Source: Arthrobacter sp. Leaf234 (GTDB taxonomy: Bacteria; Actinomycetota; Actinomycetes; Actinomycetales; Micrococcaceae). Taken from it: DNA of 64,000 bases. Shown here in pieces: positions 1 to 64,000 of the stretch (its first letter is position 1; each line of letters starts with the position of its first letter). The position numbers were made by a program, and so were the translations under genes. The stretch covers positions 1,514,732 to 1,578,731 of the forward strand of contig NZ_LMLU01000001.1 of the NCBI RefSeq assembly GCF_001422665.1, read 5' to 3'. Under the pieces are notes generated by a model. It saw only the letters and a program-made list of their open reading frames with translations, was not told the origin of the DNA and ran no database searches.

Positions 1-435
1 GACGACGGCGATCAGGGGCGCGTCCTGCGGCTTCACGGCGCCCGAGCTGCCGAGGGCGAGCCAGAAGAAGATCATCATCAGCAGGACGGGTACGGCCCGC
101 AGCACCTCGACGACGGAACCGGCGACCGCGCGGATCGGTGCGGAGTGGGACAGGCGTCCCACGCCGAAGATCAGGCCGAACAGGACGGCCGTGACGATCG
201 AGATCCCTGCGGCCTTCAGGGTGTTCACGAGACCGGGGAGGATGAAGAACTCCCAGGTGCGGGACTCCAGGAACGGTGTCCACATGCTCGCGGCGAGCTG
301 GCCCTTGCCGGCCAGTGCCGACAGGATCCAGGCGAGGACGGCGACGGCGACGAGGACACCCACGATGTTGCCGATGAGGATGACACGCCGCGCGCGCGGA
401 CCCGGTGCGTCGAAGAGGACCTGCTGCGCGCTCAT
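1..435 (-). CDS. gluD: Glutamate-type ABC transporter permease (GluD-like), 3' part cut by window edge
   Basis: Inner-membrane permease of a polar amino acid (probably glutamate) importer. Only the first 145 codons lie in the window. The protein starts MSAQQVLFDAPG and shows one early membrane segment (VGVLVAVAVLAWILSAL), then the typical opening of the His/Glu/Gln permease family with further helices around LVNTLKAAGISIVTAVLFG and VVEVLRAVPVLLMMIFF. The RAVPVLL stretch is characteristic of these permeases. Its ATG overlaps the gluC stop codon as ATGA, so the two are translationally coupled. The four-gene order ATPase, binding protein, permease, permease matches corynebacterial gluABCD. The substrate is inferred from family and order, not proven. 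Confidence 0.88.
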   Translation of the reverse strand, partial: MSAQQVLFDAPGPRARRVILIGNIVGVLVAVAVLAWILSALAGKGQLAASMWTPFLESRTWEFFILPGLVNTLKAAGISIVTAVLFGLIFGVGRLSHSAPIRAVAGSVVEVLRAVPVLLMMIFFWLALGSSGAVKPQDAPLIAVV

Positions 436-1109
436 CGTGCCACCGCCAGTCTGCGTGAGGCCCACGTGGTGAGGAGCCCGATGGGAATCACCAGGATCAC
501 GAACCCGAGGGCGAACGTGAGGAAGATGGGGATGACCAGGTCCGAACGGAACTCGATCATGGTCTTCATGAGTCCGGAGGACTCCGTGGCGACGGACCCC
601 GCGGCGGCGACCGTCGAATTCTTGATGAGCGCGATCAGCACGTTCCCGAGCGGGGCGATGGCCCCACGGAACGCCTGCGGCAGGATGATCAGGCGCGCGG
701 CGGGCAGGAAGCTCAGGCCGATGGCCCGGGCGGCTTCCGCCTGGCCGAGCGGGACGGTGTTGACGCCGCTGCGGATCGCCTCGCACACGAAGGCCGCGTG
801 GTAGAGCGCGAGGCCCAGGATGGCGATCCGGAACAGGCTCGCGTTCAGATCGCTCGCCAGGCTGATCTGCATGACGGAGAACAGGCCGAGGAAACCGAAC
901 GCGAGGATGATGGTCAGCGGCGTGTTGCGGAAGATGTTGACGTACGCCGCCCCGAACCACTGGAGGCTCGGGATCGGGGAGATGCGGAACAGGGCCAGCA
1001 CCGTACCGATGACGAGCGCGAAGATGGCCGCCCAGAACGACAGCTGGATGTTGACCCAGAACGCGGCGGGTACGTCATAGGTTTCGAACAGCGACAGGTA
1101 GTTCTCCAC
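432..1109 (-). CDS. gluC: Glutamate-type ABC transporter permease (GluC-like)
   Basis: Inner-membrane permease subunit, 225 residues, the usual size for this family. It has about five hydrophobic segments and the permease EAA loop, EAARAIGLSFLPAARLIILPQ, around residues 125-145, which contacts the ATPase. RNTPLTIILAF in the second third is a typical family signature. A good ribosome binding site (AAAGAGGTG) lies just upstream of the ATG. The gene follows gluB after a 77-bp gap holding a strong hairpin and overlaps gluD by 4 bp. It should pair with GluD as a heterodimeric channel fed by GluB and powered by GluA. Glutamate specificity is inferred. Confidence 0.92.
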   Translation of the reverse strand: MENYLSLFETYDVPAAFWVNIQLSFWAAIFALVIGTVLALFRISPIPSLQWFGAAYVNIFRNTPLTIILAFGFLGLFSVMQISLASDLNASLFRIAILGLALYHAAFVCEAIRSGVNTVPLGQAEAARAIGLSFLPAARLIILPQAFRGAIAPLGNVLIALIKNSTVAAAGSVATESSGLMKTMIEFRSDLVIPIFLTFALGFVILVIPIGLLTTWASRRLAVAR

Positions 1110-1142
1110 GGTTCACCTCTTTCCTGGTGGGGAACATGGCAC

Positions 1143-1174
1143 GGGTGGGGCGGTCCATGCGGACCACCCCACCC
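1143..1174 (-). terminator. Intercistronic hairpin between gluB and gluC
   Basis: Inverted repeat with 14-nt arms (1143-1156 and 1161-1174) and a 4-nt loop; the only mismatch (C/T at 1151) becomes a G-U pair in RNA. It sits right after the gluB stop and before the gluC ribosome binding site. There is no U-run, so it probably acts as an mRNA-stabilising or partial-termination element that keeps binding protein above permease levels, rather than a full terminator. Confidence 0.7.
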
Positions 1175-1186
1175 ATGGCAGCGATG

Positions 1187-2026
1187 CTAGGCGCAGGGCG
1201 CCGGGGTGGGCGGGTTGAGATCCGCGTTGAACTCGTAGTCGGCCCCTTCGGTGTTGCTCATGATCGCTTCCTCCCACGCGCCGTCCTCGATCATCTTCGT
1301 GATGGCCGCGTTGACCTCCTCGCAGCGCTCGGTGCTGCCCTTCGGCAGGCCGACACCGTAGTTCTCCTCCGAGAACGTGTTGCCGACGACCTTGAACTTG
1401 CCGGCGTTGGCCTCCTGCGCGGCGAGGCCGGCGAGGATGATGTCGTCGGTGGTGACGGCGTCGATCTGGCCGCCACCCATCGCCGTGACGCACTCGGCGT
1501 AGCCGGGCTGCTCGACCAGCTGGACACCGGGGTACTGGTCCTTGATCTTCTGCGCCGAGGTGGAGCCGGTGACCGAGCAGAGGTTCTTGCCCTCGAGGTC
1601 CTCGGGCCCGGTGATGTCGCTGTCGGTCGGGACGAGCAGGTCCTGGCCGGCCACGAAGTACGGTCCGCCGAAGTCGACGGTCTCCTTGCGGGTGTCCGTG
1701 ATGGAGTAGGTCGCGAAGATCATGTCGACCTGGTTGTTCGAGAGCAGGTTCTCGCGGTTGGCCGACGGCGCCTCGACGAACTCGATCTGGTCCTCGCCGA
1801 AGCCGAGTTCGTTCGCCACGTACGTCGCGACGTCGACGTCGAAGCCGGAGTAGGTGCCGCCCTCGTCGTAGCCGAGGCCCGGCTGGTCGAACTTGATGCC
1901 GATGCGGACCATCTCGCCGCCGGACTCGCCGCCCTCGCTCTCGGCGCTGTCTCCGCCACCACAGGCGGACAGTGTCAGTGCGGCCACCGCGGCCACCGCG
2001 GCTGCTGCGTATCGGGTCTTCTGCAT
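1187..2026 (-). CDS. gluB: Glutamate ABC transporter substrate-binding lipoprotein (GluB-like)
   Basis: Extracellular solute-binding protein of family 3, 279 residues. The N-terminus is a lipoprotein signal peptide with lipobox LSAC, Cys about residue 22, so it is anchored to the outer face of the membrane. The body carries the family hallmarks GFDVDVATYVANELG and DMIFATYSITDTRKETVDFGGPY, which line the amino acid pocket. A good ribosome binding site (AGGAGC) precedes the ATG. It lies 59 bp after gluA and before the gluC hairpin. Family members bind glutamate, aspartate or glutamine; glutamate is favoured here from the gluABCD order. Confidence 0.93.
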   Translation of the reverse strand: MQKTRYAAAAVAAVAALTLSACGGGDSAESEGGESGGEMVRIGIKFDQPGLGYDEGGTYSGFDVDVATYVANELGFGEDQIEFVEAPSANRENLLSNNQVDMIFATYSITDTRKETVDFGGPYFVAGQDLLVPTDSDITGPEDLEGKNLCSVTGSTSAQKIKDQYPGVQLVEQPGYAECVTAMGGGQIDAVTTDDIILAGLAAQEANAGKFKVVGNTFSEENYGVGLPKGSTERCEEVNAAITKMIEDGAWEEAIMSNTEGADYEFNADLNPPTPAPCA

Positions 2027-2085
2027 GGGTGCTCCTTGTGTTGCGGCCCCGGAAGGCCTTGGGTGCGAGTGGTGATGTAGGGGGA

Positions 2086-2862
<777 letters not shown>

Positions 2863-2868
2863 GGGAGA

Positions 2869-2896
2869 AATGTAGCGAACTATTCCTCCTCAGCAA
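2869..2896 (-). promoter_or_regulatory. Predicted leaderless promoter of gluABCD
   Basis: Reading the minus strand, a TTGCTG box (2896-2891), a 16-nt spacer and a TACATT box (2874-2869) lie 6 nt before the gluA ATG. The transcript would start at or next to the start codon. Confidence 0.6.
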
Positions 2897-2967
2897 GACG
2901 GAGCAGCCCGGCGGCGCCGATTGTGATTCAAGAGCAACCAAATCCGCAGCGTGTGCCGCTCGTTGGT

Positions 2968-2973
2968 TAGCCT
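2968..2973 (+). promoter_or_regulatory. Predicted -10 box of the LOG-family gene
   Basis: TAGCCT ends 6 nt before the ATG at 2980, with no clear -35 element and no ribosome binding site. The identical hexamer and spacing occur before the MgtE-N/CBS gene (12816-12811, minus strand). Confidence 0.5.
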
Positions 2974-2979
2974 AGGGAA

Positions 2980-3843
2980 ATGTCTCCTTCCCAGCACCCT
3001 TCGGCGTCCGGTGACGCGTGGCTCCCGGCAGCGGACGACGACGTCGCGGATCCGTCCGTCGTGGCGCCGTGGCTCGCGTCCGGCGAGGCACGTCCCCCCG
3101 GGCCGTCACAGGCCACGCGTCGTCGGGGATCGGTGGAACTGCGCCGCGGACAGGCGACCGGGCCGCAGTCCGACAACACCCTGCTCGACGCGCCGGATTC
3201 CGGTGCCTTCACGCGCACGGATCCGTGGCGGGTCCTGCGGATCCAGAGCGAATTCGTCGAGGGGTTCGGCACCCTGGCCGACCTCGGCCCGGCCATCAGC
3301 GTCTTCGGCTCCGCCCGGACGGCCCGCGACTCCCCCTTCTACGGTATCGGGGAGGAGGTGGGCCGGCGTCTGGTCGAGGCCGGCTACGCGGTCATCACCG
3401 GCGGCGGACCGGGTGCCATGGAAGCGGCGAACAAGGGTGCGTGCGAGGCCGGGGGAGTCTCCGTGGGGCTCGGCATCGAGCTGCCCTTCGAGCAGGGCAT
3501 GAACGAGTGGGTGGACCTCGGCATCAACTTCCGGTACTTCTTCGCCCGCAAGACGATGTTCGTCAAGTACGCCAGCGGCTTCGTCGTCCTGCCCGGCGGC
3601 TTCGGGACGCTCGACGAGCTGTTCGAGGCCATGACGCTGGTCCAGACGGGCAAGGTGACGTCATTCCCGATCGTCCTGATCGGCGTCGACTACTGGCGGC
3701 CGCTGCTCGACTGGATCAGGGGCACCCTGCTCACGGAGGGGACCATCTCGGAGAAGGATCTGTCCCTTCTCCACCTCGTGGACACGGCGGAGGAGGCCGT
3801 CCGGATCGTCGCGGCGTCCGCCGGCCGTTCCGGCACTTCCTGA
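2980..3843 (+). CDS. LOG family protein (TIGR00730 Rossmann fold, cytokinin-riboside phosphoribohydrolase-like)
   Basis: Protein of 287 residues with the lysine decarboxylase-like LOG fold. The nucleotide-binding motif GGGPGAMEAANKGA is at about 141-154 and the family motif PGGFGTLDE at 205-213. Characterised relatives split nucleoside 5'-monophosphates to base plus ribose phosphate; the natural substrate in actinobacteria is unclear. The first 75 residues are a polar, poorly conserved extension, so an internal start is possible, but the ATG fits a leaderless promoter. It heads the LOG-DivIVA-Tag-mannosyltransferase run, an order that resembles the Rv1205-Rv1211 region of M. tuberculosis. Confidence 0.9.
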   Translation: MSPSQHPSASGDAWLPAADDDVADPSVVAPWLASGEARPPGPSQATRRRGSVELRRGQATGPQSDNTLLDAPDSGAFTRTDPWRVLRIQSEFVEGFGTLADLGPAISVFGSARTARDSPFYGIGEEVGRRLVEAGYAVITGGGPGAMEAANKGACEAGGVSVGLGIELPFEQGMNEWVDLGINFRYFFARKTMFVKYASGFVVLPGGFGTLDELFEAMTLVQTGKVTSFPIVLIGVDYWRPLLDWIRGTLLTEGTISEKDLSLLHLVDTAEEAVRIVAASAGRSGTS

Positions 3844-3878
3844 GCTTCACGCGGGCGCGCCTCTGGCACCATTGCCGT

Positions 3879-4352
3879 GTGACTATCTTCCTGGTGATCC
3901 TCGCCATCGTGCTGGTGGGTGCCACGGCGCTCCTCGCGTCCGGTCGGGAGGTGCCGGCGGTCCTGCGGCCCCGGGGCGCCCGGCGGGCGAAGCCGTCCGT
4001 CCTCCGCCGTGCCGCGGACGGGCCCGACGACGCGGCCGGGCGGGACCCGGCGGGCACCCCGACGGGTGACGACGACAGCCGGCTCCTGACGCCGGGCAGC
4101 GACGAGGACCCTTCGGCACGAAGAGACGGACTCGGGTTGGTCGAGCCGGTGGCGAGCCTCCCGCCGGTCCTGCTGCCCGATGATCCGTCGGGGACCGACG
4201 TCGATGCCGTGCGGTTCGGACTGGGCCTGCGCGGGTACCGGATGGACCAGGTGGACGAGGTCCTCGATCGACTCTCGAGCGCGCTCGAGGCCAGGGACGC
4301 CACGATCAGGGCCCTGCGGGCCGAGCTCGCGGGACGGGACGGACGCCGGTGA
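3879..4352 (+). CDS. DivIVA domain-containing protein
   Basis: Small protein of 157 residues read from a GTG at 3879. One membrane helix (IFLVILAIVLVGATALLAS) fills residues 2-20, followed by a charged, Pro/Ala-rich linker and a C-terminal DivIVA-like segment (RFGLGLRGYRMDQVDEVLDRL, about 110-130) with a short coiled coil. DivIVA repeats of this type appear in actinobacterial proteins that sense pole or septum geometry; this membrane-tethered single-copy form has no assigned role that I know. It overlaps the next gene, tag, by GTGA. The start has no strong ribosome binding site. Confidence 0.82.
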   Translation: MTIFLVILAIVLVGATALLASGREVPAVLRPRGARRAKPSVLRRAADGPDDAAGRDPAGTPTGDDDSRLLTPGSDEDPSARRDGLGLVEPVASLPPVLLPDDPSGTDVDAVRFGLGLRGYRMDQVDEVLDRLSSALEARDATIRALRAELAGRDGRR

Positions 4353-4987
4353 GCGGGGCTGTCCCGGGGTCGGACGGTCGCCTGCGCTGCGGCTGGGCCG
4401 TGTCCAGTGCGGAGTACGAGCGGTACCACGACCTCGAGTGGGGGCGGCCGGTCACGGGCGAGACGGCACTCTTCGAACGGCTGAGCCTCGAGGCGTTCCA
4501 GTCCGGCCTCAGCTGGATCACCATCCTGCGGAAGCGCGAGGCCTTCCGCTCCGCGTTCGCCGGGTTCGAGCCCCGCACCGTGTCCGCCTTCGGCCAGGCG
4601 GACATCGAGAGGCTCCTCGCCGACCCGGGCATCGTCCGGAACCGCCAGAAGATCGAGGCGACCGTCTCGAACGCCCGCGCGCTCCTCGCCCTGCCCGCCG
4701 GGACGACGCTCGGCTCGGTCCTCGCCGCCCACCGCCCTGCGCAGGTCGCCGCTCCGGCCACCCTCGCGGACGTCCCGGCCATCACGCCGGAGAGTACCTC
4801 CCTCGCCCGCACGCTCCGCGGTCTCGGCTTCCGGTTCGTCGGCCCGACGACGGCCTATGCCATGCTGCAGGCCACGGGCTACGTCGACGACCACCTCCAG
4901 GACTGCTGGGTGCGGGATGCACTGTCCGCCGCCGCCCCCGCGATCGTGCCGGGGAGCAGCGCGGCCACGGGGGCGCGCCGCCCGTGA
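4349..4987 (+). CDS. tag: DNA-3-methyladenine glycosylase I
   Basis: Base-excision repair enzyme that removes N3-methyladenine from DNA, 212 residues against about 190 in E. coli. The zinc site is intact: an early Cys in LRCGWA, His in YHDLEWG, and the C-terminal pair in DDHLQDCW. The segment FERLSLEAFQSGLSWITILRKREAFR is the family helix-hairpin-helix signature. The GTG start overlaps the stop of the DivIVA gene, and its own stop overlaps the GTG of the mannosyltransferase, so three unlike functions are translationally coupled. The last 40 residues are an Ala-rich tail. Confidence 0.95.
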   Translation: MSGAVPGSDGRLRCGWAVSSAEYERYHDLEWGRPVTGETALFERLSLEAFQSGLSWITILRKREAFRSAFAGFEPRTVSAFGQADIERLLADPGIVRNRQKIEATVSNARALLALPAGTTLGSVLAAHRPAQVAAPATLADVPAITPESTSLARTLRGLGFRFVGPTTAYAMLQATGYVDDHLQDCWVRDALSAAAPAIVPGSSAATGARRP

Positions 4988-6246
4988 TCAGCCGCGGACG
5001 GACCGACACGGCGACGGCGGCCGGCCCCGCTCCCGTCGCACGGAGCGGGCGCGGGACCGTCGTGTCCCGGCTCCTCGCGCACTGGTCCGTCCAGGTGCTC
5101 GTGCTCTTCCTCGCGGGGCGCCTCGTCAGCACGGCGATCCTCCTCCTCGCTGCATCCCGCCAGGGGGCAAGTCCCTGGTCCGGGCCCGCGCCCGCCTACG
5201 GCACCTTCATCAACTACTGGGACAGCGGGTGGTACGAGCGCATCTTCCGTGAGGGCTATCCGACGGACCTGCCCACGGACCTCTTCGGCATCGTCACGCA
5301 CAACCAGTGGGCCTTCTACCCCCTGTACCCGGGTATCGTCCGCAGCCTCGACGTCGTCACGGGCCTCGGTTGGGGCGTCCTCGCTCCGCTGGTCGCGTGG
5401 CTCGCCGCTGCGGGCGCGGCCCTCGTGATCTATCGGCTGTTCCGGCTGCGGGCCGGTCACCGCACCGCGCTCGCGGGTGTCGCGGTCGTGTCGCTCGCCC
5501 CGGTCTCGCCGATCCTGCAGGTCCCCTACGCCGAATCCCTGCACCTCCTGCTCCTCGCCTCCGCGCTGCATCTCGTGTCGACGCACCGGTACTACGCGGC
5601 GATGCCCGTCGTCGTCCTCATGTGCCTGTCCCGTCCGGCGGGAGTGCCGTTCGCGCTGGCCCTCGGCGTCCTGTTCGTCCACGAGGTGTGGACCTGGCGC
5701 CGCGCGGGGGCGGATCCGGTGCTCCGGAGGGAATCGGCCGGCCGGGTCCTGCCCCTGCTGCTGCTCGGTGGCGTCGCGTCGCTCTCCGCCGTGGCCTGGC
5801 CCCTCATCGCCTGGATCGCGACGGGTCGGCGCGACGCCTACGTCGCCACCGAGACCGCGTGGCGTGGCGAGGCGCTCACCCCCTTCCTCCCGTGGTTCGA
5901 GAACCCGGCGGCCCTCGTCGGGCCGGCAGCGGCGTCCCTCGTGGTCCTGGCGCTCCTCCTCGGCGGGATCGGACTGTTCTCCGCGCGCCCCGTCCGGTCG
6001 CTCGGGCTGGTCCTGAATGCGTGGTGCGCCGCCTACCTGCTGTACCTCGCGGCCTTCTGGGACCCGCAGTCCAGCACCTGGCGCATCCTGGTGCCGCTCT
6101 TCCCCCTCGCCCTCGCCGCTGCGTCACTGCAGCGAGGCAGGATCCTCTGGGTGCTCCTGCCGCTCTCGGTGGTCCTGCAGTTCCTCTGGGTCGACTCGCT
6201 GTGGGGCTGGACTCCCACGGGATCGAACGGGGATTATCCACCCTGA
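4984..6246 (+). CDS. PIG-V-like polyprenyl-phosphate mannosyltransferase family membrane protein
   Basis: Polytopic membrane protein of 420 residues with about ten hydrophobic segments. YWDSGWYERIFREGYP in the first extracytoplasmic loop, with its Asp, matches the catalytic loop of PIG-V/GPI mannosyltransferase-like proteins, a GT-C fold that uses lipid-linked sugars. QWAFYPLYPGIVR nearby supports this. In actinobacteria such enzymes modify lipoglycans or secreted proteins; the acceptor here is unknown. The GTG start overlaps the tag stop. The preceding long open frame back to 4180 is simply the other frame of tag and is not part of the gene. Confidence 0.85.
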   Translation: MISRGRTDTATAAGPAPVARSGRGTVVSRLLAHWSVQVLVLFLAGRLVSTAILLLAASRQGASPWSGPAPAYGTFINYWDSGWYERIFREGYPTDLPTDLFGIVTHNQWAFYPLYPGIVRSLDVVTGLGWGVLAPLVAWLAAAGAALVIYRLFRLRAGHRTALAGVAVVSLAPVSPILQVPYAESLHLLLLASALHLVSTHRYYAAMPVVVLMCLSRPAGVPFALALGVLFVHEVWTWRRAGADPVLRRESAGRVLPLLLLGGVASLSAVAWPLIAWIATGRRDAYVATETAWRGEALTPFLPWFENPAALVGPAAASLVVLALLLGGIGLFSARPVRSLGLVLNAWCAAYLLYLAAFWDPQSSTWRILVPLFPLALAAASLQRGRILWVLLPLSVVLQFLWVDSLWGWTPTGSNGDYPP

Positions 6247-6410
6247 GTGTGATCCACGCCGCACCCGAATTAGCAGGAGCAGGGCTTGTGCTGAATAATG
6301 AAGGGGATGACGTGCACCGCCGGGCCTCTCACCGGGTCGACGGGACGGAGCACCGTTTACTGTCGCGCTACCGCTGACCGCGGTTGCGCCCTGTTGAAAG
6401 GGACACCCCT

Positions 6411-6578
6411 ATGGCTGCCATGAAACCGCGTACCGGCGATGGACCGATGGAAGTCACCAAGGAGGGGCGCAGCCTCATCATGCGGGTACCCATCGACGGC
6501 GGCGGACGCCTGGTCGTGGAACTCAACGCGGAAGAGGCAGGCAACCTCAAGGACTGCCTGCTCACCGTCACCGGCTGA
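6411..6578 (+). CDS. DUF3117 domain-containing small protein
   Basis: Protein of 55 residues, the exact usual size of DUF3117. The strongly conserved MAAMKPRTGDGPMEVTKEGR start and the GGGRLVVEL core are both present. Function is unknown; the family is almost universal in actinobacteria and often lies next to tag, as here. The ATG at 6411 was chosen because GAAAGGG lies 8-14 nt upstream and the family begins at this Met; an in-frame ATG at 6384 gives an unsupported extension. The upstream 164 bp hold a TTAGCA/AATAAT pair spaced by 18 nt that could be its promoter. Confidence 0.93.
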   Translation: MAAMKPRTGDGPMEVTKEGRSLIMRVPIDGGGRLVVELNAEEAGNLKDCLLTVTG

Positions 6579-6630
6579 CACCGCTCCGTCCACCCGCCGC
6601 CCCCGCTTCGCGATCAGGCCTTCTTCGCGG

Positions 6631-7275
6631 TCAGGCCTTTTGCTTGACGGCGAGGAGGAGTCCCGTGCCGGTCGGGAGGAGTGCCGAGACGAGGGAATCG
6701 TCGTCTCGGACCATCCGGCCCACCTGCCGCAGCGTGTTGGTCGACTGCTCTCGGACGGCGGGTTCCGCCACGCGGTCCTGGTCGAGGGCATCGTTGACGA
6801 TGAGGATGCCGCCGTCCTTCAGCAGGCGGATCGCCTGCTCCACGTACGCCGGGAGTCCCGCCTTGTCGGCGTCGATGAAGACGAGGTCGTAAGCGCGATC
6901 CGTCAGCCGGGGCAGGACGTCCGCGGCGCGCCCCGAGATGGTGCGGGTCCGGTTGGAGGGTATGCCCGCTTCCGCGAAGGCCTCCCGAGCCGCCCGGAGA
7001 TGATCGACGTCGGAATCGATCGTGGTCAGCACGGCGCTCCGTCCGAGCCCCCTCAGGAGGCAGACCCCCGAGACGCCGGCACCCGCGCCGACCTCGACCG
7101 CCGTCGTCGCCTTCGAGGCAGCCGCCAGCACGGTCAGGGCAGCGCCGACTGCAGGTGTCACCGGAGAGACGCCCAGCTCGTGGGACCTGTCGCGGGCACG
7201 GAGCAGGATGTCGTCCTCGTCGGGAAGCCCTTCCGTGTAGGACCAGCTGCTGTGTTTGTCGGCGGCCATGGGCAT
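6631..7275 (-). CDS. Class I SAM-dependent O-methyltransferase
   Basis: Cytoplasmic methyltransferase of 214 residues, related to catechol/caffeoyl-CoA O-methyltransferases (Rv1220c-like). SAM motif I VEVGAGAGVSGVCLLRGL is at about 60-77, DSDV follows at the ribose-binding position, and YDLVFIDADK carries the metal-binding Asp. The substrate is unknown. It is divergent from sigE, an arrangement conserved in mycobacteria. ATG codons at 7275 and 7269 are both possible; neither has a strong ribosome binding site. The stop region carries a short direct repeat (TCAGGCCTT twice), so a one-unit slip would alter the C-terminus. Confidence 0.9.
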   Translation of the reverse strand: MPMAADKHSSWSYTEGLPDEDDILLRARDRSHELGVSPVTPAVGAALTVLAAASKATTAVEVGAGAGVSGVCLLRGLGRSAVLTTIDSDVDHLRAAREAFAEAGIPSNRTRTISGRAADVLPRLTDRAYDLVFIDADKAGLPAYVEQAIRLLKDGGILIVNDALDQDRVAEPAVREQSTNTLRQVGRMVRDDDSLVSALLPTGTGLLLAVKQKA

Positions 7276-7585
7276 CCGTTCTGTTCTGGGATAAGGGGGA
7301 CTGTCGGAGGCCGGAGCCCCGCCCCAACACTACTGTCTGGGCTGCTCGCACTTCCATGCGGGCGGCCGTTCCGGACCGTTCGCCGGTGAGCCGGAGAGTA
7401 ACCGACAGCGAAGCCGATACCCGGAATCAACACGCGCCGGCCTGCCAGCTACCTCCCAGCTTGGTGCGAAAGACTTCGAACTCGGGACATCCGGCACGAG
7501 CACGGTCCCGAATCCCTGATACCACCGCCTGCTGCATGGGCATCGGCGTGGTGGCCCGATCGGGATACGCGGCGAAAAGGGGTAG
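7276..7585. other. Divergent intergenic region between O-methyltransferase and sigE
   Basis: A 310-bp region that should hold both promoters. I see no TANNNT-type box close to either start, no convincing ECF-type promoter pair for autoregulation of sigE, and no RNA gene. Short open frames here have no recognisable content. The only clear signal is the AAAAGGGG ribosome binding site of sigE at its right end. Confidence 0.5.
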
Positions 7586-8233
7586 ATGATGTCCAGCGTG
7601 AAGGCGGCACAGCCCGCTGGTGGGTCCGCAGTGGCGGACGATCCCATCCTCGATGAGCACGGCAACCCGTGGGTGGCCCCGTCCTGGGAAGAAGTGGTCA
7701 CCAACTACTCGCCGAAGGTCTACCGCCTGGCCTACCGCCTGACCGGGAACCGCTTCGACGCCGAGGACCTCACGCAGGAGGTCTTCGTGCGGGTCTTCCG
7801 GTCCCTCGCGAACTTCAAGCCGGGCACCCTCGACGGCTGGCTGCACCGCATCACCACCAATCTCTTCCTCGACCAGGCGCGGCGCAAGACCCGCATCCGG
7901 TTCGACGGCCTGACGGAGGAGGCCGAGAGCCGCCTCCCCAGCAAGCACCCCGGCCCCGAGCGCAGCTTCGAGTTCAACAACCTCGACATCGACGTGCAGT
8001 CGGCGCTCGAGGAGCTCCCCCCGGATTTCCGGGCCGCCGTCGTCCTGTGCGACCTCGAAGGCCTGGCGTACGACGAGGTGGCACAGGTGCTGGGGGTCAA
8101 GCTCGGCACCGTACGCTCGCGCATCCACCGTGGCCGCACGATGCTCCGCGAGAAGCTCGCCCACCGCGATCCGCGACCCACCGGAGGAAGCGGCACTGCC
8201 CTGGGCGTCCCGCGGATCGCCGGTCTGGGCTAG
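7586..8233 (+). CDS. sigE: ECF RNA polymerase sigma factor SigE
   Basis: Group 4 sigma factor of 215 residues. Region 2 is visible as YRLAYRLTGNRFDAEDLTQEVFVRVFRSL (core binding and -10 recognition) and region 4 as ELPPDFRAAVVLCDLEGLAYDEVAQVLGVKLGTVRSRIHRGRTML (-35 recognition). Its place between an O-methyltransferase and a zinc anti-sigma gene plus tatB matches mycobacterial sigE, which answers to surface stress. AAAAGGGG lies upstream of two adjacent ATGs (7586 and 7589). The anti-sigma gene follows after 5 bp, so the two are cotranscribed. Released SigE would direct stress genes; none of its target promoters could be identified by eye here. Confidence 0.95.
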   Translation: MMSSVKAAQPAGGSAVADDPILDEHGNPWVAPSWEEVVTNYSPKVYRLAYRLTGNRFDAEDLTQEVFVRVFRSLANFKPGTLDGWLHRITTNLFLDQARRKTRIRFDGLTEEAESRLPSKHPGPERSFEFNNLDIDVQSALEELPPDFRAAVVLCDLEGLAYDEVAQVLGVKLGTVRSRIHRGRTMLREKLAHRDPRPTGGSGTALGVPRIAGLG

Positions 8234-8238
8234 GGACG

Positions 8239-9225
8239 GTGCTTCACCCCCGTCGCCTCCTGCAGGACCTCGTGGACGGCGAACTGCCGGACCGGCGCCG
8301 GATCGGCGTCGAGCGCCACGTCGCCCGCTGCTCCGCGTGCGCTGCGACCGTGTCCAGGCTCCGCGCCCTCAAGAGTGCCCTGCTCGGCCTGCGCAGGCCC
8401 GTACCCGACCCGGAGTTCCAGCGACGACTGCTGGCTCCCACCGCCGCGGTCGAGGGTCCTCCGCGGTTCCAGCGGCGTGAGGACCGGGCAGGATCGAGTG
8501 CTGCGTTCGTCCGGGACCATCATGAGCGGACCGAGCCCCACCGGCGCCGTCGTACCGCCGTTGCCGCAGCCGGCGGGACCGTCGTCGTGGCCGGGGCGAT
8601 CCTCGGCAGCGCCTATATCGTCGGGTCCGAGGCCGCCTCCACCACGATCGAGGCGGCCGACGGCTCCACGGCACTCCGTGCAGGCTGGGAGTCGGTGGCG
8701 CCGCGCACCCCGACGACCCTCGACGCCGAGCAGCTGGACACCCTCCGAGCCGGAGGGTGGTACTGCCCGGAGCTCGAATCGCTCGGCTTCACGCTCAGCA
8801 GCGCCGAAGGGATCACGGTGGACGGCAGGCCCACGCTCGAGCTCACCCTCGAGAACGACGGCTCCACCGTCACGGTCTACGAACAGAGGAAGGTCGGCGA
8901 CGAGGGCGGGGGTGCGGCCGCACCCTTCAGCGCCGTGACAGGGCGCGTCGTCACGGCCGACGGCTTCGAGCACGTCGGCGGAGCCGACCGCGACCTGTGG
9001 GTGCGCTCGGGCGAGCCGTGGCAGGTGGTGCTGGATTCCCCGACGGTCACGTACACCGTGGTGTCTTCGATGCCTGCCGCCGCCATGCCGCAGACACTGA
9101 GCCAGCTCGTGACCACGGAGCACGCCCAGCTGGCCGTGACTCCACCCCGCCAGGAGGAATCGATGATGGAGCGGATCGTCCGGGGACTGTCGATGATCAC
9201 GCACCCCGGGGGAAGCTCCCACTAG
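8239..9225 (+). CDS. rseA: Zinc-dependent anti-sigma factor of SigE (RseA-like), membrane-anchored
   Basis: Protein of 328 residues read from GTG 8239. The zinc anti-sigma motif HxxxCxxC is present (His27, Cys31, Cys34). One membrane helix is at about 106-129, so the sigma-binding part is inside and about 200 residues are outside. The extracytoplasmic region is much longer than in mycobacterial RseA (about 150 residues in total) and may be a sensor; it includes TRP-poor beta-like segments and one WYCPEL stretch. Regulation would be by proteolysis or redox loss of zinc. It is coupled to sigE by a 5-bp gap. Confidence 0.88.
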   Translation: MLHPRRLLQDLVDGELPDRRRIGVERHVARCSACAATVSRLRALKSALLGLRRPVPDPEFQRRLLAPTAAVEGPPRFQRREDRAGSSAAFVRDHHERTEPHRRRRTAVAAAGGTVVVAGAILGSAYIVGSEAASTTIEAADGSTALRAGWESVAPRTPTTLDAEQLDTLRAGGWYCPELESLGFTLSSAEGITVDGRPTLELTLENDGSTVTVYEQRKVGDEGGGAAAPFSAVTGRVVTADGFEHVGGADRDLWVRSGEPWQVVLDSPTVTYTVVSSMPAAAMPQTLSQLVTTEHAQLAVTPPRQEESMMERIVRGLSMITHPGGSSH

Positions 9226-9345
9226 CCGCGGTCCACCGGCCGGTCGGATGACTCGGGCATGACGGTCCGGTGAATCTTCGGCGATGCATGGCGGGGTCCC
9301 ACCGCGGGGACACCCGTGACGGTGACGGGCCTCCGGGCGGGAAGG

Positions 9346-9351
9346 TAGTCT
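9346..9351 (+). promoter_or_regulatory. Predicted -10 box of tatB
   Basis: TAGTCT ends 6 nt before the GTG at 9358. A GTGACG box lies 18 nt further upstream. A leaderless tatB transcript is predicted. Confidence 0.5.
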
Positions 9352-9357
9352 TTTCAG

Positions 9358-9774
9358 GTGTTGGGAATCAACGGCCTCGAACTCGTGGTCCTGGCGATCA
9401 TCGCCGTCGTGGTGCTCGGCCCGGAGCGCCTTCCGGAGTACGCCGCCCAGCTCGCTCGGCTCGTGAAGGGCCTCCGCCGCATGGCCAGCGGAGCACGCGA
9501 GCAGCTCCGGGAGGAAGTGGGACCGGAGCTCGACGAGGTCGACTGGCGCAAGCTCGACCCCCGCCAGTACGACCCGCGGCGCATCATCAAGGAAGCCCTC
9601 CTCGACGACATCGAGGACGTCTTCAAGCCGGTCAGCGAGGGTGCCCCGAGGCCTGTCGCCGCCGCCGCGCCCGCTGCCGCCGCACTCGCTTCTGCCCGAC
9701 CTGCCGTGACGGTTCCCCTCGGGCCGCGTCTCGAAGCAGGACAGGCCGCCCCCTACGACCTCGAGGCGACCTGA
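9358..9774 (+). CDS. tatB: Sec-independent protein translocase subunit TatB
   Basis: Membrane-anchored Tat component of 138 residues. Residues 3-22 form the single N-terminal helix (INGLELVVLAIIAVVVLGPE), ending in the conserved Gly-Pro hinge, and an amphipathic helix follows (LPEYAAQLARLVKGLRRMAS). With TatA and TatC, encoded elsewhere, it recognises twin-arginine signal peptides. The C-terminal third is Ala-rich and disordered. The GTG start is set by the family N-terminus and a TAGTCT box 6 nt away. In mycobacteria an htrA gene lies between rseA and tatB; here it is absent. Confidence 0.93.
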   Translation: MLGINGLELVVLAIIAVVVLGPERLPEYAAQLARLVKGLRRMASGAREQLREEVGPELDEVDWRKLDPRQYDPRRIIKEALLDDIEDVFKPVSEGAPRPVAAAAPAAAALASARPAVTVPLGPRLEAGQAAPYDLEAT

Positions 9775-9789
9775 GCCCTGCGTGCACGC

Positions 9790-10932
9790 CTACCGTGGCG
9801 TGACGTTCAGCCTCAGTCCGTAGAGGCCGCGGGGACGGCGGGCCAGCGCGCCGGCGATCCGCACGAGTTCGATACCCGCCCTGGATGCCAGGTGGTCGAG
9901 GACCAGGGGGACGCCGTCGTCCCCGCCCTGCCGGAGGGCGACGTCCAACGGGATGCTGCCGAGCAGGGGGATGTCGATTCCCAGCGTCGCCGTCAGGCGG
10001 CCCGCCACCGCCCCACCCCCGCCGCTCCCGAAGAGGTCGAGCCGGGTGCCGTCGGGCAGCTCGAGCCACGACATGTTCTCGATCACCCCCGCCACCCCCT
10101 GGCCGGTCTGCGCCGCCATCGCCCCTGCGCGCTCCGCCACGTCCGCCGCGGCGCCCTGCGGAGTGGTCACCACGAGCAGTTCCGAGGTCGGCAGGAGCTG
10201 GGCCACCGAGATCGCGATGTCGCCCGTGCCCGGCGGCAGGTCGAGGAACAGGACGTCCAGGTCGCCGAAGTAGACGTCCGTCAGAAACTGCTCGAGTGCA
10301 CGGTGCAGCATGGGCCCTCGCCAGGAGATGGGCTGGTTGCCCTCGACGAACATGCCGATCGAGATGACCTTCACGTCATGGGCGACCGGCGGCAGGATGA
10401 GTTCGTCCACGCGGGTGGGCTGCTGGGTGATCCCCATGAGTGCCGGTACGGAGAACCCGTACACGTCGGCGTCGACGATGCCCACACGGAGCCCCTGTGC
10501 GGCCATCGCGACCGCCAGGTTGACGGTGACGCTGGACTTGCCCACGCCGCCCTTTCCGCTCGCGACGGCGTAGACCCGCGTCAGTGAGCCAGGATCGTTG
10601 AAGGGGATGCCCCGGCGGCCGCCGGCGCCCTTCAGCCGTTCCTTAAGGGCATCGCGCTGCTCCTGGTCCATCACGCCGAGGTCGACCTCGACCCGCCCGA
10701 CGCCGGGGACGGCGGACAGTGCCGCCTCGGTGTCCTGCACGATGGTGTCGCGCAGCGGGCACCCGGCGATGGTGAGCAGGACGCGGATGCGCACCGTCGC
10801 CCCCTCGACGGACACCGTGTCGAGCATGCCGAGTTCGGTGATGGGGCGGCGCAGTTCCGGATCGATCACCGTGGCGAGGGCGGCGTGGACGGCGTCCTCC
10901 GGGGGCCCGCCGACGGGAAGGTCGCTGCTCAC
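9790..10932 (-). CDS. mrp: Mrp/NBP35 family ATP-binding protein (ApbC-like Fe-S carrier)
   Basis: P-loop ATPase of 380 residues. The N-terminal MIP18-like domain (residues 10-95, with TIAGCPLRDTI) is followed by the deviant Walker A GKGGVGKS at about 126-133 and by FLDLPPGTGD. The family loads Fe-S clusters onto client proteins. The CxxC pair that carries the cluster in E. coli ApbC is missing: after VIENMSW comes LELPDGTRLDLFGSGGG. Actinobacterial relatives I recall also lack it. The ATG overlaps the stop of the DUF1003 gene, completing a three-gene minus-strand operon. Confidence 0.93.
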   Translation of the reverse strand: MSSDLPVGGPPEDAVHAALATVIDPELRRPITELGMLDTVSVEGATVRIRVLLTIAGCPLRDTIVQDTEAALSAVPGVGRVEVDLGVMDQEQRDALKERLKGAGGRRGIPFNDPGSLTRVYAVASGKGGVGKSSVTVNLAVAMAAQGLRVGIVDADVYGFSVPALMGITQQPTRVDELILPPVAHDVKVISIGMFVEGNQPISWRGPMLHRALEQFLTDVYFGDLDVLFLDLPPGTGDIAISVAQLLPTSELLVVTTPQGAAADVAERAGAMAAQTGQGVAGVIENMSWLELPDGTRLDLFGSGGGGAVAGRLTATLGIDIPLLGSIPLDVALRQGGDDGVPLVLDHLASRAGIELVRIAGALARRPRGLYGLRLNVTPR

Positions 10933-11528
10933 CGGACGGGCTTCCTCCCGGCCGACTGGACCTTGGGCATGGCCACGGTGTTCTCCGGGGGCTTCCGTGG
11001 CTTGCGCTTGTGGAGGGTCAGCTCCTGGCCGTCCGTCGTCTCCAGCAGTTCCTCGAGGACCGACCGCAGCTCCGAACGGACGTAGTCGCGCGTGGCGACC
11101 TCCCGCAGGGCGATGCGCAGCTCAGCGATCTCGCGGGTGAGGTACTCGGTGTCCGAGAGGTTGCGTTCCGCCCGTTGCCGATCCTGCCGCAGGGAGACGC
11201 GGTCGCGGTCGTCCTGCCGGTTCTGGGCGAGCAGCAGCAGGGGGGCGGCGTAGGAGGCCTGGAGGGACAGCATGAGGGTGAGTGCCGTGAAGCCCAGGGC
11301 CGCGCTGTCGAACCGGAGGCCCGCCGGACCGAAGGTGTTCCAGCACAGCCAGATGATGCAGAACACCGTCATGTAGAGCAGGAACTGCGGTGTGCCCATG
11401 AACCGCGCGAAATTCTCCGTCGCGCTGCCGAACCGGTCGGGGTTCGGCCGCGGGCGGTTGAGGAACCGCTTCCGCGTCTCCTTGGGCGTGTCCAGCCCCC
11501 GGGAGCTGGACCTCATCTTCTCAGCCAC
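10929..11528 (-). CDS. DUF1003 domain-containing membrane protein
   Basis: Protein of 199 residues with two membrane helices (FLLYMTVFCIIWLCWNTF and LGFTALTLMLSLQASYAAPLLLL) typical of DUF1003, then a charged coiled coil (NRQDDRDRVSLRQDRQRAERNL) and a basic tail. Function is unknown. I chose GTG 11528, which overlaps the upstream stop codon by 8 bp and is preceded by a GGGGTGG stretch; ATG 11516 is the alternative. It lies between the MgtE-N/CBS gene and mrp, an order also found in other actinobacteria. Confidence 0.85.
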   Translation of the reverse strand: MAEKMRSSSRGLDTPKETRKRFLNRPRPNPDRFGSATENFARFMGTPQFLLYMTVFCIIWLCWNTFGPAGLRFDSAALGFTALTLMLSLQASYAAPLLLLAQNRQDDRDRVSLRQDRQRAERNLSDTEYLTREIAELRIALREVATRDYVRSELRSVLEELLETTDGQELTLHKRKPRKPPENTVAMPKVQSAGRKPVR

Positions 11529-12804
11529 GGCGGCCACCCCGTTTCGGTTCCGGTGCATCGTCCTGCGCCCGCCAGTCGTCCGGGAGCAGGTGGTCGAGGA
11601 CGTCGTCGACCGTCACCGCGCCGACGAGGCGCCCCTCGGTGTTGACGACCGGCAGCGAGTTCAGGTTGTAGGTCGCGAGGATGCGCGACACCTCGCTGAC
11701 GTCCGCCTGATCGCCCACCGCCTCGAGACCGGTGTCGATGATGTTGCCGAGCGGCTCGGGCGGGGGGAAGCGGAGGAGCTGCTGGATGTGCACGACGCCC
11801 AGGTAGCGGCCCGTCGGCGTCTCGAGCGGTGGGCGGCAGACGAAGATCGAGGAGGCGAGGGCAGGTGTGAGTTCCTCCCGGCGCACGTGCGCCAGGGCCT
11901 CCGCCACGGTGGCCTCCGGCGGCAGGATGACCGGGACCGTCGTCATGAGGGATCCCGCGGTGTCCTCCTCGTACTCGAGCAGGCGGCGCACGTCCTCGGC
12001 GTCCTCGGGCTCCATGAGCTGGAGGAGCTCCTCCTTCTGGGCCTCGGGCAGCTCGTTGAGGAGGTCGGCGGCGTCGTCCGGGTCCATCTCCTCGAGGACG
12101 TCGGCCGCCCGCTCCCGGGTGAGCGAGGTCAGGATCTGCACCTGGTCGTCGTCGGGCAGTTCCTGGAGGACGTCGGCGAGGCGATCGTCCTGCAGCTCCC
12201 CGGCGACCTCGATGCGGCGCTTGTCGTTCATCTCGTGCAGGGCGTCGGCGAAGTCGGCCGCTTTCAGGTCGTCGTGCTGGGCGACGAACTGCGTGGCCCC
12301 CTGGGGCTCGTCGGTGGCGCCGTGGAAGGCGTGGAGCCAGTCGATGATGATGCGCTCACCGCCGCGCCGCAGCCCGCGCAGCGGGGAGGTCGAACCACCG
12401 CGTCGGACGAAGAGCTGCGACACGTGCCAGTCACCCGCGCGGTTGCGCTCCATGGCGACGTCCTCGACGACCGCGTTCCCGCTGCCGTCGCGCAGCGTCA
12501 GCCGGCGGTCGAACAGCTCCGCGACCACGAGCATCTCCGCCCCGCGCTGTTCGAACCGGCGCAGGTTGACCAGGCCGGTGCAGATGATCTGCGACGGATC
12601 CATCGAGGTGATCCGGGTCATGGGGACGAAGACGCGTTTCTTCCCGGGCACCTCGACGACGAGGCCGATCACCTGCGGCGGTTTGCCCGGACCGCGGTCG
12701 AGGACCACGGCGTCACGGAGACGCCCGAGGCGGTCACCAAGGGGGTCGAAGACGTCGAGGCCGAGGAGCCGGGCGACGAAGACGCGGGTCGGGTTGGTAG
12801 TCAC
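11521..12804 (-). CDS. MgtE N-terminal and CBS domain protein without the channel domain
   Basis: Cytoplasmic protein of 427 residues. A PRC-barrel-like region (1-130) is followed by an MgtE N-domain with superhelical repeats (RIEVAGELQDDRLADVLQEL, VLEEMDPDDAADLLNELPE, about 190-265) and two CBS domains (about 280-415). True MgtE magnesium channels carry five membrane helices after the CBS pair; this protein ends there and has none. It may be a Mg2+ or nucleotide sensor acting on another protein. GTG start with a TAGCCT box 6 nt upstream. First gene of an operon with DUF1003 and mrp. Confidence 0.88.
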   Translation of the reverse strand: MTTNPTRVFVARLLGLDVFDPLGDRLGRLRDAVVLDRGPGKPPQVIGLVVEVPGKKRVFVPMTRITSMDPSQIICTGLVNLRRFEQRGAEMLVVAELFDRRLTLRDGSGNAVVEDVAMERNRAGDWHVSQLFVRRGGSTSPLRGLRRGGERIIIDWLHAFHGATDEPQGATQFVAQHDDLKAADFADALHEMNDKRRIEVAGELQDDRLADVLQELPDDDQVQILTSLTRERAADVLEEMDPDDAADLLNELPEAQKEELLQLMEPEDAEDVRRLLEYEEDTAGSLMTTVPVILPPEATVAEALAHVRREELTPALASSIFVCRPPLETPTGRYLGVVHIQQLLRFPPPEPLGNIIDTGLEAVGDQADVSEVSRILATYNLNSLPVVNTEGRLVGAVTVDDVLDHLLPDDWRAQDDAPEPKRGGRRG

Positions 12805-12810
12805 TGCCCT

Positions 12811-12816
12811 AGGCTA
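12811..12816 (-). promoter_or_regulatory. Predicted -10 box of the MgtE-N/CBS operon
   Basis: TAGCCT on the minus strand ends 6 nt before the GTG at 12804; no ribosome binding site is seen, which fits a leaderless transcript. Confidence 0.5.
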
Positions 12817-12975
12817 TCGGGCGGCACACGACCGGGTGGCATCCTGCGGCCGTGCGACGCCGGACGGTCGTCCGGCTCGTTCCCGGCAGGCGTGCGGCGG
12901 ACACCGGGCGAACTGCCAGTTCACTCCCGGCGATACCGCCCCCACGGACGGCGGTGGTACGCAAGAATGGGGAGC

Positions 12976-13902
12976 ATGTCGACACCACCTCTCGGAACAA
13001 CTGCCTCCCGCGACCTGGGCCGCGTGCTGCCCACCGGCGAGACGATCGGGCGGTACACCAGCTACCTCGATGCGCAGAAGGCCGTGGACTACCTCGCCGA
13101 CAACAAGTTCGCCGTACAGCGCGTCGCGATCGTGGGCAACGACCTGAAGGCCGTGGAGCGGGTCACGGGGCGCCTCAGCTACCCCCGCGTGGCCCTGAGC
13201 AGTGCGCTGTCCGGCGCCTGGTTCGGACTGTTCGTCGGCCTGATCCTGAGCCTGTTCGCGAACAGCGACATGGTCAGCACGGTACCGTCCTCGATCCTGC
13301 TCGGGGCCATCTTCTGGCTGCTCTTCGGCGTCATCACCTACGCGTTCCAGCGCGGCAAGCGGGACTTCACCTCGACGAGCCAGGTGGTCGCGACCAGCTA
13401 CGACCTCCTCGTCGAGCCGAGCCTCGCCGGTGAGGCTCGCCGGTTGCTGCAGCAGCTGCCCATGAACGGTCAGGCCCAGCATCCCGGCAGCAACCCGGCG
13501 GCGTGGGGCCAGGGGCAGCAACCGCCCCAGCAGGGACAGGCACCGGAGCGACCAGCGTCCTGGAACGATCCGTTCCCCACCCAGCAGCCCCAGCAGCAGC
13601 CCGGACAGGCACAGCCCGCGGACGTCGAGGGTCAGGCGGCGGGCTCGACGGCCGGACCCGGCACCACCGGACCGCGGCGCGGACAGTTCCCGGACCTGCC
13701 CGACGGCCGCCCCCAGTACGGGGTCCGCGTCGAGGATCCGGCCGGACGTGCGATGCCCGGCCCCGACGGGCCGCAGGTCGGCGCCGATGGTTCCGCCGCA
13801 GGCACCGAGGGGCCGGGAGCGCACCAGCAGGGCGCGCAGGCGCCCGGGGACGGCGACGGTCCGGCCGGCTCCGGTTCCTCGGCGGTCGGCGGACCGCGCT
13901 AG
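12976..13902 (+). CDS. General stress protein-like membrane protein with long disordered tail
   Basis: Protein of 308 residues. Residues 15-70 resemble the general-stress 17M/YflT domain (IGRYTSYLDAQKAVDYLADNKFAVQRVAIVG). Two hydrophobic segments follow (VALSSALSGAWFGLFVGLILSL and SSILLGAIFWLLFGVITYAF). The last 155 residues are Gln/Pro/Gly-rich and presumably unstructured. Its role is not known. ATG 12976 is preceded by GGGGAG at very short spacing; ATG 12967, three codons earlier, is possible. It converges on the aminopeptidase gene, with two hairpins between them. Confidence 0.82.
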   Translation: MSTPPLGTTASRDLGRVLPTGETIGRYTSYLDAQKAVDYLADNKFAVQRVAIVGNDLKAVERVTGRLSYPRVALSSALSGAWFGLFVGLILSLFANSDMVSTVPSSILLGAIFWLLFGVITYAFQRGKRDFTSTSQVVATSYDLLVEPSLAGEARRLLQQLPMNGQAQHPGSNPAAWGQGQQPPQQGQAPERPASWNDPFPTQQPQQQPGQAQPADVEGQAAGSTAGPGTTGPRRGQFPDLPDGRPQYGVRVEDPAGRAMPGPDGPQVGADGSAAGTEGPGAHQQGAQAPGDGDGPAGSGSSAVGGPR

Positions 13903-13912
13903 TCGAGGGTGC

Positions 13913-13940
13913 GATCGACGCCGACGAGTCGGCGTCGATC
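13913..13940. terminator. Perfect inverted repeat after the general stress gene
   Basis: Arms of 13 nt (13913-13925 and 13928-13940) match perfectly around GA; in RNA this gives an 11- to 12-bp stem with a small loop. It is the first of two hairpins in the 110-bp convergent gap. No U-run follows. Confidence 0.6.
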
Positions 13941-13955
13941 GAAGCGAGAGAACGA

Positions 13956-13985
13956 AAAGGCAGGGACCCCGCGGTCCCTGCCTTT
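13956..13985. terminator. Bidirectional rho-independent-type terminator
   Basis: Perfect 13-nt arms (13956-13968 and 13973-13985) with a CCGC loop; the stem is closed by AAA/TTT, giving short A and T runs on either side. It lies between convergent genes and can serve both strands. Confidence 0.85.
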
Positions 13986-14012
13986 CCTGTCCCCCGGCGC
14001 CGGGGCCCGCGA

Positions 14013-15593
14013 CTACTCCCTGGATGGCCCCCAGATCCCGGCCATCCAGTCCTCCACGTCCTCGGGCTTCCGCGGGAGGGCGGCACTCAGGTTGACCGGC
14101 CCGTCGGCGGTCATCAGGATGTCGTCCTCGATCCGCACGCCGATGCCCCGGTACTCCTCGGGCACGGCGAGGTCCTCGTCCTTGAAGTACAGGCCGGGCT
14201 CGATCGTGAACACCATGCCCTCGGTCAGCACGCCGTCCAGGTACAGTTCCCGCTTCGCCTGGGCGCAGTCGTGCACGTCCATGCCGAGGTGGTGGCTGGT
14301 GCCGTGCGGCATCCACCGTCGGTGGTGCTGGCCCTCATCCGCGAGCGCTTCCTCGAGCGTGACCGGCAGCAGTCCCCAGCCATCGAGGTTCTCGGCGAGG
14401 ACGGTGACGGCGGCGAGGTGGATCTCACGGAACTTCCGGCCGGGCTGCGCTGCGGCGAAGCCAGCGTCCGCCGCGTCGAGCACCGCCTGGTAGACCTTCC
14501 GCTGGACGTCGGAGTACCGGCCGTTGACGGGAAGGGTCCGGGTGATGTCTGCGGTGTACAGGCTCTCCGCTTCGACGCCGGCGTCGAGGAGCAGGAGCTC
14601 CCCGGCCTTCACCTGCCCGGTGTTGCGGATCCAGTGGAGGGTGGTCGCGTTGTTGCCGGAGGCCGCGATGGTGTCGTAGCCGAGGTCGTTGCCCTCCTCC
14701 CGGGCCCGCGTGAAGAAGGCGCCCTCCACGACGCGCTCGCCGCGGGGGTGGCTGATGGCGCGGGGGAGGGAGCGGACCACCTCGTGGAATCCGCTGACGG
14801 TCGCCGCGACGGCGGCCTCCATCTGCTCGATCTCCCAGGCGTCCTTGATGAGCCTCAGCTCGGACAGGGCCTCGGCGAGCACGGCGTCCAGGGCGTCGGC
14901 CTTCTCCAGGTCCACCCCCGTGTTGATGCGTGAGGTGTCCACGAGGGCGTCGGCGTTGAGGTCCACCTCCCGGAGCAGGCGGATCCCGGTTCCGCCGATC
15001 TCGACCACACCGGCGTCCTGGGTGATGGCGACCTCGAGGTCGCCGAGGTCCGCGGTCTCGAGGGCGAGCTGAGCCCTGATCTGCGCCATGGACAGCCGCT
15101 GGCCGATCCAGAACTCGCCGTACCGGGCGTTGGCGTAGAACTCCGCGCTGTCCCGTCCCGCCAGTTCGCGGAAGTACAGCGTGGCGACGTGGTGGCCGCC
15201 GTCGTCGCCCGTCCCGGGATCGACGGGCTCGAGGACGAGGACGGCGTCCGGCTCGTGGTCGAGGCCGAGGCCCGTCAGGTGGGCGAACCCGGAGTGCGGG
15301 CGGTACCGGTAGTCGGTGTCGTTCGAGCGGACCTTGAACGGGCCGGCCGGGATCACCAGGCGCTCGCCGGGGAAGCGGTCGGAGACGGCACGCCGGCGTC
15401 GGGCGGCGTGCGCGGCGACGGGCGCCTCGGGCGGCAGCTCCTCCGAGGACCGGGCCCAGTCGCCGGCCATGAAGGCCTTGAAGGCGTCGGAATCGGGCCG
15501 CTGCGAGCGGTTCTCGTTCCGATCGGAGAGGGGCTGGCCCTCGGGGGAGTCGGTGGGATTCAGGCCTGCGGGTGCGGTGTCGTCGGTGCTCAC
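14013..15593 (-). CDS. pepP: Aminopeptidase P family protein (Xaa-Pro aminopeptidase)
   Basis: Pita-bread-fold metallopeptidase of 526 residues that removes an N-terminal residue before proline. An N-terminal AMP_N domain (about 55-200) precedes the catalytic domain. The dinuclear metal ligands are visible: Asp in LLLLDAGVE, Asp in TADITRTLP, His in HGTSHHLGMDVHD, Glu in TIEPGLYF and Glu in GVRIEDDIL. The first 40 residues are a polar extension. GTG start with GACGGGG very close upstream. No export signal, so it is probably cytoplasmic peptide turnover. The divergent neighbour is a PHP protein. Confidence 0.94.
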   Translation of the reverse strand: MSTDDTAPAGLNPTDSPEGQPLSDRNENRSQRPDSDAFKAFMAGDWARSSEELPPEAPVAAHAARRRRAVSDRFPGERLVIPAGPFKVRSNDTDYRYRPHSGFAHLTGLGLDHEPDAVLVLEPVDPGTGDDGGHHVATLYFRELAGRDSAEFYANARYGEFWIGQRLSMAQIRAQLALETADLGDLEVAITQDAGVVEIGGTGIRLLREVDLNADALVDTSRINTGVDLEKADALDAVLAEALSELRLIKDAWEIEQMEAAVAATVSGFHEVVRSLPRAISHPRGERVVEGAFFTRAREEGNDLGYDTIAASGNNATTLHWIRNTGQVKAGELLLLDAGVEAESLYTADITRTLPVNGRYSDVQRKVYQAVLDAADAGFAAAQPGRKFREIHLAAVTVLAENLDGWGLLPVTLEEALADEGQHHRRWMPHGTSHHLGMDVHDCAQAKRELYLDGVLTEGMVFTIEPGLYFKDEDLAVPEEYRGIGVRIEDDILMTADGPVNLSAALPRKPEDVEDWMAGIWGPSRE

Positions 15594-15883
15594 CCCGTCA
15601 TCGTCTCACCGGGGCGGCATGGCAGGAAAGTCGGGCCGTTGAGGAGTCCGGGCGCCGAGGTGTGGAGCAGCAGCAGGGACGACAGCGACAGGACACCCCA
15701 CGACGACGATCGCGATCGCCATCGTCCGGGCAGGACAGCGGGCCGCGTCGTCGAGCGGCCGCTGCGGACGATCACCGCAGGAGCGAGGAGGGGCGTGCCG
15801 CGGGGAAGCTCGTCCTGCTCATCGCCGAACACCGCCGGGGAGTCGACAGGAGCTGCCCCCTCCCGGCGCGTAGATTGGATCCG
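15594..15883. other. Intergenic region between pepP and the PHP gene
   Basis: About 290 bp between divergent genes. It holds the PHP promoter at its right end. Short minus-strand open frames (one of about 39 codons starting at an ATG near 15721, with a hydrophobic start) have no ribosome binding site or homology I recognise, so none is called. Confidence 0.4.
15871..15876 (+). promoter_or_regulatory. Predicted -10 box of the PHP gene
   Basis: TAGATT ends 7 nt before the GTG at 15884; no ribosome binding site. The same hexamer stands 6 nt before the photolyase start. Confidence 0.5.
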
Positions 15884-16726
15884 GTGAGAATCGACCTGCA
15901 CACGCACTCCAACGTCTCGGACGGCACCGAGGCCCCCGACGTCCTGATCGCCTCCGCCGCGACCGCAGGCCTCGACGCCGTCGCGCTGACCGACCACGAC
16001 TCGACCGCGGGGTGGAGCAGGGCATTCACCGCGGCCGGCGCACTGGGAATCACCTTCGTCCCGGGTATGGAGGTCTCCTGCCGCACGGACACCGGCATCA
16101 GCGTGCACGTCCTGTCCTACCTGCACGATCCGCTGCACGCCGGGCTGGGCGAGGAGATCGCCAAGTCGCGGCACGCACGCCTCACGCGGGCCCGCCGGAT
16201 GGTCGAGCTCATGTCCGAGGACTACCCGATCACGTGGGAACTGGTGCAGGAGCACGTGACCGAGGGCGCGACCGTGGGACGTCCGCACATTGCCGATGCC
16301 CTGATCGCGCTCGGGATCGTGACGAGCCGGTCCGAGGCCTTCGAGCGCATCCTGACCGCGCGGTCGCCGTACTGGGTCAGCCACTACGCACCGCATCCGG
16401 CAGCCGCCGTCGCGCTCATCCGCGAGGCGGGCGGCGTCCCGGTCTTCGCGCATCCGTCCGCGTTCAACCGCGGGGCCGTGGTGGGCGGCGCCGTCATCGA
16501 CGAGATGATCGACGCCGGACTCCTGGGCCTCGAGGTGGAGCACCGGGACAACCCGGAGGGCGCACGCGTCGAGCTGCGGCGCATCGCCCGCGACAACGGC
16601 CTGCTCGTGACCGGCTCCAGCGACTATCACGGCACCGGCAAGCCGAACCTGCTCGGGGAGAACGTGACGAGCGCGGAGACCCTCGAGGCGATCATCGGTC
16701 TAGCCACCGGGACCCGGGCGGGCTGA
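15884..16726 (+). CDS. PHP domain metal-dependent phosphoesterase (RNase AM-like)
   Basis: Protein of 280 residues. It begins with the PHP signature RIDLHTHSNVSDGTEAP (metal-binding HTH) and continues with LTDHDST, GMEVSC and VFAHPSAF, and ends with GSSDYHG; all are metal-ligand motifs of the polymerase/histidinol phosphatase fold. Relatives such as E. coli YciV (RnaAM) hydrolyse 3',5'-nucleoside bisphosphates and trim 5' ends of RNA, so a phosphatase/exonuclease role is likely. The GTG start puts the HTH at residues 5-7, as in the family. It converges on the DNA methyltransferase. Confidence 0.9.
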   Translation: MRIDLHTHSNVSDGTEAPDVLIASAATAGLDAVALTDHDSTAGWSRAFTAAGALGITFVPGMEVSCRTDTGISVHVLSYLHDPLHAGLGEEIAKSRHARLTRARRMVELMSEDYPITWELVQEHVTEGATVGRPHIADALIALGIVTSRSEAFERILTARSPYWVSHYAPHPAAAVALIREAGGVPVFAHPSAFNRGAVVGGAVIDEMIDAGLLGLEVEHRDNPEGARVELRRIARDNGLLVTGSSDYHGTGKPNLLGENVTSAETLEAIIGLATGTRAG

Positions 16727-16788
16727 CGGGCGTTCCGGTCCGCCCTCCGGGCACCAGCGGCCTGCAGGACGGATGCCCGGTGGACCGG

Positions 16789-17667
16789 CTAGGGTGCTCC
16801 GGTCCAGGGGGCCAGGCGCCGCTCCATGATCCCGATGGCCTGCGGATTGCTGTCGACGCAGACGAAGCGCCGGCCGAGCTTACCGGCGACGGCGCCCAGG
16901 GTCCCCGACCCCGCGAAGAAGTCCAGGACCCAGTCGCCCTCGCGGCTGCTCGCGGCGACGGCACGCCGCAGCAGCCCCTCCGGCTTCTGCGTGGGATATC
17001 CGGTCTTCTCCCGGCCGGTCGGGGACACGATGGTGTGCCACCACACGTCGGTGGGCAGCTTGCCGAGCGCCGCCTTCTCCGCCGTCACGAGGCCGGGAGC
17101 CATGTAGGGTTCCCGGTCCACCTCGTCGCTGCTGAAGTGGTACCCGGCCGGGTCCTTCACGTACACGAGGATGTTGTCGTGCTTCGCGGGCCACTTCCGC
17201 TTCGCCCGGGCGCCGTAGTCATAGGCCCAGATGATCTCGTTCAGGAAGCAGTCGCGCCCGAAGAGGGCATCCAGCATCACCTTGGCGTAGTGCACCTCGC
17301 GGTAGTCGAGGTGCACGTAGAGCGTGCCGTCGGCGGCGAGGAGTCGCCAGGCCTCGGCGAGCCGCGGGGCGAGGAAGTCCCAGTAGTCCTCGAACACGTC
17401 GTCGTAGCTCGCGAGGATGCCCTTCACGGTCGAGTAGGACTGTCCCTTGAAGCCCACGCGGTCACCTGACCCCGGGGCCGCCCGCACCATCGAGGTCTGC
17501 TGCCGCCGCTGCGCACGGCCGGTGTTGAACGGCGGATCGACGTAGATCATGCTGAACGACGCATCGGGCAGGGTGGGCAGGTACTGGGCGTTATCGGCGT
17601 GGACCACGAGATTGGCGCCGTCCGCGCTCCACACGGGAGACACGGACGGCGCAGGAAGTTCCGTCAC
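16789..17667 (-). CDS. Site-specific DNA methyltransferase, beta class, apparently solitary
   Basis: Amino-methyltransferase of 292 residues (N6-adenine or N4-cytosine). The catalytic motif IV DPPFNTG at 44-50 precedes the SAM-binding motif I FAGSGTLG near residue 255, which is the beta-class order. YPTQKPEGLLRRAV is the usual motif upstream of motif I. No restriction endonuclease or specificity gene lies nearby, so it looks like an orphan enzyme with a regulatory or replication-related role. It starts with GTG 6 bp after the DEAD-box helicase gene on the same strand; a 14-bp palindrome (17669-17682) spans the junction. The recognition sequence cannot be read from the gene. Confidence 0.88.
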   Translation of the reverse strand: MTELPAPSVSPVWSADGANLVVHADNAQYLPTLPDASFSMIYVDPPFNTGRAQRRQQTSMVRAAPGSGDRVGFKGQSYSTVKGILASYDDVFEDYWDFLAPRLAEAWRLLAADGTLYVHLDYREVHYAKVMLDALFGRDCFLNEIIWAYDYGARAKRKWPAKHDNILVYVKDPAGYHFSSDEVDREPYMAPGLVTAEKAALGKLPTDVWWHTIVSPTGREKTGYPTQKPEGLLRRAVAASSREGDWVLDFFAGSGTLGAVAGKLGRRFVCVDSNPQAIGIMERRLAPWTGAP

Positions 17668-17673
17668 CGAGGA

Positions 17674-19455
17674 CTAGTCCTCCGAGCCGCCGGCAGGGTT
17701 CCCGACGACCTCGCCGTTGCGGCGGCGCGTGCGGCTCCGGCGGGGGCGGTCGCCCGCAGCCGTCTCGCCGGACACGGCGTCGGCGGCACGACGGCGGCGT
17801 CCGCCCTCGGGGTCGGCTGCCCCGGTCGCTGCGGGTGCTGCAGCGGACGACGTCGACTCGGCGGGACCGTTGCTGTCCGCTCCGCGGCCGCCGCGGCCGC
17901 GGCCTCGCGAGCCCCTGCCGGAGTCGCGCTGCTGTCCGCCTGCTGCGCCGTCGCGGCTCTGGCCACCCCGCCCGCCGTCTCGGCTCTGTCCGCGACCGCC
18001 CGCGCCCGCGGCACCACCGGCGCCGTCCGGGCGCCCGCCGCCACGCTTGCCGGTCTCGCCGAGGTCCTCGAGGGTCTCGGCGTTGATCCCGGCGAGCTTG
18101 CGGTCCTTGCGGGGCAGCCGGCCCTTGGTGCCCACGGGGATGTCCAGATCGGTGTACAGGTGCGGCGACGACGAGTAGGTCTCGACCGGCTCGGGCGCGT
18201 CGAGGCCGAGCGCCTTGTTGATCAGGCCCCAGCGGGGCACGTCGTCCCAGTCGACGAAGGTGACCGCGGTGCCCTTCTTGCCGGCGCGGCCCGTGCGGCC
18301 CACGCGGTGCAGGTAGGCCTTCTCGTCCTCGGGGCACTGGTAGTTGATGACGTGCGTGATGTCCTCGACGTCGATGCCGCGGGCAGCGACCTCGGTGGCG
18401 ACGAGCACGTCGATCTTGTCGCCGCGGAAGGCGCGCAGGGCCTGCTCGCGGGCTCCCTGGCCGAGGTCGCCGTGGATGGCGCCGGCCGCGAAGCCACGGT
18501 CGATGAGCTCCTCGGAGAGCTTCGCCGCGGTGCGTTTGGTCTTACAGAAGATGATGGTCCGGCCGCGGTTGCGGGATTGGAGGATCCGGGCCACGACCTC
18601 GGCCTTGTCGAGGTTGTGAGCCCGGTAGATGACCTGCCGGATGTCCTTCTTGGTGATGCCCTCGTCCTCGGGGTCCGCTGCCCGGATGTGCGTGGGCTGG
18701 GTCATGTAGCGGCGCGCCATCGCGATGACGGGGCCGGGCATGGTCGCGGAGAAGAGGAGTGTCTGGCGGACCGGCGGCGTCGCGGCGATGAGGGTCTCGA
18801 CGTCGGGCAGGAACCCGAGGTCCAGCATCTCGTCGGCCTCGTCCAGCACCACGATCTTGACGTTCTTCAGGACCAGGAGCTTCTGCCGGTACAGGTCGAT
18901 CAGGCGGCCGGGGGTCCCGACCACGATCTCGACGCCCCTCTTGATGGCCTCGATCTGCGGCTCGTAGGCACGCCCGCCGTAGATGGTGACGATGCGCGCG
19001 TTGCGCTTCTTCGCCGCCGTCGTGAGGTCACCTGCCACCTGCACGGCGAGTTCGCGCGTGGGGACGACGACGAGGGCCTGCGGTGCACCGGGGACGGGCA
19101 GCTTCTCGTAGCCGGCGTCGTCCGGCCCGACGACACGCTGGATCGCCGGGATGCCGAAGCCGAGCGTCTTGCCGGTTCCGGTCTTGGCCTGGCCGATGAT
19201 GTCGTGTCCGCCGAGCGCGATGGACAGGGTCATCGCCTGGATGGGGAAGGGGTGGGTGATGCCCGCATCCGCGAGGGATTCCACGATGTCCGGGCGGACG
19301 TTGAAGTCGGCGAAGGTCTCCGCGACGGGAGCGTGGGGCTCCTCGGTGGTGACCAGCGTCTCCTCGACGTCGATGGCGTCCTCGGAGTTGTCGGCGACGA
19401 GGTGGTGGGCGTCGGCCGCGGGGGAACTGTTCGTGTCGTGATCTGTGTTGTGCAC
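17674..19455 (-). CDS. DEAD/DEAH-box RNA helicase (RhlE/DeaD-like)
   Basis: ATP-dependent RNA helicase of 593 residues. Motifs appear in order: Q motif (FPIQAMTLSIAL), I AKTGTGKT, Ia PTRELAVQ, GG, Ib TPGRL, II DEAD, III SAT, then IIFCKTKR, TEVAARGID and HRVGRTGR. The C-terminal 150 residues are an Arg/Gly/Gln-rich tail with repeated RGG and GQSRDG units that bind RNA non-specifically. It probably acts in ribosome assembly or mRNA turnover. GTG start. The upstream 297-bp leader with an AT-rich inverted repeat suggests post-transcriptional control, as seen for cold-inducible helicases, but that is inference. Confidence 0.94.
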   Translation of the reverse strand: MHNTDHDTNSSPAADAHHLVADNSEDAIDVEETLVTTEEPHAPVAETFADFNVRPDIVESLADAGITHPFPIQAMTLSIALGGHDIIGQAKTGTGKTLGFGIPAIQRVVGPDDAGYEKLPVPGAPQALVVVPTRELAVQVAGDLTTAAKKRNARIVTIYGGRAYEPQIEAIKRGVEIVVGTPGRLIDLYRQKLLVLKNVKIVVLDEADEMLDLGFLPDVETLIAATPPVRQTLLFSATMPGPVIAMARRYMTQPTHIRAADPEDEGITKKDIRQVIYRAHNLDKAEVVARILQSRNRGRTIIFCKTKRTAAKLSEELIDRGFAAGAIHGDLGQGAREQALRAFRGDKIDVLVATEVAARGIDVEDITHVINYQCPEDEKAYLHRVGRTGRAGKKGTAVTFVDWDDVPRWGLINKALGLDAPEPVETYSSSPHLYTDLDIPVGTKGRLPRKDRKLAGINAETLEDLGETGKRGGGRPDGAGGAAGAGGRGQSRDGGRGGQSRDGAAGGQQRDSGRGSRGRGRGGRGADSNGPAESTSSAAAPAATGAADPEGGRRRRAADAVSGETAAGDRPRRSRTRRRNGEVVGNPAGGSED

Positions 19456-19752
19456 GTTCTACCGTTCATTCAGGCCGTACGGCCGCTGAGGCTCGACGCC
19501 CGGATGGAGTCCATCCGGTGCGGAGCGTATCGGCGGGCGCAGGGCGTCCAGTGGAAGCCGATCGCGGGCTTGCAACTGCGTGCGGGCTGCGGAGGGAGAC
19601 CTGCGCCCGCGGGAAAACTCGGGATCGAGTAGGTACTGCGGGTTATCGAAGAGGGATAACGACCGGGCATCCATTACTACGCTCCAAGCCTACCCTGCCC
19701 GCCCCCGGGAGCGTGTCATCGCCCGCGCGTGCACGCCGCGCCGGGTGCGGGG
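19456..19752. other. Leader region upstream of the DEAD-box helicase
   Basis: Nearly 300 bp without a supported gene, between two minus-strand genes. It contains an inverted repeat with 6-nt arms, GTTATC (19642-19647) and GATAAC (19655-19660), in a locally AT-rich patch that may hold the helicase promoter. No RNA family is recognised. Confidence 0.45.
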
Positions 19753-21237
19753 TCACCGCGCGTCAGTGGGTTTGACCTCGAAGCGGAGGCGCCGGCGGGC
19801 GATGTCCGCCTCGAGGAGCACCACCGTCACGCGCTCTCCCGCCACCAGCTCCCCGTAGCACTTCGCCTCCAGCGGCGGCTCGGTGACCTGGACCGTGCCC
19901 GAGAGCCGCGGTGCCTGCTTCCCGGGTGCGTCCGCCACGGCGGGTGGGGAGGCCTGCAGGACGACGGCGGAGAACGCCTCGCCGATGCGGTTGCTCAGCA
20001 GCGCGGCCTGCACGGCGTCCATTGCTCCGGAGTCGAGGCGTGACGCCGTCTGGTTGGACGACGCCATGAGGGCGTTGAGGTCGGGAAGGACGTCCCGCAC
20101 CCAGGCGGGCACCTCCTCGCCTGCACAGAGCGATGCACAGATCACGAGGACGAAGCGGTCGACGAGCCGGCGCAGGGGAGCGGTGGTGTGCGTGTACGGG
20201 GCGGCGATGGCGGACTGGACGACGGCCTCGGGCACCTCGCCGTCGAAGGCCGTGTAGCCGGCGCCGCGGAAGAGCGAGGCCGCGGCGTGCATGAGGGCCA
20301 GCTGCCGGGGATCGGTCACGTCCAGCGTGCGGAGGAACGCGCCGTAGGGGAGGTCCTCGGGCCACGGGTGGTCGAGCGCCTCCGACTGCCGCCGGAACTT
20401 GCCGAGCGCGCCGTCGTCGGGCTCGGGCATGGTGCGCAGGACGCCGATGCCGCCGTCGATCATCATGCGCGCGGCCGCCATGCCCGTCATGAGCGAGATC
20501 TGGGCGTTCCAGTCCTCGCAGGGGAGCGCCGGCTCGGTGAGGATGCTGTAGCTCTCGCCGTCGTGGATGATCTCCTGGCGGGGGAGGTTGAGGCTGGCTC
20601 CGCCGCGGTCGAGTTCCTGCTGGATGCGGAGCAGGCCGATCTCCTGCAGGAGCTCGAGCTGCGCGTCCGCCCTGCCGGCGTCCACGTCCGCCTGGACCTC
20701 CGCATAGGTGAGCTGGCGGCGGCTGCGCACCACGGCCCGCTCGACCGTCACCGATCGGACGACGGCGGCAGCGTCCAGCCGGAAGTGCCAGACGAAGGCG
20801 GGCCGGTCCTCCTCGGGCAGGAGACTTGCGGCGTCCTCGGAGATGACCTCGGGATGCAGTGAGATGCGGCCGTCCGGAGCGTACATCGTCTGTCCGCGCA
20901 GCCGTGCCTCGGCGTCGATCGCGCCGCCCGGAGCAACGAACAGCGGGACGTCCGCGATGGCGTACCAGACCTCGAACCCGCCCGCGGGCTCCGGGAGGCG
21001 GGCCAGATGGACGGCCTGGTCGAGGTCGGTGGACCCCGGCGGGTCGATGGTCAGGAACGGGAGGTCACGGAGGTCTGCACTCGGCGGGCGGTGCGCGGCA
21101 ACCGCCTCCTCCGCCTCCCGCAGCACGTCGGCCGGGAAGTCCTCCCTGATGTCGAGTTCCTCGCGCAGGAGTCGCAGCGACTCCGTGAGGCGCTGCTGGG
21201 ACTCCCGGTCCCTCAGATCCATATGCTGTGCTGGCAC
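19753..21237 (-). CDS. RNB-domain ribonuclease (RNase II/R family, reduced form)
   Basis: 3'-5' exoribonuclease-like protein of 494 residues. The RNB active-site stretch LTIDPPGSTDLDQAVHL (Mg-binding Asp residues, about 75-91) is intact, and YTHTTAPLRRLVDRF near 345 is the conserved RNB C-terminal motif. Full RNase II has about 640 residues with two cold-shock domains before RNB and an S1 domain after; here only a short N-terminal region of about 70 residues and a small beta-rich end remain. GTG 21237 was chosen because a TACCCT box ends exactly 7 nt before it; ATG 21222 is the alternative. Monocistronic. Confidence 0.88.
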   Translation of the reverse strand: MPAQHMDLRDRESQQRLTESLRLLREELDIREDFPADVLREAEEAVAAHRPPSADLRDLPFLTIDPPGSTDLDQAVHLARLPEPAGGFEVWYAIADVPLFVAPGGAIDAEARLRGQTMYAPDGRISLHPEVISEDAASLLPEEDRPAFVWHFRLDAAAVVRSVTVERAVVRSRRQLTYAEVQADVDAGRADAQLELLQEIGLLRIQQELDRGGASLNLPRQEIIHDGESYSILTEPALPCEDWNAQISLMTGMAAARMMIDGGIGVLRTMPEPDDGALGKFRRQSEALDHPWPEDLPYGAFLRTLDVTDPRQLALMHAAASLFRGAGYTAFDGEVPEAVVQSAIAAPYTHTTAPLRRLVDRFVLVICASLCAGEEVPAWVRDVLPDLNALMASSNQTASRLDSGAMDAVQAALLSNRIGEAFSAVVLQASPPAVADAPGKQAPRLSGTVQVTEPPLEAKCYGELVAGERVTVVLLEADIARRRLRFEVKPTDAR

Positions 21238-21244
21238 AGGGCTC

Positions 21245-21250
21245 AGGGTA
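21245..21250 (-). promoter_or_regulatory. Predicted -10 box of the RNB ribonuclease gene
   Basis: TACCCT on the minus strand ends 7 nt before the GTG at 21237, supporting that start and a leaderless mRNA. Confidence 0.5.
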
Positions 21251-21345
21251 ATGCACGTCACAGACATCCGGTGCGAGCACGGCCCGGTGGCGCTGCGGAC
21301 CCTGTCCGGTGTCGGCCGGGGCGCGCGGGCGTCCGGATCCTGCCG

Positions 21346-21792
21346 TCAGTCGGTCGGCGGGCGCAGGGAGTCGACGGCCTTCGCGACGCGGCGCGTCCGT
21401 GTATCCGCCCCCTTGGCCTGCTCGATCGGCACCACGAGGGCCTTCCGCCGGCTGACGGAAAGGGCGTCGAACGCGGCGACGAGCCGCGGATCCGACGACA
21501 GGGCGACGGCGAGATCCTCCGGCACGTCGACCGTCCGCTCGGCGAGGTCCAGTTCGAGGCGGACGTGTACGGTCTGGCGCGCGGTCAACCCTGCGGCAGT
21601 GCGGTGATCCCCGCTGACGGGGATCATCGCGCGGCCGTTCAGGGAACCGACGGTGGTGCGGAACGTGTAGGAGCCGAGCGTCACCCGGACCGGCGGGCGC
21701 CGTCCGCCGTCGAGCGCAGCAAGGACCTCCTCGGGCACCTCGATGCCGGTCGCGGTGCGGCCCGAAAGCTCGAGGACACCCGAGAAATCCAT
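21346..21792 (-). CDS. YdeI/OmpD-associated family protein with DUF1905 domain
   Basis: Protein of 148 residues. An N-terminal DUF1905 beta-barrel (DFSGVLELSGRTATGIEVPEE ... GSYTFRTTVGSLNGRAMIPVS) is joined to the short OmdA-type helix region (VPEDLAVALSSDPRLVAAFDALSVSRRKALV, about 95-125). Function is unknown; the fold is common in soil actinobacteria. ATG 21792 was chosen because CAGGA lies 5-9 nt upstream and the DUF1905 domain starts there; an in-frame start at 21858 would add 22 unlike residues. Confidence 0.85.
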   Translation of the reverse strand: MDFSGVLELSGRTATGIEVPEEVLAALDGGRRPPVRVTLGSYTFRTTVGSLNGRAMIPVSGDHRTAAGLTARQTVHVRLELDLAERTVDVPEDLAVALSSDPRLVAAFDALSVSRRKALVVPIEQAKGADTRTRRVAKAVDSLRPPTD

Positions 21793-21955
21793 CCGGTCCT
21801 GCCTTCCGCCCGGCATCCTGCCGGAGCCTCGTCCGTCCGTGCGATGATCACCCGCCACGGTCCGGAGGTGATGATCCTAGACCGCTTCGGCGCGCCGGGG
21901 ACAGAGGGATCCGCACACGGGCCTCGGACGCGCTTGCCGGACCTCCCGGAGTGCG

Positions 21956-21961
21956 TACTCT
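21956..21961 (+). promoter_or_regulatory. Predicted -10 box of the ferritin-like gene
   Basis: TACTCT ends 7 nt before the ATG at 21969, with TTGCCG 16 nt further upstream (21934-21939). A complete leaderless promoter by appearance. Confidence 0.55.
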
Positions 21962-21968
21962 TAGCAGA

Positions 21969-22805
21969 ATGAACAACGGCTCCTCCGACAGCACGGCCCT
22001 TTCCGCGACCGATACGGGCCGGACGCAGGACCGGTCTGCCGGAGCATCTGTCGGCGCCGGTGCGCCGACGTCACCGGCTGGACCCGGTGCGCGGCATGCA
22101 TCGGTCCCGGCCGATGCCGGGCAGCTGCCGGCGAGTGCCGCGGACGACGCACTCGGCAACCCCCGCTACGCGAGCTTCGTCACCGACCTCCTCGGTGTCA
22201 TCGCCTACGGTGAGCTGTCCGGTTTCGAGCGACTCTCCTCCGATGCCCGTTTCTCGCCCAGCCTCGCGGACCGGGCCAGCCTCGGGCGGCTCGCAGTCCT
22301 CGAGTTCGAGCACTTCGAGCTGGTCAGCCGGTTCGTGGCCGGTCTCGGCGTCACGATCGAGGACGCCATGGCGCCGTTCCAGGCCTCGATCGATGCCTTC
22401 CACGAGCGCACCCGCCCGGGCGACTGGTACGAGTCCCTGATGAAGGCCTATGTCATCGACGCCTTCTCCGGCGACTTCTACCGGGCGCTCGCCGACAGCC
22501 TGGACCCGAGAACCCGTGACCTGATCGGCGCGATCGACTCGGGCGACGGCGCCGCGCACCTCCAGCGGCGCCTGAAGGAGGCCCTGGCGGACGATCCGCG
22601 GCTCGCCTCCCGGCTCGCGCTCTGGGGGCGGAGGCTCGTGGGAGAGGCCCTCACGCAGGCTCAGCGCGTAGGGATCGAGCGGGAGTACCTGGCGGGACTG
22701 CTCTTCGCCAACGAGGCCGACCACACGCAGCACACCACCGCCCTGTTCTCGCAGCTCACGAGGAACCATTCGCGGCGCATGAGCGCGCTGGGCCTCACGG
22801 CCTGA
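21969..22805 (+). CDS. Ferritin-like fold protein (MiaE-like hydroxylase family)
   Basis: Mostly helical protein of 278 residues after a disordered, Ser/Ala-rich N-terminus of about 65. The helical part carries the carboxylate/His pattern of a di-iron four-helix bundle: AYGELSGFERL, LEFEHFELVSRFV, and a later EREYLAGLLFANEADHTQHTTAL. Actinobacterial copies are usually annotated as ferritin-like or tRNA-(MS2IO6A)-hydroxylase-like; the substrate is unproven. It faces DUF3107 across a strong terminator. The Rv3207-Rv3211 region of mycobacteria has a comparable arrangement from memory. Confidence 0.78.
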   Translation: MNNGSSDSTALSATDTGRTQDRSAGASVGAGAPTSPAGPGARHASVPADAGQLPASAADDALGNPRYASFVTDLLGVIAYGELSGFERLSSDARFSPSLADRASLGRLAVLEFEHFELVSRFVAGLGVTIEDAMAPFQASIDAFHERTRPGDWYESLMKAYVIDAFSGDFYRALADSLDPRTRDLIGAIDSGDGAAHLQRRLKEALADDPRLASRLALWGRRLVGEALTQAQRVGIEREYLAGLLFANEADHTQHTTALFSQLTRNHSRRMSALGLTA

Positions 22806-22901
22806 CGCCCGGCGCCGGTCGAGGGACCGGGCACCGGTGCCCGCCGCGCGGTCCGCACCCTGCCTCGCCCCGGCACAGCTCCCGACCAGGGGCCGGACAC
22901 A

Positions 22902-22940
22902 CGAGAACCCGCGGCCGATGATCGGGGCCGCGGGTTCTCG
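22902..22940. terminator. Bidirectional terminator between ferritin-like and DUF3107 genes
   Basis: Perfect 15-nt arms (22902-22916 and 22926-22940) with a 9-nt loop, in the gap between convergent genes. GC-rich stem, weak T content on either side. Confidence 0.85.
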
Positions 22941-22961
22941 TCGGACGAAGGATCAGGAGTG

Positions 22962-23186
22962 CTAGAGGGCGCCGAACCCGACGCGGCGGGATTCCTCGGC
23001 GCCGATCTCCACGTACCCGAGGACGGAGGTCGGGACGATGACCTGGCGACCCTTTGAGTCCTTCAGGCGGAGCTCGGAACCGCTGCCCATGGCTGCTGCG
23101 ACGAGGTCGGCGATGGCGTCGGCGCTCTCGGAGGACTCGAGCACGATCTCCCGGTTGACGTTCTGGATACCGATCTTGACTTCCAC
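22962..23186 (-). CDS. DUF3107 domain-containing small protein
   Basis: Protein of 74 residues, the typical full length of DUF3107 (TB9.4-like). The conserved start MEVKIGIQNVNREIVLESSE and the C-terminal GYVEIGAEESRRVGFG are both present. Function is unknown. The ATG has a strong AGGAGGC ribosome binding site 7 nt upstream. It follows the TetR gene by 45 bp on the same strand, a pairing that is widespread in actinobacteria and suggests a shared role or autoregulated unit. Confidence 0.94.
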   Translation of the reverse strand: MEVKIGIQNVNREIVLESSESADAIADLVAAAMGSGSELRLKDSKGRQVIVPTSVLGYVEIGAEESRRVGFGAL

Positions 23187-23231
23187 GGCGGATGCCTCCT
23201 GTGTAGTGAGCGTTACTGCTTCGAACCTACT

Positions 23232-23852
23232 CTAGATCTCCTTGGGGAAGCGGCTGATTCCGCGCCAAGCTAAACGGTAGATCAGCTCCGCGGCGGCATC
23301 GATGTCGAGGCTGCCCTCCGTCTCGAGCCAGTAGCGGGCGCTGATCTGTGCCATCCCGGCGAGGCCCCGGCCCAGGAGCGTCGCCTCCACCGTCGAGAGC
23401 TGGGTGTCGCCGGCGATCACGCCGGCGATCGCGCTCGCGAACTGCGCGTTGAACTCCTCGAGCCTGCTGCTGACGTCGGGCTCGTTGCTGATGTCCGACT
23501 CGAAGACGAGCCGGTGCGCCCGGCTGTCCTGGGCGATGAACTGGAAGTAGGCGCGCATCGTCGCGTGCACGCGCAGCTTGTTGTCGTCGGTGGAACGCAG
23601 GGCGTCGTGGAGCAGCTGGGTGAGCTCGGCCAGGTGGCTGTCCAGCAGGGCGAGGTACAGGTCCCGCTTCCCGGGGAAGTGCTGGTACAGCACGGGTTTG
23701 CTGACCTTGGCCGCGACCGCGATGTCGTCCATCGCGGCCCCGTGGTAGCCGTTGCCGACGAACACCTCCTGCGCTGCCGCCAGGAGTTGCCGACGTCGCT
23801 CGTCCCGCGGCAGCCGGACGGCTTTTCCTGCGGTGCTCGGGTCGGCGCTCAC
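23232..23852 (-). CDS. TetR family transcriptional regulator
   Basis: Repressor-type protein of 206 residues. The N-terminal helix-turn-helix is clear: RRRQLLAAAQEVFVGNGYHGAAMDDIAVAAKVSKPVLYQHFPGKRDLY, about 19-66. The C-terminal ligand domain is unlike any specific class I know. GTG start with AAGGA 6 nt upstream. It is divergent from moeB with about 100 bp between; a TAGACT box for this gene lies close to the moeB promoter, so it may control both directions. The regulator-DUF3107 pair is conserved beside RhlE and MoeB in mycobacteria (Rv3208/Rv3208A). Confidence 0.92.
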   Translation of the reverse strand: MSADPSTAGKAVRLPRDERRRQLLAAAQEVFVGNGYHGAAMDDIAVAAKVSKPVLYQHFPGKRDLYLALLDSHLAELTQLLHDALRSTDDNKLRVHATMRAYFQFIAQDSRAHRLVFESDISNEPDVSSRLEEFNAQFASAIAGVIAGDTQLSTVEATLLGRGLAGMAQISARYWLETEGSLDIDAAAELIYRLAWRGISRFPKEI

Positions 23853-23940
23853 GGGGAATCCTTGGGTCCTGGGGGCGGATGGGGCCAGATCAGTCTACCC
23901 ATCAGTCCTCCTGCGATGGCTCCACCGGTGCGCGGCGGAA

Positions 23941-23946
23941 TACCCT
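23941..23946 (+). promoter_or_regulatory. Predicted -10 box of moeB
   Basis: TACCCT ends 5 nt before the ATG at 23952; no ribosome binding site. The spacing is one shorter than in the other cases. Confidence 0.4.
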
Positions 23947-23951
23947 TGGGC

Positions 23952-25283
23952 ATGACCGCTTCACCGACCGCTCCGAACACTTCCGCCGACGTCGGGACAC
24001 CGATCGGGACGCCGACGGGGGCGCCGTCCGGGCCGTCGGTCGGGGCGCGTTCCGGGACGCCGCCCACGACCGTGTCCGGTCTGCCCGCGCTCGTGGAGCC
24101 GGCAGCCGGCCTCACCCCCGAGGAGATCCTGCGCTACTCGCGCCACCTGATCATCCCGGACTTCGGCATGGAGGCGCAGCTGCGGCTGAAGAACGCCCGG
24201 GTGCTGGTGATCGGCGCCGGCGGCCTCGGTTCGCCCGCGCTGCTCTACCTCGCGGCAGCGGGCGTCGGCCTGCTCGGGATCGTGGACGACGACGACGTCG
24301 AGCTCTCCAACCTGCAGCGGCAGGTCATCCACGGCATGGCCGACCTCGGGCGGTCTAAGGCGGAGTCCGCCCGGGCGAGCATCCTGGAGCTCAACCCGCT
24401 CGTCGGCGTGGTGCTGCACGAGGAGCGGCTCGACCGTGGGAACGCGCTGGACCTGTTCTCGCAGTACGACCTGATCGTCGACGGCACCGACAACTTCGCC
24501 ACGCGCTACCTGGTGAACGACGCCGCGGCGATCCTCGGCAAGCCCTACGTCTGGGGGTCGATCCTGCGCTTCGACGGCCAGGTGAGTGTCTTCTGGCAGG
24601 GCCACGGACCGACGTACCGCGACCTCTACCCGGAGGCGCCGCCGCCCGGCTCCGTACCCTCCTGCGCCGAGGGCGGGGTGCTCGGCGTGCTCTGCGCGCA
24701 GATCGGTTCGGTCATGGTCAACGAGGCCATCAAGCTGATCACGGGCGTGGGCACCACCCTCCTCGGGCGGGTCCTGGTGTTCAATGCACTGGACATGAGC
24801 TGGCGCGAGTTGCGCGTGCGCCCCGACCCGTCGGCGGAGCGGATCACGGAGCTGATCGACTACGAGCAGTTCTGCGGGGTGCCCTCGGTCGGTTCCGGTT
24901 CCGGTTCCGGTTCCGGCGACGCCGGCACGGCCGGGACGAGCGAGGACGGGCCGGTTCCCCTGGTCACGGTGGACGAGCTGGCGGAACTCCTGGCCGCACG
25001 GTCCGCCGGCAGCGTGGACTTCGACCTGCTGGACGTCCGGAACCCGGAGGAGTACGCGATCGTCGCCATCGAGGGAGCCCGGCTGGTCCCGCAGCACCTC
25101 ATCCTCGACGGCGAGGACCGGATCGATGCCGCCCGTCCCGTGATCGTCCACTGCAAGTCAGGGGTGCGCTCGGCCGCCGTCGTCCGCTTCCTCCGTGCGC
25201 AGGGCCACCCCGACGCGCGGTCCGTGCAGGGCGGGATCATCGAATGGATCGGCCGGATCGAGCCCGGGAAGCCGGGGTACTGA
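23952..25283 (+). CDS. moeB: Sulfur-carrier adenylyltransferase with rhodanese domain (MoeB/ThiF-like)
   Basis: E1-like protein of 443 residues. The Rossmann motif GAGGLGSPALLYLAAAGVG is at about 88-106, with RQVIHGMADLGRSKAESA and DGTDNFATRYLVNDA following; Cys238 in SCAEGG is the conserved active-site region. A flexible linker of GSGSGSGSG joins a rhodanese domain whose active Cys401 lies in VHCKSGVR. It would adenylate a ubiquitin-like sulfur carrier (MoaD or ThiS type) and supply persulfide sulfur. The first 50 residues are Thr/Pro/Gly-rich. Mycobacterial moeB1 (Rv3206c) has the same domain layout and neighbourhood. Confidence 0.92.
   Translation: MTASPTAPNTSADVGTPIGTPTGAPSGPSVGARSGTPPTTVSGLPALVEPAAGLTPEEILRYSRHLIIPDFGMEAQLRLKNARVLVIGAGGLGSPALLYLAAAGVGLLGIVDDDDVELSNLQRQVIHGMADLGRSKAESARASILELNPLVGVVLHEERLDRGNALDLFSQYDLIVDGTDNFATRYLVNDAAAILGKPYVWGSILRFDGQVSVFWQGHGPTYRDLYPEAPPPGSVPSCAEGGVLGVLCAQIGSVMVNEAIKLITGVGTTLLGRVLVFNALDMSWRELRVRPDPSAERITELIDYEQFCGVPSVGSGSGSGSGDAGTAGTSEDGPVPLVTVDELAELLAARSAGSVDFDLLDVRNPEEYAIVAIEGARLVPQHLILDGEDRIDAARPVIVHCKSGVRSAAVVRFLRAQGHPDARSVQGGIIEWIGRIEPGKPGY
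24891..24916 (+). repeat. Hexamer tandem repeat in the moeB linker
   Basis: Four copies of GGTTCC plus GG encode the Gly-Ser linker between the adenylyltransferase and rhodanese domains. Copy changes would stay in frame and vary linker length. Confidence 0.85.
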
Positions 25284-25337
25284 GCGGCGTCCTCGGGGGG
25301 ACGGGACGGCCGCGACGGTCGCAGGGGACTGGCGGAG

Positions 25338-26720
25338 TCAGGCGCTCCGGGCGGGGCGCCCGTGATCGACGGGGCACACGGCGCCATCGGGGTGGACATG
25401 GCCGGTGTGCGGCGGAACGGCAGGCGGCAGGGTCGCGTCCGAGGTCCCGGTCCCCTTCTCGGCCGCTGGAGCCACCTCGATGCCGTAGAGGGCCTCGAGT
25501 GCTGCGGTGTACTCGTCCTGGCGACCCTCGGCGGCGAGCTCACGCGCCCGTACGGTCGGGACGTGGAGAAGCTGGCGGACCATGCGGCGGAGGGCGAACT
25601 CGACCTCCTCGGCGGCAGCCGTGCACCCGTGCTGCGCCCGGACGCGCTCCATCTCGGAATCGAGCACGGCCTGCGTGTGCTGCCGGAGGGCGACGATCGC
25701 AGCGTTCATCGCGCGGGTCGCCTGCTGCTCCTCGAAGGTGCGGGCGGCGTCACGCACGAGGTCGCCGGCCTGGGCGAGCGCGTCCGCCTGCTCCTCGGGG
25801 GCCGCTGCTCGGACGGATTCGAGCGTGATGAGCTCGACGTCGTCGAGCATGCCGACGGCGGGATCGAAGTCGTGGCTGAGGGCGAGGTCGATCACGACGA
25901 GGGGCCGGTTGCCGCCCTCGCGGATCCGCTGGAGGTCGGCCGCATCGATCCGCGCGTCGCTGCCGCTGCAGCCGATGACGACGTCGGCGCGGCGCATCGC
26001 TCCGGGGAGGTCGGCGGCGGTGACGGCAGTGCCGCCGCGCGTGGCAACGAAGGCCTCGGCGCGACCGGACGAGGAGAACACCGAGATGTCGATGCAGCCG
26101 CGGTCCTTGAGTGCTGCCATAGTGGCGCCCGCGTAGGCGCCGGTCCCGAAGAGCACGACCGTCTTCCGTGACCAGTCGGCGTCCGCGGAGATGTCCCCGG
26201 CGAGTTCGAGGGCCACGGAGACGATCGAGCGGCCGCGGCTGCCGAGCGCGGTCTGCGCCCCGACGTCCTTCGCGGTCCTCGACGCGGCCTGGAAGAGACG
26301 CACGAGCCCGCCGCTCGCAGCCCCCGAACCCTGCGCGTCGATGAGGGCGCGCCGGACCTGGCCGGCGATCTCGCGCTCGCCGATCACGGCGGAATCCAGT
26401 CCGGCGCCGACGGCGAAGAGGTGCTCGGCGACGTCCTGGCCGGTATGGGTCTCGAAGGATGCCGAGACGGACTGCTCGGGAATGCCGGAGTACTCGCTGA
26501 TCGTCGAGACGATGGCGGATCGTGCCGCTTCGACGTCGTCCTCGGACGGTGCCTCGGCGTAGATCTCGAAGCGGTTGCAGGTGGCCAGCACGACGGCGCC
26601 GGAGACAGCCCTGTCATCGGCGAGCACGGCGGCAGGGACCTGGGGGGCCCCGACGCTCAGTCGGGCGACCGTCTCCAGGTCCACATTCGAGTGTGTCGCT
26701 ACAAGTGAAAGAAGTACCAC
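25338..26720 (-). CDS. hemA: Glutamyl-tRNA reductase
   Basis: First committed enzyme of C5-pathway haem synthesis: reduces Glu-tRNA to glutamate-1-semialdehyde using NADPH. 460 residues. The catalytic Cys lies in ATCNRFEIY (about 46-54); [17 protein letters not shown] and the NADPH-binding [15 protein letters not shown] follow, and the C-terminal dimerisation helices run to about residue 410. The last 45 residues are a His/Pro-rich extension. GTG 26720 was chosen because the family starts VLLSLVATH and GAGGGG lies just upstream; an in-frame ATG at 26786 would run through the promoter. Divergent from hemE. Confidence 0.95.
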
Positions 26721-26729
26721 AACCCCTCG

Positions 26730-26735
26730 ATCATA
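26730..26735 (-). promoter_or_regulatory. Predicted -10 box of hemA
   Basis: TATGAT on the minus strand, 9 nt before the GTG at 26720. Transcription would begin about 3 nt before the start codon. No good -35 box. Confidence 0.5.
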
Positions 26736-26790
26736 CCGAGAACGGCCCTTCCCCACTGAATAGGCCAGCCTTACCGGAGCTTGCAATCCG

Positions 26791-26820
26791 CGGAATCCTG
26801 CGGAATCCTGCGGAATCCTG
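26791..26820. repeat. Three direct repeats of CGGAATCCTG between hemA and hemE
   Basis: Three perfect, adjacent 10-bp copies at 26791, 26801 and 26811, one helical turn apart, in the 193-bp divergent region. The site is about 56-85 bp upstream of the hemA -10 box and about 60-90 bp upstream of hemE, a position suited to an operator for both. The bound protein is unknown. Confidence 0.85.
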
Positions 26821-26913
26821 CCCCACTCGGACGGGCGTGATCTTGGGCACGCCCGGCCGGCCCGTGGCGGCGCCGGTTATCCAAACGCTGTGAACTTCGG
26901 CAGAATCGGCGGT

Positions 26914-27975
26914 ATGGACCTTGGAGCATCGCACCCGCTGGTCGACGGACGCACGTCCGGCTCGGCACTCATCTCCGCCTATCGCGGGCAGACGCCGCAT
27001 CGGCGGCCCGTGTGGTTCATGCGCCAGGCCGGCCGCTCCCTGCCGGAGTACCGGGCCCTCCGCGCGGGGACCGACATGCTCGAGTCGTGCCTCGATCCGG
27101 AGATGGCCTCGGAGATCACCCTGCAGCCCGTCCGCCGCCACGACGTCGATGCGGGCATCTTCTTCTCCGACATCGTCATCCCGCTCAAGCTCGCAGGCGT
27201 GGACGTGGACATCGTGCCGGGTGTGGGCCCGGTCCTCGGCTCGCCCATCCGCTCCGCGGCCGACGTCGCCGCCCTGCCCACACTGACCGATGAGGCGCTC
27301 GAGCCGATCAGGCAGGCGGTGGCCCTGACCGTGGCGCAGCTCGGGACCACGCCGCTCATCGGGTTCGCCGGCGCGCCCTTCACGCTCGCCGCGTACATGG
27401 TGGAGGGGAAGCCCTCCCGGGACCACCTGGGTCCGCGCACCATGATGCACGCCGATCCCGGGACGTGGTCCGCGCTCACCGACTGGGCGGCGGACGCCTC
27501 CGGCGCCTTCCTCCGCGCTCAACTCGAGGCGGGCGCCAGTGCGGCCCAGCTCTTCGACTCGTGGGCGGGATCCCTGGGTCTCGCGGACTACCGCACGCAC
27601 GTCGCGCCGGCCTCGCGCCGGGCCCTCGACCACGTACGGGGCTCCGGCGCACCCCTCATCCACTTCGGCACCGGTACGTCGGAGCTCCTGGTGGCGATGC
27701 ACGAGGTCGGCGTGGACGTGATCGGTGTCGACTACCGGCTGCCGCTGGACGAGGCCAACCGGCGCCTCGGCGGCTCGGTGCCGCTCCAGGGCAACATCGA
27801 CCCGGCACTGCTGCCCGCGCCGTGGCCGGTGCTCGAACGCCATGTGCGCGAGGTCCTCGCAGCCGGCGCCTCGGCGCCCGGGCACGTGGTCAACCTCGGG
27901 CACGGCGTCCCCCCGGACACCGACCCCGATGTGCTCACGCAGGTCGTGGAGCTCATCCACTCCGTGGAGCCGTAG
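26914..27975 (+). CDS. hemE: Uroporphyrinogen III decarboxylase
   Basis: Converts uroporphyrinogen III to coproporphyrinogen III; 353 residues, cytoplasmic. The signature RRPVWFMRQAGRSLPEYR at about 30-47 holds the substrate-binding Arg residues, and the catalytic Asp lies in FFSDIVIPL. GFAGAPFTLAAYMVEG is the second family signature. ATG 26914 fits the family N-terminus (ASHPLVDGRT); a CAGAAT box ends 7 nt before it. GTG 26890 is the alternative start. It begins the plus-strand hem run, with hemY 2 bp downstream. Confidence 0.95.
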   Translation: MDLGASHPLVDGRTSGSALISAYRGQTPHRRPVWFMRQAGRSLPEYRALRAGTDMLESCLDPEMASEITLQPVRRHDVDAGIFFSDIVIPLKLAGVDVDIVPGVGPVLGSPIRSAADVAALPTLTDEALEPIRQAVALTVAQLGTTPLIGFAGAPFTLAAYMVEGKPSRDHLGPRTMMHADPGTWSALTDWAADASGAFLRAQLEAGASAAQLFDSWAGSLGLADYRTHVAPASRRALDHVRGSGAPLIHFGTGTSELLVAMHEVGVDVIGVDYRLPLDEANRRLGGSVPLQGNIDPALLPAPWPVLERHVREVLAAGASAPGHVVNLGHGVPPDTDPDVLTQVVELIHSVEP

Positions 27976-27977
27976 GC

Positions 27978-29678
27978 ATGGACCAGGGGGTCGGGCGTGG
28001 CCGGCGGGAGACGCCCGCCGGCGCCGCAGCAGCGGACCGCGGGGCAGGTGGCCGGACCGGCGCCGTCGTCGGGTCCGGTCCCGCCGCGTCCGCGGACGGG
28101 CCTTCGCTCGCGGCTTCCCCACCGGCGGTAGCTCAGGGAGCCCCGGCGACCATGCCCGCAGCGGCAGCGCCGCCCGCACCCGCACGGGAGGCGGCATCGG
28201 ACGACGGCGCGGCCCCGGCACCCGCCCGCCGCCGGACCGTGGTCATCGGCGGAGGGCTGGCCGGCCTCGTCGCCGCGCGGACCCTGCTGGCCCGCGGACT
28301 GGCCGTCACGCTCCTGGAACGGTCCGATCGTTTCGGCGGGACCGTGGACGGCAGATCGCTCGGAGGATTCCAGCTCGACAGCGGTGCCGAGTCCTTCTCG
28401 ACGCGCTCGGCCACCGTCCCGGCGCTCGCCGGAGAGCTCGGACTCGGTGACCGCATCGTCACGCCCGATGCCACGGGTGCCTGGGTGCAGCTGCCCGGCA
28501 GGGACCTCCGGGCGGCGGCGCAGCCCCTGCCGAACTCCGGGGTCCTCGGCATCCCCGCTGATCCGGGCGATCCCGCCATCACCGCGGTGATCGGCCGGGC
28601 AGGGTCGCTGCGCGCGGCCCTGGACAGGGTGCTGCCCGTGGGATCGCTGGCGACCCGCAGCGGAGTCAGCCTCGGTGAACTCGTCCGCACGCGGATGGGG
28701 GAGGAGGTGCTGACGCGCCTGGTCGCGCCCGTCGCCGGTGGTGTGTTCTCCGCCGATCCGGACGATCTCGACGTCGACTCCGTGGCCCCCGGGCTCCGGG
28801 CGACCATGGGACGGCTGGGATCCCTCGGTGCGGCGGCCGGAGCGCTGCGTAAGGCCGCACCGGCGGGGGCCGCCGTCGGTGGCCTCGACGGTGGCATCGC
28901 CCAGCTCCGCGATGCGCTCGTGGAGCAGCTCAGGGCCGACGGCGCCGACCTGCGGACGGGAGAGCAGGTCTCCGGCGTGACCCGCGACGGTGCGGGCTGG
29001 ACGGTGACCACCGAGCACTCGACCCTGACCCGTCGCATCGGGGCGGACGCCGTCGTCGTGGCCACCGAGGGTCGCGCCGCCGTCGACCTGCTGGCTCCTG
29101 CCATCCCGGCCCTCGCCGACGAGCGCCCCGATCCGGTGCCCGGCGTCGCCCTGGTGACGCTGATCGTGGACGTCCCCGAACTCGATGCCCGGCCGCGCGG
29201 GACGGGCGTCCTCGTGGCCCGGGGTGTCGAGGGGGTCGCCGCGAAGGCACTGACGCACTCGACCGCGAAGTGGGCGTGGCTGCGCGACCAGGCGGGGCCG
29301 GGCTCGCACGTCCTGCGGCTGTCCTTCGGGCGGGTGGGGGACACCCCGGCCGACGTCGGGCTCGCCTCACCGGACGAGCTCCTCTACCGGCACGCGCTCG
29401 CGGACGCCTCGAACCTGCTCGGTGTCGGCATCGACGAGGCGGACGTCCTCGACTGGGACGTGGTGCGCTGGGCAGGCGCGCTGCCGCACGCCTCCGTGGG
29501 TCACCGCGAGCGCGTCGCCCGCATCCGGGGGGCAGTGGCCGCGGCTGCGGAGTCGCTCGCCGTGACCGGCGGATGGCTGGCAGGGACGGGACTCGTGGCC
29601 GTCATCGACGACGCGCGGGCGCGGGCGACAGCCCTTGCTGACGTCCTGCTGAGGGGCGACACCGGCGCCCCGATGTGA
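27978..29678 (+). CDS. hemY: Coproporphyrinogen III oxidase, HemY/CgoX type, with long Ala/Pro-rich N-terminal extension
   Basis: FAD-dependent oxidase that turns coproporphyrinogen III into coproporphyrin III. 566 residues, about 90 more than usual. The extra part is an Ala/Pro/Gly-rich N-terminus; the FAD motif VVIGGGLAGLVAARTLLARGLAVTLLERSDRFGG begins near residue 89. The end carries GGWLAGTGLVAVIDDARARA, the usual C-terminal FAD contact. ATG 27978 lies 2 bp after hemE; later starts just before the FAD domain (such as ATG 28151) are possible. It is followed within 7 nt by a hairpin. Presence of hemQ next door favours the coproporphyrin-dependent role over protoporphyrinogen oxidase. Confidence 0.9.
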   Translation: MDQGVGRGRRETPAGAAAADRGAGGRTGAVVGSGPAASADGPSLAASPPAVAQGAPATMPAAAAPPAPAREAASDDGAAPAPARRRTVVIGGGLAGLVAARTLLARGLAVTLLERSDRFGGTVDGRSLGGFQLDSGAESFSTRSATVPALAGELGLGDRIVTPDATGAWVQLPGRDLRAAAQPLPNSGVLGIPADPGDPAITAVIGRAGSLRAALDRVLPVGSLATRSGVSLGELVRTRMGEEVLTRLVAPVAGGVFSADPDDLDVDSVAPGLRATMGRLGSLGAAAGALRKAAPAGAAVGGLDGGIAQLRDALVEQLRADGADLRTGEQVSGVTRDGAGWTVTTEHSTLTRRIGADAVVVATEGRAAVDLLAPAIPALADERPDPVPGVALVTLIVDVPELDARPRGTGVLVARGVEGVAAKALTHSTAKWAWLRDQAGPGSHVLRLSFGRVGDTPADVGLASPDELLYRHALADASNLLGVGIDEADVLDWDVVRWAGALPHASVGHRERVARIRGAVAAAAESLAVTGGWLAGTGLVAVIDDARARATALADVLLRGDTGAPM

Positions 29679-29684
29679 CGTTCG

Positions 29685-29709
29685 TCTCTTCTACCGTTTG
29701 TAGAAGAGA
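29685..29709 (+). promoter_or_regulatory. Inverted repeat between hemY and hemQ
   Basis: Perfect 10-nt arms (29685-29694 and 29700-29709) around a 5-nt loop, much more AT-rich than its surroundings. It starts 7 nt after the hemY stop and ends 40 nt before the hemQ ATG. No T-run, so it could be an operator for a dimeric regulator, an RNA processing site or an mRNA stabiliser. Confidence 0.7.
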
Positions 29710-29749
29710 AGGATTTCGAATCGTCTTCCGGCGGGGGCAGACTAGTACC

Positions 29750-30469
29750 ATGACTGAGCCGAACGGTAGCAACCCCGCCCACGCTCCACAGCAGACCGGA
29801 GAGGGCGCCGAAGCCCCCGGTGAGCTGTTCTACACGCTCTGGACGGTCTTCAAGCGGGGTTCCGCGACGACCGATTCCGGTGCCCACACGCTCGACGAGG
29901 TCGTCGCCTCCTTCGAGCAGGACGGCGTGGTGCTCCGTGGCTTCTACGACGTCTCCGCGATGCGGGCCGACGCCGACGTCATGGTCTGGCTGCACGGGCC
30001 CCGCCCCGAGGACCTCCAGATGGCGGTCCGCAGGCTCAGGAGGACCGAGATGTTCGCCGAGACCACCATGGTGTGGTCCGCCATGGGCGTGCACCGCGAC
30101 GCCGAGTTCTCGAAGTCCCACAGCCCGGCGTTCTCCCGCGGGGTGGCTCCGGCGGAGTGGGTCTGCGTGTACCCCTTCGTCCGCTCCTACGAGTGGTACA
30201 TCCTGCCCACCGACGAGCGCCGGGAGATGCTCATGGATCACGGGCTGAAGGGCCGGAAGTATCCCCAGGTCATCTCCAACACCGTGTCATCCTTCGCCCT
30301 CAACGACTACGAATGGATCCTGGCACTCGAGGCTCCGGACCTCGTCGACCTCGTCGACCTGATGCGATACCTGCGGGAGACCGAAGCACGCCGCCACGTG
30401 CGCGAGGAAGTGCCGTTCTACACCGGCCGGCGGATCAACCACGACGAGATTGCAGAGGTGCTCCAGTGA
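29750..30469 (+). CDS. hemQ: Coproheme decarboxylase HemQ (ChdC, chlorite dismutase family)
   Basis: Final enzyme of the actinobacterial/Firmicute haem route: oxidative decarboxylation of Fe-coproporphyrin III to haem b with peroxide. 239 residues in the actinobacterial size range. Family marks are LFYTLWTVFK at the start, WLHGPRPEDLQ, YPFVRSYEWYILP and MLMDHGLKGRKYPQV, where the His is the likely proximal haem ligand. ATG 29750 matches the family start; GGGGGCAG lies 9 nt upstream. The stop overlaps the hemH GTG as GTGA. Confidence 0.95.
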   Translation: MTEPNGSNPAHAPQQTGEGAEAPGELFYTLWTVFKRGSATTDSGAHTLDEVVASFEQDGVVLRGFYDVSAMRADADVMVWLHGPRPEDLQMAVRRLRRTEMFAETTMVWSAMGVHRDAEFSKSHSPAFSRGVAPAEWVCVYPFVRSYEWYILPTDERREMLMDHGLKGRKYPQVISNTVSSFALNDYEWILALEAPDLVDLVDLMRYLRETEARRHVREEVPFYTGRRINHDEIAEVLQ

Positions 30470-31671
30470 CGACACAGGCATTCAACCCCCTCGACGGAGT
30501 CGACGAGAACGGCCGCATGGCGCCGAAGGCGTACGACGCCGTCGTGCTCGCCTCCTTCGGCGGACCCGAGGGCCAGGACGACGTCATCCCGTTCCTGCGC
30601 AACGTCACCCGCGGCCGCGGCATCCCCGACGAGCGGCTCGAGGAGGTCTCGCACCACTACCGGGCCTTCGGTGGCGTCAGCCCCATCAACAGCCAGAACC
30701 GCGCCCTCCGCGCGGCGATGGAGGCCGAGCTGCGCAACCGCGGCATCGACCTGCCGGTCTTCTGGGGGAACCGCAACTGGGAGCCGTTCATCGCCGACAC
30801 CCTGCAGGAGGCGTACGACGCCGGACACCGCAAGGTGCTCGCCGTCACCACGAGCGCCTACTCCTGCTACTCCAGCTGCCGCCAGTACCGCGAGGACCTC
30901 GGGATGGCACTCGTGAAGACCGGCCTCGAGGGACGCCTCGAGGTGGACAAGGTGCGCCAGTACTTCGACCACCCGGGCTTCGTCGAGCCGTTCGTGGAAG
31001 GTGTCACCGGGGGACTCGCCACGGTCCGTGCAGGTCTCGCGGAGCAGGGCACGCCTGACGCCCCCGTGCACATCATGTTCTCCACCCACTCGATCCCCAT
31101 GGGTGACGCCGAGGCCGCCGGGCCGCGGAACGGCGACGGCGGGCCCGCCCACGAGGAGGGCGCCTACGTGGCCCAGCACCTCGCGACAGCGCAGGCCGTC
31201 CTCGACCGCATCCCCGAGGCCGCCGGTGTCGACTGGTCGCTCGTCTACCAGTCCAGGTCCGGTGCCCCGCACATCCCGTGGCTCGAGCCCGACATCAGCG
31301 ATGCCCTGCGTGACCGCTACGAGGGCGGCACCCGCGGCGTCGTGATCGTGCCGCTCGGTTTCGTCTCCGACCACATGGAGGTGGCCTGGGACCTCGACAC
31401 CGAGGCGCTGGAGACGTGCGGCGAGCTCGGTATCGTGGCGGACCGCGTCCCGACCCCCGGCACGCACGCCACGTTCGTCGCCGGCCTGGTCGACCTCATC
31501 CTCGAGCGGACGATCGACAACAACATCGCCGACCGTCCGTCCGCCACCGCGCTCGGCCCCTGGTACGACGTCTGCCGGCCGAACTGCTGCGCGAACCGGC
31601 GCGGGGAGAAGCCGACCATCGCCTCCGTCGACTCCACCGTGGGGACGCCGCTGCCCAACCCCGGTATGTGA
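30466..31671 (+). CDS. hemH: Coproporphyrin ferrochelatase
   Basis: Inserts Fe2+ into coproporphyrin III (CpfC role). 401 residues, cytoplasmic. The body shows VVLASFGGPEG, HHYRAFGGVSPIN, FSTHSIPM (catalytic His) and VPLGFVSDHMEVAWDLD (conserved His/Glu). The C-terminal YDVCRPNCCANRRG with three Cys, plus the Cys in SAYSCYSSC, are consistent with the [2Fe-2S] cluster known from M. tuberculosis ferrochelatase. GTG start overlaps hemQ; GAGGTG precedes it. The stop overlaps the hemC ATG by one base. Confidence 0.94.
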   Translation: MTTQAFNPLDGVDENGRMAPKAYDAVVLASFGGPEGQDDVIPFLRNVTRGRGIPDERLEEVSHHYRAFGGVSPINSQNRALRAAMEAELRNRGIDLPVFWGNRNWEPFIADTLQEAYDAGHRKVLAVTTSAYSCYSSCRQYREDLGMALVKTGLEGRLEVDKVRQYFDHPGFVEPFVEGVTGGLATVRAGLAEQGTPDAPVHIMFSTHSIPMGDAEAAGPRNGDGGPAHEEGAYVAQHLATAQAVLDRIPEAAGVDWSLVYQSRSGAPHIPWLEPDISDALRDRYEGGTRGVVIVPLGFVSDHMEVAWDLDTEALETCGELGIVADRVPTPGTHATFVAGLVDLILERTIDNNIADRPSATALGPWYDVCRPNCCANRRGEKPTIASVDSTVGTPLPNPGM

Positions 31672-32651
31672 TGTCGGCGGGAACCATGGACACGCAGGCC
31701 GGGGCGACCGGCGCCATCCGGGTGGGGACCAGGGGCAGCGCACTCGCGATGACCCAGACGACGACGGTGGCCGAGCGCGTGGCCGACCTCGCAGCCCTGC
31801 CGTACGAACTGGTGCGCATCCGCACGGAAGGGGATGTCCTCCGGGGGTCGCTGTCGCAGATCGGCGGTACGGGTGTGTTCGTCGCGGCGCTGCGTGACGC
31901 GCTGCTCGAGGAGCGCTGCGACATCGCGGTCCACTCGCTCAAGGACCTGCCCACCCTGCCTGCTCCGGGCCTCACCGTGGCGTCCGTCCCGGAGCGGGAG
32001 GACGTCCGTGACGCCCTCTGCGCCCGTGACGGACTGACGCTCGCGACCCTGCCGGACGGTGCGCGCGTGGGGACCGGGTCGCCCCGCCGAGCGGCCCAGC
32101 TCCGTGCCGCGCGGCCGGGCCTGGACGTCGTCGACATCCGCGGGAACGTCGACACGCGCCTCGGACGCGTCGCGGGACTCGTGATCGGCGCGCCGGGTGA
32201 TCTCGACGCCGTCGTCCTCGCCGCTGCCGGCCTCAAGCGGCTCGGCCGTGACGACGCGATCACCGAACTGATCGATCCCGCCGTGATGCTTCCAGCACCC
32301 GGACAGGGAGCGCTGGCCGTCGAGTGCCGCGAGGCCGAGGCCACCCCCGGGATGCGTGAGGCCCTGGCCGCCTACGACCACCTACCCACGCGCCTGGCCG
32401 TGACGGCGGAGCGGGCCGTCCTGCTGCAGCTCGAGGCCGGCTGCGCCGCTCCGATCGGTGCCCTCGCCCGGCTGCAGGGCGAGGAACTCGCGCTCGAGGC
32501 GGTGGTGTGCAGCCTCGACGGCCGGGCGATCCTCCGCGTGACGCGATCGGCTCCCGCAACGGACGCGGTGGCCGCCGCGCGGCTCGGGGTGGAGCTCGCC
32601 GAGGAACTGCTCGCTGCCGGCGCCGCCGATATCGCACCCCTGAGCAGCTGA
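31671..32651 (+). CDS. hemC: Porphobilinogen deaminase (hydroxymethylbilane synthase)
   Basis: Joins four porphobilinogen units to hydroxymethylbilane; 326 residues. VGTRGSALAMTQT opens domain 1, HSLKDLPT is the conserved loop, RRAAQLRAARPGLDVVDIRGNVDTRL domain 2, and the dipyrromethane-cofactor Cys lies in LEAGCAAPIGA. Two starts are possible: ATG 31671, which overlaps the hemH stop (TGATG), and ATG 31686, which has GGCGGGAA in front. I kept the longer form because of the coupling, at moderate certainty. Confidence 0.93.
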   Translation: MSAGTMDTQAGATGAIRVGTRGSALAMTQTTTVAERVADLAALPYELVRIRTEGDVLRGSLSQIGGTGVFVAALRDALLEERCDIAVHSLKDLPTLPAPGLTVASVPEREDVRDALCARDGLTLATLPDGARVGTGSPRRAAQLRAARPGLDVVDIRGNVDTRLGRVAGLVIGAPGDLDAVVLAAAGLKRLGRDDAITELIDPAVMLPAPGQGALAVECREAEATPGMREALAAYDHLPTRLAVTAERAVLLQLEAGCAAPIGALARLQGEELALEAVVCSLDGRAILRVTRSAPATDAVAAARLGVELAEELLAAGAADIAPLSS

Positions 32652-32656
32652 CCCGC

Positions 32657-33667
32657 GTGGTCGGCGGCCCGGCGGCGAGGAGCGTGATCGTCCTCCGCCA
32701 TCCTGCACGGGCGGTCCGCATCGCCGATGCGCTCCGGGCGGCGGCGCTGTCCGTCTTCGCGTTGCCGCTCACGGAGACCGAGCTCCCGGGGGATGTCGAC
32801 GCCGTCCTGAAGGGGCTCACGGCCCTGGCTCGGGGGGAGTACCGGTGGCTCGTGGTGACGAGCGGCAACACCGTCCAGGCGCTCGATGCTATCGGCCGGG
32901 CCCATACGGCGGGCCTCGCGGCAGCGGCGGGTGGGACCAGGGTCGCGGCCGTCGGTTCGGCGACCGCACGCCTGCTCGAGGACGCGGGTGTCGCCGTCGA
33001 CCTGGTACCCGGCGACGCGACCTCCGCGGGCCTGCTCCGCGCCATCGGGCGAGGGCACGAGCGGATCCTCCTGCCGCAGGCAGACCTCGCACCCGACGAC
33101 CTCCGGGCGGGCCTCACCGGCCTGGGCTGGCGGGTCGAGCGGATCGAGGCCTACCGCACGGTCCCGTATCCGGCGCACCCGTCCCGGCGCGTCCCCGGCG
33201 TCGTCCAGGACGGAGTTCCGCCGCCGCTGCTGGTCCCGGTCGACGTCGTCGGGCTGGCGACCGCCGGTGTCCAGCCCGCCGTCGTCTTCACCGCGCCGAG
33301 CACGGTGCAGCAGTTTCGTGAAAGGCTGGCCGCCGGGCCGTTGGCGTTCCACCCCGTCGCGATCGGTCCGACGACCGCGGCAGCACTGCGCGGGCAGGGC
33401 TGGGAACCGGGGGCGACGGCGACCGGACCCACCCCGTCCGCGATCAGGGCGGCGGTCCTGGAAGCTTTCGGGACCGAACCGGTGACCCTGCCATCGGGAC
33501 GGCCGGTGTCCGGGTCGACGGCACCGCCCGCAGGACCCGCTCCAGAACCACCACCCGAACCCACCTCAGCACCCACCTCAGCACCCACCTCAGCACCCAC
33601 CTCAGCACCCACCTCAGCACCCACCTCAGCACCCACCTCAGCACCACCGATCGGAGACCAGCCATGA
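32657..33667 (+). CDS. hemD: Uroporphyrinogen III synthase with a repetitive Pro-Thr-Ser-Ala tail
   Basis: Cyclises hydroxymethylbilane to uroporphyrinogen III. 336 residues; the enzyme part ends near residue 280 (about 260 is typical). Family-type segments are [67 protein letters not shown] and [19 protein letters not shown]. After that comes a Pro-rich tail ending in seven perfect PTSA units. HemD is poorly conserved, so identity also rests on its place between hemC and hemB. GTG start 5 bp after hemC; the stop overlaps hemB as ATGA. Confidence 0.88.
33560..33643 (+). repeat. Seven tandem copies of a 12-bp unit in the hemD 3' end
   Basis: The unit CCCACCTCAGCA is repeated seven times without a mismatch, encoding PTSA x7. 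It ends 21 nt before the hemB start codon. Unit length is a multiple of 3, so copy changes keep the frame. Confidence 0.95.
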
Positions 33668-34650
33668 GCTTCCCCCAGCACCGACCGCGCCGGCTGCGCT
33701 CCACGCCGGCGCTCCGCCGCATGGTCGCCGAATACCGCGTCCACCCGTCCGAGCTGATCCTGCCCGCCTTCATCCGCGAAGGACTCACGGAGCCCTCTCC
33801 CATCCTGTCGATGCCCGGCGTCGTCCAGCACACCACGGAGTCGCTCAAGCGCGCGGCGGCCGAGGCGGTGCAGCGCGGGGTCGGCGGCATCATGCTCTTC
33901 GGCATCCCCGAACACCGGGATGCGACCGGCAGCGCCGGCATCGACCCCGACGGCGTCCTCAACCGGGCGATCGCCGACGTCCGGGCCGAGGTCGGCGATG
34001 CGCTCGTCGTGATGAGCGACGTCTGCCTCGACGAATTCACCGACCACGGCCACTGCGGCGTCGTCGCGGGTGACGGATCGGTCGACAACGATGCCACGCT
34101 GGAGCTGTACGCGCAGATGGCCGTCGAGCAGGCGAACGCGGGGGCGCACGTCCTCGGGCCGTCCGGGATGATGGACGGGCAGGTCGCCGTCATCCGGCAG
34201 GCGCTCGACGAGGCGGGACACCAGGACACCGTGGTGCTCGCCTACGCGGCGAAGTACGCCTCGGCGTTCTACGGTCCGTTCCGCGAAGCGGTCGACTCGC
34301 AGCTCACCGGCGATCGCCGGACCTATCAGATGGACGCCGCCAACCGGCGCGAGGCCCTCCTCGAGGTCGAACTCGACATCGAGGAGGGTGCGGACATGGT
34401 GATGGTCAAGCCGGCCATGAGCTATCTGGACATCCTCGCGGATGTCGCGGCCATGTCACCCGTGCCCGTCGCCGCGTACCAGATCTCCGGTGAGTACGCG
34501 ATGATCGAGGCCGCCGCGGCGAACGGCTGGATCGACCGCCGCCGCGCCATCGAGGAGTCCGTCCTCGGCATCAAGCGTGCCGGTGCGCAGATGATCCTCA
34601 CCTACTGGGCCTCGGAGCTCGCGCTCTGGCTCGACGAATCCCACAGCTAA
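33664..34650 (+). CDS. hemB: Porphobilinogen synthase (delta-aminolevulinate dehydratase)
   Basis: Condenses two 5-aminolevulinate to porphobilinogen; 328 residues, octameric family. The Schiff-base Lys residues are in [15 protein letters not shown] and [14 protein letters not shown]. The metal loop reads [14 protein letters not shown]: of the three Cys of the zinc enzyme, the middle one is Asp, so the site is mixed between the Zn and Mg types. The ATG overlaps the hemD stop. hemL follows after 10 bp. Confidence 0.95.
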
Positions 34651-34660
34651 GGAACCCACC

Positions 34661-35995
34661 ATGACGACGTCCACGACCTCGGACTCCCTCTACGAGCGTG
34701 CCCGCCACCTCATGCCCGGCGGCGTCAATTCGCCGGTCCGGGCCTTCGGATCGGTCGGCGGCACCCCCCGCTTCCTCGTCGATGCGCACGGCGCCTACGT
34801 CACCGACGCCGACGGCACGCAGTACGTCGACCTCGTCTGTTCCTGGGGCCCGGCGCTCCTCGGGCACTCCCACCCGGAGGTCATCGCCGCCGTGCACCGC
34901 GCCGTCGACCACGGTCTGACGTTCGGCGCATCGACGCCCGCAGAGGCGGACCTGGCGCAGCTCGTCAAGGAACGGGTGCCCGCCGTCGAGCTCCTGCGGA
35001 TGGTGTCGACCGGCACCGAGGCGACCATGACGGCCGTCCGGCTGGCGCGCGGCTTCACGTCCCGTACCCTGATCGTCAAGTTCGCGGGCTGCTACCACGG
35101 CCACGTGGACAGCCTGCTCGCCGCCGCGGGTTCCGGCGTCGCCACGCTGGCGCTGCCCGGTTCCGCAGGCGTCACGGAGGCCACGACGGCGGAGACGCTC
35201 GTGCTGCCCTACAACGACGTCGAAGCCGTCGAGGAGGCCTTCCGCACGCACGGCGAGCACATCGCCGCCGTCATCACCGAAGCCGCACCGGCGAACATGG
35301 GTGTCGTGACTCCTGCTCCCGGCTTCAACGCCTTCCTCAGCCGGATCACCACCGAGCACGGCGCCCTGTTCATCGTCGACGAGGTGATGACCGGATTCCG
35401 GACGCACCCGGGCGGCTACTGGAAGCTGACCGGCGGGGCCGACGACGCCGAGCACCCGTGGACCCCGGATCTCCTCACCTTCGGCAAGGTCATCGGCGGC
35501 GGGATCCCGGCGGCGGCCCTGGGCGGTCGCGCCGACGTGATGAACTACCTCGCACCGATCGGGCCTGTCTACCAGGCCGGAACGCTCTCGGGGAACCCCA
35601 TCGCCATGGCGGCCGGTGTCGCCACCCTCACCGCAGCGACGGACGACGTCTACCGCCACGTCGACGCACGGTCGCTCGAGGTGAGCGACGCCCTGTCCGC
35701 CGAGCTGACGAGGGCCGGGGTGGACCACTCCATCCAGCGTGCCGGCAACCTCTTCAGCGTGGCCTTCGGCACCGCCGAGCACGGTGTCCGCAACTACGCC
35801 GATGCGCAGGGCCAGGAGGGCTTCCGCTACGGCCCGTTCTTCCATTCCATGCTCGACTCGGGCGTCTACCTCCCGCCGTCGGTCTACGAGGCCTGGTTCC
35901 TCTCCGCAGCCCACGACGACGCCGCGATGGAGCGCATCCATGCGGCGCTGCCGGCGGCGGCGAAGGCCGCCGCGGAAGCCGTCCCGAGCGATTGA
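34661..35995 (+). CDS. hemL: Glutamate-1-semialdehyde 2,1-aminomutase
   Basis: PLP-dependent enzyme that makes 5-aminolevulinate from the HemA product; 444 residues. The start carries [19 protein letters not shown], the family signature. [11 protein letters not shown] holds the PLP-contacting Asp and [20 protein letters not shown] the catalytic Lys. It closes the hem operon, so HemA and HemL, which are thought to channel the labile semialdehyde, are encoded at opposite ends of the cluster. ATG with AAGGAA 8 nt upstream. Confidence 0.96.
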
Positions 35996-36037
35996 GCCTG
36001 ACCGGCTGACGCCGGGCCGCCCGCCGATCGGCGCACA

Positions 36038-37063
36038 TCAGGCGACGGCGGCGGCCTGCGGTACGGGGACGGCTTCTGTCGCCGGCATCGTGCCGGACGC
36101 GTCGTGGACTTTCCCGACGCCGGATCCGACGCCGGACTCAATGCCGGACTCGATGCCGGACTCGATGCCGGAGCGGGCGATGTCGGGACCGGCCGCGCCG
36201 GCGGTCGCCGTCGGTCCCGCGCCTGCGGGGAGGACCTCGACCGCTCCCGCGGGCAGGACCTCGACCGCTCCCGCGGGTGCGGGTCCGCCGGATGCGCCGG
36301 CAGCGGAGGTCCGTGTCGCGTCGTCCACCCGCTCCGCTCGGAGGTCGACGGAGTGTTCCGGCCGTCGCGTGTCCTGCTCGCGGGGCACGACGGGCCAGGC
36401 CCGTTCGATCACGGTGTCGGGCTCGGTCCGGCGCAGGTACTCCTCGAAACTGGCCGCTTGGCGGTCGGCCCACACGACGAGCGCGCTGTGCAGTTCCCGC
36501 GCCGGACGCTGGAGGAACGGGAACCGGTCGGCGAGGATGTCACCGACCCGCAGGGTCGCCAAAACATCCGCGGCGGATGTGTGGGCGTTGTCGAAGCGCA
36601 CGCCGTAGTGCTCGCACAGTGCCGTCAGCGTCCGCTTGCCCCGCCGGTACCGGTCGGCCTGCTTGTCCATGATGAAGGGATCGATCACGGGCGAGGGCAC
36701 CGGTACGGCGATGCCGTGCCGGCGTCCCTCCTCGGCGAGCACGGTGAAGTCGTAGCGGGCGTTGTAGGCCAGGACCGGGATGTCCGCGGCGAACAGGCGC
36801 GCGAGGACCGCGGCGATGCCGCCGACCACCGCGCCGGCGTCCAGGCCGAGCGAGCGGGCGTGGTCCGTGGTGATGCCGTGGATCGCCGCCGCGCCCGCCG
36901 GGATCTCGATACCCGGATCGGCCAGCCACTCGTGATGCTCCAGTACCGTTCCCGCGCCGTCGACGACGATGATGGTCGCCGTGACGATGCGTGCCGACAG
37001 GGGATCCCGTCCGGTCGTCTCCAGGTCGAAGGCCGCCCTCGGCGCCGTGTGCCAGCTCGTCAT
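36038..37063 (-). CDS. DnaQ-like 3'-5' exonuclease with repetitive low-complexity tail
   Basis: DEDDh-type exonuclease of 341 residues. Exo I AAFDLETTGRDP is at about 10-21, Exo II in VLAYNARYDFTVL and Exo III in HTSAADVLATL; residues up to about 225 form the nuclease domain. Relatives act as proofreading or repair exonucleases. The last 110 residues are Ala/Pro/Gly-rich and contain two families of internal repeats (PAGAVEVL and SGIE units). ATG 37063 was chosen over the in-frame 37138 because TACGGT ends 6 nt before it and the domain starts there. Divergent from the alkyltransferase-like gene. Confidence 0.9.
   Translation of the reverse strand: MTSWHTAPRAAFDLETTGRDPLSARIVTATIIVVDGAGTVLEHHEWLADPGIEIPAGAAAIHGITTDHARSLGLDAGAVVGGIAAVLARLFAADIPVLAYNARYDFTVLAEEGRRHGIAVPVPSPVIDPFIMDKQADRYRRGKRTLTALCEHYGVRFDNAHTSAADVLATLRVGDILADRFPFLQRPARELHSALVVWADRQAASFEEYLRRTEPDTVIERAWPVVPREQDTRRPEHSVDLRAERVDDATRTSAAGASGGPAPAGAVEVLPAGAVEVLPAGAGPTATAGAAGPDIARSGIESGIESGIESGVGSGVGKVHDASGTMPATEAVPVPQAAAVA
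36131..36166 (-). repeat. Three 12-bp tandem repeats in the exonuclease tail
   Basis: Copies GCCGGACTCAAT, GCCGGACTCGAT and GCCGGACTCGAT in plus orientation, encoding SGIE units on the minus strand. One base differs in the first copy. Confidence 0.9.
36242..36277 (-). repeat. 24-bp repeat in the exonuclease tail
   Basis: A 24-bp unit at 36242-36265 is followed by half a copy (36266-36277) and preceded by a degenerate copy from about 36218. It encodes PAGAVEVL repeats. Confidence 0.75.
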
Positions 37064-37069
37064 GGCATC

Positions 37070-37075
37070 ACCGTA
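37070..37075 (-). promoter_or_regulatory. Predicted -10 box of the exonuclease gene
   Basis: TACGGT on the minus strand ends 6 nt before the ATG at 37063. The same hexamer precedes the phosphotransferase gene. Confidence 0.5.
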
Positions 37076-37123
37076 GTCGCGGGGTCCGACCAAATCGGTG
37101 CGCCGCTCCGCTGCCCGCCGGTC

Positions 37124-37129
37124 TAGGGT
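37124..37129 (+). promoter_or_regulatory. Predicted -10 box of the alkyltransferase-like gene
   Basis: TAGGGT ends 7 nt before the ATG at 37137, supporting that start and a leaderless mRNA. Confidence 0.5.
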
Positions 37130-37136
37130 TGAGCCC

Positions 37137-37592
37137 ATGCGACCACGAGCAGACGGCCGCCGGCAGCCGCCGGGCCCGCGAGAGGCCGCCGCGGGGTCTC
37201 GGCCGATGGCGCGGGCCGATCCCGCAGGCTACGCCGGGGCGGTCCTCGACGTGACGGCGATGATCCCTCCGGGGAAGGTGCTCACCTACGGCGACATCGC
37301 CGAACTGCTGGCCTGCGGAGGGCCGCGGCAGGTGGGACGGGCCCTCTCTCTCGCCGCCCGGGACGTGCCGTGGTGGCGCGTGCTGCGGGCCGGCGGTCGT
37401 CCTGCCCAGGGCCTCGCGCGGGAGGCACGGTCCAGGTACGACGACGAGGGCACTGCCCTGGCCGTACCTGCGGACCCCGTGGACGAGGACGACTACAGGG
37501 TGGTCCTCGCGGAGGCGCGCTGGTGGCCGTCCCCCGCCCAGCAGGACGCCCTGGCCCGTCTCGGCGCGTCCGTGAGCCGTCCCGCGCCGTAG
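37137..37592 (+). CDS. Alkyltransferase-like protein (MGMT family, no catalytic cysteine)
   Basis: Protein of 151 residues. The DNA-binding domain of O6-alkylguanine-DNA alkyltransferases is clear: VLDVTAMIPPGKVLTYGDIAELLACGGPRQVGRAL, about 37-70. The active-site motif PCHRV is replaced by PWWRV at 78-82, so the alkyl-accepting Cys is Trp. Such ATL proteins bind O6-alkylguanine, flip it and hand the lesion to nucleotide excision repair. ATG 37137 has a TAGGGT box 7 nt upstream; ATG 37206 would remove a basic 23-residue N-terminus. It stands before the helicase-nuclease genes adnAB, as Rv3204 does in mycobacteria. Confidence 0.88.
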   Translation: MRPRADGRRQPPGPREAAAGSRPMARADPAGYAGAVLDVTAMIPPGKVLTYGDIAELLACGGPRQVGRALSLAARDVPWWRVLRAGGRPAQGLAREARSRYDDEGTALAVPADPVDEDDYRVVLAEARWWPSPAQQDALARLGASVSRPAP

Positions 37593-37649
37593 CGCAGGAC
37601 ACCCGTTGCGGTACGCCTGATTGTCCGTGGGATGTGATGGTCTTGAACC

Positions 37650-40600
37650 ATGACCAGCACGCTCCACGAAGGACCGCCCGCACCCGCGACCGGCGGCCGT
37701 CCCCACCGTGACGACGGGCTCAGGGACGGGTACGAGGGTGTGCTCGCCTCGCTGCAGGACCACGCCGGCCAGGTCCTCGTCCTCGGTGCTCCGGGCAGCG
37801 GCCGGTCGACGCTGCTGACCGATCTCGCGGTACGCCGGATCGAAGCCGGCGTCCTCGATCCCGACGGTCTGCTGCTGCTCGGTCCCACACGGGCTGCCGC
37901 CACGAGGTTGAGGGATGACCTGACCGCGAAACTCGACCGGAGCATCAGCACGGCTCCCGCGCGCACGTGGTCCTCCTATGCCTTCGACCTCATCCGTCGG
38001 GCGAGGGCGGAGGGCCGGACGCCGCTCATCACGCGGCCGCCGAGGCTCCTCTCGGGCGCCGAGCAGGATCTCATCATCAAGGAGCTCCTCTCCGGCCATG
38101 ACCGGGCGGGCGCGCCGCGGCTCGTCTGGCCGTCCGACCTCTCCCTCGCCCTGCCGACCCGTGGGTTCCGCCAGGAGATCCGCGACCTGTTCGACCGCGT
38201 GAGCGAGTACGGCGTACCTGCCGAGGACCTGGCTGCCTGGGGAGAGCGCTTCGACCGCCCCGACTGGGTGGCCGCCGCCTTCCTCTACCGTGAGTACCGG
38301 GACGTCCTCGACCTCCGTATGCCGGAGGCCTTCGATCCGGCGGGCATCCTCACCGCAGCGCGGGAGATCCTCGAGACCGACCCCACGTTCCTCGATCAGG
38401 AGCGGGCCCGCCTGCAGCTCGTCCTCGTGGACGACTACCAGGAGGCCAACCCCGCGGTCCACGCGCTCCTCGGGCTCATCGGGGCAGGGAACGACGTCGT
38501 CATCACCTCCTGCCCGGACACCGTGGCGCAGGGCTTTCGTGGAGCCCGGCCCGAACTCGCGGGCCGGCTGTCCGGCCTCTTCGGTCGGCGCGATCGCTTC
38601 TCGACGGTGCTGCTGCCCGGGTCGCTGACGCTGTCGGGCGGTCTCGCCCGGGCCTGGGAGAAGGTGGCATCCCGCATCGCGACCACCGGAGTGAGCACGG
38701 CCTACCGGTCCCTGCCCGCGGCGGATGTCGAGCCCGCACCCGCGGGAGACCCCGTCGCGGGGATCCCCGGTGCGGGCGTGGCCTCCGCTCATGTCCTCGA
38801 CAGCGCGTTCCACGAACAGCGCTTCATCACGCAGCGGATCCTCGAGGCACACCTGTTCGGGGAGCGCAGCCTCGATGACATCGCGGTGATCGTCCGCAAC
38901 GGCGCGCAGGTCTCCGCAGTGCAGCGCTTCCTGTCGGCGCAGGGGATCGCGGTGAACGTCCCGGCCGCGGAGACCGCCATCAGGGAGGAACCCGCGGTCC
39001 GGCCCCTGCTCGATCTCTATGCCGTCGTGGTGGGGCGCGCGGAGCTCGACACCGAGCTCTGCATCTCCCTGCTGACCTCGAGGATCGGGGGAGCCGGCAG
39101 CCTCGACCTCCGACGGCTCCGTCAGATCCTGCGGCGGACCGAGCTGCAGCTGGGCGGGGGCCGGACGAGCGACGAACTGCTCACGGCCCTCTTCTCGTCG
39201 CCGGAGGAGATCGCCGCGCTCCCGGCGGAGGGTGCGCCGGTGCGACGCCTGCACCGGATGCTGGAGGCCGGCAGGTCCGCCGCCGCGGATGCCGGGCGCG
39301 ACCCGGAGACCGTCCTGTGGGCACTGTGGTCGGCGTCGGGTCTCGCCCAGCAGTGGTCGGGGGCAGCCCTGGCGGAGGGCCCGTCGTCCACCCGGGCCGA
39401 CCGCGACCTGGACGCCATGATGGCCCTCTTCCACACGGCCGAACGCTTCGTCGAGCAGATGCCGGGCGCCGATCCCGAACTCTTCCTCGACTACATCCTG
39501 AGCCAGGACATCCCCATGGACACCCTGGCCCAGCGCACCAAGCGGCAGGCGTCCGTCTCCGTGCTGACACCGGCGAGTGCTGCCGGCCGCCACTGGCCCA
39601 TGGTGATCGTCGGTGGGGTGCAGGACGGCGTCTGGCCCAATCTCCGCCTGCGCGGGGAGCTCCTGGGTTCGGGGGAGTTGCGCGCCCTCCTGGACCACGG
39701 CGAGACCTTCCGCAGTACCCGCGACCCGGTGTCACTGCTGCAGGACATCCGCTTCGACGAGCTGCGGACCTTCTCGCTGGCCGTCTCGCGCGCCACCGAA
39801 GAACTGATCTGCTGCGCCGTGGCGTCTCAGGACGAGCAACCGTCGCCGTTCCTCGACGTCGTGGACCCCTTGCCGGCCGGTGTCACCGAGAGGGCCCGCA
39901 CGCAGGTCCTCAGGCCGCTGACGCTCCGGGCCCTCGTCGCGGAGCTGCGCACCTTCGCGCAGGATCCGCAGGTGGCCGGCGTGCTCACGCGAGAAGCGGT
40001 CCGGCACCTCGGACGCATGGCGACCCTCGAGCCGCCCGTTCCCGGCGCGCATCCGGACCAGTGGTGGGGGGTGCTGGGCCTGAGCACGAGCGAACCCGTG
40101 GTTCCGCCGGAACAGCCCATCCCCGTCTCGCCGTCGAAGGTCGAGTCCGTGCTGGCCTCTCCGCTGAGCTGGTTCGTCTCGGCGGCCGGCGGCGAACGCA
40201 CCACCGACTTCGCCCGTTCGCTCGGAACGCTCGTGCACCAGATCGCGCAGGACCTGCCGGACGCCACCGGCAGCGAATACGTCCGGGAGCTCGAACGTCG
40301 CTGGCCCCAGCTCGGCATCAAGGACACGTGGGAGGGACAGGCGGATTTCCGCCGCGCCGAGGGCATGGTGCGGAAGCTCGCCGCCTATGTGCTGGCGATG
40401 CGGAAGGACGGCAGGTCCTTGCGCGCCACCGAGGTGGACTTCTCGGTGGACCTGGAGGTCGAGGTCGCGGGCGCGGCGCGGGTCGCACGGCTCCGTGGGC
40501 AGATCGACCGGCTGGAGCTCGATGCGGAAGGGCGTTTCGTCGTCGTGGACCTGAAGACGGGCAAGAGCGCGCCCGCAGGAGGGGACATCGCCCGCCATCC

Positions 40601-41015
40601 GCAGCTCGCGGCTTACCAGACGGCTGTCGCTTCCGGCGCACTGTCGGGTGATCCGTCGGATGATCTGTCGGGTGGGGAGTCAGCAGGATCCGACGCCGGG
40701 CTCGAAGGACAGGGTGCGGTCGCGGGAGCGGCCGAGGACGGAGCGGGGCGCGCCGATCCGATGGCGAGCCTTCCCGGAGGGGCGTCGCTGGTGCAGCTGG
40801 GAACCACCGCGAAGAACGTGTCGGTGCAGGACCAGCCCGCGGTCGGGCCGGACGACGCCTGGGCGCGGACCATGATCGGGGATGCAGCGGCCCTGATGGC
40901 TGCCGCCTCCTTCGAGGCGGTCCACGACCCGCGGCGGTCGGGGTTCGGCGGCAGCGGTTGCCGGCTCCCCGAGGTGTGTCCGCTGTGCGAAGAGGGCAAG
41001 CAGGTGACGCAGTGA
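37650..41015 (+). CDS. adnA: Helicase-nuclease AdnA-like subunit with degenerate ATPase motifs
   Basis: UvrD/PcrA-type motor fused to a RecB-like nuclease, 1121 residues (about 1050 in mycobacteria). The Walker A region reads GAPGSGRST at 46-54, with Arg where the ATP-binding Lys should be, and motif II reads VLVDDYQEAN, DD in place of DE. The C-terminal nuclease motif VVVDLKTGK with QLAAYQ is intact, and Cys residues in GCRLPEVCPLC near the end could hold an Fe-S cluster. It should pair with AdnB to resect DNA double-strand ends. The stop overlaps the adnB GTG. Confidence 0.9.
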   Translation: MTSTLHEGPPAPATGGRPHRDDGLRDGYEGVLASLQDHAGQVLVLGAPGSGRSTLLTDLAVRRIEAGVLDPDGLLLLGPTRAAATRLRDDLTAKLDRSISTAPARTWSSYAFDLIRRARAEGRTPLITRPPRLLSGAEQDLIIKELLSGHDRAGAPRLVWPSDLSLALPTRGFRQEIRDLFDRVSEYGVPAEDLAAWGERFDRPDWVAAAFLYREYRDVLDLRMPEAFDPAGILTAAREILETDPTFLDQERARLQLVLVDDYQEANPAVHALLGLIGAGNDVVITSCPDTVAQGFRGARPELAGRLSGLFGRRDRFSTVLLPGSLTLSGGLARAWEKVASRIATTGVSTAYRSLPAADVEPAPAGDPVAGIPGAGVASAHVLDSAFHEQRFITQRILEAHLFGERSLDDIAVIVRNGAQVSAVQRFLSAQGIAVNVPAAETAIREEPAVRPLLDLYAVVVGRAELDTELCISLLTSRIGGAGSLDLRRLRQILRRTELQLGGGRTSDELLTALFSSPEEIAALPAEGAPVRRLHRMLEAGRSAAADAGRDPETVLWALWSASGLAQQWSGAALAEGPSSTRADRDLDAMMALFHTAERFVEQMPGADPELFLDYILSQDIPMDTLAQRTKRQASVSVLTPASAAGRHWPMVIVGGVQDGVWPNLRLRGELLGSGELRALLDHGETFRSTRDPVSLLQDIRFDELRTFSLAVSRATEELICCAVASQDEQPSPFLDVVDPLPAGVTERARTQVLRPLTLRALVAELRTFAQDPQVAGVLTREAVRHLGRMATLEPPVPGAHPDQWWGVLGLSTSEPVVPPEQPIPVSPSKVESVLASPLSWFVSAAGGERTTDFARSLGTLVHQIAQDLPDATGSEYVRELERRWPQLGIKDTWEGQADFRRAEGMVRKLAAYVLAMRKDGRSLRATEVDFSVDLEVEVAGAARVARLRGQIDRLELDAEGRFVVVDLKTGKSAPAGGDIARHPQLAAYQTAVASGALSGDPSDDLSGGESAGSDAGLEGQGAVAGAAEDGAGRADPMASLPGGASLVQLGTTAKNVSVQDQPAVGPDDAWARTMIGDAAALMAAASFEAVHDPRRSGFGGSGCRLPEVCPLCEEGKQVTQ

Positions 41016-44000
41016 CGGGCATCGCCGGTGACGGCTCGTCCCGTCCGGCCGAGCCGGGCCCGGCCCGTCGGCGCTATTCGGCCCGCCGCCTCGCGGAACT
41101 GCTCCACTCCGATCCCGATGCTCCCGTGCAGTACCCCACGGAAGACCAGGCACGCGTCATCGAAGCGCCACTGGAACCCATGCTGGTCATCGCCGGCGCC
41201 GGGTCGGGGAAGACCAAGACCATGGCGGACAGGGTGGTCTGGCTCGTCGCCAACGACCTGGTGCGCCCCGAGCAGACCCTCGGGGTGACCTTCACGCGCA
41301 AAGCCGCCGGCGAACTCGCCTCCCGTGTCCGACAGCGCCTGGCGCAGCTCTACGCCTCGCGCCCGGACGACGGCACCTCCGTCGGCAGCGACCTCCTCGA
41401 CCGGCTCGACCCCACCATCTCGACCTACCACTCCTTCGCGAACGGCATCGTGCAGGACTACGGTCTGCGGATCGGCATCGAGCGGGACTCCGTGATGCTG
41501 GGGACTGCGCAGTCCTGGCAGCTGGCCTCCTCCGTGGTCGAGGCCTTCGACGGCGAGTGGGAGCATTTCACCGCCGCGAAGAGCACCCTCGTGAAGGCGG
41601 TCCTCGACATGGCGGGTGAGTGCGCGGAACACCTGGTCAGCCCCGCGACCGTCCGTGCCGAGCTGCGTCGGCACATCGACCTTGTGGCCGCCCAGTCCTA
41701 CGTCGCGGGGGCGGCCCGGCCCGCGACCCAGAAGGTGCACGACCTCCTGAACAAGCTGCGTACCCGGATCACCGTCACCGAGCTGGTGGAGCGCTACGCT
41801 GCCGCGAAGCTCGCACGCCGCCAGCTCGACTTCGGCGACCTCGTCTCCCTCGCCGCGCGGATCGCGCAGGACATCCCGGAGGCTGGACGGATGGAGCGTG
41901 AGAAGTATCGGGTCGTCCTGCTCGACGAGTTCCAGGACACCTCGCACGCCCAGATGGTGCTGTTCTCCCGGTTGTTCGCCGATGGCCGTTCGGTCACCGC
42001 CGTCGGTGATCCGCACCAGTCGATCTACGGCTTCAGGGGCGCGTCGGCGGGCCAGCTCGCAACGTTCCGAACGGCCTTCCCCGTCGTCGCACCGGAGGGC
42101 CGGGCGCCGTCACCGGTGGCCCACCTGTCGGTGGCCTGGCGCAATTCGACGTCGATCCTCGAGGCCGCCAACACGGTGTCCGCACCCCTCAACGTCCCTG
42201 CTCCGTGGCTGCGCAGCTCCTCGGTCCAGCAGGTGCCGGGCCTGGTCGCCAGGCCGGACGCCCCCCTCGGCGAGGTCACCCTCGGGCGGTTCCGCACCGA
42301 CGCGCCGATCCCTGCGGACTCCGCACCCGAGGCGGTTCCCGGGCCGGGCACCGGCACCGGGGCCCTGTCCGGTTCCGCCGGACAGCCGCTCAGCGAGGCC
42401 GAAGCGATCGCCCGCGAAGTGCTGCGGCAGCGTCGACGGTCCTTCGAGACGGGCGACGACGGTACGGCACTCCGACCCACGATGGCGGTGCTCTGCAGGG
42501 GCCGCAAGCAGTTCGATCCGATCCGGCGGGAACTGGAGCGGGAAGGCATCCCGGTGCAGGTCGTGGGTCTCGGCGGGCTGCTGCGCACACCGGAGATCGT
42601 GGATCTGCTGGCCACCCTGCGGGTGCTCGGCGATCCCGACCGCTCGGATTCGATGCTCCGGCTCCTCGCCGGAGCCCGGTGGCGGCTCGGTCCGGCGGAC
42701 CTGATGGCGCTGGGCGACTGGTCACGGCAACTCGCGCGGACGCGGGAGGCGATGTTTCGTCGGGGAGGCATCTCGGCGGCGGAGCTGGACGAGGACCAGA
42801 GCCGGGACGCCGTCGTGGCTCCCGATCTCGCCGAGGCGGGGAGCCTCGTCGAAGCGGTCGACTACCTTCCGCCGTCGGACTGGGTGTCTTCGTCGGGACG
42901 CTCCCTCAGCGACACCGCTCGTCGTCGGCTCGATGTGCTGAGGAAGGAACTGCGGACCCTCCGTGGCTTCGTCGGCGATGATCTGGGCAGCCTGATCGGG
43001 GAGGTGGAACGCACCATCCTGCTCGACATCGAGGTCGCCGCGAAGCCGGGCGTCAGCATCCACGAAGCCCGCCGCAACCTCGACGCCTTCACGGAGGCCG
43101 TCGCCGGTTTCGTGTCCAGCGCCGAGCGGGTCGATCTTCCGGCCTTCCTCGCCTGGCTCGAGGCTGCCGACCAGGAGGAGGACGGGCTGCCCGTCACGCA
43201 GCTCGAAGCCAGCCGGGACGCCGTGCAGCTGCTGACCGTCCACGCCTCGAAGGGCCTCGAGTGGGACGTCGTCTTCGTGCCCGGACTGAACGGGAAGTCT
43301 TTCCCAAGCGGCAAGGACTCCCGATGGAGCAGCGGTGACTCCGCCATTCCCTGGACCCTGCGCGGAGACGCTCCCGAGTTGCCGCAGTGGGACTGGGAGC
43401 AGCCGGACCAGAAGGAGTGGCTGGTCAGCGAGCAGCAGTTCACCGACGAGGCCCGGGCCCACGCGGAGCGGGAAGAGCGGCGCCTCGCCTACGTGGCCTT
43501 CACACGCGCGAAGCACGCTCTCGTCTGCACGTCGTCCGCCTGGGGCGGGGGGCGGTCCAAGCCTTCCGGTCCATCGCCCTACCTGACCGATCTTGTCGCC
43601 CTGGCTGATTCCGATGCACCCGGATTCTCGACGCCGTCCTGGCTCGCAGAGGGCGAGGAAGGTGACGCCAACCCTGCCAACGCTCGTCCGGAACGCGCGG
43701 CCTGGCCCGTCGATCCGCTCGGACCCAGGCGCCGGAACCTGGAAGGAGCTGCACGGGCCGTCCTCGAGCAGACGGCACTGCCGACCCTCGACGTCGATGT
43801 CGACGGCGGGCGGTGGGGGCGGGAAGTGAGGCTCGCGCTCGCTCGGCAGGCCCGTGAACGGGAGCGGACGCCCCTCGGACTTCCTTCGCACATCTCGGCG
43901 TCCACGCTCGTCGAACTCCGGGAGGATCCGGAAGCCGTCCTGCAGCATCTTCGACGGCCGCTCCCGCGACGGCCCGGATCGGCGGCCCGGAAGGGTACCG

Positions 44001-44491
44001 CGTTCCACGCGTGGATCGAGGAGTTCTACGGGTCCGGCGGCATGCTCGACCTCGGAGAGTATCCTGGCGGCGCCGATGCCCACGTGGACGAGACGCTCGG
44101 GCTCCAGGACATGGCGGCGGTGTTCGAACGGTCGGAGTGGGCGTTGCGTGAACCTGCCGCCATCGAGGCTCCGATCGAGACGAAGATCGGCGGCATCGTG
44201 GTGCGCGGACGCATCGATGCCGTGTTCCGGGATGCCGACGGCGGCTGGGACCTGATCGACTGGAAGACCGGCCGTCCGCCCGCTCCGGACCGGCGCGCGG
44301 CTAAGGCCGTCCAGCTGGCCGTCTATCGTCTCGCGTGGTCACGGCTGAAGGACGTGCCCCTCGACACGGTACGCGCCGCCTTCTTCTATGTGGCGGACAA
44401 CCTGGTGGTGCGGCCCCATGACCTGGCCGACGCCGCCGACCTCGAGCGCATCATCACGACGGCGACGCTCGCCGCCGATGCAGCGGGATGA
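41012..44491 (+). CDS. adnB: Helicase-nuclease AdnB-like subunit (active motor)
   Basis: UvrD-like helicase plus PD-(D/E)XK nuclease, 1159 residues. Walker A AGAGSGKT at 61-68 and motif II LLDEFQDTS are canonical, followed by GDPHQSIYGFRGAS, VAWRNSTSILEAAN, TVHASKGLEWDVVFVPGL and AFTRAKHAL. The nuclease core is GRIDAVF ... DLIDWKTGR and QLAVYRLAW. It is the presumed ATP-driven motor of the AdnAB end-resection machine. GTG start overlaps adnA (GTGA). A hairpin 12 nt after the stop may end transcription. Confidence 0.93.
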   Translation: MTGIAGDGSSRPAEPGPARRRYSARRLAELLHSDPDAPVQYPTEDQARVIEAPLEPMLVIAGAGSGKTKTMADRVVWLVANDLVRPEQTLGVTFTRKAAGELASRVRQRLAQLYASRPDDGTSVGSDLLDRLDPTISTYHSFANGIVQDYGLRIGIERDSVMLGTAQSWQLASSVVEAFDGEWEHFTAAKSTLVKAVLDMAGECAEHLVSPATVRAELRRHIDLVAAQSYVAGAARPATQKVHDLLNKLRTRITVTELVERYAAAKLARRQLDFGDLVSLAARIAQDIPEAGRMEREKYRVVLLDEFQDTSHAQMVLFSRLFADGRSVTAVGDPHQSIYGFRGASAGQLATFRTAFPVVAPEGRAPSPVAHLSVAWRNSTSILEAANTVSAPLNVPAPWLRSSSVQQVPGLVARPDAPLGEVTLGRFRTDAPIPADSAPEAVPGPGTGTGALSGSAGQPLSEAEAIAREVLRQRRRSFETGDDGTALRPTMAVLCRGRKQFDPIRRELEREGIPVQVVGLGGLLRTPEIVDLLATLRVLGDPDRSDSMLRLLAGARWRLGPADLMALGDWSRQLARTREAMFRRGGISAAELDEDQSRDAVVAPDLAEAGSLVEAVDYLPPSDWVSSSGRSLSDTARRRLDVLRKELRTLRGFVGDDLGSLIGEVERTILLDIEVAAKPGVSIHEARRNLDAFTEAVAGFVSSAERVDLPAFLAWLEAADQEEDGLPVTQLEASRDAVQLLTVHASKGLEWDVVFVPGLNGKSFPSGKDSRWSSGDSAIPWTLRGDAPELPQWDWEQPDQKEWLVSEQQFTDEARAHAEREERRLAYVAFTRAKHALVCTSSAWGGGRSKPSGPSPYLTDLVALADSDAPGFSTPSWLAEGEEGDANPANARPERAAWPVDPLGPRRRNLEGAARAVLEQTALPTLDVDVDGGRWGREVRLALARQARERERTPLGLPSHISASTLVELREDPEAVLQHLRRPLPRRPGSAARKGTAFHAWIEEFYGSGGMLDLGEYPGGADAHVDETLGLQDMAAVFERSEWALREPAAIEAPIETKIGGIVVRGRIDAVFRDADGGWDLIDWKTGRPPAPDRRAAKAVQLAVYRLAWSRLKDVPLDTVRAAFFYVADNLVVRPHDLADAADLERIITTATLAADAAG

Positions 44492-44502
44492 GCGCCGGTT
44501 CG

Positions 44503-44539
44503 GCGGAGGGTGACGTGCGGGGGCGGCGTCGCCCTCCGC
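44503..44539. terminator. Possible terminator after adnB
   Basis: Arms of 12 nt (44503-44514 and 44528-44539) with one G-U pair and a 13-nt loop, in the convergent gap with the phosphotransferase gene. No T-run; weaker than the other hairpins. Confidence 0.4.
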
Positions 44540-44633
44540 GTCGGGTCGGAGAGGCGGCACGGAATATAGGCCCCCGAGCCGGGAGGACGACGACTACCGG
44601 GCGCGCCACGCACCACGGCCAGCGGACCCGGAC

Positions 44634-46160
44634 TCAGCGTCCGTAGGAGACGATCGGCAGCGTCGACGTGGCGACGTCGTCGGGGGAGCCCGCAGAGGTG
44701 TCGCCGCCGCGGAGCAGGGTCACCTTGGACGAACCGCCGGTTGCCGGGCGTTGCCGGGCGGCGACCAGACGGGCGTGCGCCAGCGACGACCCGGACGGAG
44801 TGTCGGCCTCGCGGTGCCCGCGTCCGTGATCCGACCCATGGTCCACGGGGCGGGAGCCGCCCTCCGTCGACGGGTTGGCGGGCCGGGACGCCGCGCTGGG
44901 ATCGTAGGCGTGACTGCCGGTGCGCTCCAAGTCATCGCCGCCGCGACGCCCGGACGGTGCGTCGTCACGGTCCTCTGTCGCGTGGTCGGGCCGAGGAGCG
45001 GTCGGACCGGTGCCCGAACTCTCCTCTGCAGCTGTGTCCGAACCGTCAGCGACGTTCCGACGCACGGTGGAGCCGGCAGCCGGCCGGTGGTCGGACTGCG
45101 GGGTGGAGGACCACGATCCGCCCGTCGAACCCGGAGTATCGTCCCCGGCGGGCTCGTCCTCGGCGTCGTCGCCGTGTTCGTCGCCCCACTCGCGCCGTTC
45201 CTCCTCGGCGCGCTGTGCCCTCTCCGCAGCTTCGTGCTGCTCGCGCTCGATCGACTCCACATCGGCTGCGAGCGTGGCGAGCATGCCTTCGGCTTCGTGG
45301 ATCATCGCGCCATCGTCAAGGGCGACTCCGCGGACCAGCCACTGTGCCAGCGCGAACTCCGCCGCGAGCGCGGCCCTGCGGGAGAGGTGGGGGTCGACGG
45401 CGGAGGTGCGGGCCGCGCCGTATGCGGCATGCACGGCATCGACGAAGGTACTGTCCTCGGCCGCCGCCAGCCAGGCGAAGTCCTCGGCCGGGTCGCCGAT
45501 GCAGAGGTCGGTCCATCCCGTCACGGCGGACACCCGGCCCGCCGAGACGAGCAGGTGGTCCTCGTGGAGATCGCCGTGCATCACGGTCGGGCTGAAGCGC
45601 CAGAGCGCCACGTCCTCCAGCGCGTGTTCCCAGCGGCGCAGCAGGACGGGAGGGATCTTGCCCGTGGTCGCGGCCTGATCCAGTTCGTTCAGCTTGCGCT
45701 GGCGGTACTCGTCGGCCTCGTAGCCCGGCAGGTCGGCGCGCTGCACCATGTCCTTGGGCAGTTCGTGGATCGCGGCGATCACCCGCCCGAGCTCCGCGGC
45801 CATCGGGCGGCCACCGGCGGCCAGGGCTTCCAGCGTGCGTGTGCTGCCGGCCAGGTGCGAGTAGACGAACGTGCTGAGATCGCCCTGCCGGACACTCCCG
45901 GCCATGTGCGGGATGAGGAAGGGAAGTTCAGCCTTGACGGCCGGGGTGAAGGCCCGCAGAGCCTGCAACTCCGTCTCGAGGCGCATGCTTGCCTCGGCAT
46001 GTTTCGGTGACCTCACCCGCCACTGCTTGCCCGCATCGTCGACCAGGAGGGCGGAATCGAAGTCCGCAGCATCATCCGGTGCGCCTGCGACGCCGGTCGG
46101 GGCCAGGCCGGGCACTGCGGCACTGGCGATGGCAGCAAGTTCCATGGGTGTCCGTTTCAC
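44634..46160 (-). CDS. Aminoglycoside/macrolide phosphotransferase-like kinase with long acidic tail
   Basis: Protein kinase-like-fold protein of 508 residues. The catalytic loop VMHGDLHEDHLLV is near 200 and the metal-binding Asp lies in CIGDPAEDFAW; residues 1-310 form the kinase domain. Residues 330-508 are low complexity, rich in Asp/Glu/Ser/Gly. Macrolide 2'-phosphotransferases are relatives, but housekeeping position and conservation in actinobacteria argue for an unknown cellular substrate rather than antibiotic resistance. GTG 46160 was chosen because TACGGT ends 7 nt before it. Divergent from nudC. Confidence 0.85.
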   Translation of the reverse strand: MKRTPMELAAIASAAVPGLAPTGVAGAPDDAADFDSALLVDDAGKQWRVRSPKHAEASMRLETELQALRAFTPAVKAELPFLIPHMAGSVRQGDLSTFVYSHLAGSTRTLEALAAGGRPMAAELGRVIAAIHELPKDMVQRADLPGYEADEYRQRKLNELDQAATTGKIPPVLLRRWEHALEDVALWRFSPTVMHGDLHEDHLLVSAGRVSAVTGWTDLCIGDPAEDFAWLAAAEDSTFVDAVHAAYGAARTSAVDPHLSRRAALAAEFALAQWLVRGVALDDGAMIHEAEGMLATLAADVESIEREQHEAAERAQRAEEERREWGDEHGDDAEDEPAGDDTPGSTGGSWSSTPQSDHRPAAGSTVRRNVADGSDTAAEESSGTGPTAPRPDHATEDRDDAPSGRRGGDDLERTGSHAYDPSAASRPANPSTEGGSRPVDHGSDHGRGHREADTPSGSSLAHARLVAARQRPATGGSSKVTLLRGGDTSAGSPDDVATSTLPIVSYGR

Positions 46161-46167
46161 AAGTTCC

Positions 46168-46173
46168 ACCGTA
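46168..46173 (-). promoter_or_regulatory. Predicted -10 box of the phosphotransferase gene
   Basis: TACGGT on the minus strand ends 7 nt before the GTG at 46160. Confidence 0.5.
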
Positions 46174-46296
46174 GGTCGTCCGTCCTCCGCCCGCTCCGTT
46201 CCGGCGCGGCGAGTCGCCAGATGGACTACTCGTCTTCCCGTTCGGACCACTCCTCCACCCGGCCCCCGCGGAATGTGTTTTGGGAGAGCGAGAACG

Positions 46297-46302
46297 TACC
46301 GT
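46297..46302 (+). promoter_or_regulatory. Predicted -10 box of the nudC operon
   Basis: TACCGT ends 6 nt before the ATG at 46309, without a ribosome binding site; a leaderless transcript is likely. Confidence 0.5.
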
Positions 46303-46308
46303 AGAACC

Positions 46309-47265
46309 ATGACCGAACCCCTCCGGACCCTGGTGTTGCCTCCCCTCGGATCGCTCCCGCTCTCCCGCGCCGATTCCGATCGCGACGGAGTCGCGAGGGT
46401 CGCCGACGGCCTCCTGGATCGCCTCTGGGAGACACCGGAGACCAGGGTCCTGACCCTCGTCCGGGGCAAGGCCCCCGTGACCGCCGACGCGTTGCTGCTG
46501 TTGTCGCCCTCCGACGTGCAGCGGCCCGAGCTGGTCGTGTATCTGGGCCGGATCAACGAGGGTGCGGTGGACGCCGGAGCGCCTGTGGTGCTCGCGGTCC
46601 TGCCCGAGGAGGACCCCGTGATCTCCCCCACGCAGGGGTGGCTGGGGCTGCGGGAGATCGCCGCGTCGCTGGACGCCCGTGACGCGGGGCTCTTCGTCGA
46701 GGCGGCGGCGATCGCCAACTGGCATGCCACGCACAGCCACTGCCCGCGCTGCGGCGAACCCACGGACGTCCGCGACGGCGGATGGGTGCGCCAGTGTCCG
46801 AAGGATTCATCCCAGCACTACCCGCGCACCGATGCCGCGATCATCGTCTCGGTCGTGGACGACGACGACCGCCTCCTCCTCGGCTCCGCTGTCGCCTGGC
46901 CCGAGGACCGGTACTCGACACTGGCCGGGTTCGTCGAGCCCGGGGAGTCGCTCGAGGCCGCGGTGATCCGGGAGGTGGGGGAGGAGTCCGGTATCGAGAT
47001 CCAGTCGCCGGAGTACCTGGGCTCCCAGCCCTGGCCCTTCCCCGCGTCGCTCATGCTCGGCTTCACGGCGCGCGCGGTCACGACCGACGCCGTACCGGAC
47101 CGTGACGAGATGCGGTCGCTCCGCTGGTTCACGAGGGAGCAGCTGTTCAGGGAGGTGCGTGACGGCACCATCGCCGTCGCGGGTGGTGTCTCGATCGCGC
47201 GTGCCCTGATCGAACGCTGGTACGGCGGACCGCTGGACGAGGAGCCGTCGGAGGCGCGTCCCTAG
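46309..47265 (+). CDS. nudC: NAD(+) diphosphatase / NAD-cap hydrolase NudC
   Basis: Nudix enzyme of 318 residues that splits NADH (and in E. coli the NAD cap of RNA). The Nudix box GFVEPGESLEAAVIREVGEESGI is at 207-229 with all catalytic Glu residues, and SQPWPFPASLMLGF at 239-252 is the NADH-pyrophosphatase signature. The zinc ribbon has Cys145, Cys148 and Cys163, but the fourth ligand position holds Asp (QCPKDSS), so the zinc site is incomplete. The stop shares a base with the uvrD2 GTG (TAGTG), coupling the two genes, as with Rv3199c/Rv3198c. Confidence 0.94.
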   Translation: MTEPLRTLVLPPLGSLPLSRADSDRDGVARVADGLLDRLWETPETRVLTLVRGKAPVTADALLLLSPSDVQRPELVVYLGRINEGAVDAGAPVVLAVLPEEDPVISPTQGWLGLREIAASLDARDAGLFVEAAAIANWHATHSHCPRCGEPTDVRDGGWVRQCPKDSSQHYPRTDAAIIVSVVDDDDRLLLGSAVAWPEDRYSTLAGFVEPGESLEAAVIREVGEESGIEIQSPEYLGSQPWPFPASLMLGFTARAVTTDAVPDRDEMRSLRWFTREQLFREVRDGTIAVAGGVSIARALIERWYGGPLDEEPSEARP

Positions 47266-49373
47266 TGTCCGAGCTGCTGCTCGAGGACAGCATCCTCCAA
47301 GGACTGGACGACGAACAGCGGACCGTGGCCAGCACGCTGAACGGTCCGCTGTGCGTCCTCGCCGGCGCGGGGACGGGAAAGACCCGGGCCATCACCCACC
47401 GCATCGCCTACGGCGTGCACACCGGGGTCTACAAGCCGCAGCAGGTCCTCGCGGTCACCTTCACCGCGCGGGCCGCGGCGGAGATGCGGACCAGGCTGAG
47501 GGATCTCGGCGCCGGGGGAGTCCAGGCACGGACCTTCCACGCCGCGGCGCTCCGGCAGCTGCAGTACTTCTGGCCGCAGGCTGTCGGTGGGCCACTGCCG
47601 GCCCTCGTCGACCATAAGGCACAGCTCATCGCCGAATCGGCCCGGCGATTGCGCCTGTCGACGGACCGCGCGGCGATCCGCGACGTCGCCGCGGAAATCG
47701 AGTGGGCAAAGGTGTCCATGCTCACGCCTGACGCCTACACGGCCGCGGCGGCGGGCCGGGCGGAACCCGCGGGGATGGACCTGATCACGGTGTCCCGCAT
47801 CTTCTCTGCGTACGAGGACCTGAAGATCGACCGCAATCTCATCGACTTCGAGGACGTCCTGCTCACCACCGTCGCCATCCTGGAGGAGGACGAGAAAGTC
47901 GCCGCCACGGTACGGGCCCAGTACCGGCACTTCGTGGTGGACGAGTACCAGGACGTCTCCCCGCTCCAGCAGCGACTACTCGACCTGTGGCTCGGCGAGC
48001 GTCGCGAACTGTGCGTCGTGGGTGACGCGAGCCAGACGATCTACTCCTTCACCGGCGCCACCTCCCGGCACCTGCTCGATTTCACCAAGCGGTACGAGGG
48101 TGCGCAGGTGGTCCGGCTCGTCCGGGACTACCGCTCGACCCCCCAGGTGGTCAGGGCCGCCAATACGCTGCTGGCGGCACGGAGCAGCGAGGCCGATCGC
48201 CGGGCCGTCAACACCACGTGGTCGGCTCCGCTCGAACTCGTCGCCCAACGGCCTGCCGGTCCCGAGCCGGTGTTCACGGAGTGCAGTGACGACGAGGCGG
48301 AGGCCGGGGAGTGCGCGAGGCGGATCGGCGTCCTCCTCGACCAGGGCGTCAAGGCCAGCGAGATCGCGATCCTCTACCGCACCAACGGCCAGTCGGAGGC
48401 GTACGAGCAGGCCCTGGCGAGTGCCGGCATCGGCTATCAGCTGCGCGGCGGAGAACGGTTCTTCCAGCGCCGTGAGGTCCGTGACGCCCTCCTGCAGCTG
48501 CGGGCGGCGGCCCGCACCCAGGGTGACGACGACGTCCCGCAGCAGGTCCGTGACGTGCTCGCGTCTCTGGGCTACACCTCGGTCGCGCCGCAGAACTCCG
48601 GAGCCGTCCGGGAGAAGTGGGAGTCGCTGGCCGCGCTGGTCGGACTGGCTGACGAACTCAACCGGGTGCGCGGGCCCGAGTCCTTCACCCTGCAGACGTT
48701 CGTCGCCGAACTCGAGGAGCGAGCCGCAGCCCAGCACGCCCCGACGGTGCAGGGTGTGACGCTCGCCTCGCTGCACTCCGCCAAGGGGCTCGAGTGGGAC
48801 GCCGTCTTCCTCGTCGGGCTGAGCGAAGGGCTCATGCCGATCTCCTTCGCGGACACGCAGGAAGCCGTCGACGAGGAACGCCGCCTCCTCTACGTCGGCA
48901 TCACGCGCGCCCGGGTCCACGTCGCGCTGTCCTGGTCCACCTCCCGTTCGCCGGGCGGTCGGGCGAGCCGGAAGCCGTCGCGCTTCCTCGACGCGCTCCG
49001 CCCTGCGACAGCCGGGCAGGCGAGTTTTCGCCAGCCCCGAGCGAAGTCGACGCGCAAGTCCTCCGCACCAGCGGTGTGCAGGGTCTGCAAGCGACCGCTG
49101 CTCACCGGTGCCGAGCGGAAGATCGGGCGGTGTACAGAGTGCCCGGCGAGCTACGAGGAGGAGACGTTCGAGGCGCTCAGGGCCTGGCGGCGGGAGGAGG
49201 CACGGGAGAAGGAGGTGCCGGCCTTCGTCGTCTTCACCGACGCGACCCTCATCGCGATCGCCGAGGCGCGCCCACAGACACTCGACGAGCTGGGCGAGCT
49301 GGCGGGGATCGGATCGTCGAAGCTGGAACGCTACGGCGAGGCCGTCCTCGAGATCATCAGTGACGCGTCCTGA
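47265..49373 (+). CDS. uvrD2: ATP-dependent DNA helicase UvrD2 with zinc motif and HRDC domain
   Basis: Superfamily 1A 3'-5' DNA helicase, 702 residues. Walker A AGAGTGKT is at 33-40, motif II VVDEYQDVS follows, then GDASQTIYSFTGA, LVRDYRSTPQVV, LHSAKGLEWDAVFLVGL and VGITRARVHVALSWS. After the motor comes a tetracysteine motif CxxC-x14-CxxC (CRVCKRP ... RCTECP) and a C-terminal HRDC domain (about 630-700). This layout is that of mycobacterial UvrD2, an essential helicase. GTG start. A metallopeptidase gene overlaps its end by 14 bp. Confidence 0.95.
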   Translation: MSELLLEDSILQGLDDEQRTVASTLNGPLCVLAGAGTGKTRAITHRIAYGVHTGVYKPQQVLAVTFTARAAAEMRTRLRDLGAGGVQARTFHAAALRQLQYFWPQAVGGPLPALVDHKAQLIAESARRLRLSTDRAAIRDVAAEIEWAKVSMLTPDAYTAAAAGRAEPAGMDLITVSRIFSAYEDLKIDRNLIDFEDVLLTTVAILEEDEKVAATVRAQYRHFVVDEYQDVSPLQQRLLDLWLGERRELCVVGDASQTIYSFTGATSRHLLDFTKRYEGAQVVRLVRDYRSTPQVVRAANTLLAARSSEADRRAVNTTWSAPLELVAQRPAGPEPVFTECSDDEAEAGECARRIGVLLDQGVKASEIAILYRTNGQSEAYEQALASAGIGYQLRGGERFFQRREVRDALLQLRAAARTQGDDDVPQQVRDVLASLGYTSVAPQNSGAVREKWESLAALVGLADELNRVRGPESFTLQTFVAELEERAAAQHAPTVQGVTLASLHSAKGLEWDAVFLVGLSEGLMPISFADTQEAVDEERRLLYVGITRARVHVALSWSTSRSPGGRASRKPSRFLDALRPATAGQASFRQPRAKSTRKSSAPAVCRVCKRPLLTGAERKIGRCTECPASYEEETFEALRAWRREEAREKEVPAFVVFTDATLIAIAEARPQTLDELGELAGIGSSKLERYGEAVLEIISDAS

Positions 49374-49953
49374 CCCTGCCGGGCCGGACCTCGCAGCGCC
49401 GCTGCCGGTCGTCGTCGTGCGCTCGGCCCGAAGACGACGGACCGTCAGCGCGGACATCAGGGACGGGGTTCTCCGGGTCTCGATCCCGGGCCATTTCTCC
49501 GCCTCCCAGGAGAAGCACTGGGTGAAGCGGATGGTCGAGCGAATGGCGCAGAAGTATCCGACGGCGCCGCAGATCGAGAGCGACGCCCCCGTGCCCGACC
49601 TCCTCCTGCGTGCCGAGGACCTGGCGCGCAGGTTCCTCGACGGACGGGGTGTCCCGGCGCGGATCAGCTGGGTCACCAACCAGAACTCCCGGTGGGCCTC
49701 GGCGACTCCCGCGCACCGAACCATCCGCCTCTCGCATCGCCTGCACGGGATGCCCGACTGGGTGGTGGACTACGTGATCCTGCACGAGATGGCCCACCTC
49801 ATCGAGCCGTCGCACAGCCCGGCCTTCTGGCGCCTGCTGACGTCCTATCCCCGGACGGAGACGGCCAAGGCCTTCCTCGACGGAGCAGCCTTCGCCGCGC
49901 ACCGCAACCTGATGGATGCGGGCGGCGGGACCGGACCGATGGCCGACTCCTGA
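49360..49953 (+). CDS. YgjP/WLM-type zinc metallopeptidase family protein
   Basis: Protein of 197 residues from GTG 49360, which lies 14 bp inside the end of uvrD2. The zinc motif VILHEMAHLIEPSHSPAFWRLL near 145-166 gives HExxH plus a downstream His, as in SprT, WLM and YgjP proteins. The upstream segment WVTNQNSRWASATPAHRTIRLSHRL is the family's conserved strand region. Such proteins often associate with restriction or DNA-protein crosslink repair; the overlap with a repair helicase fits that, but the substrate is not known. Confidence 0.87.
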   Translation: MTRPDPAGPDLAAPLPVVVVRSARRRRTVSADIRDGVLRVSIPGHFSASQEKHWVKRMVERMAQKYPTAPQIESDAPVPDLLLRAEDLARRFLDGRGVPARISWVTNQNSRWASATPAHRTIRLSHRLHGMPDWVVDYVILHEMAHLIEPSHSPAFWRLLTSYPRTETAKAFLDGAAFAAHRNLMDAGGGTGPMADS

Positions 49954-50013
49954 GCAGTGACTGTCAGGAGTGAGGAACGCGGCCGACCCGCCACGCCGTG
50001 ATCGGCGTCCGGA

Positions 50014-51567
50014 TCAGCGGTTCGTCCCGCCGCCGTGGGAGTCGGGGTCCTGGCTGCCGTCCGGTTCCTTCCCGGCCCCGGGGGTCTCGTCCTGCTCCTG
50101 CACGACATCGGAGGCCGTTCCCCCACCCGTCTCGTCGGCCTTCCCGGGATCGTTGGCGGGGGCATCGGCGCTGCCGTCCCTCGGGTCAGCGGCGCCGTCG
50201 TCGGACGGTTCCGCCGCGGGCTCGAAGCCACCCGAGAGAAGTCGCTCGAGGGCCGCGTCGACGTCCGCATCGGAGGACTCCAGCAGTCTCCGGCGCTCGG
50301 AGAAACCGGCGGGATCGTCGAGGTCCTCCGCAGTGGGCAGGAGGTCCGGGTGCTGCCACAGGGCGTCACGGCCCTCGATGCCGCGCTCGGTCGTGAGGAG
50401 TGACCACAGGGCGGCCGCATCGCGCAGGCGCCGCGGTCGCAGTTCCAGTCCGACGAGGGAGGCGAACGCGTGCTCGGCTGGTCCGCCTGTCGCCCGGCGG
50501 CGGCGCACCATCTCGCGCAGGGCCCCGGCCGAGGGCAGGTTGGCCGCTGCGGCGGCCGTCGTCTCGTCCACCCAGCCCTCCACCAGGGCGAGCGTTGTCT
50601 CGAGGCGCACCAGCGCCGCGTCCTGCTCCGGCGTGCGCTCGGGCATGAAGACTCCCTGCGAGAGAGCGCCCTGAAGACTTTCCGGGTTGGTCGGGTCGAT
50701 GTCCCGCGCGGCTTCCTCGATCTTGTTCATGTCGATATGGATGCCGCGGGCATAGCGCTCGATACTGCCGAGCAGGTGCCCGGTCAGCCAGGGGATGTGG
50801 GTGAACAGCCGGACGTGTGCGGCCTCGCGCACGGCCAGGAAGAGCTGCACCTCCTGTTCGGGGATGTCGAGCCCCTCGCCGAAGGCCGCGACGTTCGCGG
50901 GGAGGAGCGCCATCCGGCCGTCGGCCAGCGGGACCCCGATGTCGGTGGAGCCGACCACGTCCTTGGACAGTGCGCCGACGGCCTGACCCAGTTGCATGCC
51001 GAACATCGCACCTCCGACGTTCTGCAGCATGGACGCCGGCCCGCCCATCATCCCCATCATGGACTTCATCTCCTCGGGCAGCTGCTCGGAGATCACATCG
51101 GACAGGGCCTTGGCAATGCTCGTGGCGACCGGCTCCGTGAGCCGCCGCCAGGTCGTCATCGTCGCCTCGACCCATTCGGCGCGCGACCACGCGCGGCCGA
51201 GCTGACCCGTGCTCGGGAAGTCGGTGACCGGATCGAGCCACATCTCGGCCAGCTTCAGGGATTCGTCGACGCTGCGCCGCTGGAGTGCCGTGACCGATGG
51301 ATCGTTGTCGGAGGCGGCAACCCGTCGCGCCTGGTCGTGGGCCATGGTCCAGTTGACGGGCCCTTCGCTGGGCGTCGAGAACATCGCCTGGACCTGCTGC
51401 ATCATCATCGCCATGGCCGCCGGGTCGGAGGGCAGACCGGCTGCCTTCGCGATCTCCTGCGGGTCGAACCCACCGGCGCCACCGCCGAACATCTTCGACA
51501 GCATCTCGGACAACGGGTCCTGGGGCGTGTCGTCGTCGCCGTTCGAGGGGTTGGATGGGTTGGTCAC
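50014..51567 (-). CDS. DUF2342 zinc-dependent metalloprotease family protein
   Basis: Protein of 517 residues. The family core runs from about 75 to 400, with WSRAEWVEATMTTWRRL, GMQLGQAVGALSKDVVGSTDIGVPL, and FLAVREAAHVRLFTHIPWL, which includes the EAAH stretch taken as the metal site. Function is unproven; it is an actinobacterial family (Rv3195-like). The N-terminus has a Gly/Met-rich stretch and the last 85 residues are an acidic, disordered tail. GTG 51567 follows GGTGG at 9 nt; a longer in-frame ATG start at 51624 lacks support. Divergent from the PDZ protease, as in mycobacteria. Confidence 0.87.
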   Translation of the reverse strand: MTNPSNPSNGDDDTPQDPLSEMLSKMFGGGAGGFDPQEIAKAAGLPSDPAAMAMMMQQVQAMFSTPSEGPVNWTMAHDQARRVAASDNDPSVTALQRRSVDESLKLAEMWLDPVTDFPSTGQLGRAWSRAEWVEATMTTWRRLTEPVATSIAKALSDVISEQLPEEMKSMMGMMGGPASMLQNVGGAMFGMQLGQAVGALSKDVVGSTDIGVPLADGRMALLPANVAAFGEGLDIPEQEVQLFLAVREAAHVRLFTHIPWLTGHLLGSIERYARGIHIDMNKIEEAARDIDPTNPESLQGALSQGVFMPERTPEQDAALVRLETTLALVEGWVDETTAAAAANLPSAGALREMVRRRRATGGPAEHAFASLVGLELRPRRLRDAAALWSLLTTERGIEGRDALWQHPDLLPTAEDLDDPAGFSERRRLLESSDADVDAALERLLSGGFEPAAEPSDDGAADPRDGSADAPANDPGKADETGGGTASDVVQEQDETPGAGKEPDGSQDPDSHGGGTNR

Positions 51568-51785
51568 TGATACCACCGGTCCTGGGAGTAGCTTGGCGGG
51601 TCCGGGCGTGGACGGCTGTGCCATCCGCGCCGGCTGTGAGGATCACGCTACCGGCCACGGGCAGCCGGTGTCCCGCACCCCGTGTGTCGTTCGCTGAGGG
51701 CAAAGACGCGCCCGCACCCGGTCCGGCGTCGTGGTGGCCGGGTGATGTCGGCGCACGGATCGCGAGCCGTATCGGTCCGAGCGTC

Positions 51786-51791
51786 TATTCT
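51786..51791 (+). promoter_or_regulatory. Possible -10 box of the PDZ protease gene
   Basis: TATTCT, 60 nt upstream of the GTG at 51852; no clear -35. GAGAAG at 51842-51847 could serve as its ribosome binding site. Confidence 0.35.
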
Positions 51792-51851
51792 GAGGAAGCC
51801 GGAAGGGCGCGCGCAGCGCCGCAGCACGGCACGCCAACAGAGAGAAGCGCA

Positions 51852-52946
51852 GTGACGCAGCCTGTCCACTTCGAGTCCTACAGCCCCGAGGAACCGACCC
51901 GCCCGAGGGATCCGCGCTTCCGCGCCATGGCCATTTCCGGTGGGCTCGCCGTGGTCCTGTCGGCGGCGGCCGTCCTTCTCCCCGCGCCCTACGTCATCGA
52001 GGCGCCGGGCCCGACGTTCAACACCATCGGCGAGGTCGACGGCCAGCCGCTCATCACGGTGGAGGGCAGGGAGACGTTCCCGCCGGAGGGTGAACTCGAT
52101 CTCACGACCGTCTTCGTCAGCGGGGGTCCCAACGGGCAGGTCAACGTGCTCGACACCCTCCGTGCGTGGGCCGACCCGGCTGAGAACGTCGTCCCCGAGC
52201 AGCTCGTGTATCCGGAGGGCACCACGTCCTCGGACGTACAGGAGCAGAACGCGGTGGCCATGACGTCGTCGCAGGAGTCCGCGATCGCCGCCGCGCTGTC
52301 GCACGAGGACATCGACTTCACCGAGGAGCTGTCCGTCGCCGGCTTCGCCGAGGACTCCGCATCCGAGGGGATCCTGCAGGCGGGTGACGTCCTCCGCAGC
52401 GTCGACGGTCGCCGGATCGAGGACATCGACGTCCTGCGGTCCACCCTCGCCGACGCAGGGGGTGCCCCGGCCGAGCTGGCGATCGTGCGGGACGGAGCCG
52501 AACGGACGGTCACCGTCACGCCGAAGGAGTCGGAGGCGGGCGGCTACCAGCTCGGGATCGTCCTGTCGTCGACGTTCGACTTCCCGTTCCAGGTGACGAT
52601 CCAGCTCGACAACGTGGGTGGGCCCTCGGCCGGCACCATGTTCGCCCTCGGCATCATCGACACGCTCACCGAAGGGGACCTGACCGGCGGCAGGCACTTC
52701 GCGGGGACCGGCACCATCGACTCCGCGGGAGCGGTCGGCCCGATCGGGGGGATCGCGCAGAAGCTGGTCGGAGCTCGGTCCAGCGGCGCGGAGTTCTTCC
52801 TCGCTCCGGCGGACAACTGCGGGGACGTGGTCGGCCACATCCCCGACGGGCTCACCGTCGTCAGGGTGGAGACACTCGACGACGCCGTGCGGGCCGTCGA
52901 GACGTTGGGCTCCGGCGGCGACGCGTCCGGATTGCCATCCTGCTGA
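51852..52946 (+). CDS. Membrane-anchored PDZ and Lon-like (S16) serine protease, YlbL family
   Basis: Protein of 364 residues. One N-terminal helix (AMAISGGLAVVLSAAAVLLPAPYVI, about 24-48) anchors it with the rest outside. A PDZ domain (about 165-240; GILQAGDVLRSVDGRRIEDID) leads to the Lon-like proteolytic domain with Ser in GGPSAGTMFALGI and the partner Lys in IAQKLVGARSSG. Relatives such as Bacillus YlbL cleave membrane-associated regulators. GTG start. The UPF0182 gene follows after 241 bp, matching Rv3194c/Rv3193c. Confidence 0.92.
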   Translation: MTQPVHFESYSPEEPTRPRDPRFRAMAISGGLAVVLSAAAVLLPAPYVIEAPGPTFNTIGEVDGQPLITVEGRETFPPEGELDLTTVFVSGGPNGQVNVLDTLRAWADPAENVVPEQLVYPEGTTSSDVQEQNAVAMTSSQESAIAAALSHEDIDFTEELSVAGFAEDSASEGILQAGDVLRSVDGRRIEDIDVLRSTLADAGGAPAELAIVRDGAERTVTVTPKESEAGGYQLGIVLSSTFDFPFQVTIQLDNVGGPSAGTMFALGIIDTLTEGDLTGGRHFAGTGTIDSAGAVGPIGGIAQKLVGARSSGAEFFLAPADNCGDVVGHIPDGLTVVRVETLDDAVRAVETLGSGGDASGLPSC

Positions 52947-53187
52947 GGTCGCGACCGTCGCCACCACGGCAGGTGCTGCAGGTTCAAGCCCTCCGACGAC
53001 ACGGTTCGATGACGATCCTCCGCCTCGGGCGATCAGCGGGAACCTAATTGGTCCGCCTGATCGTGGACAGGGCAGAATGAAAACACGAAGGGCGTGACTG
53101 CGCGCTGTCTTCTGTCCGTGCGCGGGCTGGGGGAGCGTTGTGGAACACCGGTCGTCGTGACCCGCAGCAGCTAACGATGAGGTAGAT

Positions 53188-56100
53188 GTGACATCCGGAC
53201 CAGACCGTCCGTTCGGCAGTAGGCCGAGCCCAGCAAGTGCAGCAACGAGCCGGCGCCGCAGCCCGCTGATACCGACCATCATCGTCGTGGCGGTGATCGT
53301 GATCGCGTTCGTCTACCTGTCCCAGGTCTACGCGGACGTGCTCTGGTACCAGCAACTCGGGTTCCTCGAAGTGTTCGTGACGGAGAACCTGTCGCGGATC
53401 GTCCTCTTCGTCATCGCGTTCCTCGTCATGGCCGGAGCCGTGTTCTTCAGCCTCCGCATCGCGTTCCGGAGCCGCCCGATCTACGCTCCGGACAGCGCCA
53501 TCCAGGACAATCTCAACCGGTACCAGGCGCAGCTGGAGCCCATTCGCCGGCTGCTGATGCTCGGGATCCCGGTGGTCCTCGGAGCGTTCGCCGGAACGGC
53601 CGCCTCCTCGCAGTGGCAGGAGGTGCTGCTGTTCGTGAACCAGGAGCCGTTCGGCAAGCAGGATCCCGAGTTCGGCATGGACTACGCCTTCTACATGTTC
53701 ACCCTGCCGTTCCTGAGTTTCGTCCTCGGGTTCCTGATCAGTGTGGTCATCATCAGTGCCATCGCGACGATCCTCACGCACTACCTCTACGGCGGCATCC
53801 GCCTGGAGGAGAAGGGGCTCTTCACCACGAAGGCCGCCCGCGTCCAGATCGCCGTCGTCGCTGCACTCTTCCTCGTCCTGCAGGGCGTCAACTACTGGCT
53901 CGACCGCTACGACACCCTGCTGAACCAGGGCACCTGGGCCGGTGCGCTCTACACCGACGTCAATGCGGTCATCCCGACCAAGGCGATCCTCGCGGTCGCC
54001 GCGATCATCGTCGCGGTCCTCTTCGTGGCATCGGCCTTCATCGGCCGCTGGCGCCTCCCGCTCATCGGCACGGCGATGCTGATCATCACGGCGCTGCTCG
54101 CCGGCGGCGTCTACCCGGCAGTCGTGCAGCGCTTCCAGGTGCGCCCGTCCGAACTCAGCCTCGAGAGCCAATTCATCGACCGCAACATCGACCTCACCCG
54201 CGAGGCCTACGGGCTGGACCAGGTGGAGGTGGAGCCCTACACGCCGGAGGCGGTCCCGCAGGCCGGCGCGCTCGGCGACGACGGGGAGACCACGGCGAAC
54301 ATCCGCCTCCTGGATCCGAACCTCGTCTCGGACGCCTTCAGCCAGCTGCAGCAGTTCCGCCAGTACTACCAGTTCCCCGAGACCCTCAATGTGGACCGGT
54401 ACGAGATCGACGGCGAGGTGCAGGACACCGTCATCGCCGTACGTGAACTGGACACCAACGGTGTCCCTGACGGCTGGGTCAACGAGCACGTCTTCTACAC
54501 CCACGGCTACGGCGTCGTGGCGGCAGCCGGTTCGACCGTCCAGCCCGACGGCCGTCCGTCCTTCCTGCAGTCGGGTATCCCCAGTACGGGAGTGCTCGGC
54601 GACGAGTCGACGTACGAGCCCCGCATCTACTTCGGTGAGGACTCGCCCCTGTACTCGGTCGTCGGCGCTCCGGAGGGCCAGGCACCGGCGGAGATCGACC
54701 GCCCCCAGAACGAGAACTCCGACAACGAGTCCCGGACGACGTTCAGCGGCGAGGGTGGACCCGATGTGGGCAATGCCTTCAACCGTCTCGTCTACGCCCT
54801 GAAGTTCCAGTCCACGGACCTGCTGCTCTCGGACCAGGTCAACGGCTCGTCGCAGATCCTCTACGATCGTGATCCCGTGGACCGCGTGCGCAAGGTGGCT
54901 CCGTACCTGACGCTGGACGGCAACAGCTACCCGGCGATCGTCGACGGCCGCGTGAAGTGGATCATCGACGGCTACACGACGAGCGCGAGCTTCCCCTACT
55001 CGACCGAGCAGGAGCTGGAGTCGGCGACACAGGACTCGCAGACCGCGGAAGGGCTCGCCACCGCGCTGCCCGCCGAGCGCGTCAACTACATCCGCAATGC
55101 CGTCAAGGCGACGGTGGATGCCTACGACGGCTCCGTCAACCTGTACGCCTGGGACGACCAGGATCCCGTGCTGAAGTCGTGGCAGAACGTGTACCCCTCG
55201 TCGTTGAAGCCGTACAGCGAGATGTCGGCCGATCTGATGGCCCATGTCCGCTACCCGGAGGATCTCTTCAAGGTGCAGCGCGAGCTGCTCGCCCGGTACC
55301 ACGTGACCGACACGGACGCCTTCTACAACAACAGCGAGGCGTGGAACGTCCCGGGTGATCCGGGCCAGACCTCCGACGGTCAGACGTCGACGGCGCTCAC
55401 CGACCGCCAGCCGCCGTTCTACCTGACGCTGCAGATGCCGAACCAGGATCAGGCCGCGTTCTCCCTCACCACGCCGTTCATCCCCTTCGTACCGGCGGGG
55501 CAGACCCCGAGGAACGTGCTCTACGGGTTCCTGGCCGCGAACGGTGATGCGGGAACCGGCGAGGACGGCGTCAAGAGCGAGGACTACGGACGCCTGACGC
55601 TCCTCGACAGCTCCGGCCAGGATTCCGTGGTGGGCCCGGGCCAGGCGCAGAACCTGTTCAACTCGGACACCACGGTGTCCCAGGAGCTGAACCTGCTGCG
55701 GCAGGGCGCCTCCGAGGTCATCAATGGGAACCTGCTGACGCTGCCGATCGGCGGCGGCATCGCCTACGTGCAGCCCGTGTACGTGCAGTCCTCCGGCAGT
55801 TCCTCCTTCCCGGTCCTGCGTCGCGTCCTCGTGAGCTTCGGCGACGACGTCGGATTCGCACCGACACTCGCCGAGGCCCTCGACCAGGTGTTCGACGGCA
55901 ATTCGGGAGCGACCACCGGTGACGAGGAGAATGTCGGAGCCACGCCGGAGGATCCGGCGACGCCCGCTGAAGGCGGGGACGAGGGTGCAACCCCTGCTCC
56001 TACGCCGACGCCGGGAGCAACCTCGGGTGCCACCCCGCCGGCGACGAGCGGCGATCCGGCCGCGGACCTCCGCACGGCGCTCGACGATGCGAACACGGCC

Positions 56101-56229
56101 ATCCAGGACGGTAACGCAGCACTGGCATCCGGCGACTTCGCCGCCTACGGTGAGGCCCAGGACCGTCTGCAGGATGCCCTGCAGCGCGCGCTCGATGCCG
56201 AAGCGCAGGTTTCGGGCTCCGGCGAGTAG
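53188..56229 (+). CDS. UPF0182 family large membrane protein
   Basis: Protein of 1013 residues. About seven membrane helices occupy residues 28-320 (for example [24 protein letters not shown] and [22 protein letters not shown]); a large extracytoplasmic domain follows to about 900. The end is a Thr/Pro/Ala-rich stretch (900-960) and a short charged coiled coil. Function is unknown; the family is typical of actinobacteria. GTG start with GAGG 6-9 nt upstream. It lies after the PDZ/Lon-like protease in a conserved order, so it may be a client or partner of that protease. Confidence 0.93.
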
Positions 56230-56257
56230 TCCTCAGGAGCCCGGGCAGCCGCTCGAT

Positions 56258-56286
56258 TTGCCTCCTGGCCCCGCGGCCGGTAACGT
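56258..56286 (+). promoter_or_regulatory. Promoter of the initiator tRNA gene
   Basis: TTGCCT (56258-56263), a 17-nt spacer and TAACGT (56281-56286). Transcription would start about 5 nt before the mature tRNA. Confidence 0.6.
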
Positions 56287-56297
56287 TAGTTACACGC

Positions 56298-56371
56298 CGC
56301 GGGGTGGAGCAGTTCGGTAGCTCGCTGGGCTCATAACCCAGAGGTCACAGGTTCAAATCCTGTCCCCGCAA
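56298..56371 (+). tRNA. Initiator tRNA-fMet (anticodon CAU)
   Basis: A 74-nt cloverleaf. The acceptor stem pairs positions 2-7 but has the C1/A72 mismatch that marks initiators; A73 follows and CCA is not encoded. The anticodon stem CTGGG/CCCAG ends in the three G-C pairs of initiator tRNAs around the loop CTCATAA, anticodon at 56332-56334. The T loop is GTTCAAATC. Confidence 0.96.
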
Positions 56372-56379
56372 CGAAAAGA

Positions 56380-56411
56380 AAGTCCGGTCCACCTGAGGGT
56401 GGGCCGGACTT
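56380..56411 (+). terminator. Terminator of the tRNA-fMet gene
   Basis: Arms of 14 nt (56380-56393 and 56398-56411) with one G-U pair and a TGAG loop, beginning 8 nt after the tRNA. A short T-containing stretch (TCTTGC) follows. Confidence 0.85.
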
Positions 56412-56550
56412 CTTGCTGTGCAGGGAAGACGTCAGGCGGTAGCGCCCCGACCAGCGCTTGCGTCGGTGCGCTTGGGCCGCCTGCCGCAGTCGCATGGTCG
56501 GCCTCGATCATCGCATCGCCGACGGACCCGGAATTGTGCCGGCAGCGCGC

Positions 56551-56628
56551 TGCGCGTCCTCACCCCGCCCCGTGTGGCTCTGCGCCGCCTGCGCGTCCTC
56601 ACCCCGCCCTGTGTGGCTCTGCGCCGCC
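56551..56628. repeat. Two tandem copies of a 39-bp unit beside the photolyase 3' end
   Basis: Copies at 56551-56589 and 56590-56628 differ at one base (C/T at position 20). The second copy ends 2 bp from the photolyase stop codon. Only the first lies in otherwise unassigned sequence. No coding role is seen. Confidence 0.9.
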
Positions 56629-56629
56629 C

Positions 56630-58030
56630 TCAGGAGTCCGACAGCGCCTTGTACGCGCTGAGAGCGCGTTCCCGGCTCTCCTTGAGGTCCACGACCGGCG
56701 CGGGATATCCCGGCGCGGAGCCCTTCCATGGTTCGTGCACGTTCTCGGCGTCCGCAAGCTCCGGAACGAAACGCACCAGGTAGGCGCCCTTCGGGTCGAA
56801 CTTCTTGCTCTGCAGGACCGGGTTGAAGATGCGGAAGTACGGGCTGGCGTCGGCGCCGGAGCCGGCCACCCACTGCCAACTCGCGGCGTTGCTGGCAGCA
56901 TCGGCGTCGACGAGGCAGTCCCAGAAGAACTTCTCGCCGACCCGCCAGTCGATCATCAGGTTCTTGATGAGGAAGGATGCCGTCGCCATGCGGACACGGT
57001 TGTGCATCCAACCGATCTCCCACAGCTGACGCATTCCGGCATCGATCAGGGGGTACCCCGTACGTCCCTGCTGCCACGCCTCGAGCTCCGCCTGCGTCGA
57101 GCTCTCCCAGGTGAAGGCGTCGAATTCGGGGCGGTAGTTCACCGTGGCGAGCTCGGGATTGAAGTACAGCAGCTGCCAGCTGAATTCCCGCCACCCGAGC
57201 TCCGATCCGAAGACGCGGATGTCCTCGGCCGTTGAGCTGTCCTTGTGGTCCTGGGCGGCGTGCCAGACCTCGAAGGGGCTGATCTCGCCGAAGCGCAGAT
57301 GCGGGGAGAGCATGCTCGTGCCGTGGACGGCCGGGAGGTTCCGGCTGTTCTTGTAGCCACGGGCAGCGCCGTCGAGGAAGTCGTCGAGCCGCTCGTGCGC
57401 GCCGGCCTCACCGGGGGTCCATGTGTCCCGGAGCCCCTGGGCCCAGTCGGGTCCGGTGGGAAGGAGGCCCCACGCGGGGAGCTGGTCGGAGTCCAGGCCG
57501 GGTCCGTCGGGCGATGAGAGCGAATCGGGCGATGCCAGCGGTGTGCGGGGGGTCCTGAAGGTGAGGCAGGCGCGCCAGAAGGGCGTGAAGACCTTGTATG
57601 CCTGGCCCGACCCCGAGGTGACCTCCCACGGTTCGTACATCAGGTTCGCCTGGTAGCTCGTGGCGTCGACGCCATCGTCGGTCAGGGACGTCTTGAGGGC
57701 TGAGTCGACCGTGCGCTCCGCCAGGCCGTACCGCCGGTTCCACACCACCGCGTGGGCGCCACTGTCCTCCACGAGTCGGCGGATCACGTCACCTGCGGCG
57801 CCGCGACGGAGGACCAGCGGGATACCGAGCTGTTCGAGGGAGTCGCCCAGCGCCGAGAGGGAGTGGTGGAGCCACCATCTGGAGGCACCGCCGAGGGGAC
57901 GAATGCCCTCCGACTCCTCGTCGAGCACGTAGCAGGCGACGACGTCGTCCCCGCTGTCCGCGGCCGCGACCAGCGCGGGATTGTCGGAAATACGGAGATC
58001 GTCGCGGAACCACACCAGTGTCACAGCCAT
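56630..58030 (-). CDS. phr: Deoxyribodipyrimidine photolyase (CPD class I type)
   Basis: Light-dependent repair enzyme of 466 residues, FAD in the C-terminal half and an antenna cofactor in the N-terminal alpha/beta domain (MAVTLVWFRDDLRISDNPAL). FAD-site motifs are all present: GTSMLSPHLRFGEIS, ELGWREFSWQLLYF, GRTGYPLIDAGMRQLWEIGWMHNRVRM and WQWVAGSGADASPYFRIFNP. Antenna type cannot be told from the sequence. The ATG is 6 nt after a TAGATT box. The start of the neighbouring PspA gene lies on the same strand upstream, with 114 bp between. Confidence 0.95.
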   Translation of the reverse strand: MAVTLVWFRDDLRISDNPALVAAADSGDDVVACYVLDEESEGIRPLGGASRWWLHHSLSALGDSLEQLGIPLVLRRGAAGDVIRRLVEDSGAHAVVWNRRYGLAERTVDSALKTSLTDDGVDATSYQANLMYEPWEVTSGSGQAYKVFTPFWRACLTFRTPRTPLASPDSLSSPDGPGLDSDQLPAWGLLPTGPDWAQGLRDTWTPGEAGAHERLDDFLDGAARGYKNSRNLPAVHGTSMLSPHLRFGEISPFEVWHAAQDHKDSSTAEDIRVFGSELGWREFSWQLLYFNPELATVNYRPEFDAFTWESSTQAELEAWQQGRTGYPLIDAGMRQLWEIGWMHNRVRMATASFLIKNLMIDWRVGEKFFWDCLVDADAASNAASWQWVAGSGADASPYFRIFNPVLQSKKFDPKGAYLVRFVPELADAENVHEPWKGSAPGYPAPVVDLKESRERALSAYKALSDS

Positions 58031-58036
58031 GGCCTC

Positions 58037-58042
58037 AATCTA
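58037..58042 (-). promoter_or_regulatory. Predicted -10 box of phr
   Basis: TAGATT on the minus strand ends 6 nt before the ATG at 58030; no ribosome binding site apart from a weak GAGG. Confidence 0.5.
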
Positions 58043-58144
58043 GACCGTGCCACCGACGCGCCGGACAGGGCGGACGACAGGGGGATCATGGCCACGTGGC
58101 CATGATCCCACTGTGCTATGCGGTCGCCACGGCGCTCCTACCGA

Positions 58145-58939
58145 TCAGTAGGTGGTCTCGCCCGTCGTCGACGGCGTCCCGTCGGCTGCACCGCTGCCGG
58201 TGCCCTGACCGATCGCCGACTGCGATCCCGAGCCTGACTTCAGTGCCGCCAGGCGTGCCTCGATCTCCGTCTGCTCGCCGAGGTCCTCCAGGCTCTCGAA
58301 CTGCGCATCCAGGCTCGACGACGTAAGCTCCTGCTGTCCACGGACCTTGGCCTCCTCGCGCCGGATCTTCTCCTCGAAACGGCCTACCTCGCTGGTGGGG
58401 TCCATGAAGTCGATGCTCTTCACGGCGTCGTGCACCTGCTGCTGCGCCTGGGCGGTCCGGGCCCGCGCGATGAGCTGGTCGCGCTTGACGGTCAGCTCAC
58501 CGAGCTTGCCCTTCATCTGGTTGAGGCCGTCCTTGAGCTTGTCGACGATCTCGGTCTGGGACGCGATGGTCGGCTCGGCTCCCTTCGCCTCATTCTCGGC
58601 GGCCATCTGGCGCTGGATCGCGACCTTGGCGAGATTGTCGAACTTCTGGGCGTCGGTGGTGTCGCCCGTCCCGCGGTACTCGTCCGCCTTGCGTGAGGCG
58701 GCAAGGGCCTTGTTGCCCCAGCTCCGTGCGTTCTCCACGTCCTCGTTGTAGTCGTCCTGCATCATGCGGAGATTGCCGATCGTCTGCGCGACGGCGCTCT
58801 CGGCCTCGGCGATGCTGTTGGTGTAGTCACGGACCATCTGGTCGAGCATCTTCTGCGGATCCTCCGCCTGATCAAGCAACGAGTTGATGTTGGCTCGCGT
58901 GAGCTGGGCGATCCTGCCGAAAATTGACTGCTTTACCAT
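58145..58939 (-). CDS. pspA: PspA/IM30 family membrane-stress protein
   Basis: Peripheral membrane protein of 264 residues, almost wholly coiled coil (about 20-220). The N-terminus SIFGRIAQLTRANINSLLDQAEDPQKMLDQMVRDY is the family's amphipathic helix and first coil. Members form helical rods (ESCRT-III-like) that protect damaged membranes. The last 30 residues are Gly/Ser/Thr-rich. ATG 58939 was chosen because AAAGGGA lies 7 nt upstream; ATG 58963 lies in the spacer. It follows the TPM gene by 55 bp and is probably cotranscribed with it. Confidence 0.93.
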   Translation of the reverse strand: MVKQSIFGRIAQLTRANINSLLDQAEDPQKMLDQMVRDYTNSIAEAESAVAQTIGNLRMMQDDYNEDVENARSWGNKALAASRKADEYRGTGDTTDAQKFDNLAKVAIQRQMAAENEAKGAEPTIASQTEIVDKLKDGLNQMKGKLGELTVKRDQLIARARTAQAQQQVHDAVKSIDFMDPTSEVGRFEEKIRREEAKVRGQQELTSSSLDAQFESLEDLGEQTEIEARLAALKSGSGSQSAIGQGTGSGAADGTPSTTGETTY

Positions 58940-58994
58940 TGATTTTCCCTTTCGATTCTTCATGATGGTCTATGCCCTGCAGGCGGGGGAGCGG

Positions 58995-61151
58995 CTAGAA
59001 GTCCCCTCCTCCACCGCCGAAGTCGCCGAAACCGCCGCCTCCGCCGTCGAATCCGCCGAAACCTCCTCCACCGAAGCTGCCGCCGCCGCCGTCGAAGCCG
59101 CCACCGCCGTCGCCTCCGCCGAAGCCGCCGCCCCCGAATCCTCCTCCACCGAAGCCCCCTCCGTTGAGGAGGGAACCGAGGAGGATGCCGCCGAGCAGCG
59201 CGCCGCCCATGCCGTCCCCGCCACGGCCGCCGTGCATACCACCCATGCCCATGCCGCCGCGCCCGAAGCCCTCCACGTCCTGCTCGGCGAGCTGGGCCGC
59301 ATGGTCGGCGAGGGTGGCGGCCTGCTGGGCGTGGGACAGGGCCGTCACGGGATCGGACCGCTCCAGATCGAGGGCGTGGTCGAGGTTCCGCTCCGCCTCG
59401 GCCAGGCGCGTTCGTGCCTCGCTGCCGACGCCGCCGCGTCGGGCCCGGATGTAATCGGCGGTACCGGAGATGCTGGACTGCGCAGCGATGATCGCGTGCT
59501 GGAGCGAGTCCTGCGCACGCCGGGCGTTCTCCGCCTGGTCACGGACGCCACCGAGAGCGGCGTCGAGCTGCGCGTGCGCCGCCTCGAGCCGCTGCAGCAG
59601 GGCCAGGGGATTGCTCCGCGCGCTCTGGCGCTCCTGCCGCACGGTGGTGACGGCGGACTGCACGGCGGCGATCGGCCCGGCGAGGTCCCGGTACTGCCCC
59701 GTCCGGTCCATGGCCTGGGCTTGTGCGAGGTCCTGCTCCGTCTCGGGGAGGGCACGTTCGAGCTCGCGCTCGGCTGCGGCCAGTTCTTCGGACCGCTTGT
59801 CGATCGCGTCGAGCAGGACGGTGCTCTGGTGGACGGCCTCCTCGGCGGCACGGACGGCGACGACGGCGCGGCCGGTGTCACCCGCCGCCATGCGCGACTG
59901 CGCCTCGGTCGCCGCGCTGTCCACGAAGGAGAGGCGCTCCCGGGCCTGCTCGATGTTGTCCGCCACCTGGCTCGTGGCGGTGTCAAGATAACGCTCCTGC
60001 AGCGACCTGAGACTCTGTTCCGCGGCGCTGAAGCGACGGCGGGCCTGCTCTGCGGCGGATTCCGCGCCGGCCAGGGCCTCGGGCGCGTTCCGTTCGAGCT
60101 CGCGCAGGGCGTCGAAATCGGCCTTGTGCGCCTGCAGGGAGGAGTTGACGTCCTCACAGCGGCGGATGATCTCGCCGAGCCACTCGCGCTGCTGCTGCTC
60201 GGTGTCGGGGATGTGGTCGTCCAGCTGCTGCTGGAGCTTGAAGGATTCGCTCATGTGGCGCTTCGCGGCCGCGATGTCCTGCGAGAAGGTGGTGATCGCC
60301 TCGGCGCCGTATTGGGCCTCCGCGAAACCGAGCTCCTGCTCGCTCGACTTGATGGCGTCGTCCGCCGCGACGAGCAGGCTGCCCGCGCGGGTCCGCAGGT
60401 CCTCGACGCTCAGTCCGGCCAGGGGATCGACGACCTCACCGCTCGCCGACGGGACCGGCCCGTAGCCGTACTCCTCGCGCTTGCGCTGCGCGCTGTTCCC
60501 GCTGCGGTTCTTCAGCAGCAGGTAGCTGCCCGCGCCGGCGACGGCGACGAGCCCGCCCACGAGGACGAGGCCGCCGACGGCTCCGCCACCGGAGGCGGTG
60601 CCGGTGCCCGATGACGAACCGCCGGTGCCTCCATCGGTGGTGCCACCCCCGGTGCCGCCCGATCCCGACAGGGCCTCCGCTGTGCCCTGGACTGCAGCGA
60701 GGCCGGCTTCGCTCCAGGCGTTCTCGCTCAGTTCGGGGACAATCTCGTTGTCGTAGATGTCCGTTGTCGATGTGTAGACGGCAGACCGCTGCCCTGCGAC
60801 GAATCCGGCGTCCCTCGCGCCCACGGCTACCGCCAGCACAGCTTCATCCGCCGAATCAGCATTCCGTTCGGCAACTGCCCTCGCCCAGTCACGAGGATCC
60901 GACGGATTCTCGAAGGTGTCGACATAGGCGACCCGCACCGTGAAGCCCTCCTGCGAGCGGAGCTCCTCGATCGCGGCCTCCAGGTCGGCCTCTTCGCTGT
61001 CCGAGAGGGCACCCGCGGCGTCGACGACGTAGTCGCCCGCGGAGAAGGTGAGCGGCTCGTCGGCGAAAGCCGCCGCGCTCGTGAACAGTGGGACGGCCAC
61101 GACGGCTCCCACGACAGCAGAGACGCAGATGCGCCTGCTCGACATTCGCAT
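58995..61151 (-). CDS. TPM-domain exported membrane protein with coiled coil and Gly-rich tail
   Basis: Protein of 718 residues. A signal peptide (residues 1-31, ending AAAFADEP) is followed by a TPM domain (about 32-155; GDYVVDAAGALSDSEEADLEAAIEEL), a Gly/Ser-rich linker and one membrane helix (VGGLVLVGGLVAVAGAGSYLLL, about 195-216). A cytoplasmic coiled coil runs from 240 to 620, and a tail of GGGF repeats closes the protein. TPM domains include phosphatases and photosystem-repair proteins. ATG 61151 has GAAGGG 6 nt upstream. The layout suggests a sensor linking the outside to PspA. Confidence 0.88.
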   Translation of the reverse strand: MRMSSRRICVSAVVGAVVAVPLFTSAAAFADEPLTFSAGDYVVDAAGALSDSEEADLEAAIEELRSQEGFTVRVAYVDTFENPSDPRDWARAVAERNADSADEAVLAVAVGARDAGFVAGQRSAVYTSTTDIYDNEIVPELSENAWSEAGLAAVQGTAEALSGSGGTGGGTTDGGTGGSSSGTGTASGGGAVGGLVLVGGLVAVAGAGSYLLLKNRSGNSAQRKREEYGYGPVPSASGEVVDPLAGLSVEDLRTRAGSLLVAADDAIKSSEQELGFAEAQYGAEAITTFSQDIAAAKRHMSESFKLQQQLDDHIPDTEQQQREWLGEIIRRCEDVNSSLQAHKADFDALRELERNAPEALAGAESAAEQARRRFSAAEQSLRSLQERYLDTATSQVADNIEQARERLSFVDSAATEAQSRMAAGDTGRAVVAVRAAEEAVHQSTVLLDAIDKRSEELAAAERELERALPETEQDLAQAQAMDRTGQYRDLAGPIAAVQSAVTTVRQERQSARSNPLALLQRLEAAHAQLDAALGGVRDQAENARRAQDSLQHAIIAAQSSISGTADYIRARRGGVGSEARTRLAEAERNLDHALDLERSDPVTALSHAQQAATLADHAAQLAEQDVEGFGRGGMGMGGMHGGRGGDGMGGALLGGILLGSLLNGGGFGGGGFGGGGFGGGDGGGGFDGGGGSFGGGGFGGFDGGGGGFGDFGGGGGDF
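58998..59170 (-). repeat. Glycine-rich repeats at the TPM protein C-terminus
   Basis: Imperfect codon-level repeats encoding GGGGFGGG and FDGGGG units over roughly 55 codons. Repetition is at protein level with many synonymous differences, unlike the perfect hemD repeat. Confidence 0.75.
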
Positions 61152-61605
61152 TTTCGACCCTTCAGCACGTCCCCCGGGCCGCACCCGATCCCAGGACTGG
61201 GGTCGGCGGATGCCGGAGGCTCCCTGTCCTTCCGATTCTATGGTTGGGGTAGGGGAGCGTCCACCATGACTCCTGCGCCCCTAGCGAAAGCGCGGCGGCC
61301 TGCCGCGAAGCACAGACCGGGCGGGTGCCGGCCGGGGAGCAACCGGATCGCCCTCCTGCCGACACCGTCTCCCCGCTGTGCATCCCCTCGTCGTCCACGT
61401 CCGCCCGGTACGCACGACGGCCCCACCGTGGACCGTCCGAAGATCGCGCCACCGAAAGCGGAGGATACTGGGTGCGGACGTGCCGGTTCAGGTATCCGGG
61501 CAGGCGAGAGGTTCCAGCCACCTCCCAGACACCCCACAGTGAATGTCAGCGTGACGCTCAGCAGCTGTTGCCATGATGTGGTCAACAGCAACGAAAGGAC
61601 TCCCA
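61152..61605. other. Divergent region between the TPM gene and htrA
   Basis: 454 bp without a supported gene. The TPM promoter is visible (see separate entry). On the htrA side, GTGACG (61551) with CATGAT (61572) is a weak candidate at 15-nt spacing, and an inverted repeat GCTGTTG (61564-61570)/CAACAGC (61583-61589) lies just upstream of the htrA ribosome binding site. I see no RNA gene. Open frames across it are low-complexity and in shadow frames. Confidence 0.5.
61235..61263 (-). promoter_or_regulatory. Predicted promoter of the TPM-pspA operon
   Basis: On the minus strand, TGGACG (61263-61258), a 17-nt spacer and TAGAAT (61240-61235). The leader would be about 75-80 nt. Confidence 0.55.
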
Positions 61606-63222
61606 GTGAACGAGCAGCCAGGCTCCCAGGGCAACCCGGAACGCCCCCTCCCTCCTCAGCCGCAGACCCCGCCGTCGTGGGGGACGGGCTGGAACCGGGG
61701 GGAGAGTTCGAACCATCAGGGCGCAGACGGAGGCGGGGCCGCGCCGGACGCTCGGCCCGAGCCGCAGAACCCGCCGGCGCAAGGAGCAGGGCACACCGAC
61801 GAGGCCTACCCTGAGACGGCCACGCATCAGGCATCGAACCCGCGCACGGCCCAGCACCCGGCGGCACCGCTTCCCCCGCAGGCAGCCGATCCGCGGCAGC
61901 AGGCCTTCCAGCAGGCTCAGGCCGCGCCCCACCCGGCCTACGCGGGCCACCAGCCCTTCTACGGCGAGCAGAGCGGGTACGGCCGGGCCGGTCAGCCCTC
62001 GAACGGGCGGGGCACCGTCAAGGAGCGCAAGCGCGTCGGCCTCGCCACGTTCGCCGCGGGCGTCCTCGTCGCGGGGCTCATCGGCGGTGGGGTGGCCACC
62101 GCGGGCGTGAATGCGCTGGACGGAGGCACGACGGCGGCAACGAACCAGTCGGCGCCCGAGTCGGTCGTCGTCAACAACACGGATGACGTGAACACCATCA
62201 CGGGCGCGGCCGTCACCGCGTCTCCGAGTGTCGTCACGATCGCGGTGAGCGGAGGGAGCGCCAGCGGATCCGGATCGGGCATCATCCTCGACACCGACGG
62301 GCACATCCTCACCAACACGCACGTCGTGACTCTCGGCGGGCAGGTGTCCGATCCCTCGGTGGAGGTCAAGCTGAACGACGGACGTGTCTTCCCCGCCACG
62401 GTGGTCGGCACCGATCCGCTCAGCGACCTCGCCGTCATCAAGGTCGACGCCCCCGACCTGAAGGCAGCGACCCTCGGCAACTCCGACGAACTGAACGTCG
62501 GTGACACAGCGATCGCCATCGGTGCTCCGCTCGGACTCAGTGGGACCGTCACCGACGGGATCGTCTCGACGCTCAACCGGACCATCAGCGTGGCGTCCTC
62601 CGCGGTTCCTGAGGAGCAGCCCGACAGCAGCGGCTCCGAGGACGGTGAGGGCTTCAACTTCCTGCCGCCGGGCGGGTCCGGTGGTCAGCAGGCCCAGTCC
62701 CAGGGTTCCATCTACCTGAACGTCATCCAGACGGACGCCGCCATCAACCAGGGCAACTCGGGCGGCGCGCTGGTCGACGCCGACGGCCGGATCATCGGGG
62801 TGAATGTGGCGATCGCCTCGGCGGGATCCGGCGAGTCGACCGGCAACATCGGCGTCGGCTTCTCCATCCCGATCAACTACGCGGACCGGATCGCCCAGGA
62901 GATCATCGCCGACGGCGAAGCCACCCACGGGTTCCTCGGTGTCAGTGTCACGGCTGCGGCCGGCGACGGCTCGCAGTCGGACTCGTCCTTCTCGTCGGGC
63001 GCGCTCGTCGAGTCGGTCGAGCCGGGATCCCCGGCGGAGGGTGCCTCCCTCGAGGTCGGCGACGTCATCACGAAGGTCGGCACCTTCACGATCTCCGATC
63101 CCCAGTCGCTCACCGCGGCCGTCCGGATCCAGACCGTCGGCCAGCAGGTACCGGTCGAGATCATCCGCGGGGGTGAGAGCCGCACCATCGAGGTCACGCT
63201 CGCGCAGGCTCCCACGCCCTGA
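61606..63222 (+). CDS. htrA: HtrA/DegP-like trypsin-type serine protease with PDZ domain
   Basis: Membrane-anchored envelope protease of 538 residues. A Gln/Pro/Gly-rich cytoplasmic region (1-140) leads to one helix (VGLATFAAGVLVAGLIGGGVATAGV, about 143-167). The protease domain has the full triad: His in TNTHVV, Asp in LSDLAVIKV, Ser in NQGNSGGAL. A single PDZ domain occupies about 435-535. Such proteases degrade or refold misfolded exported proteins and process anti-sigma factors. GTG start with AAAGGA 6 nt upstream. It ends before a strong terminator. It may substitute for the htrA missing from the sigE-tatB block. Confidence 0.94.
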   Translation: MNEQPGSQGNPERPLPPQPQTPPSWGTGWNRGESSNHQGADGGGAAPDARPEPQNPPAQGAGHTDEAYPETATHQASNPRTAQHPAAPLPPQAADPRQQAFQQAQAAPHPAYAGHQPFYGEQSGYGRAGQPSNGRGTVKERKRVGLATFAAGVLVAGLIGGGVATAGVNALDGGTTAATNQSAPESVVVNNTDDVNTITGAAVTASPSVVTIAVSGGSASGSGSGIILDTDGHILTNTHVVTLGGQVSDPSVEVKLNDGRVFPATVVGTDPLSDLAVIKVDAPDLKAATLGNSDELNVGDTAIAIGAPLGLSGTVTDGIVSTLNRTISVASSAVPEEQPDSSGSEDGEGFNFLPPGGSGGQQAQSQGSIYLNVIQTDAAINQGNSGGALVDADGRIIGVNVAIASAGSGESTGNIGVGFSIPINYADRIAQEIIADGEATHGFLGVSVTAAAGDGSQSDSSFSSGALVESVEPGSPAEGASLEVGDVITKVGTFTISDPQSLTAAVRIQTVGQQVPVEIIRGGESRTIEVTLAQAPTP

Positions 63223-63327
63223 CCCGACTCCGGGGCGGTTCGGCCGACGCCCGACCGTCGTCCGAACCGGTCGGTGGTCCCGCTGCACGCCGCTGACGGC
63301 TTCCTGCAGCACCCCAGGAGCACCGAG

Positions 63328-63365
63328 AACAGAAGGCGGACCCGGATCAGGGTCCGCCTTCTGTT
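63328..63365. terminator. Strong rho-independent-type terminator after htrA
   Basis: Perfect 16-nt arms (63328-63343 and 63350-63365) around GGATCA. The stem ends in CTTCTGTT; only a short T tract follows. Confidence 0.88.
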
Positions 63366-63482
63366 CGTCGGACCGGTGCGGGCGCAGTGCCGACGGCGGA
63401 TCCGGCCCGCGCCCGGGCGCAGGCGTCACCGCGCTGTGGTTAGCTAGGCGGTGGGAAGATCCCCGAACGAGGAAGGTCATCA

Positions 63483-64000
63483 ATGGACGAGGCCCCAGCA
63501 AACGGACTGCACATCGCGGTCCTCGTGAAGCATGTTCCCGACGCCCAGTTCGACCGGCACATCAGCGGTGACGACCTGACGACGGTCCGTTCGGAGAGCA
63601 TCCTGTCGGAGCTCGACGAGTACGCCCTCGAGGCGGCGCTCGAGCTGGTCGAGACGCACGGGGGACCAGCATCCGGCCATCGCGTCACCGCGATCACGAT
63701 GGGGCCGGCAGGCGCCGTCGCCGCTGTCAAGAAGTCCCTCCAGATCGGCGCCGACGACGGCGTGCACCTGACCGACGAAGCCCTCGGCGGCTCCGATGCC
63801 TCCGCCACCTCGAAGGCCCTCGCAGCCCTCCTGCGACACGTCGGCCCCTTCGACCTGATCCTCACCGGCATGGCCTCCACGGACGGGGAGACCTCCCTCG
63901 TGCCGGCGCAGCTCGCGGAGCGCCTCGCCCTGCCCCAGGTCACCTTCGCCGCCTCACTCGACCTCACTCCCGGCGAAGACGGCTGGAAGCTGGCGGCACG
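63483..64000 (+). CDS. etfB: Electron transfer flavoprotein beta subunit, 3' end cut by window edge
   Basis: First 172 codons of EtfB. IAVLVKHVPDAQFDRHI opens the family, and SILSELDEYALEAALEL and VTAITMGPAGAVAAVKKSL follow. The C-terminal signature LTGMASTDGETSLVPAQLAERLALPQVTFA, where the AMP/FAD contacts lie, is in view. It would pass electrons from acyl-CoA dehydrogenases to the quinone pool, with EtfA expected just downstream. GAGGAAGG lies 6-13 nt before the ATG; a TAGCTA box about 40 nt upstream may be the -10 element. Confidence 0.93.
   Translation, partial: MDEAPANGLHIAVLVKHVPDAQFDRHISGDDLTTVRSESILSELDEYALEAALELVETHGGPASGHRVTAITMGPAGAVAAVKKSLQIGADDGVHLTDEALGGSDASATSKALAALLRHVGPFDLILTGMASTDGETSLVPAQLAERLALPQVTFAASLDLTPGEDGWKLAA

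Follow-up and report, generated by a model that had tools for sequence, protein, structure and literature searches.

Leaderless gene layouts described in Actinobacteria

For 86 of 89 actinobacterial genomes, Zheng et al. (2011; PMC3160421) reported a TAnnnT signal some 10 bp upstream of where translation begins, and they put the TA-led, or leaderless, genes at about 20% of genes in Actinobacteria. For Mycobacterium tuberculosis, Cortes et al. (2013; PMC3898074) describe a TANNNT -10 motif with no conserved -35 and, from starts mapped by RNA sequencing, transcription beginning at the annotated start codon in 26% of the genes that have a primary start. A more specialized arrangement, tTGTCRgtg - 8 nt - TannnT, is given for RecA-NDp/PafBC-dependent mycobacterial promoters (PMC5656591, PMC11804915, PMC8223512), and other Actinobacteria are already described there as sharing the PafBC motif.

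The DNA considered here, referred to as the window, is the whole stretch of 64,000 nt from Arthrobacter sp. Leaf234 (Micrococcaceae; GCF_001422665.1, NZ_LMLU01000001.1, 1,514,732-1,578,731, forward strand). As far as the cited portion of Zheng et al. describes them, the TA-led genes share the layout seen here in 67/387 called genes; there is no difference in kind, and the genus is one more example. A box about 10 bp before the start was found for 13/13 listed genes and is retained in relatives, and a usable Shine-Dalgarno (SD) sequence is largely missing from the boxed set; what is added is the conservation followed gene by gene in as many as 20 genomes of the genus. The TANNNT -10 box and the lack of a clear -35 are likewise common to this genome and M. 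tuberculosis, the leaderless state being mapped there and predicted here.

Thirteen boxed genes in the window

A preliminary description of the window had named 13 genes with a TANNNT box 5-7 nt before the start codon, and all 13 boxes were recovered at the positions and on the strands given, each with an in-frame start (Table 1). The spacing is 5 nt in one case, 6 nt in seven and 7 nt in five. No other called gene in the window has a box at 6-7 nt besides 12 of those listed (moeB having its box at 5), while one unlisted gene (start 3894+) has a box at 4 nt. The motif is rare in the window, with 109 sites on both strands against an average of 163.8 in shuffles.

Table 1. TANNNT boxes, -26-like elements and conservation of the boxes (d, nt between box and start; aligned, box at the aligned start)
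Feature	Extent	Strand	Box	d	Start codon	Genus-level orthologue loci with box	Remarks
gluA-type ABC ATPase	2860..2874	-	TACATT 2869-2874	6	ATG 2862	20/20 (own included), 17 aligned	
LOG-family	2968..2982	+	TAGCCT 2968-2973	6	ATG 2980	20/20, 6 aligned; most others about 20-27 codons further in	Divergent from gluA
tatB	9346..9360	+	TAGTCT 9346-9351	6	GTG 9358	9/9, all aligned	
MgtE_N/CBS (mgtE)	12802..12816	-	TAGCCT 12811-12816	6	GTG 12804	17/17, all aligned	
PHP-domain phosphoesterase	15871..15886	+	TAGATT 15871-15876	7	GTG 15884	17/17, all aligned	
RNB exoribonuclease	21235..21267	-	TACCCT 21245-21250	7	GTG 21237	18/19	
RNB -26-like element	21259-21267	-					7/9 matches
MiaE_2 (ferritin-like)	21956..21971	+	TACTCT 21956-21961	7	ATG 21969	19/19, 8 aligned	
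moeB (ThiF + rhodanese)	23941..23954	+	TACCCT 23941-23946	5	ATG 23952	15/15 (10 at d=5, 5 at d=6), 1 aligned	
DnaQ-like exonuclease (exo)	37061..37092	-	TACGGT 37070-37075	6	ATG 37063	20/20, all aligned	
exo -26-like element	37084-37092	-					6/9 matches
Alkyltransferase-like (MGMT DNA-binding domain; ATL)	37124..37139	+	TAGGGT 37124-37129	7	ATG 37137	20/20, 2 aligned	
APH-type phosphotransferase	46158..46173	-	TACGGT 46168-46173	7	GTG 46160	18/18, all aligned	
nudC	46280..46311	+	TACCGT 46297-46302	6	ATG 46309	18/18, 16 aligned	
nudC -26-like element	46280-46288	+					6/9 matches, without GTC core
phr photolyase	58028..58059	-	TAGATT 58037-58042	6	ATG 58030	19/20	
phr -26-like element	58051-58059	-					7/9 matches

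ATL is divergent from the exonuclease and is followed by two UvrD/PD-(D/E)XK genes, and nudC is divergent from the phosphotransferase, with a UvrD-like helicase gene next downstream. The suggestion that many of the listed genes handle DNA or RNA was not borne out statistically: by our own function assignments, made with 36 of the 38 unlisted genes scanned, a strict count gives 4/13 listed against 8/36 other annotated genes (Fisher p = 0.71), and a loose one 7/13 against 8/36 (p = 0.08).

Genes and starts were called over 464 kb with our own codon-usage caller, which reduced 615 candidates to 409 genes by greedy overlap resolution; 387 of these entered the layout count, genes with a start cut by the stretch edge or without a called upstream neighbour having been dropped. 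Since any in-frame start close to the top-scoring one was admitted, the remaining distances serve as a control. The boxed start is the caller's top-scoring start in 6/13 listed genes; in the other seven (LOG, RNB, moeB, exonuclease, alkyltransferase-like, phosphotransferase and phr) the caller prefers another start, the boxed one scoring 0.3-8.0 log units lower.

Spacing and translation signals in a larger part of the genome

Sampling 400 kb of this genome beyond the window showed the predicted peak at 6-7 nt upstream: TANNNT stands at d=6 before 38 gene starts (Poisson P of the excess 2e-32) and at d=7 before 17 (6e-10), as against a mean of 2.34 genes and a maximum of 6 at the other 29 distances. 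The originally proposed range of 5-7 nt is upheld for 6-7 nt only, d=5 showing no excess, with 0 genes outside the window. Inside genes, a box at d=6 or 7 precedes just 9/6570 in-frame ATG/GTG/TTG codons. In a mechanical count, GTG with a box at 7 nt gave 9, which is not above the highest background values. Among the 67 boxed genes, 45 have d=6.

An SD match of at least 5 nt is present in 3/67 boxed genes and in 106/323 others. The claim that none of the listed genes has a good SD holds in so far as boxed genes are SD-depleted, except in the exonuclease, where an SD-like match of 5 nt overlaps the box. The four genes put forward as a contrast, with strong SDs (DUF3107, pspA, htrA and etfB), do lack the box at that spacing; by eye their SDs range from clear (DUF3107) to moderate. 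Start codons are ATG or GTG in all 67 boxed genes, and TTG is used at 13/323 other called starts. A -35 consensus sought in the 67 boxed promoters yielded none that was clear, apart from a weak T signal at the expected position. The idea that overlapping boxes on opposite strands (TANNNTA; LOG, mgtE, nudC) form two-way promoters was set aside, as A follows the box in only 6/67 boxed genes.

Conservation across the genus

Among genus-level orthologue loci of the 13 genes, a box lies 5-8 nt before an in-frame start in 230/232, and 165 of these 230 have it at the aligned start; the totals include the own copies of nine genes, and the loci are not independent samples. Loci offering fewer than 60 bases ahead of the expected start were excluded, as were two others (L191, L212), each the second fragment of a gene from one and the same genome. 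Orthologues of tatB (9), mgtE (17), PHP (17) and moeB (15) were those found in 18 fetched stretches. The two loci without a box are phr of L201 and RNB of L189, and in the latter a box is visible where the alignment started inside the protein. As a control, 11 unlisted genes of the same stretch were taken, chosen for having no box in the window; two of them (7275-, 7586+) gave no orthologue, and the remaining nine gave 131 loci, with a box at the aligned start in 0/131 and at any start in 2/131. The three free box positions, which are unforced by the search, have 73-82% pairwise identity, compared with 32-53% at 7-35 nt upstream of the box.

Beyond the genus, the phosphotransferase has its box in 9/9 alignable loci, and nudC has one in 25/37 loci, where the script was free to choose among in-frame starts as far as 89 codons away from the expected position and found none in 12/37. 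In moeB the short spacing is itself kept among orthologues, although d=5 has no general excess. When moeB was compared with named loci of other actinobacteria, a box at 5-8 nt was present in 5/80 (the best 80 of 574), so the layout looks lineage-limited; both Arthrobacter moeB loci are among those five, at d=7. The closest named MoeB matches are from Arthrobacter (68-69%), in a set from which records near the window were possibly left out.

Interpretation and alternative readings

The 6-7 nt peak, the conservation in the genus relative to neighbour genes and the SD depletion bear out the proposal that these genes are probably leaderless. From them we infer the sigma factor, the actual transcription start and the mode of translation: with high confidence, the boxes are read as housekeeping, sigma-A type -10 elements with the start 6-7 nt downstream, giving leaderless mRNAs without an SD. 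Because the box abuts the start codon and the layout is kept across the genus, the start codon very probably forms the 5' end of the mRNA in the 13 genes. RNA polymerase would start on or within about 1 nt of the start codon, and ribosomes would engage such mRNAs at the 5' start codon without a Shine-Dalgarno sequence. Counted against this reading are the moeB spacing of d=5, the lack of a clear -35 and the difference of the caller's top start in 7/13 genes.

That TANNNT boxes simply fall near starts by chance in short, A+T-richer gaps would agree with the low background seen at all distances, but no spacing other than 6 and 7 shows an excess, the window overall contains fewer such motifs than expected, and each of the 13 genes retains its box through the genus, which makes chance a negligible explanation. 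The boxes could also be real -10 elements while the main protein output of some genes comes from leadered transcripts, produced from a second upstream promoter or by read-through. A box is present in 15/131 genes lying close behind a co-directional gene, so some are perhaps also read in leadered operon mRNAs, and some genes are known with two transcription starts, Cortes et al. (2013; PMC3898074) counting 47 genes with an additional alternative start. Against this, boxed genes have few SDs by which a leadered transcript could attract ribosomes, and 9/13 listed genes face a divergent neighbour, excluding read-through from the next gene; predominantly leadered output is improbable. Somewhat less improbable, yet still unlikely, are ultra-short leaders, with transcription starting 1-3 nt before the start codon chiefly in the d=7 genes. 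Orthologues of a single gene differ in having the box at 6 or 7 nt (8 as well in exo), so that the distance is not fixed to the base, but d=6 is the commonest spacing and places the start codon at the usual +1.

A PafBC-like element upstream of four boxes

Upstream of some boxes, a putative -26 element was scored as the number of matches, out of nine, to tTGTCRgtg at 8 nt before TannnT. At this exact offset, scores of at least 7 occur in 22/75 loci of exo, phr, RNB and nudC and in 0/155 loci of the other nine genes, while at other offsets they occur in 12/2990, all in ATL, gluA, tatB and moeB. For RNB such a score is found in 5/18 orthologue loci and for phr in 7/19; for exo the mean match is 6.40/9, compared with 2.43 at other offsets. 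Of the four genes, only phr (four genomes) and exo (two genomes) show the exact TGTCRGTG core in relatives. The exact PafBC motif has six sites in the own genome and none in the window, and the argument for the window genes therefore draws on inexact matches and on some of the orthologues. A PafBC-type -26 element may take the -35 role in exo, phr, RNB and nudC, and this would render them inducible by DNA damage.

A fused PafBC of 662 aa is encoded, with HTH_PafC, two WYL and two WCX stretches, and its gene lies in a row with pafA, an FKBP gene, tatA and, by eye, tatC. Genus-wide, 93 exact PafBC-type sites were counted against 12 for a reversed control, and 34 of the 93 loci (six own and 28 from relatives, not independent) were read. 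By our own count 23/34 are DNA repair, replication or nucleotide genes, and in 17/34 the -10 box is followed at 6-7 nt by a candidate start, so that these are predicted to be leaderless, radA recurring among them. Pfam was run on 17/34, one radA among them; the identities of exo (L245) and phr (L254, L256) were taken from coordinates, whereas recA (L257), six radA, one SPL (L215) and two nei/fpg (L243, L261) were identified by eye on the basis of the N-terminal sequence. One of the 34 has no coding frame downstream. The 11/34 not counted as such genes include an MFS transporter, a PALP enzyme and an ABC ATPase with a box at 6-7 nt, implying that part of the exact sites are due to chance or serve other functions.

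Compared with the mycobacterial RecA-NDp/PafBC promoters, the same motif and spacing are found here before radA, recA, a dinB-type polymerase, nei/fpg and other repair genes; the differences are the predicted leaderless state of half of the loci read and the imperfect -26 elements of the window. It is tentatively proposed, at slightly less than even confidence, that much of the PafBC regulon of the genus (radA; probably dinB, exo, phr, RNB, nudC and pafBC) is leaderless, with PafBC sigma adaptation and SD-free translation joined in one promoter-start unit of about 40 bp.

Implications

The leaderless layout is a well-known actinobacterial habit and the finding mostly ordinary; a possible link to DNA-repair control may be its new part. 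The layout offers a useful sequence-only rule by which start codons can be corrected and promoters located in the genus, and individual genes keep their predicted leaderless state through the whole genus and, for nudC and its divergent neighbour, partly beyond it. If the PafBC link is true, a preference of the damaged cell for leaderless repair messages would become testable.

Box layout and spacing

A TANNNT hexamer (the box) had been claimed to end 5-7 nt before the start codon of 13 genes in the window; all 13 hexamers were found where the preliminary description had placed them, with an in-frame start at 6 nt in seven genes, at 7 nt in five and at 5 nt in moeB. The boxed start is the gene caller's top-scoring one in 6/13 genes, and in the remaining seven a different start outscores it by 0.3-8.0 log units. 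None of the window's other called genes has a box at 6 or 7 nt.

By gene calls covering the window and sequence outside it, 67/387 genes have a box 6 or 7 nt before their start; 55 of the 67 lie outside the window (38 at 6 nt, 17 at 7 nt), where the mean at other distances is 2.34. A mechanical count, made independently of gene calls over 400 kb outside the window, scored TANNNT followed at distances of 0-30 by a start codon opening at least 100 codons. It gave 25 ATG at 6 nt and 13 at 7 nt, with 0-6 at any other distance, and 14 GTG at 6 nt and 9 at 7 nt; as GTG counts at other distances reach 1-9, GTG exceeds background at 6 nt only. CTG, CTC and GTC showed no peak at 6-7 nt in this count. 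The 6-7 nt peak predicted for a genome count is present outside the window, both with and without gene calls. Among in-frame start-like codons inside genes, 9/6570 have a box at these distances. Boxed shares by context are 31/142 for genes with a divergent neighbour, 21/114 for those far behind a co-directional gene and 15/131 for those close behind one.

Three divergent pairs have both members boxed, with starts 73-148 bp apart, and in relatives both members of each pair were located in the same loci. Three boxes read TANNNTA, a box on either strand, and might fire bidirectionally. Two large UvrD/PD-(D/E)XK helicase-nuclease genes come after the alkyltransferase-like gene, making an AddAB-like repair run with a boxed gene at its head.

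Positions of features in the window and in L297, a locus of the same genome (C6:86000-96000)
Feature	Position	Content
gluA/LOG	window 2862-2980	divergent pair, separate box per gene
exonuclease/alkyltransferase-like	window 37063-37137	divergent pair, separate box per gene
phosphotransferase/nudC	window 46160-46309	divergent pair, separate box per gene
LOG box	window 2968-2974	TANNNTA
mgtE box	window 12810-12816	TANNNTA
nudC box	window 46297-46303	TANNNTA
AddAB-like run	window 37137-44491	
nudC upstream block	window 46271-46296	AATGTG-TTTTGGG type
Fused PafBC locus	L297 4041-6390	fused PafBC gene (behind pafA and an FKBP gene), small gene (6040-6390), then tatA

Conservation

Nine genes were searched across the genus in 17 to 19 relatives, and for tatB, mgtE, PHP and moeB the matching stretch was taken from 18 relatives; a box counted as conserved when 5-8 nt before an in-frame start, in usable orthologue loci only. 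It is kept in 230/232 loci, own copies included for the nine genes: 20/20 each for gluA, LOG, the exonuclease gene (exo) and the alkyltransferase-like gene, 18/18 each for nudC and the phosphotransferase gene, 19/19 for MiaE_2, 18/19 for RNB and 19/20 for phr, besides 9/9 for tatB, 17/17 each for mgtE and PHP and 15/15 for moeB. Of the 230 boxes, 165 stand at the exact start aligned to the window protein; those off it belong mainly to the alkyltransferase-like gene, LOG, MiaE_2 and moeB, whose N-termini vary in length and for which the script could pick any in-frame start. Eleven control genes, unlisted genes of the window, were treated identically, and in the 131 loci from the nine with orthologues the box was found in none at the aligned start and in 2/131 at any start. 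Pairwise identity is 73-82% at the unconstrained middle positions of the hexamer, 56-74% in the six bases before it and 32-53% 7-35 nt before it.

Outside the genus, the box is present in 9/9 alignable phosphotransferase loci and in 25/37 nudC loci, nine of the latter from the orthologue search above and 28 from a class sample of 60 genomes (nudC in 50/60). The block about 26 bp before the nudC box is kept in much of the genus, and its conservation exceeds the needs of a -10 box.

Leaderless reading

As TANNNT ends at about -7, the established spacing of -10 elements predicts that polymerase would start on the start codon or within about one base, giving an mRNA without a leader. Boxed starts are depleted of Shine-Dalgarno sequences, an anti-SD complement match of at least 5 nt occurring at 3/67 boxed starts compared to 106/323 other called starts. 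Leaderless mRNAs are common in actinobacteria according to Zheng 2011 and Cortes 2013. Box layout and leaderless interpretation both stand, and leaderless TAnnnT genes in Actinobacteria are an already described phenomenon.

A possible PafBC-type subset

The -26 element of the DNA-damage regulator PafBC has the consensus tTGTCRgtg (PMC5656591). In the window, the nonamer located 8 nt ahead of the box resembles this element in exo (6/9 matching), phr (7/9), RNB (7/9) and nudC (6/9). Across orthologues the mean match, relative to other offsets in the same promoters, is 6.40 vs 2.43 for exo, 5.89 vs 3.27 for nudC, 4.58 vs 2.54 for phr and 4.17 vs 2.65 for RNB; means for the remaining nine stay at background level (1.90-2.93). 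Matches of at least 7 are a minority (exo 6/20, nudC 4/18, phr 7/19, RNB 5/18), and the conserved nudC form is without the GTC core.

Exact TGTCRGTG-N8-TANNNT occurs at six sites in the Leaf234 genome (reversed control 0) and at 93 in 20 genomes of the genus (reversed control 12); four relatives have such a site at phr and two have one at exo. Among 34 exact-site loci read, half of whose gene identities were assigned by eye or by position, 23 were counted as having repair, replication or nucleotide functions, with radA represented in seven genomes. In 17/34 a candidate start lies 6-7 nt past the box; dinB of one locus (L218) has a second candidate at 0 nt. Of the six Leaf234 sites, two, at radA and dinB, are followed by a start at 6 nt. 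As recA (box 53 nt before the start), nei/fpg and spore photoproduct lyase, among others, appear leadered, the exact motif does not imply leaderless transcription.

The genome encodes a fused PafBC, as has been described for Arthrobacter aurescens and Kocuria rhizophila (PMC6789036). The called start of its gene has a TAGGGT box 6 nt upstream, and the small gene behind it is boxed at 7 nt. No report of PafBC-type promoters firing leaderless repair genes appeared in the available parts of PMC2897130, PMC3968373, PMC10936776, PMC7790235, PMC13388538 and PMC12649562, a weak negative with subscription literature mostly outside the search. The PafBC subset is the part worth following up.
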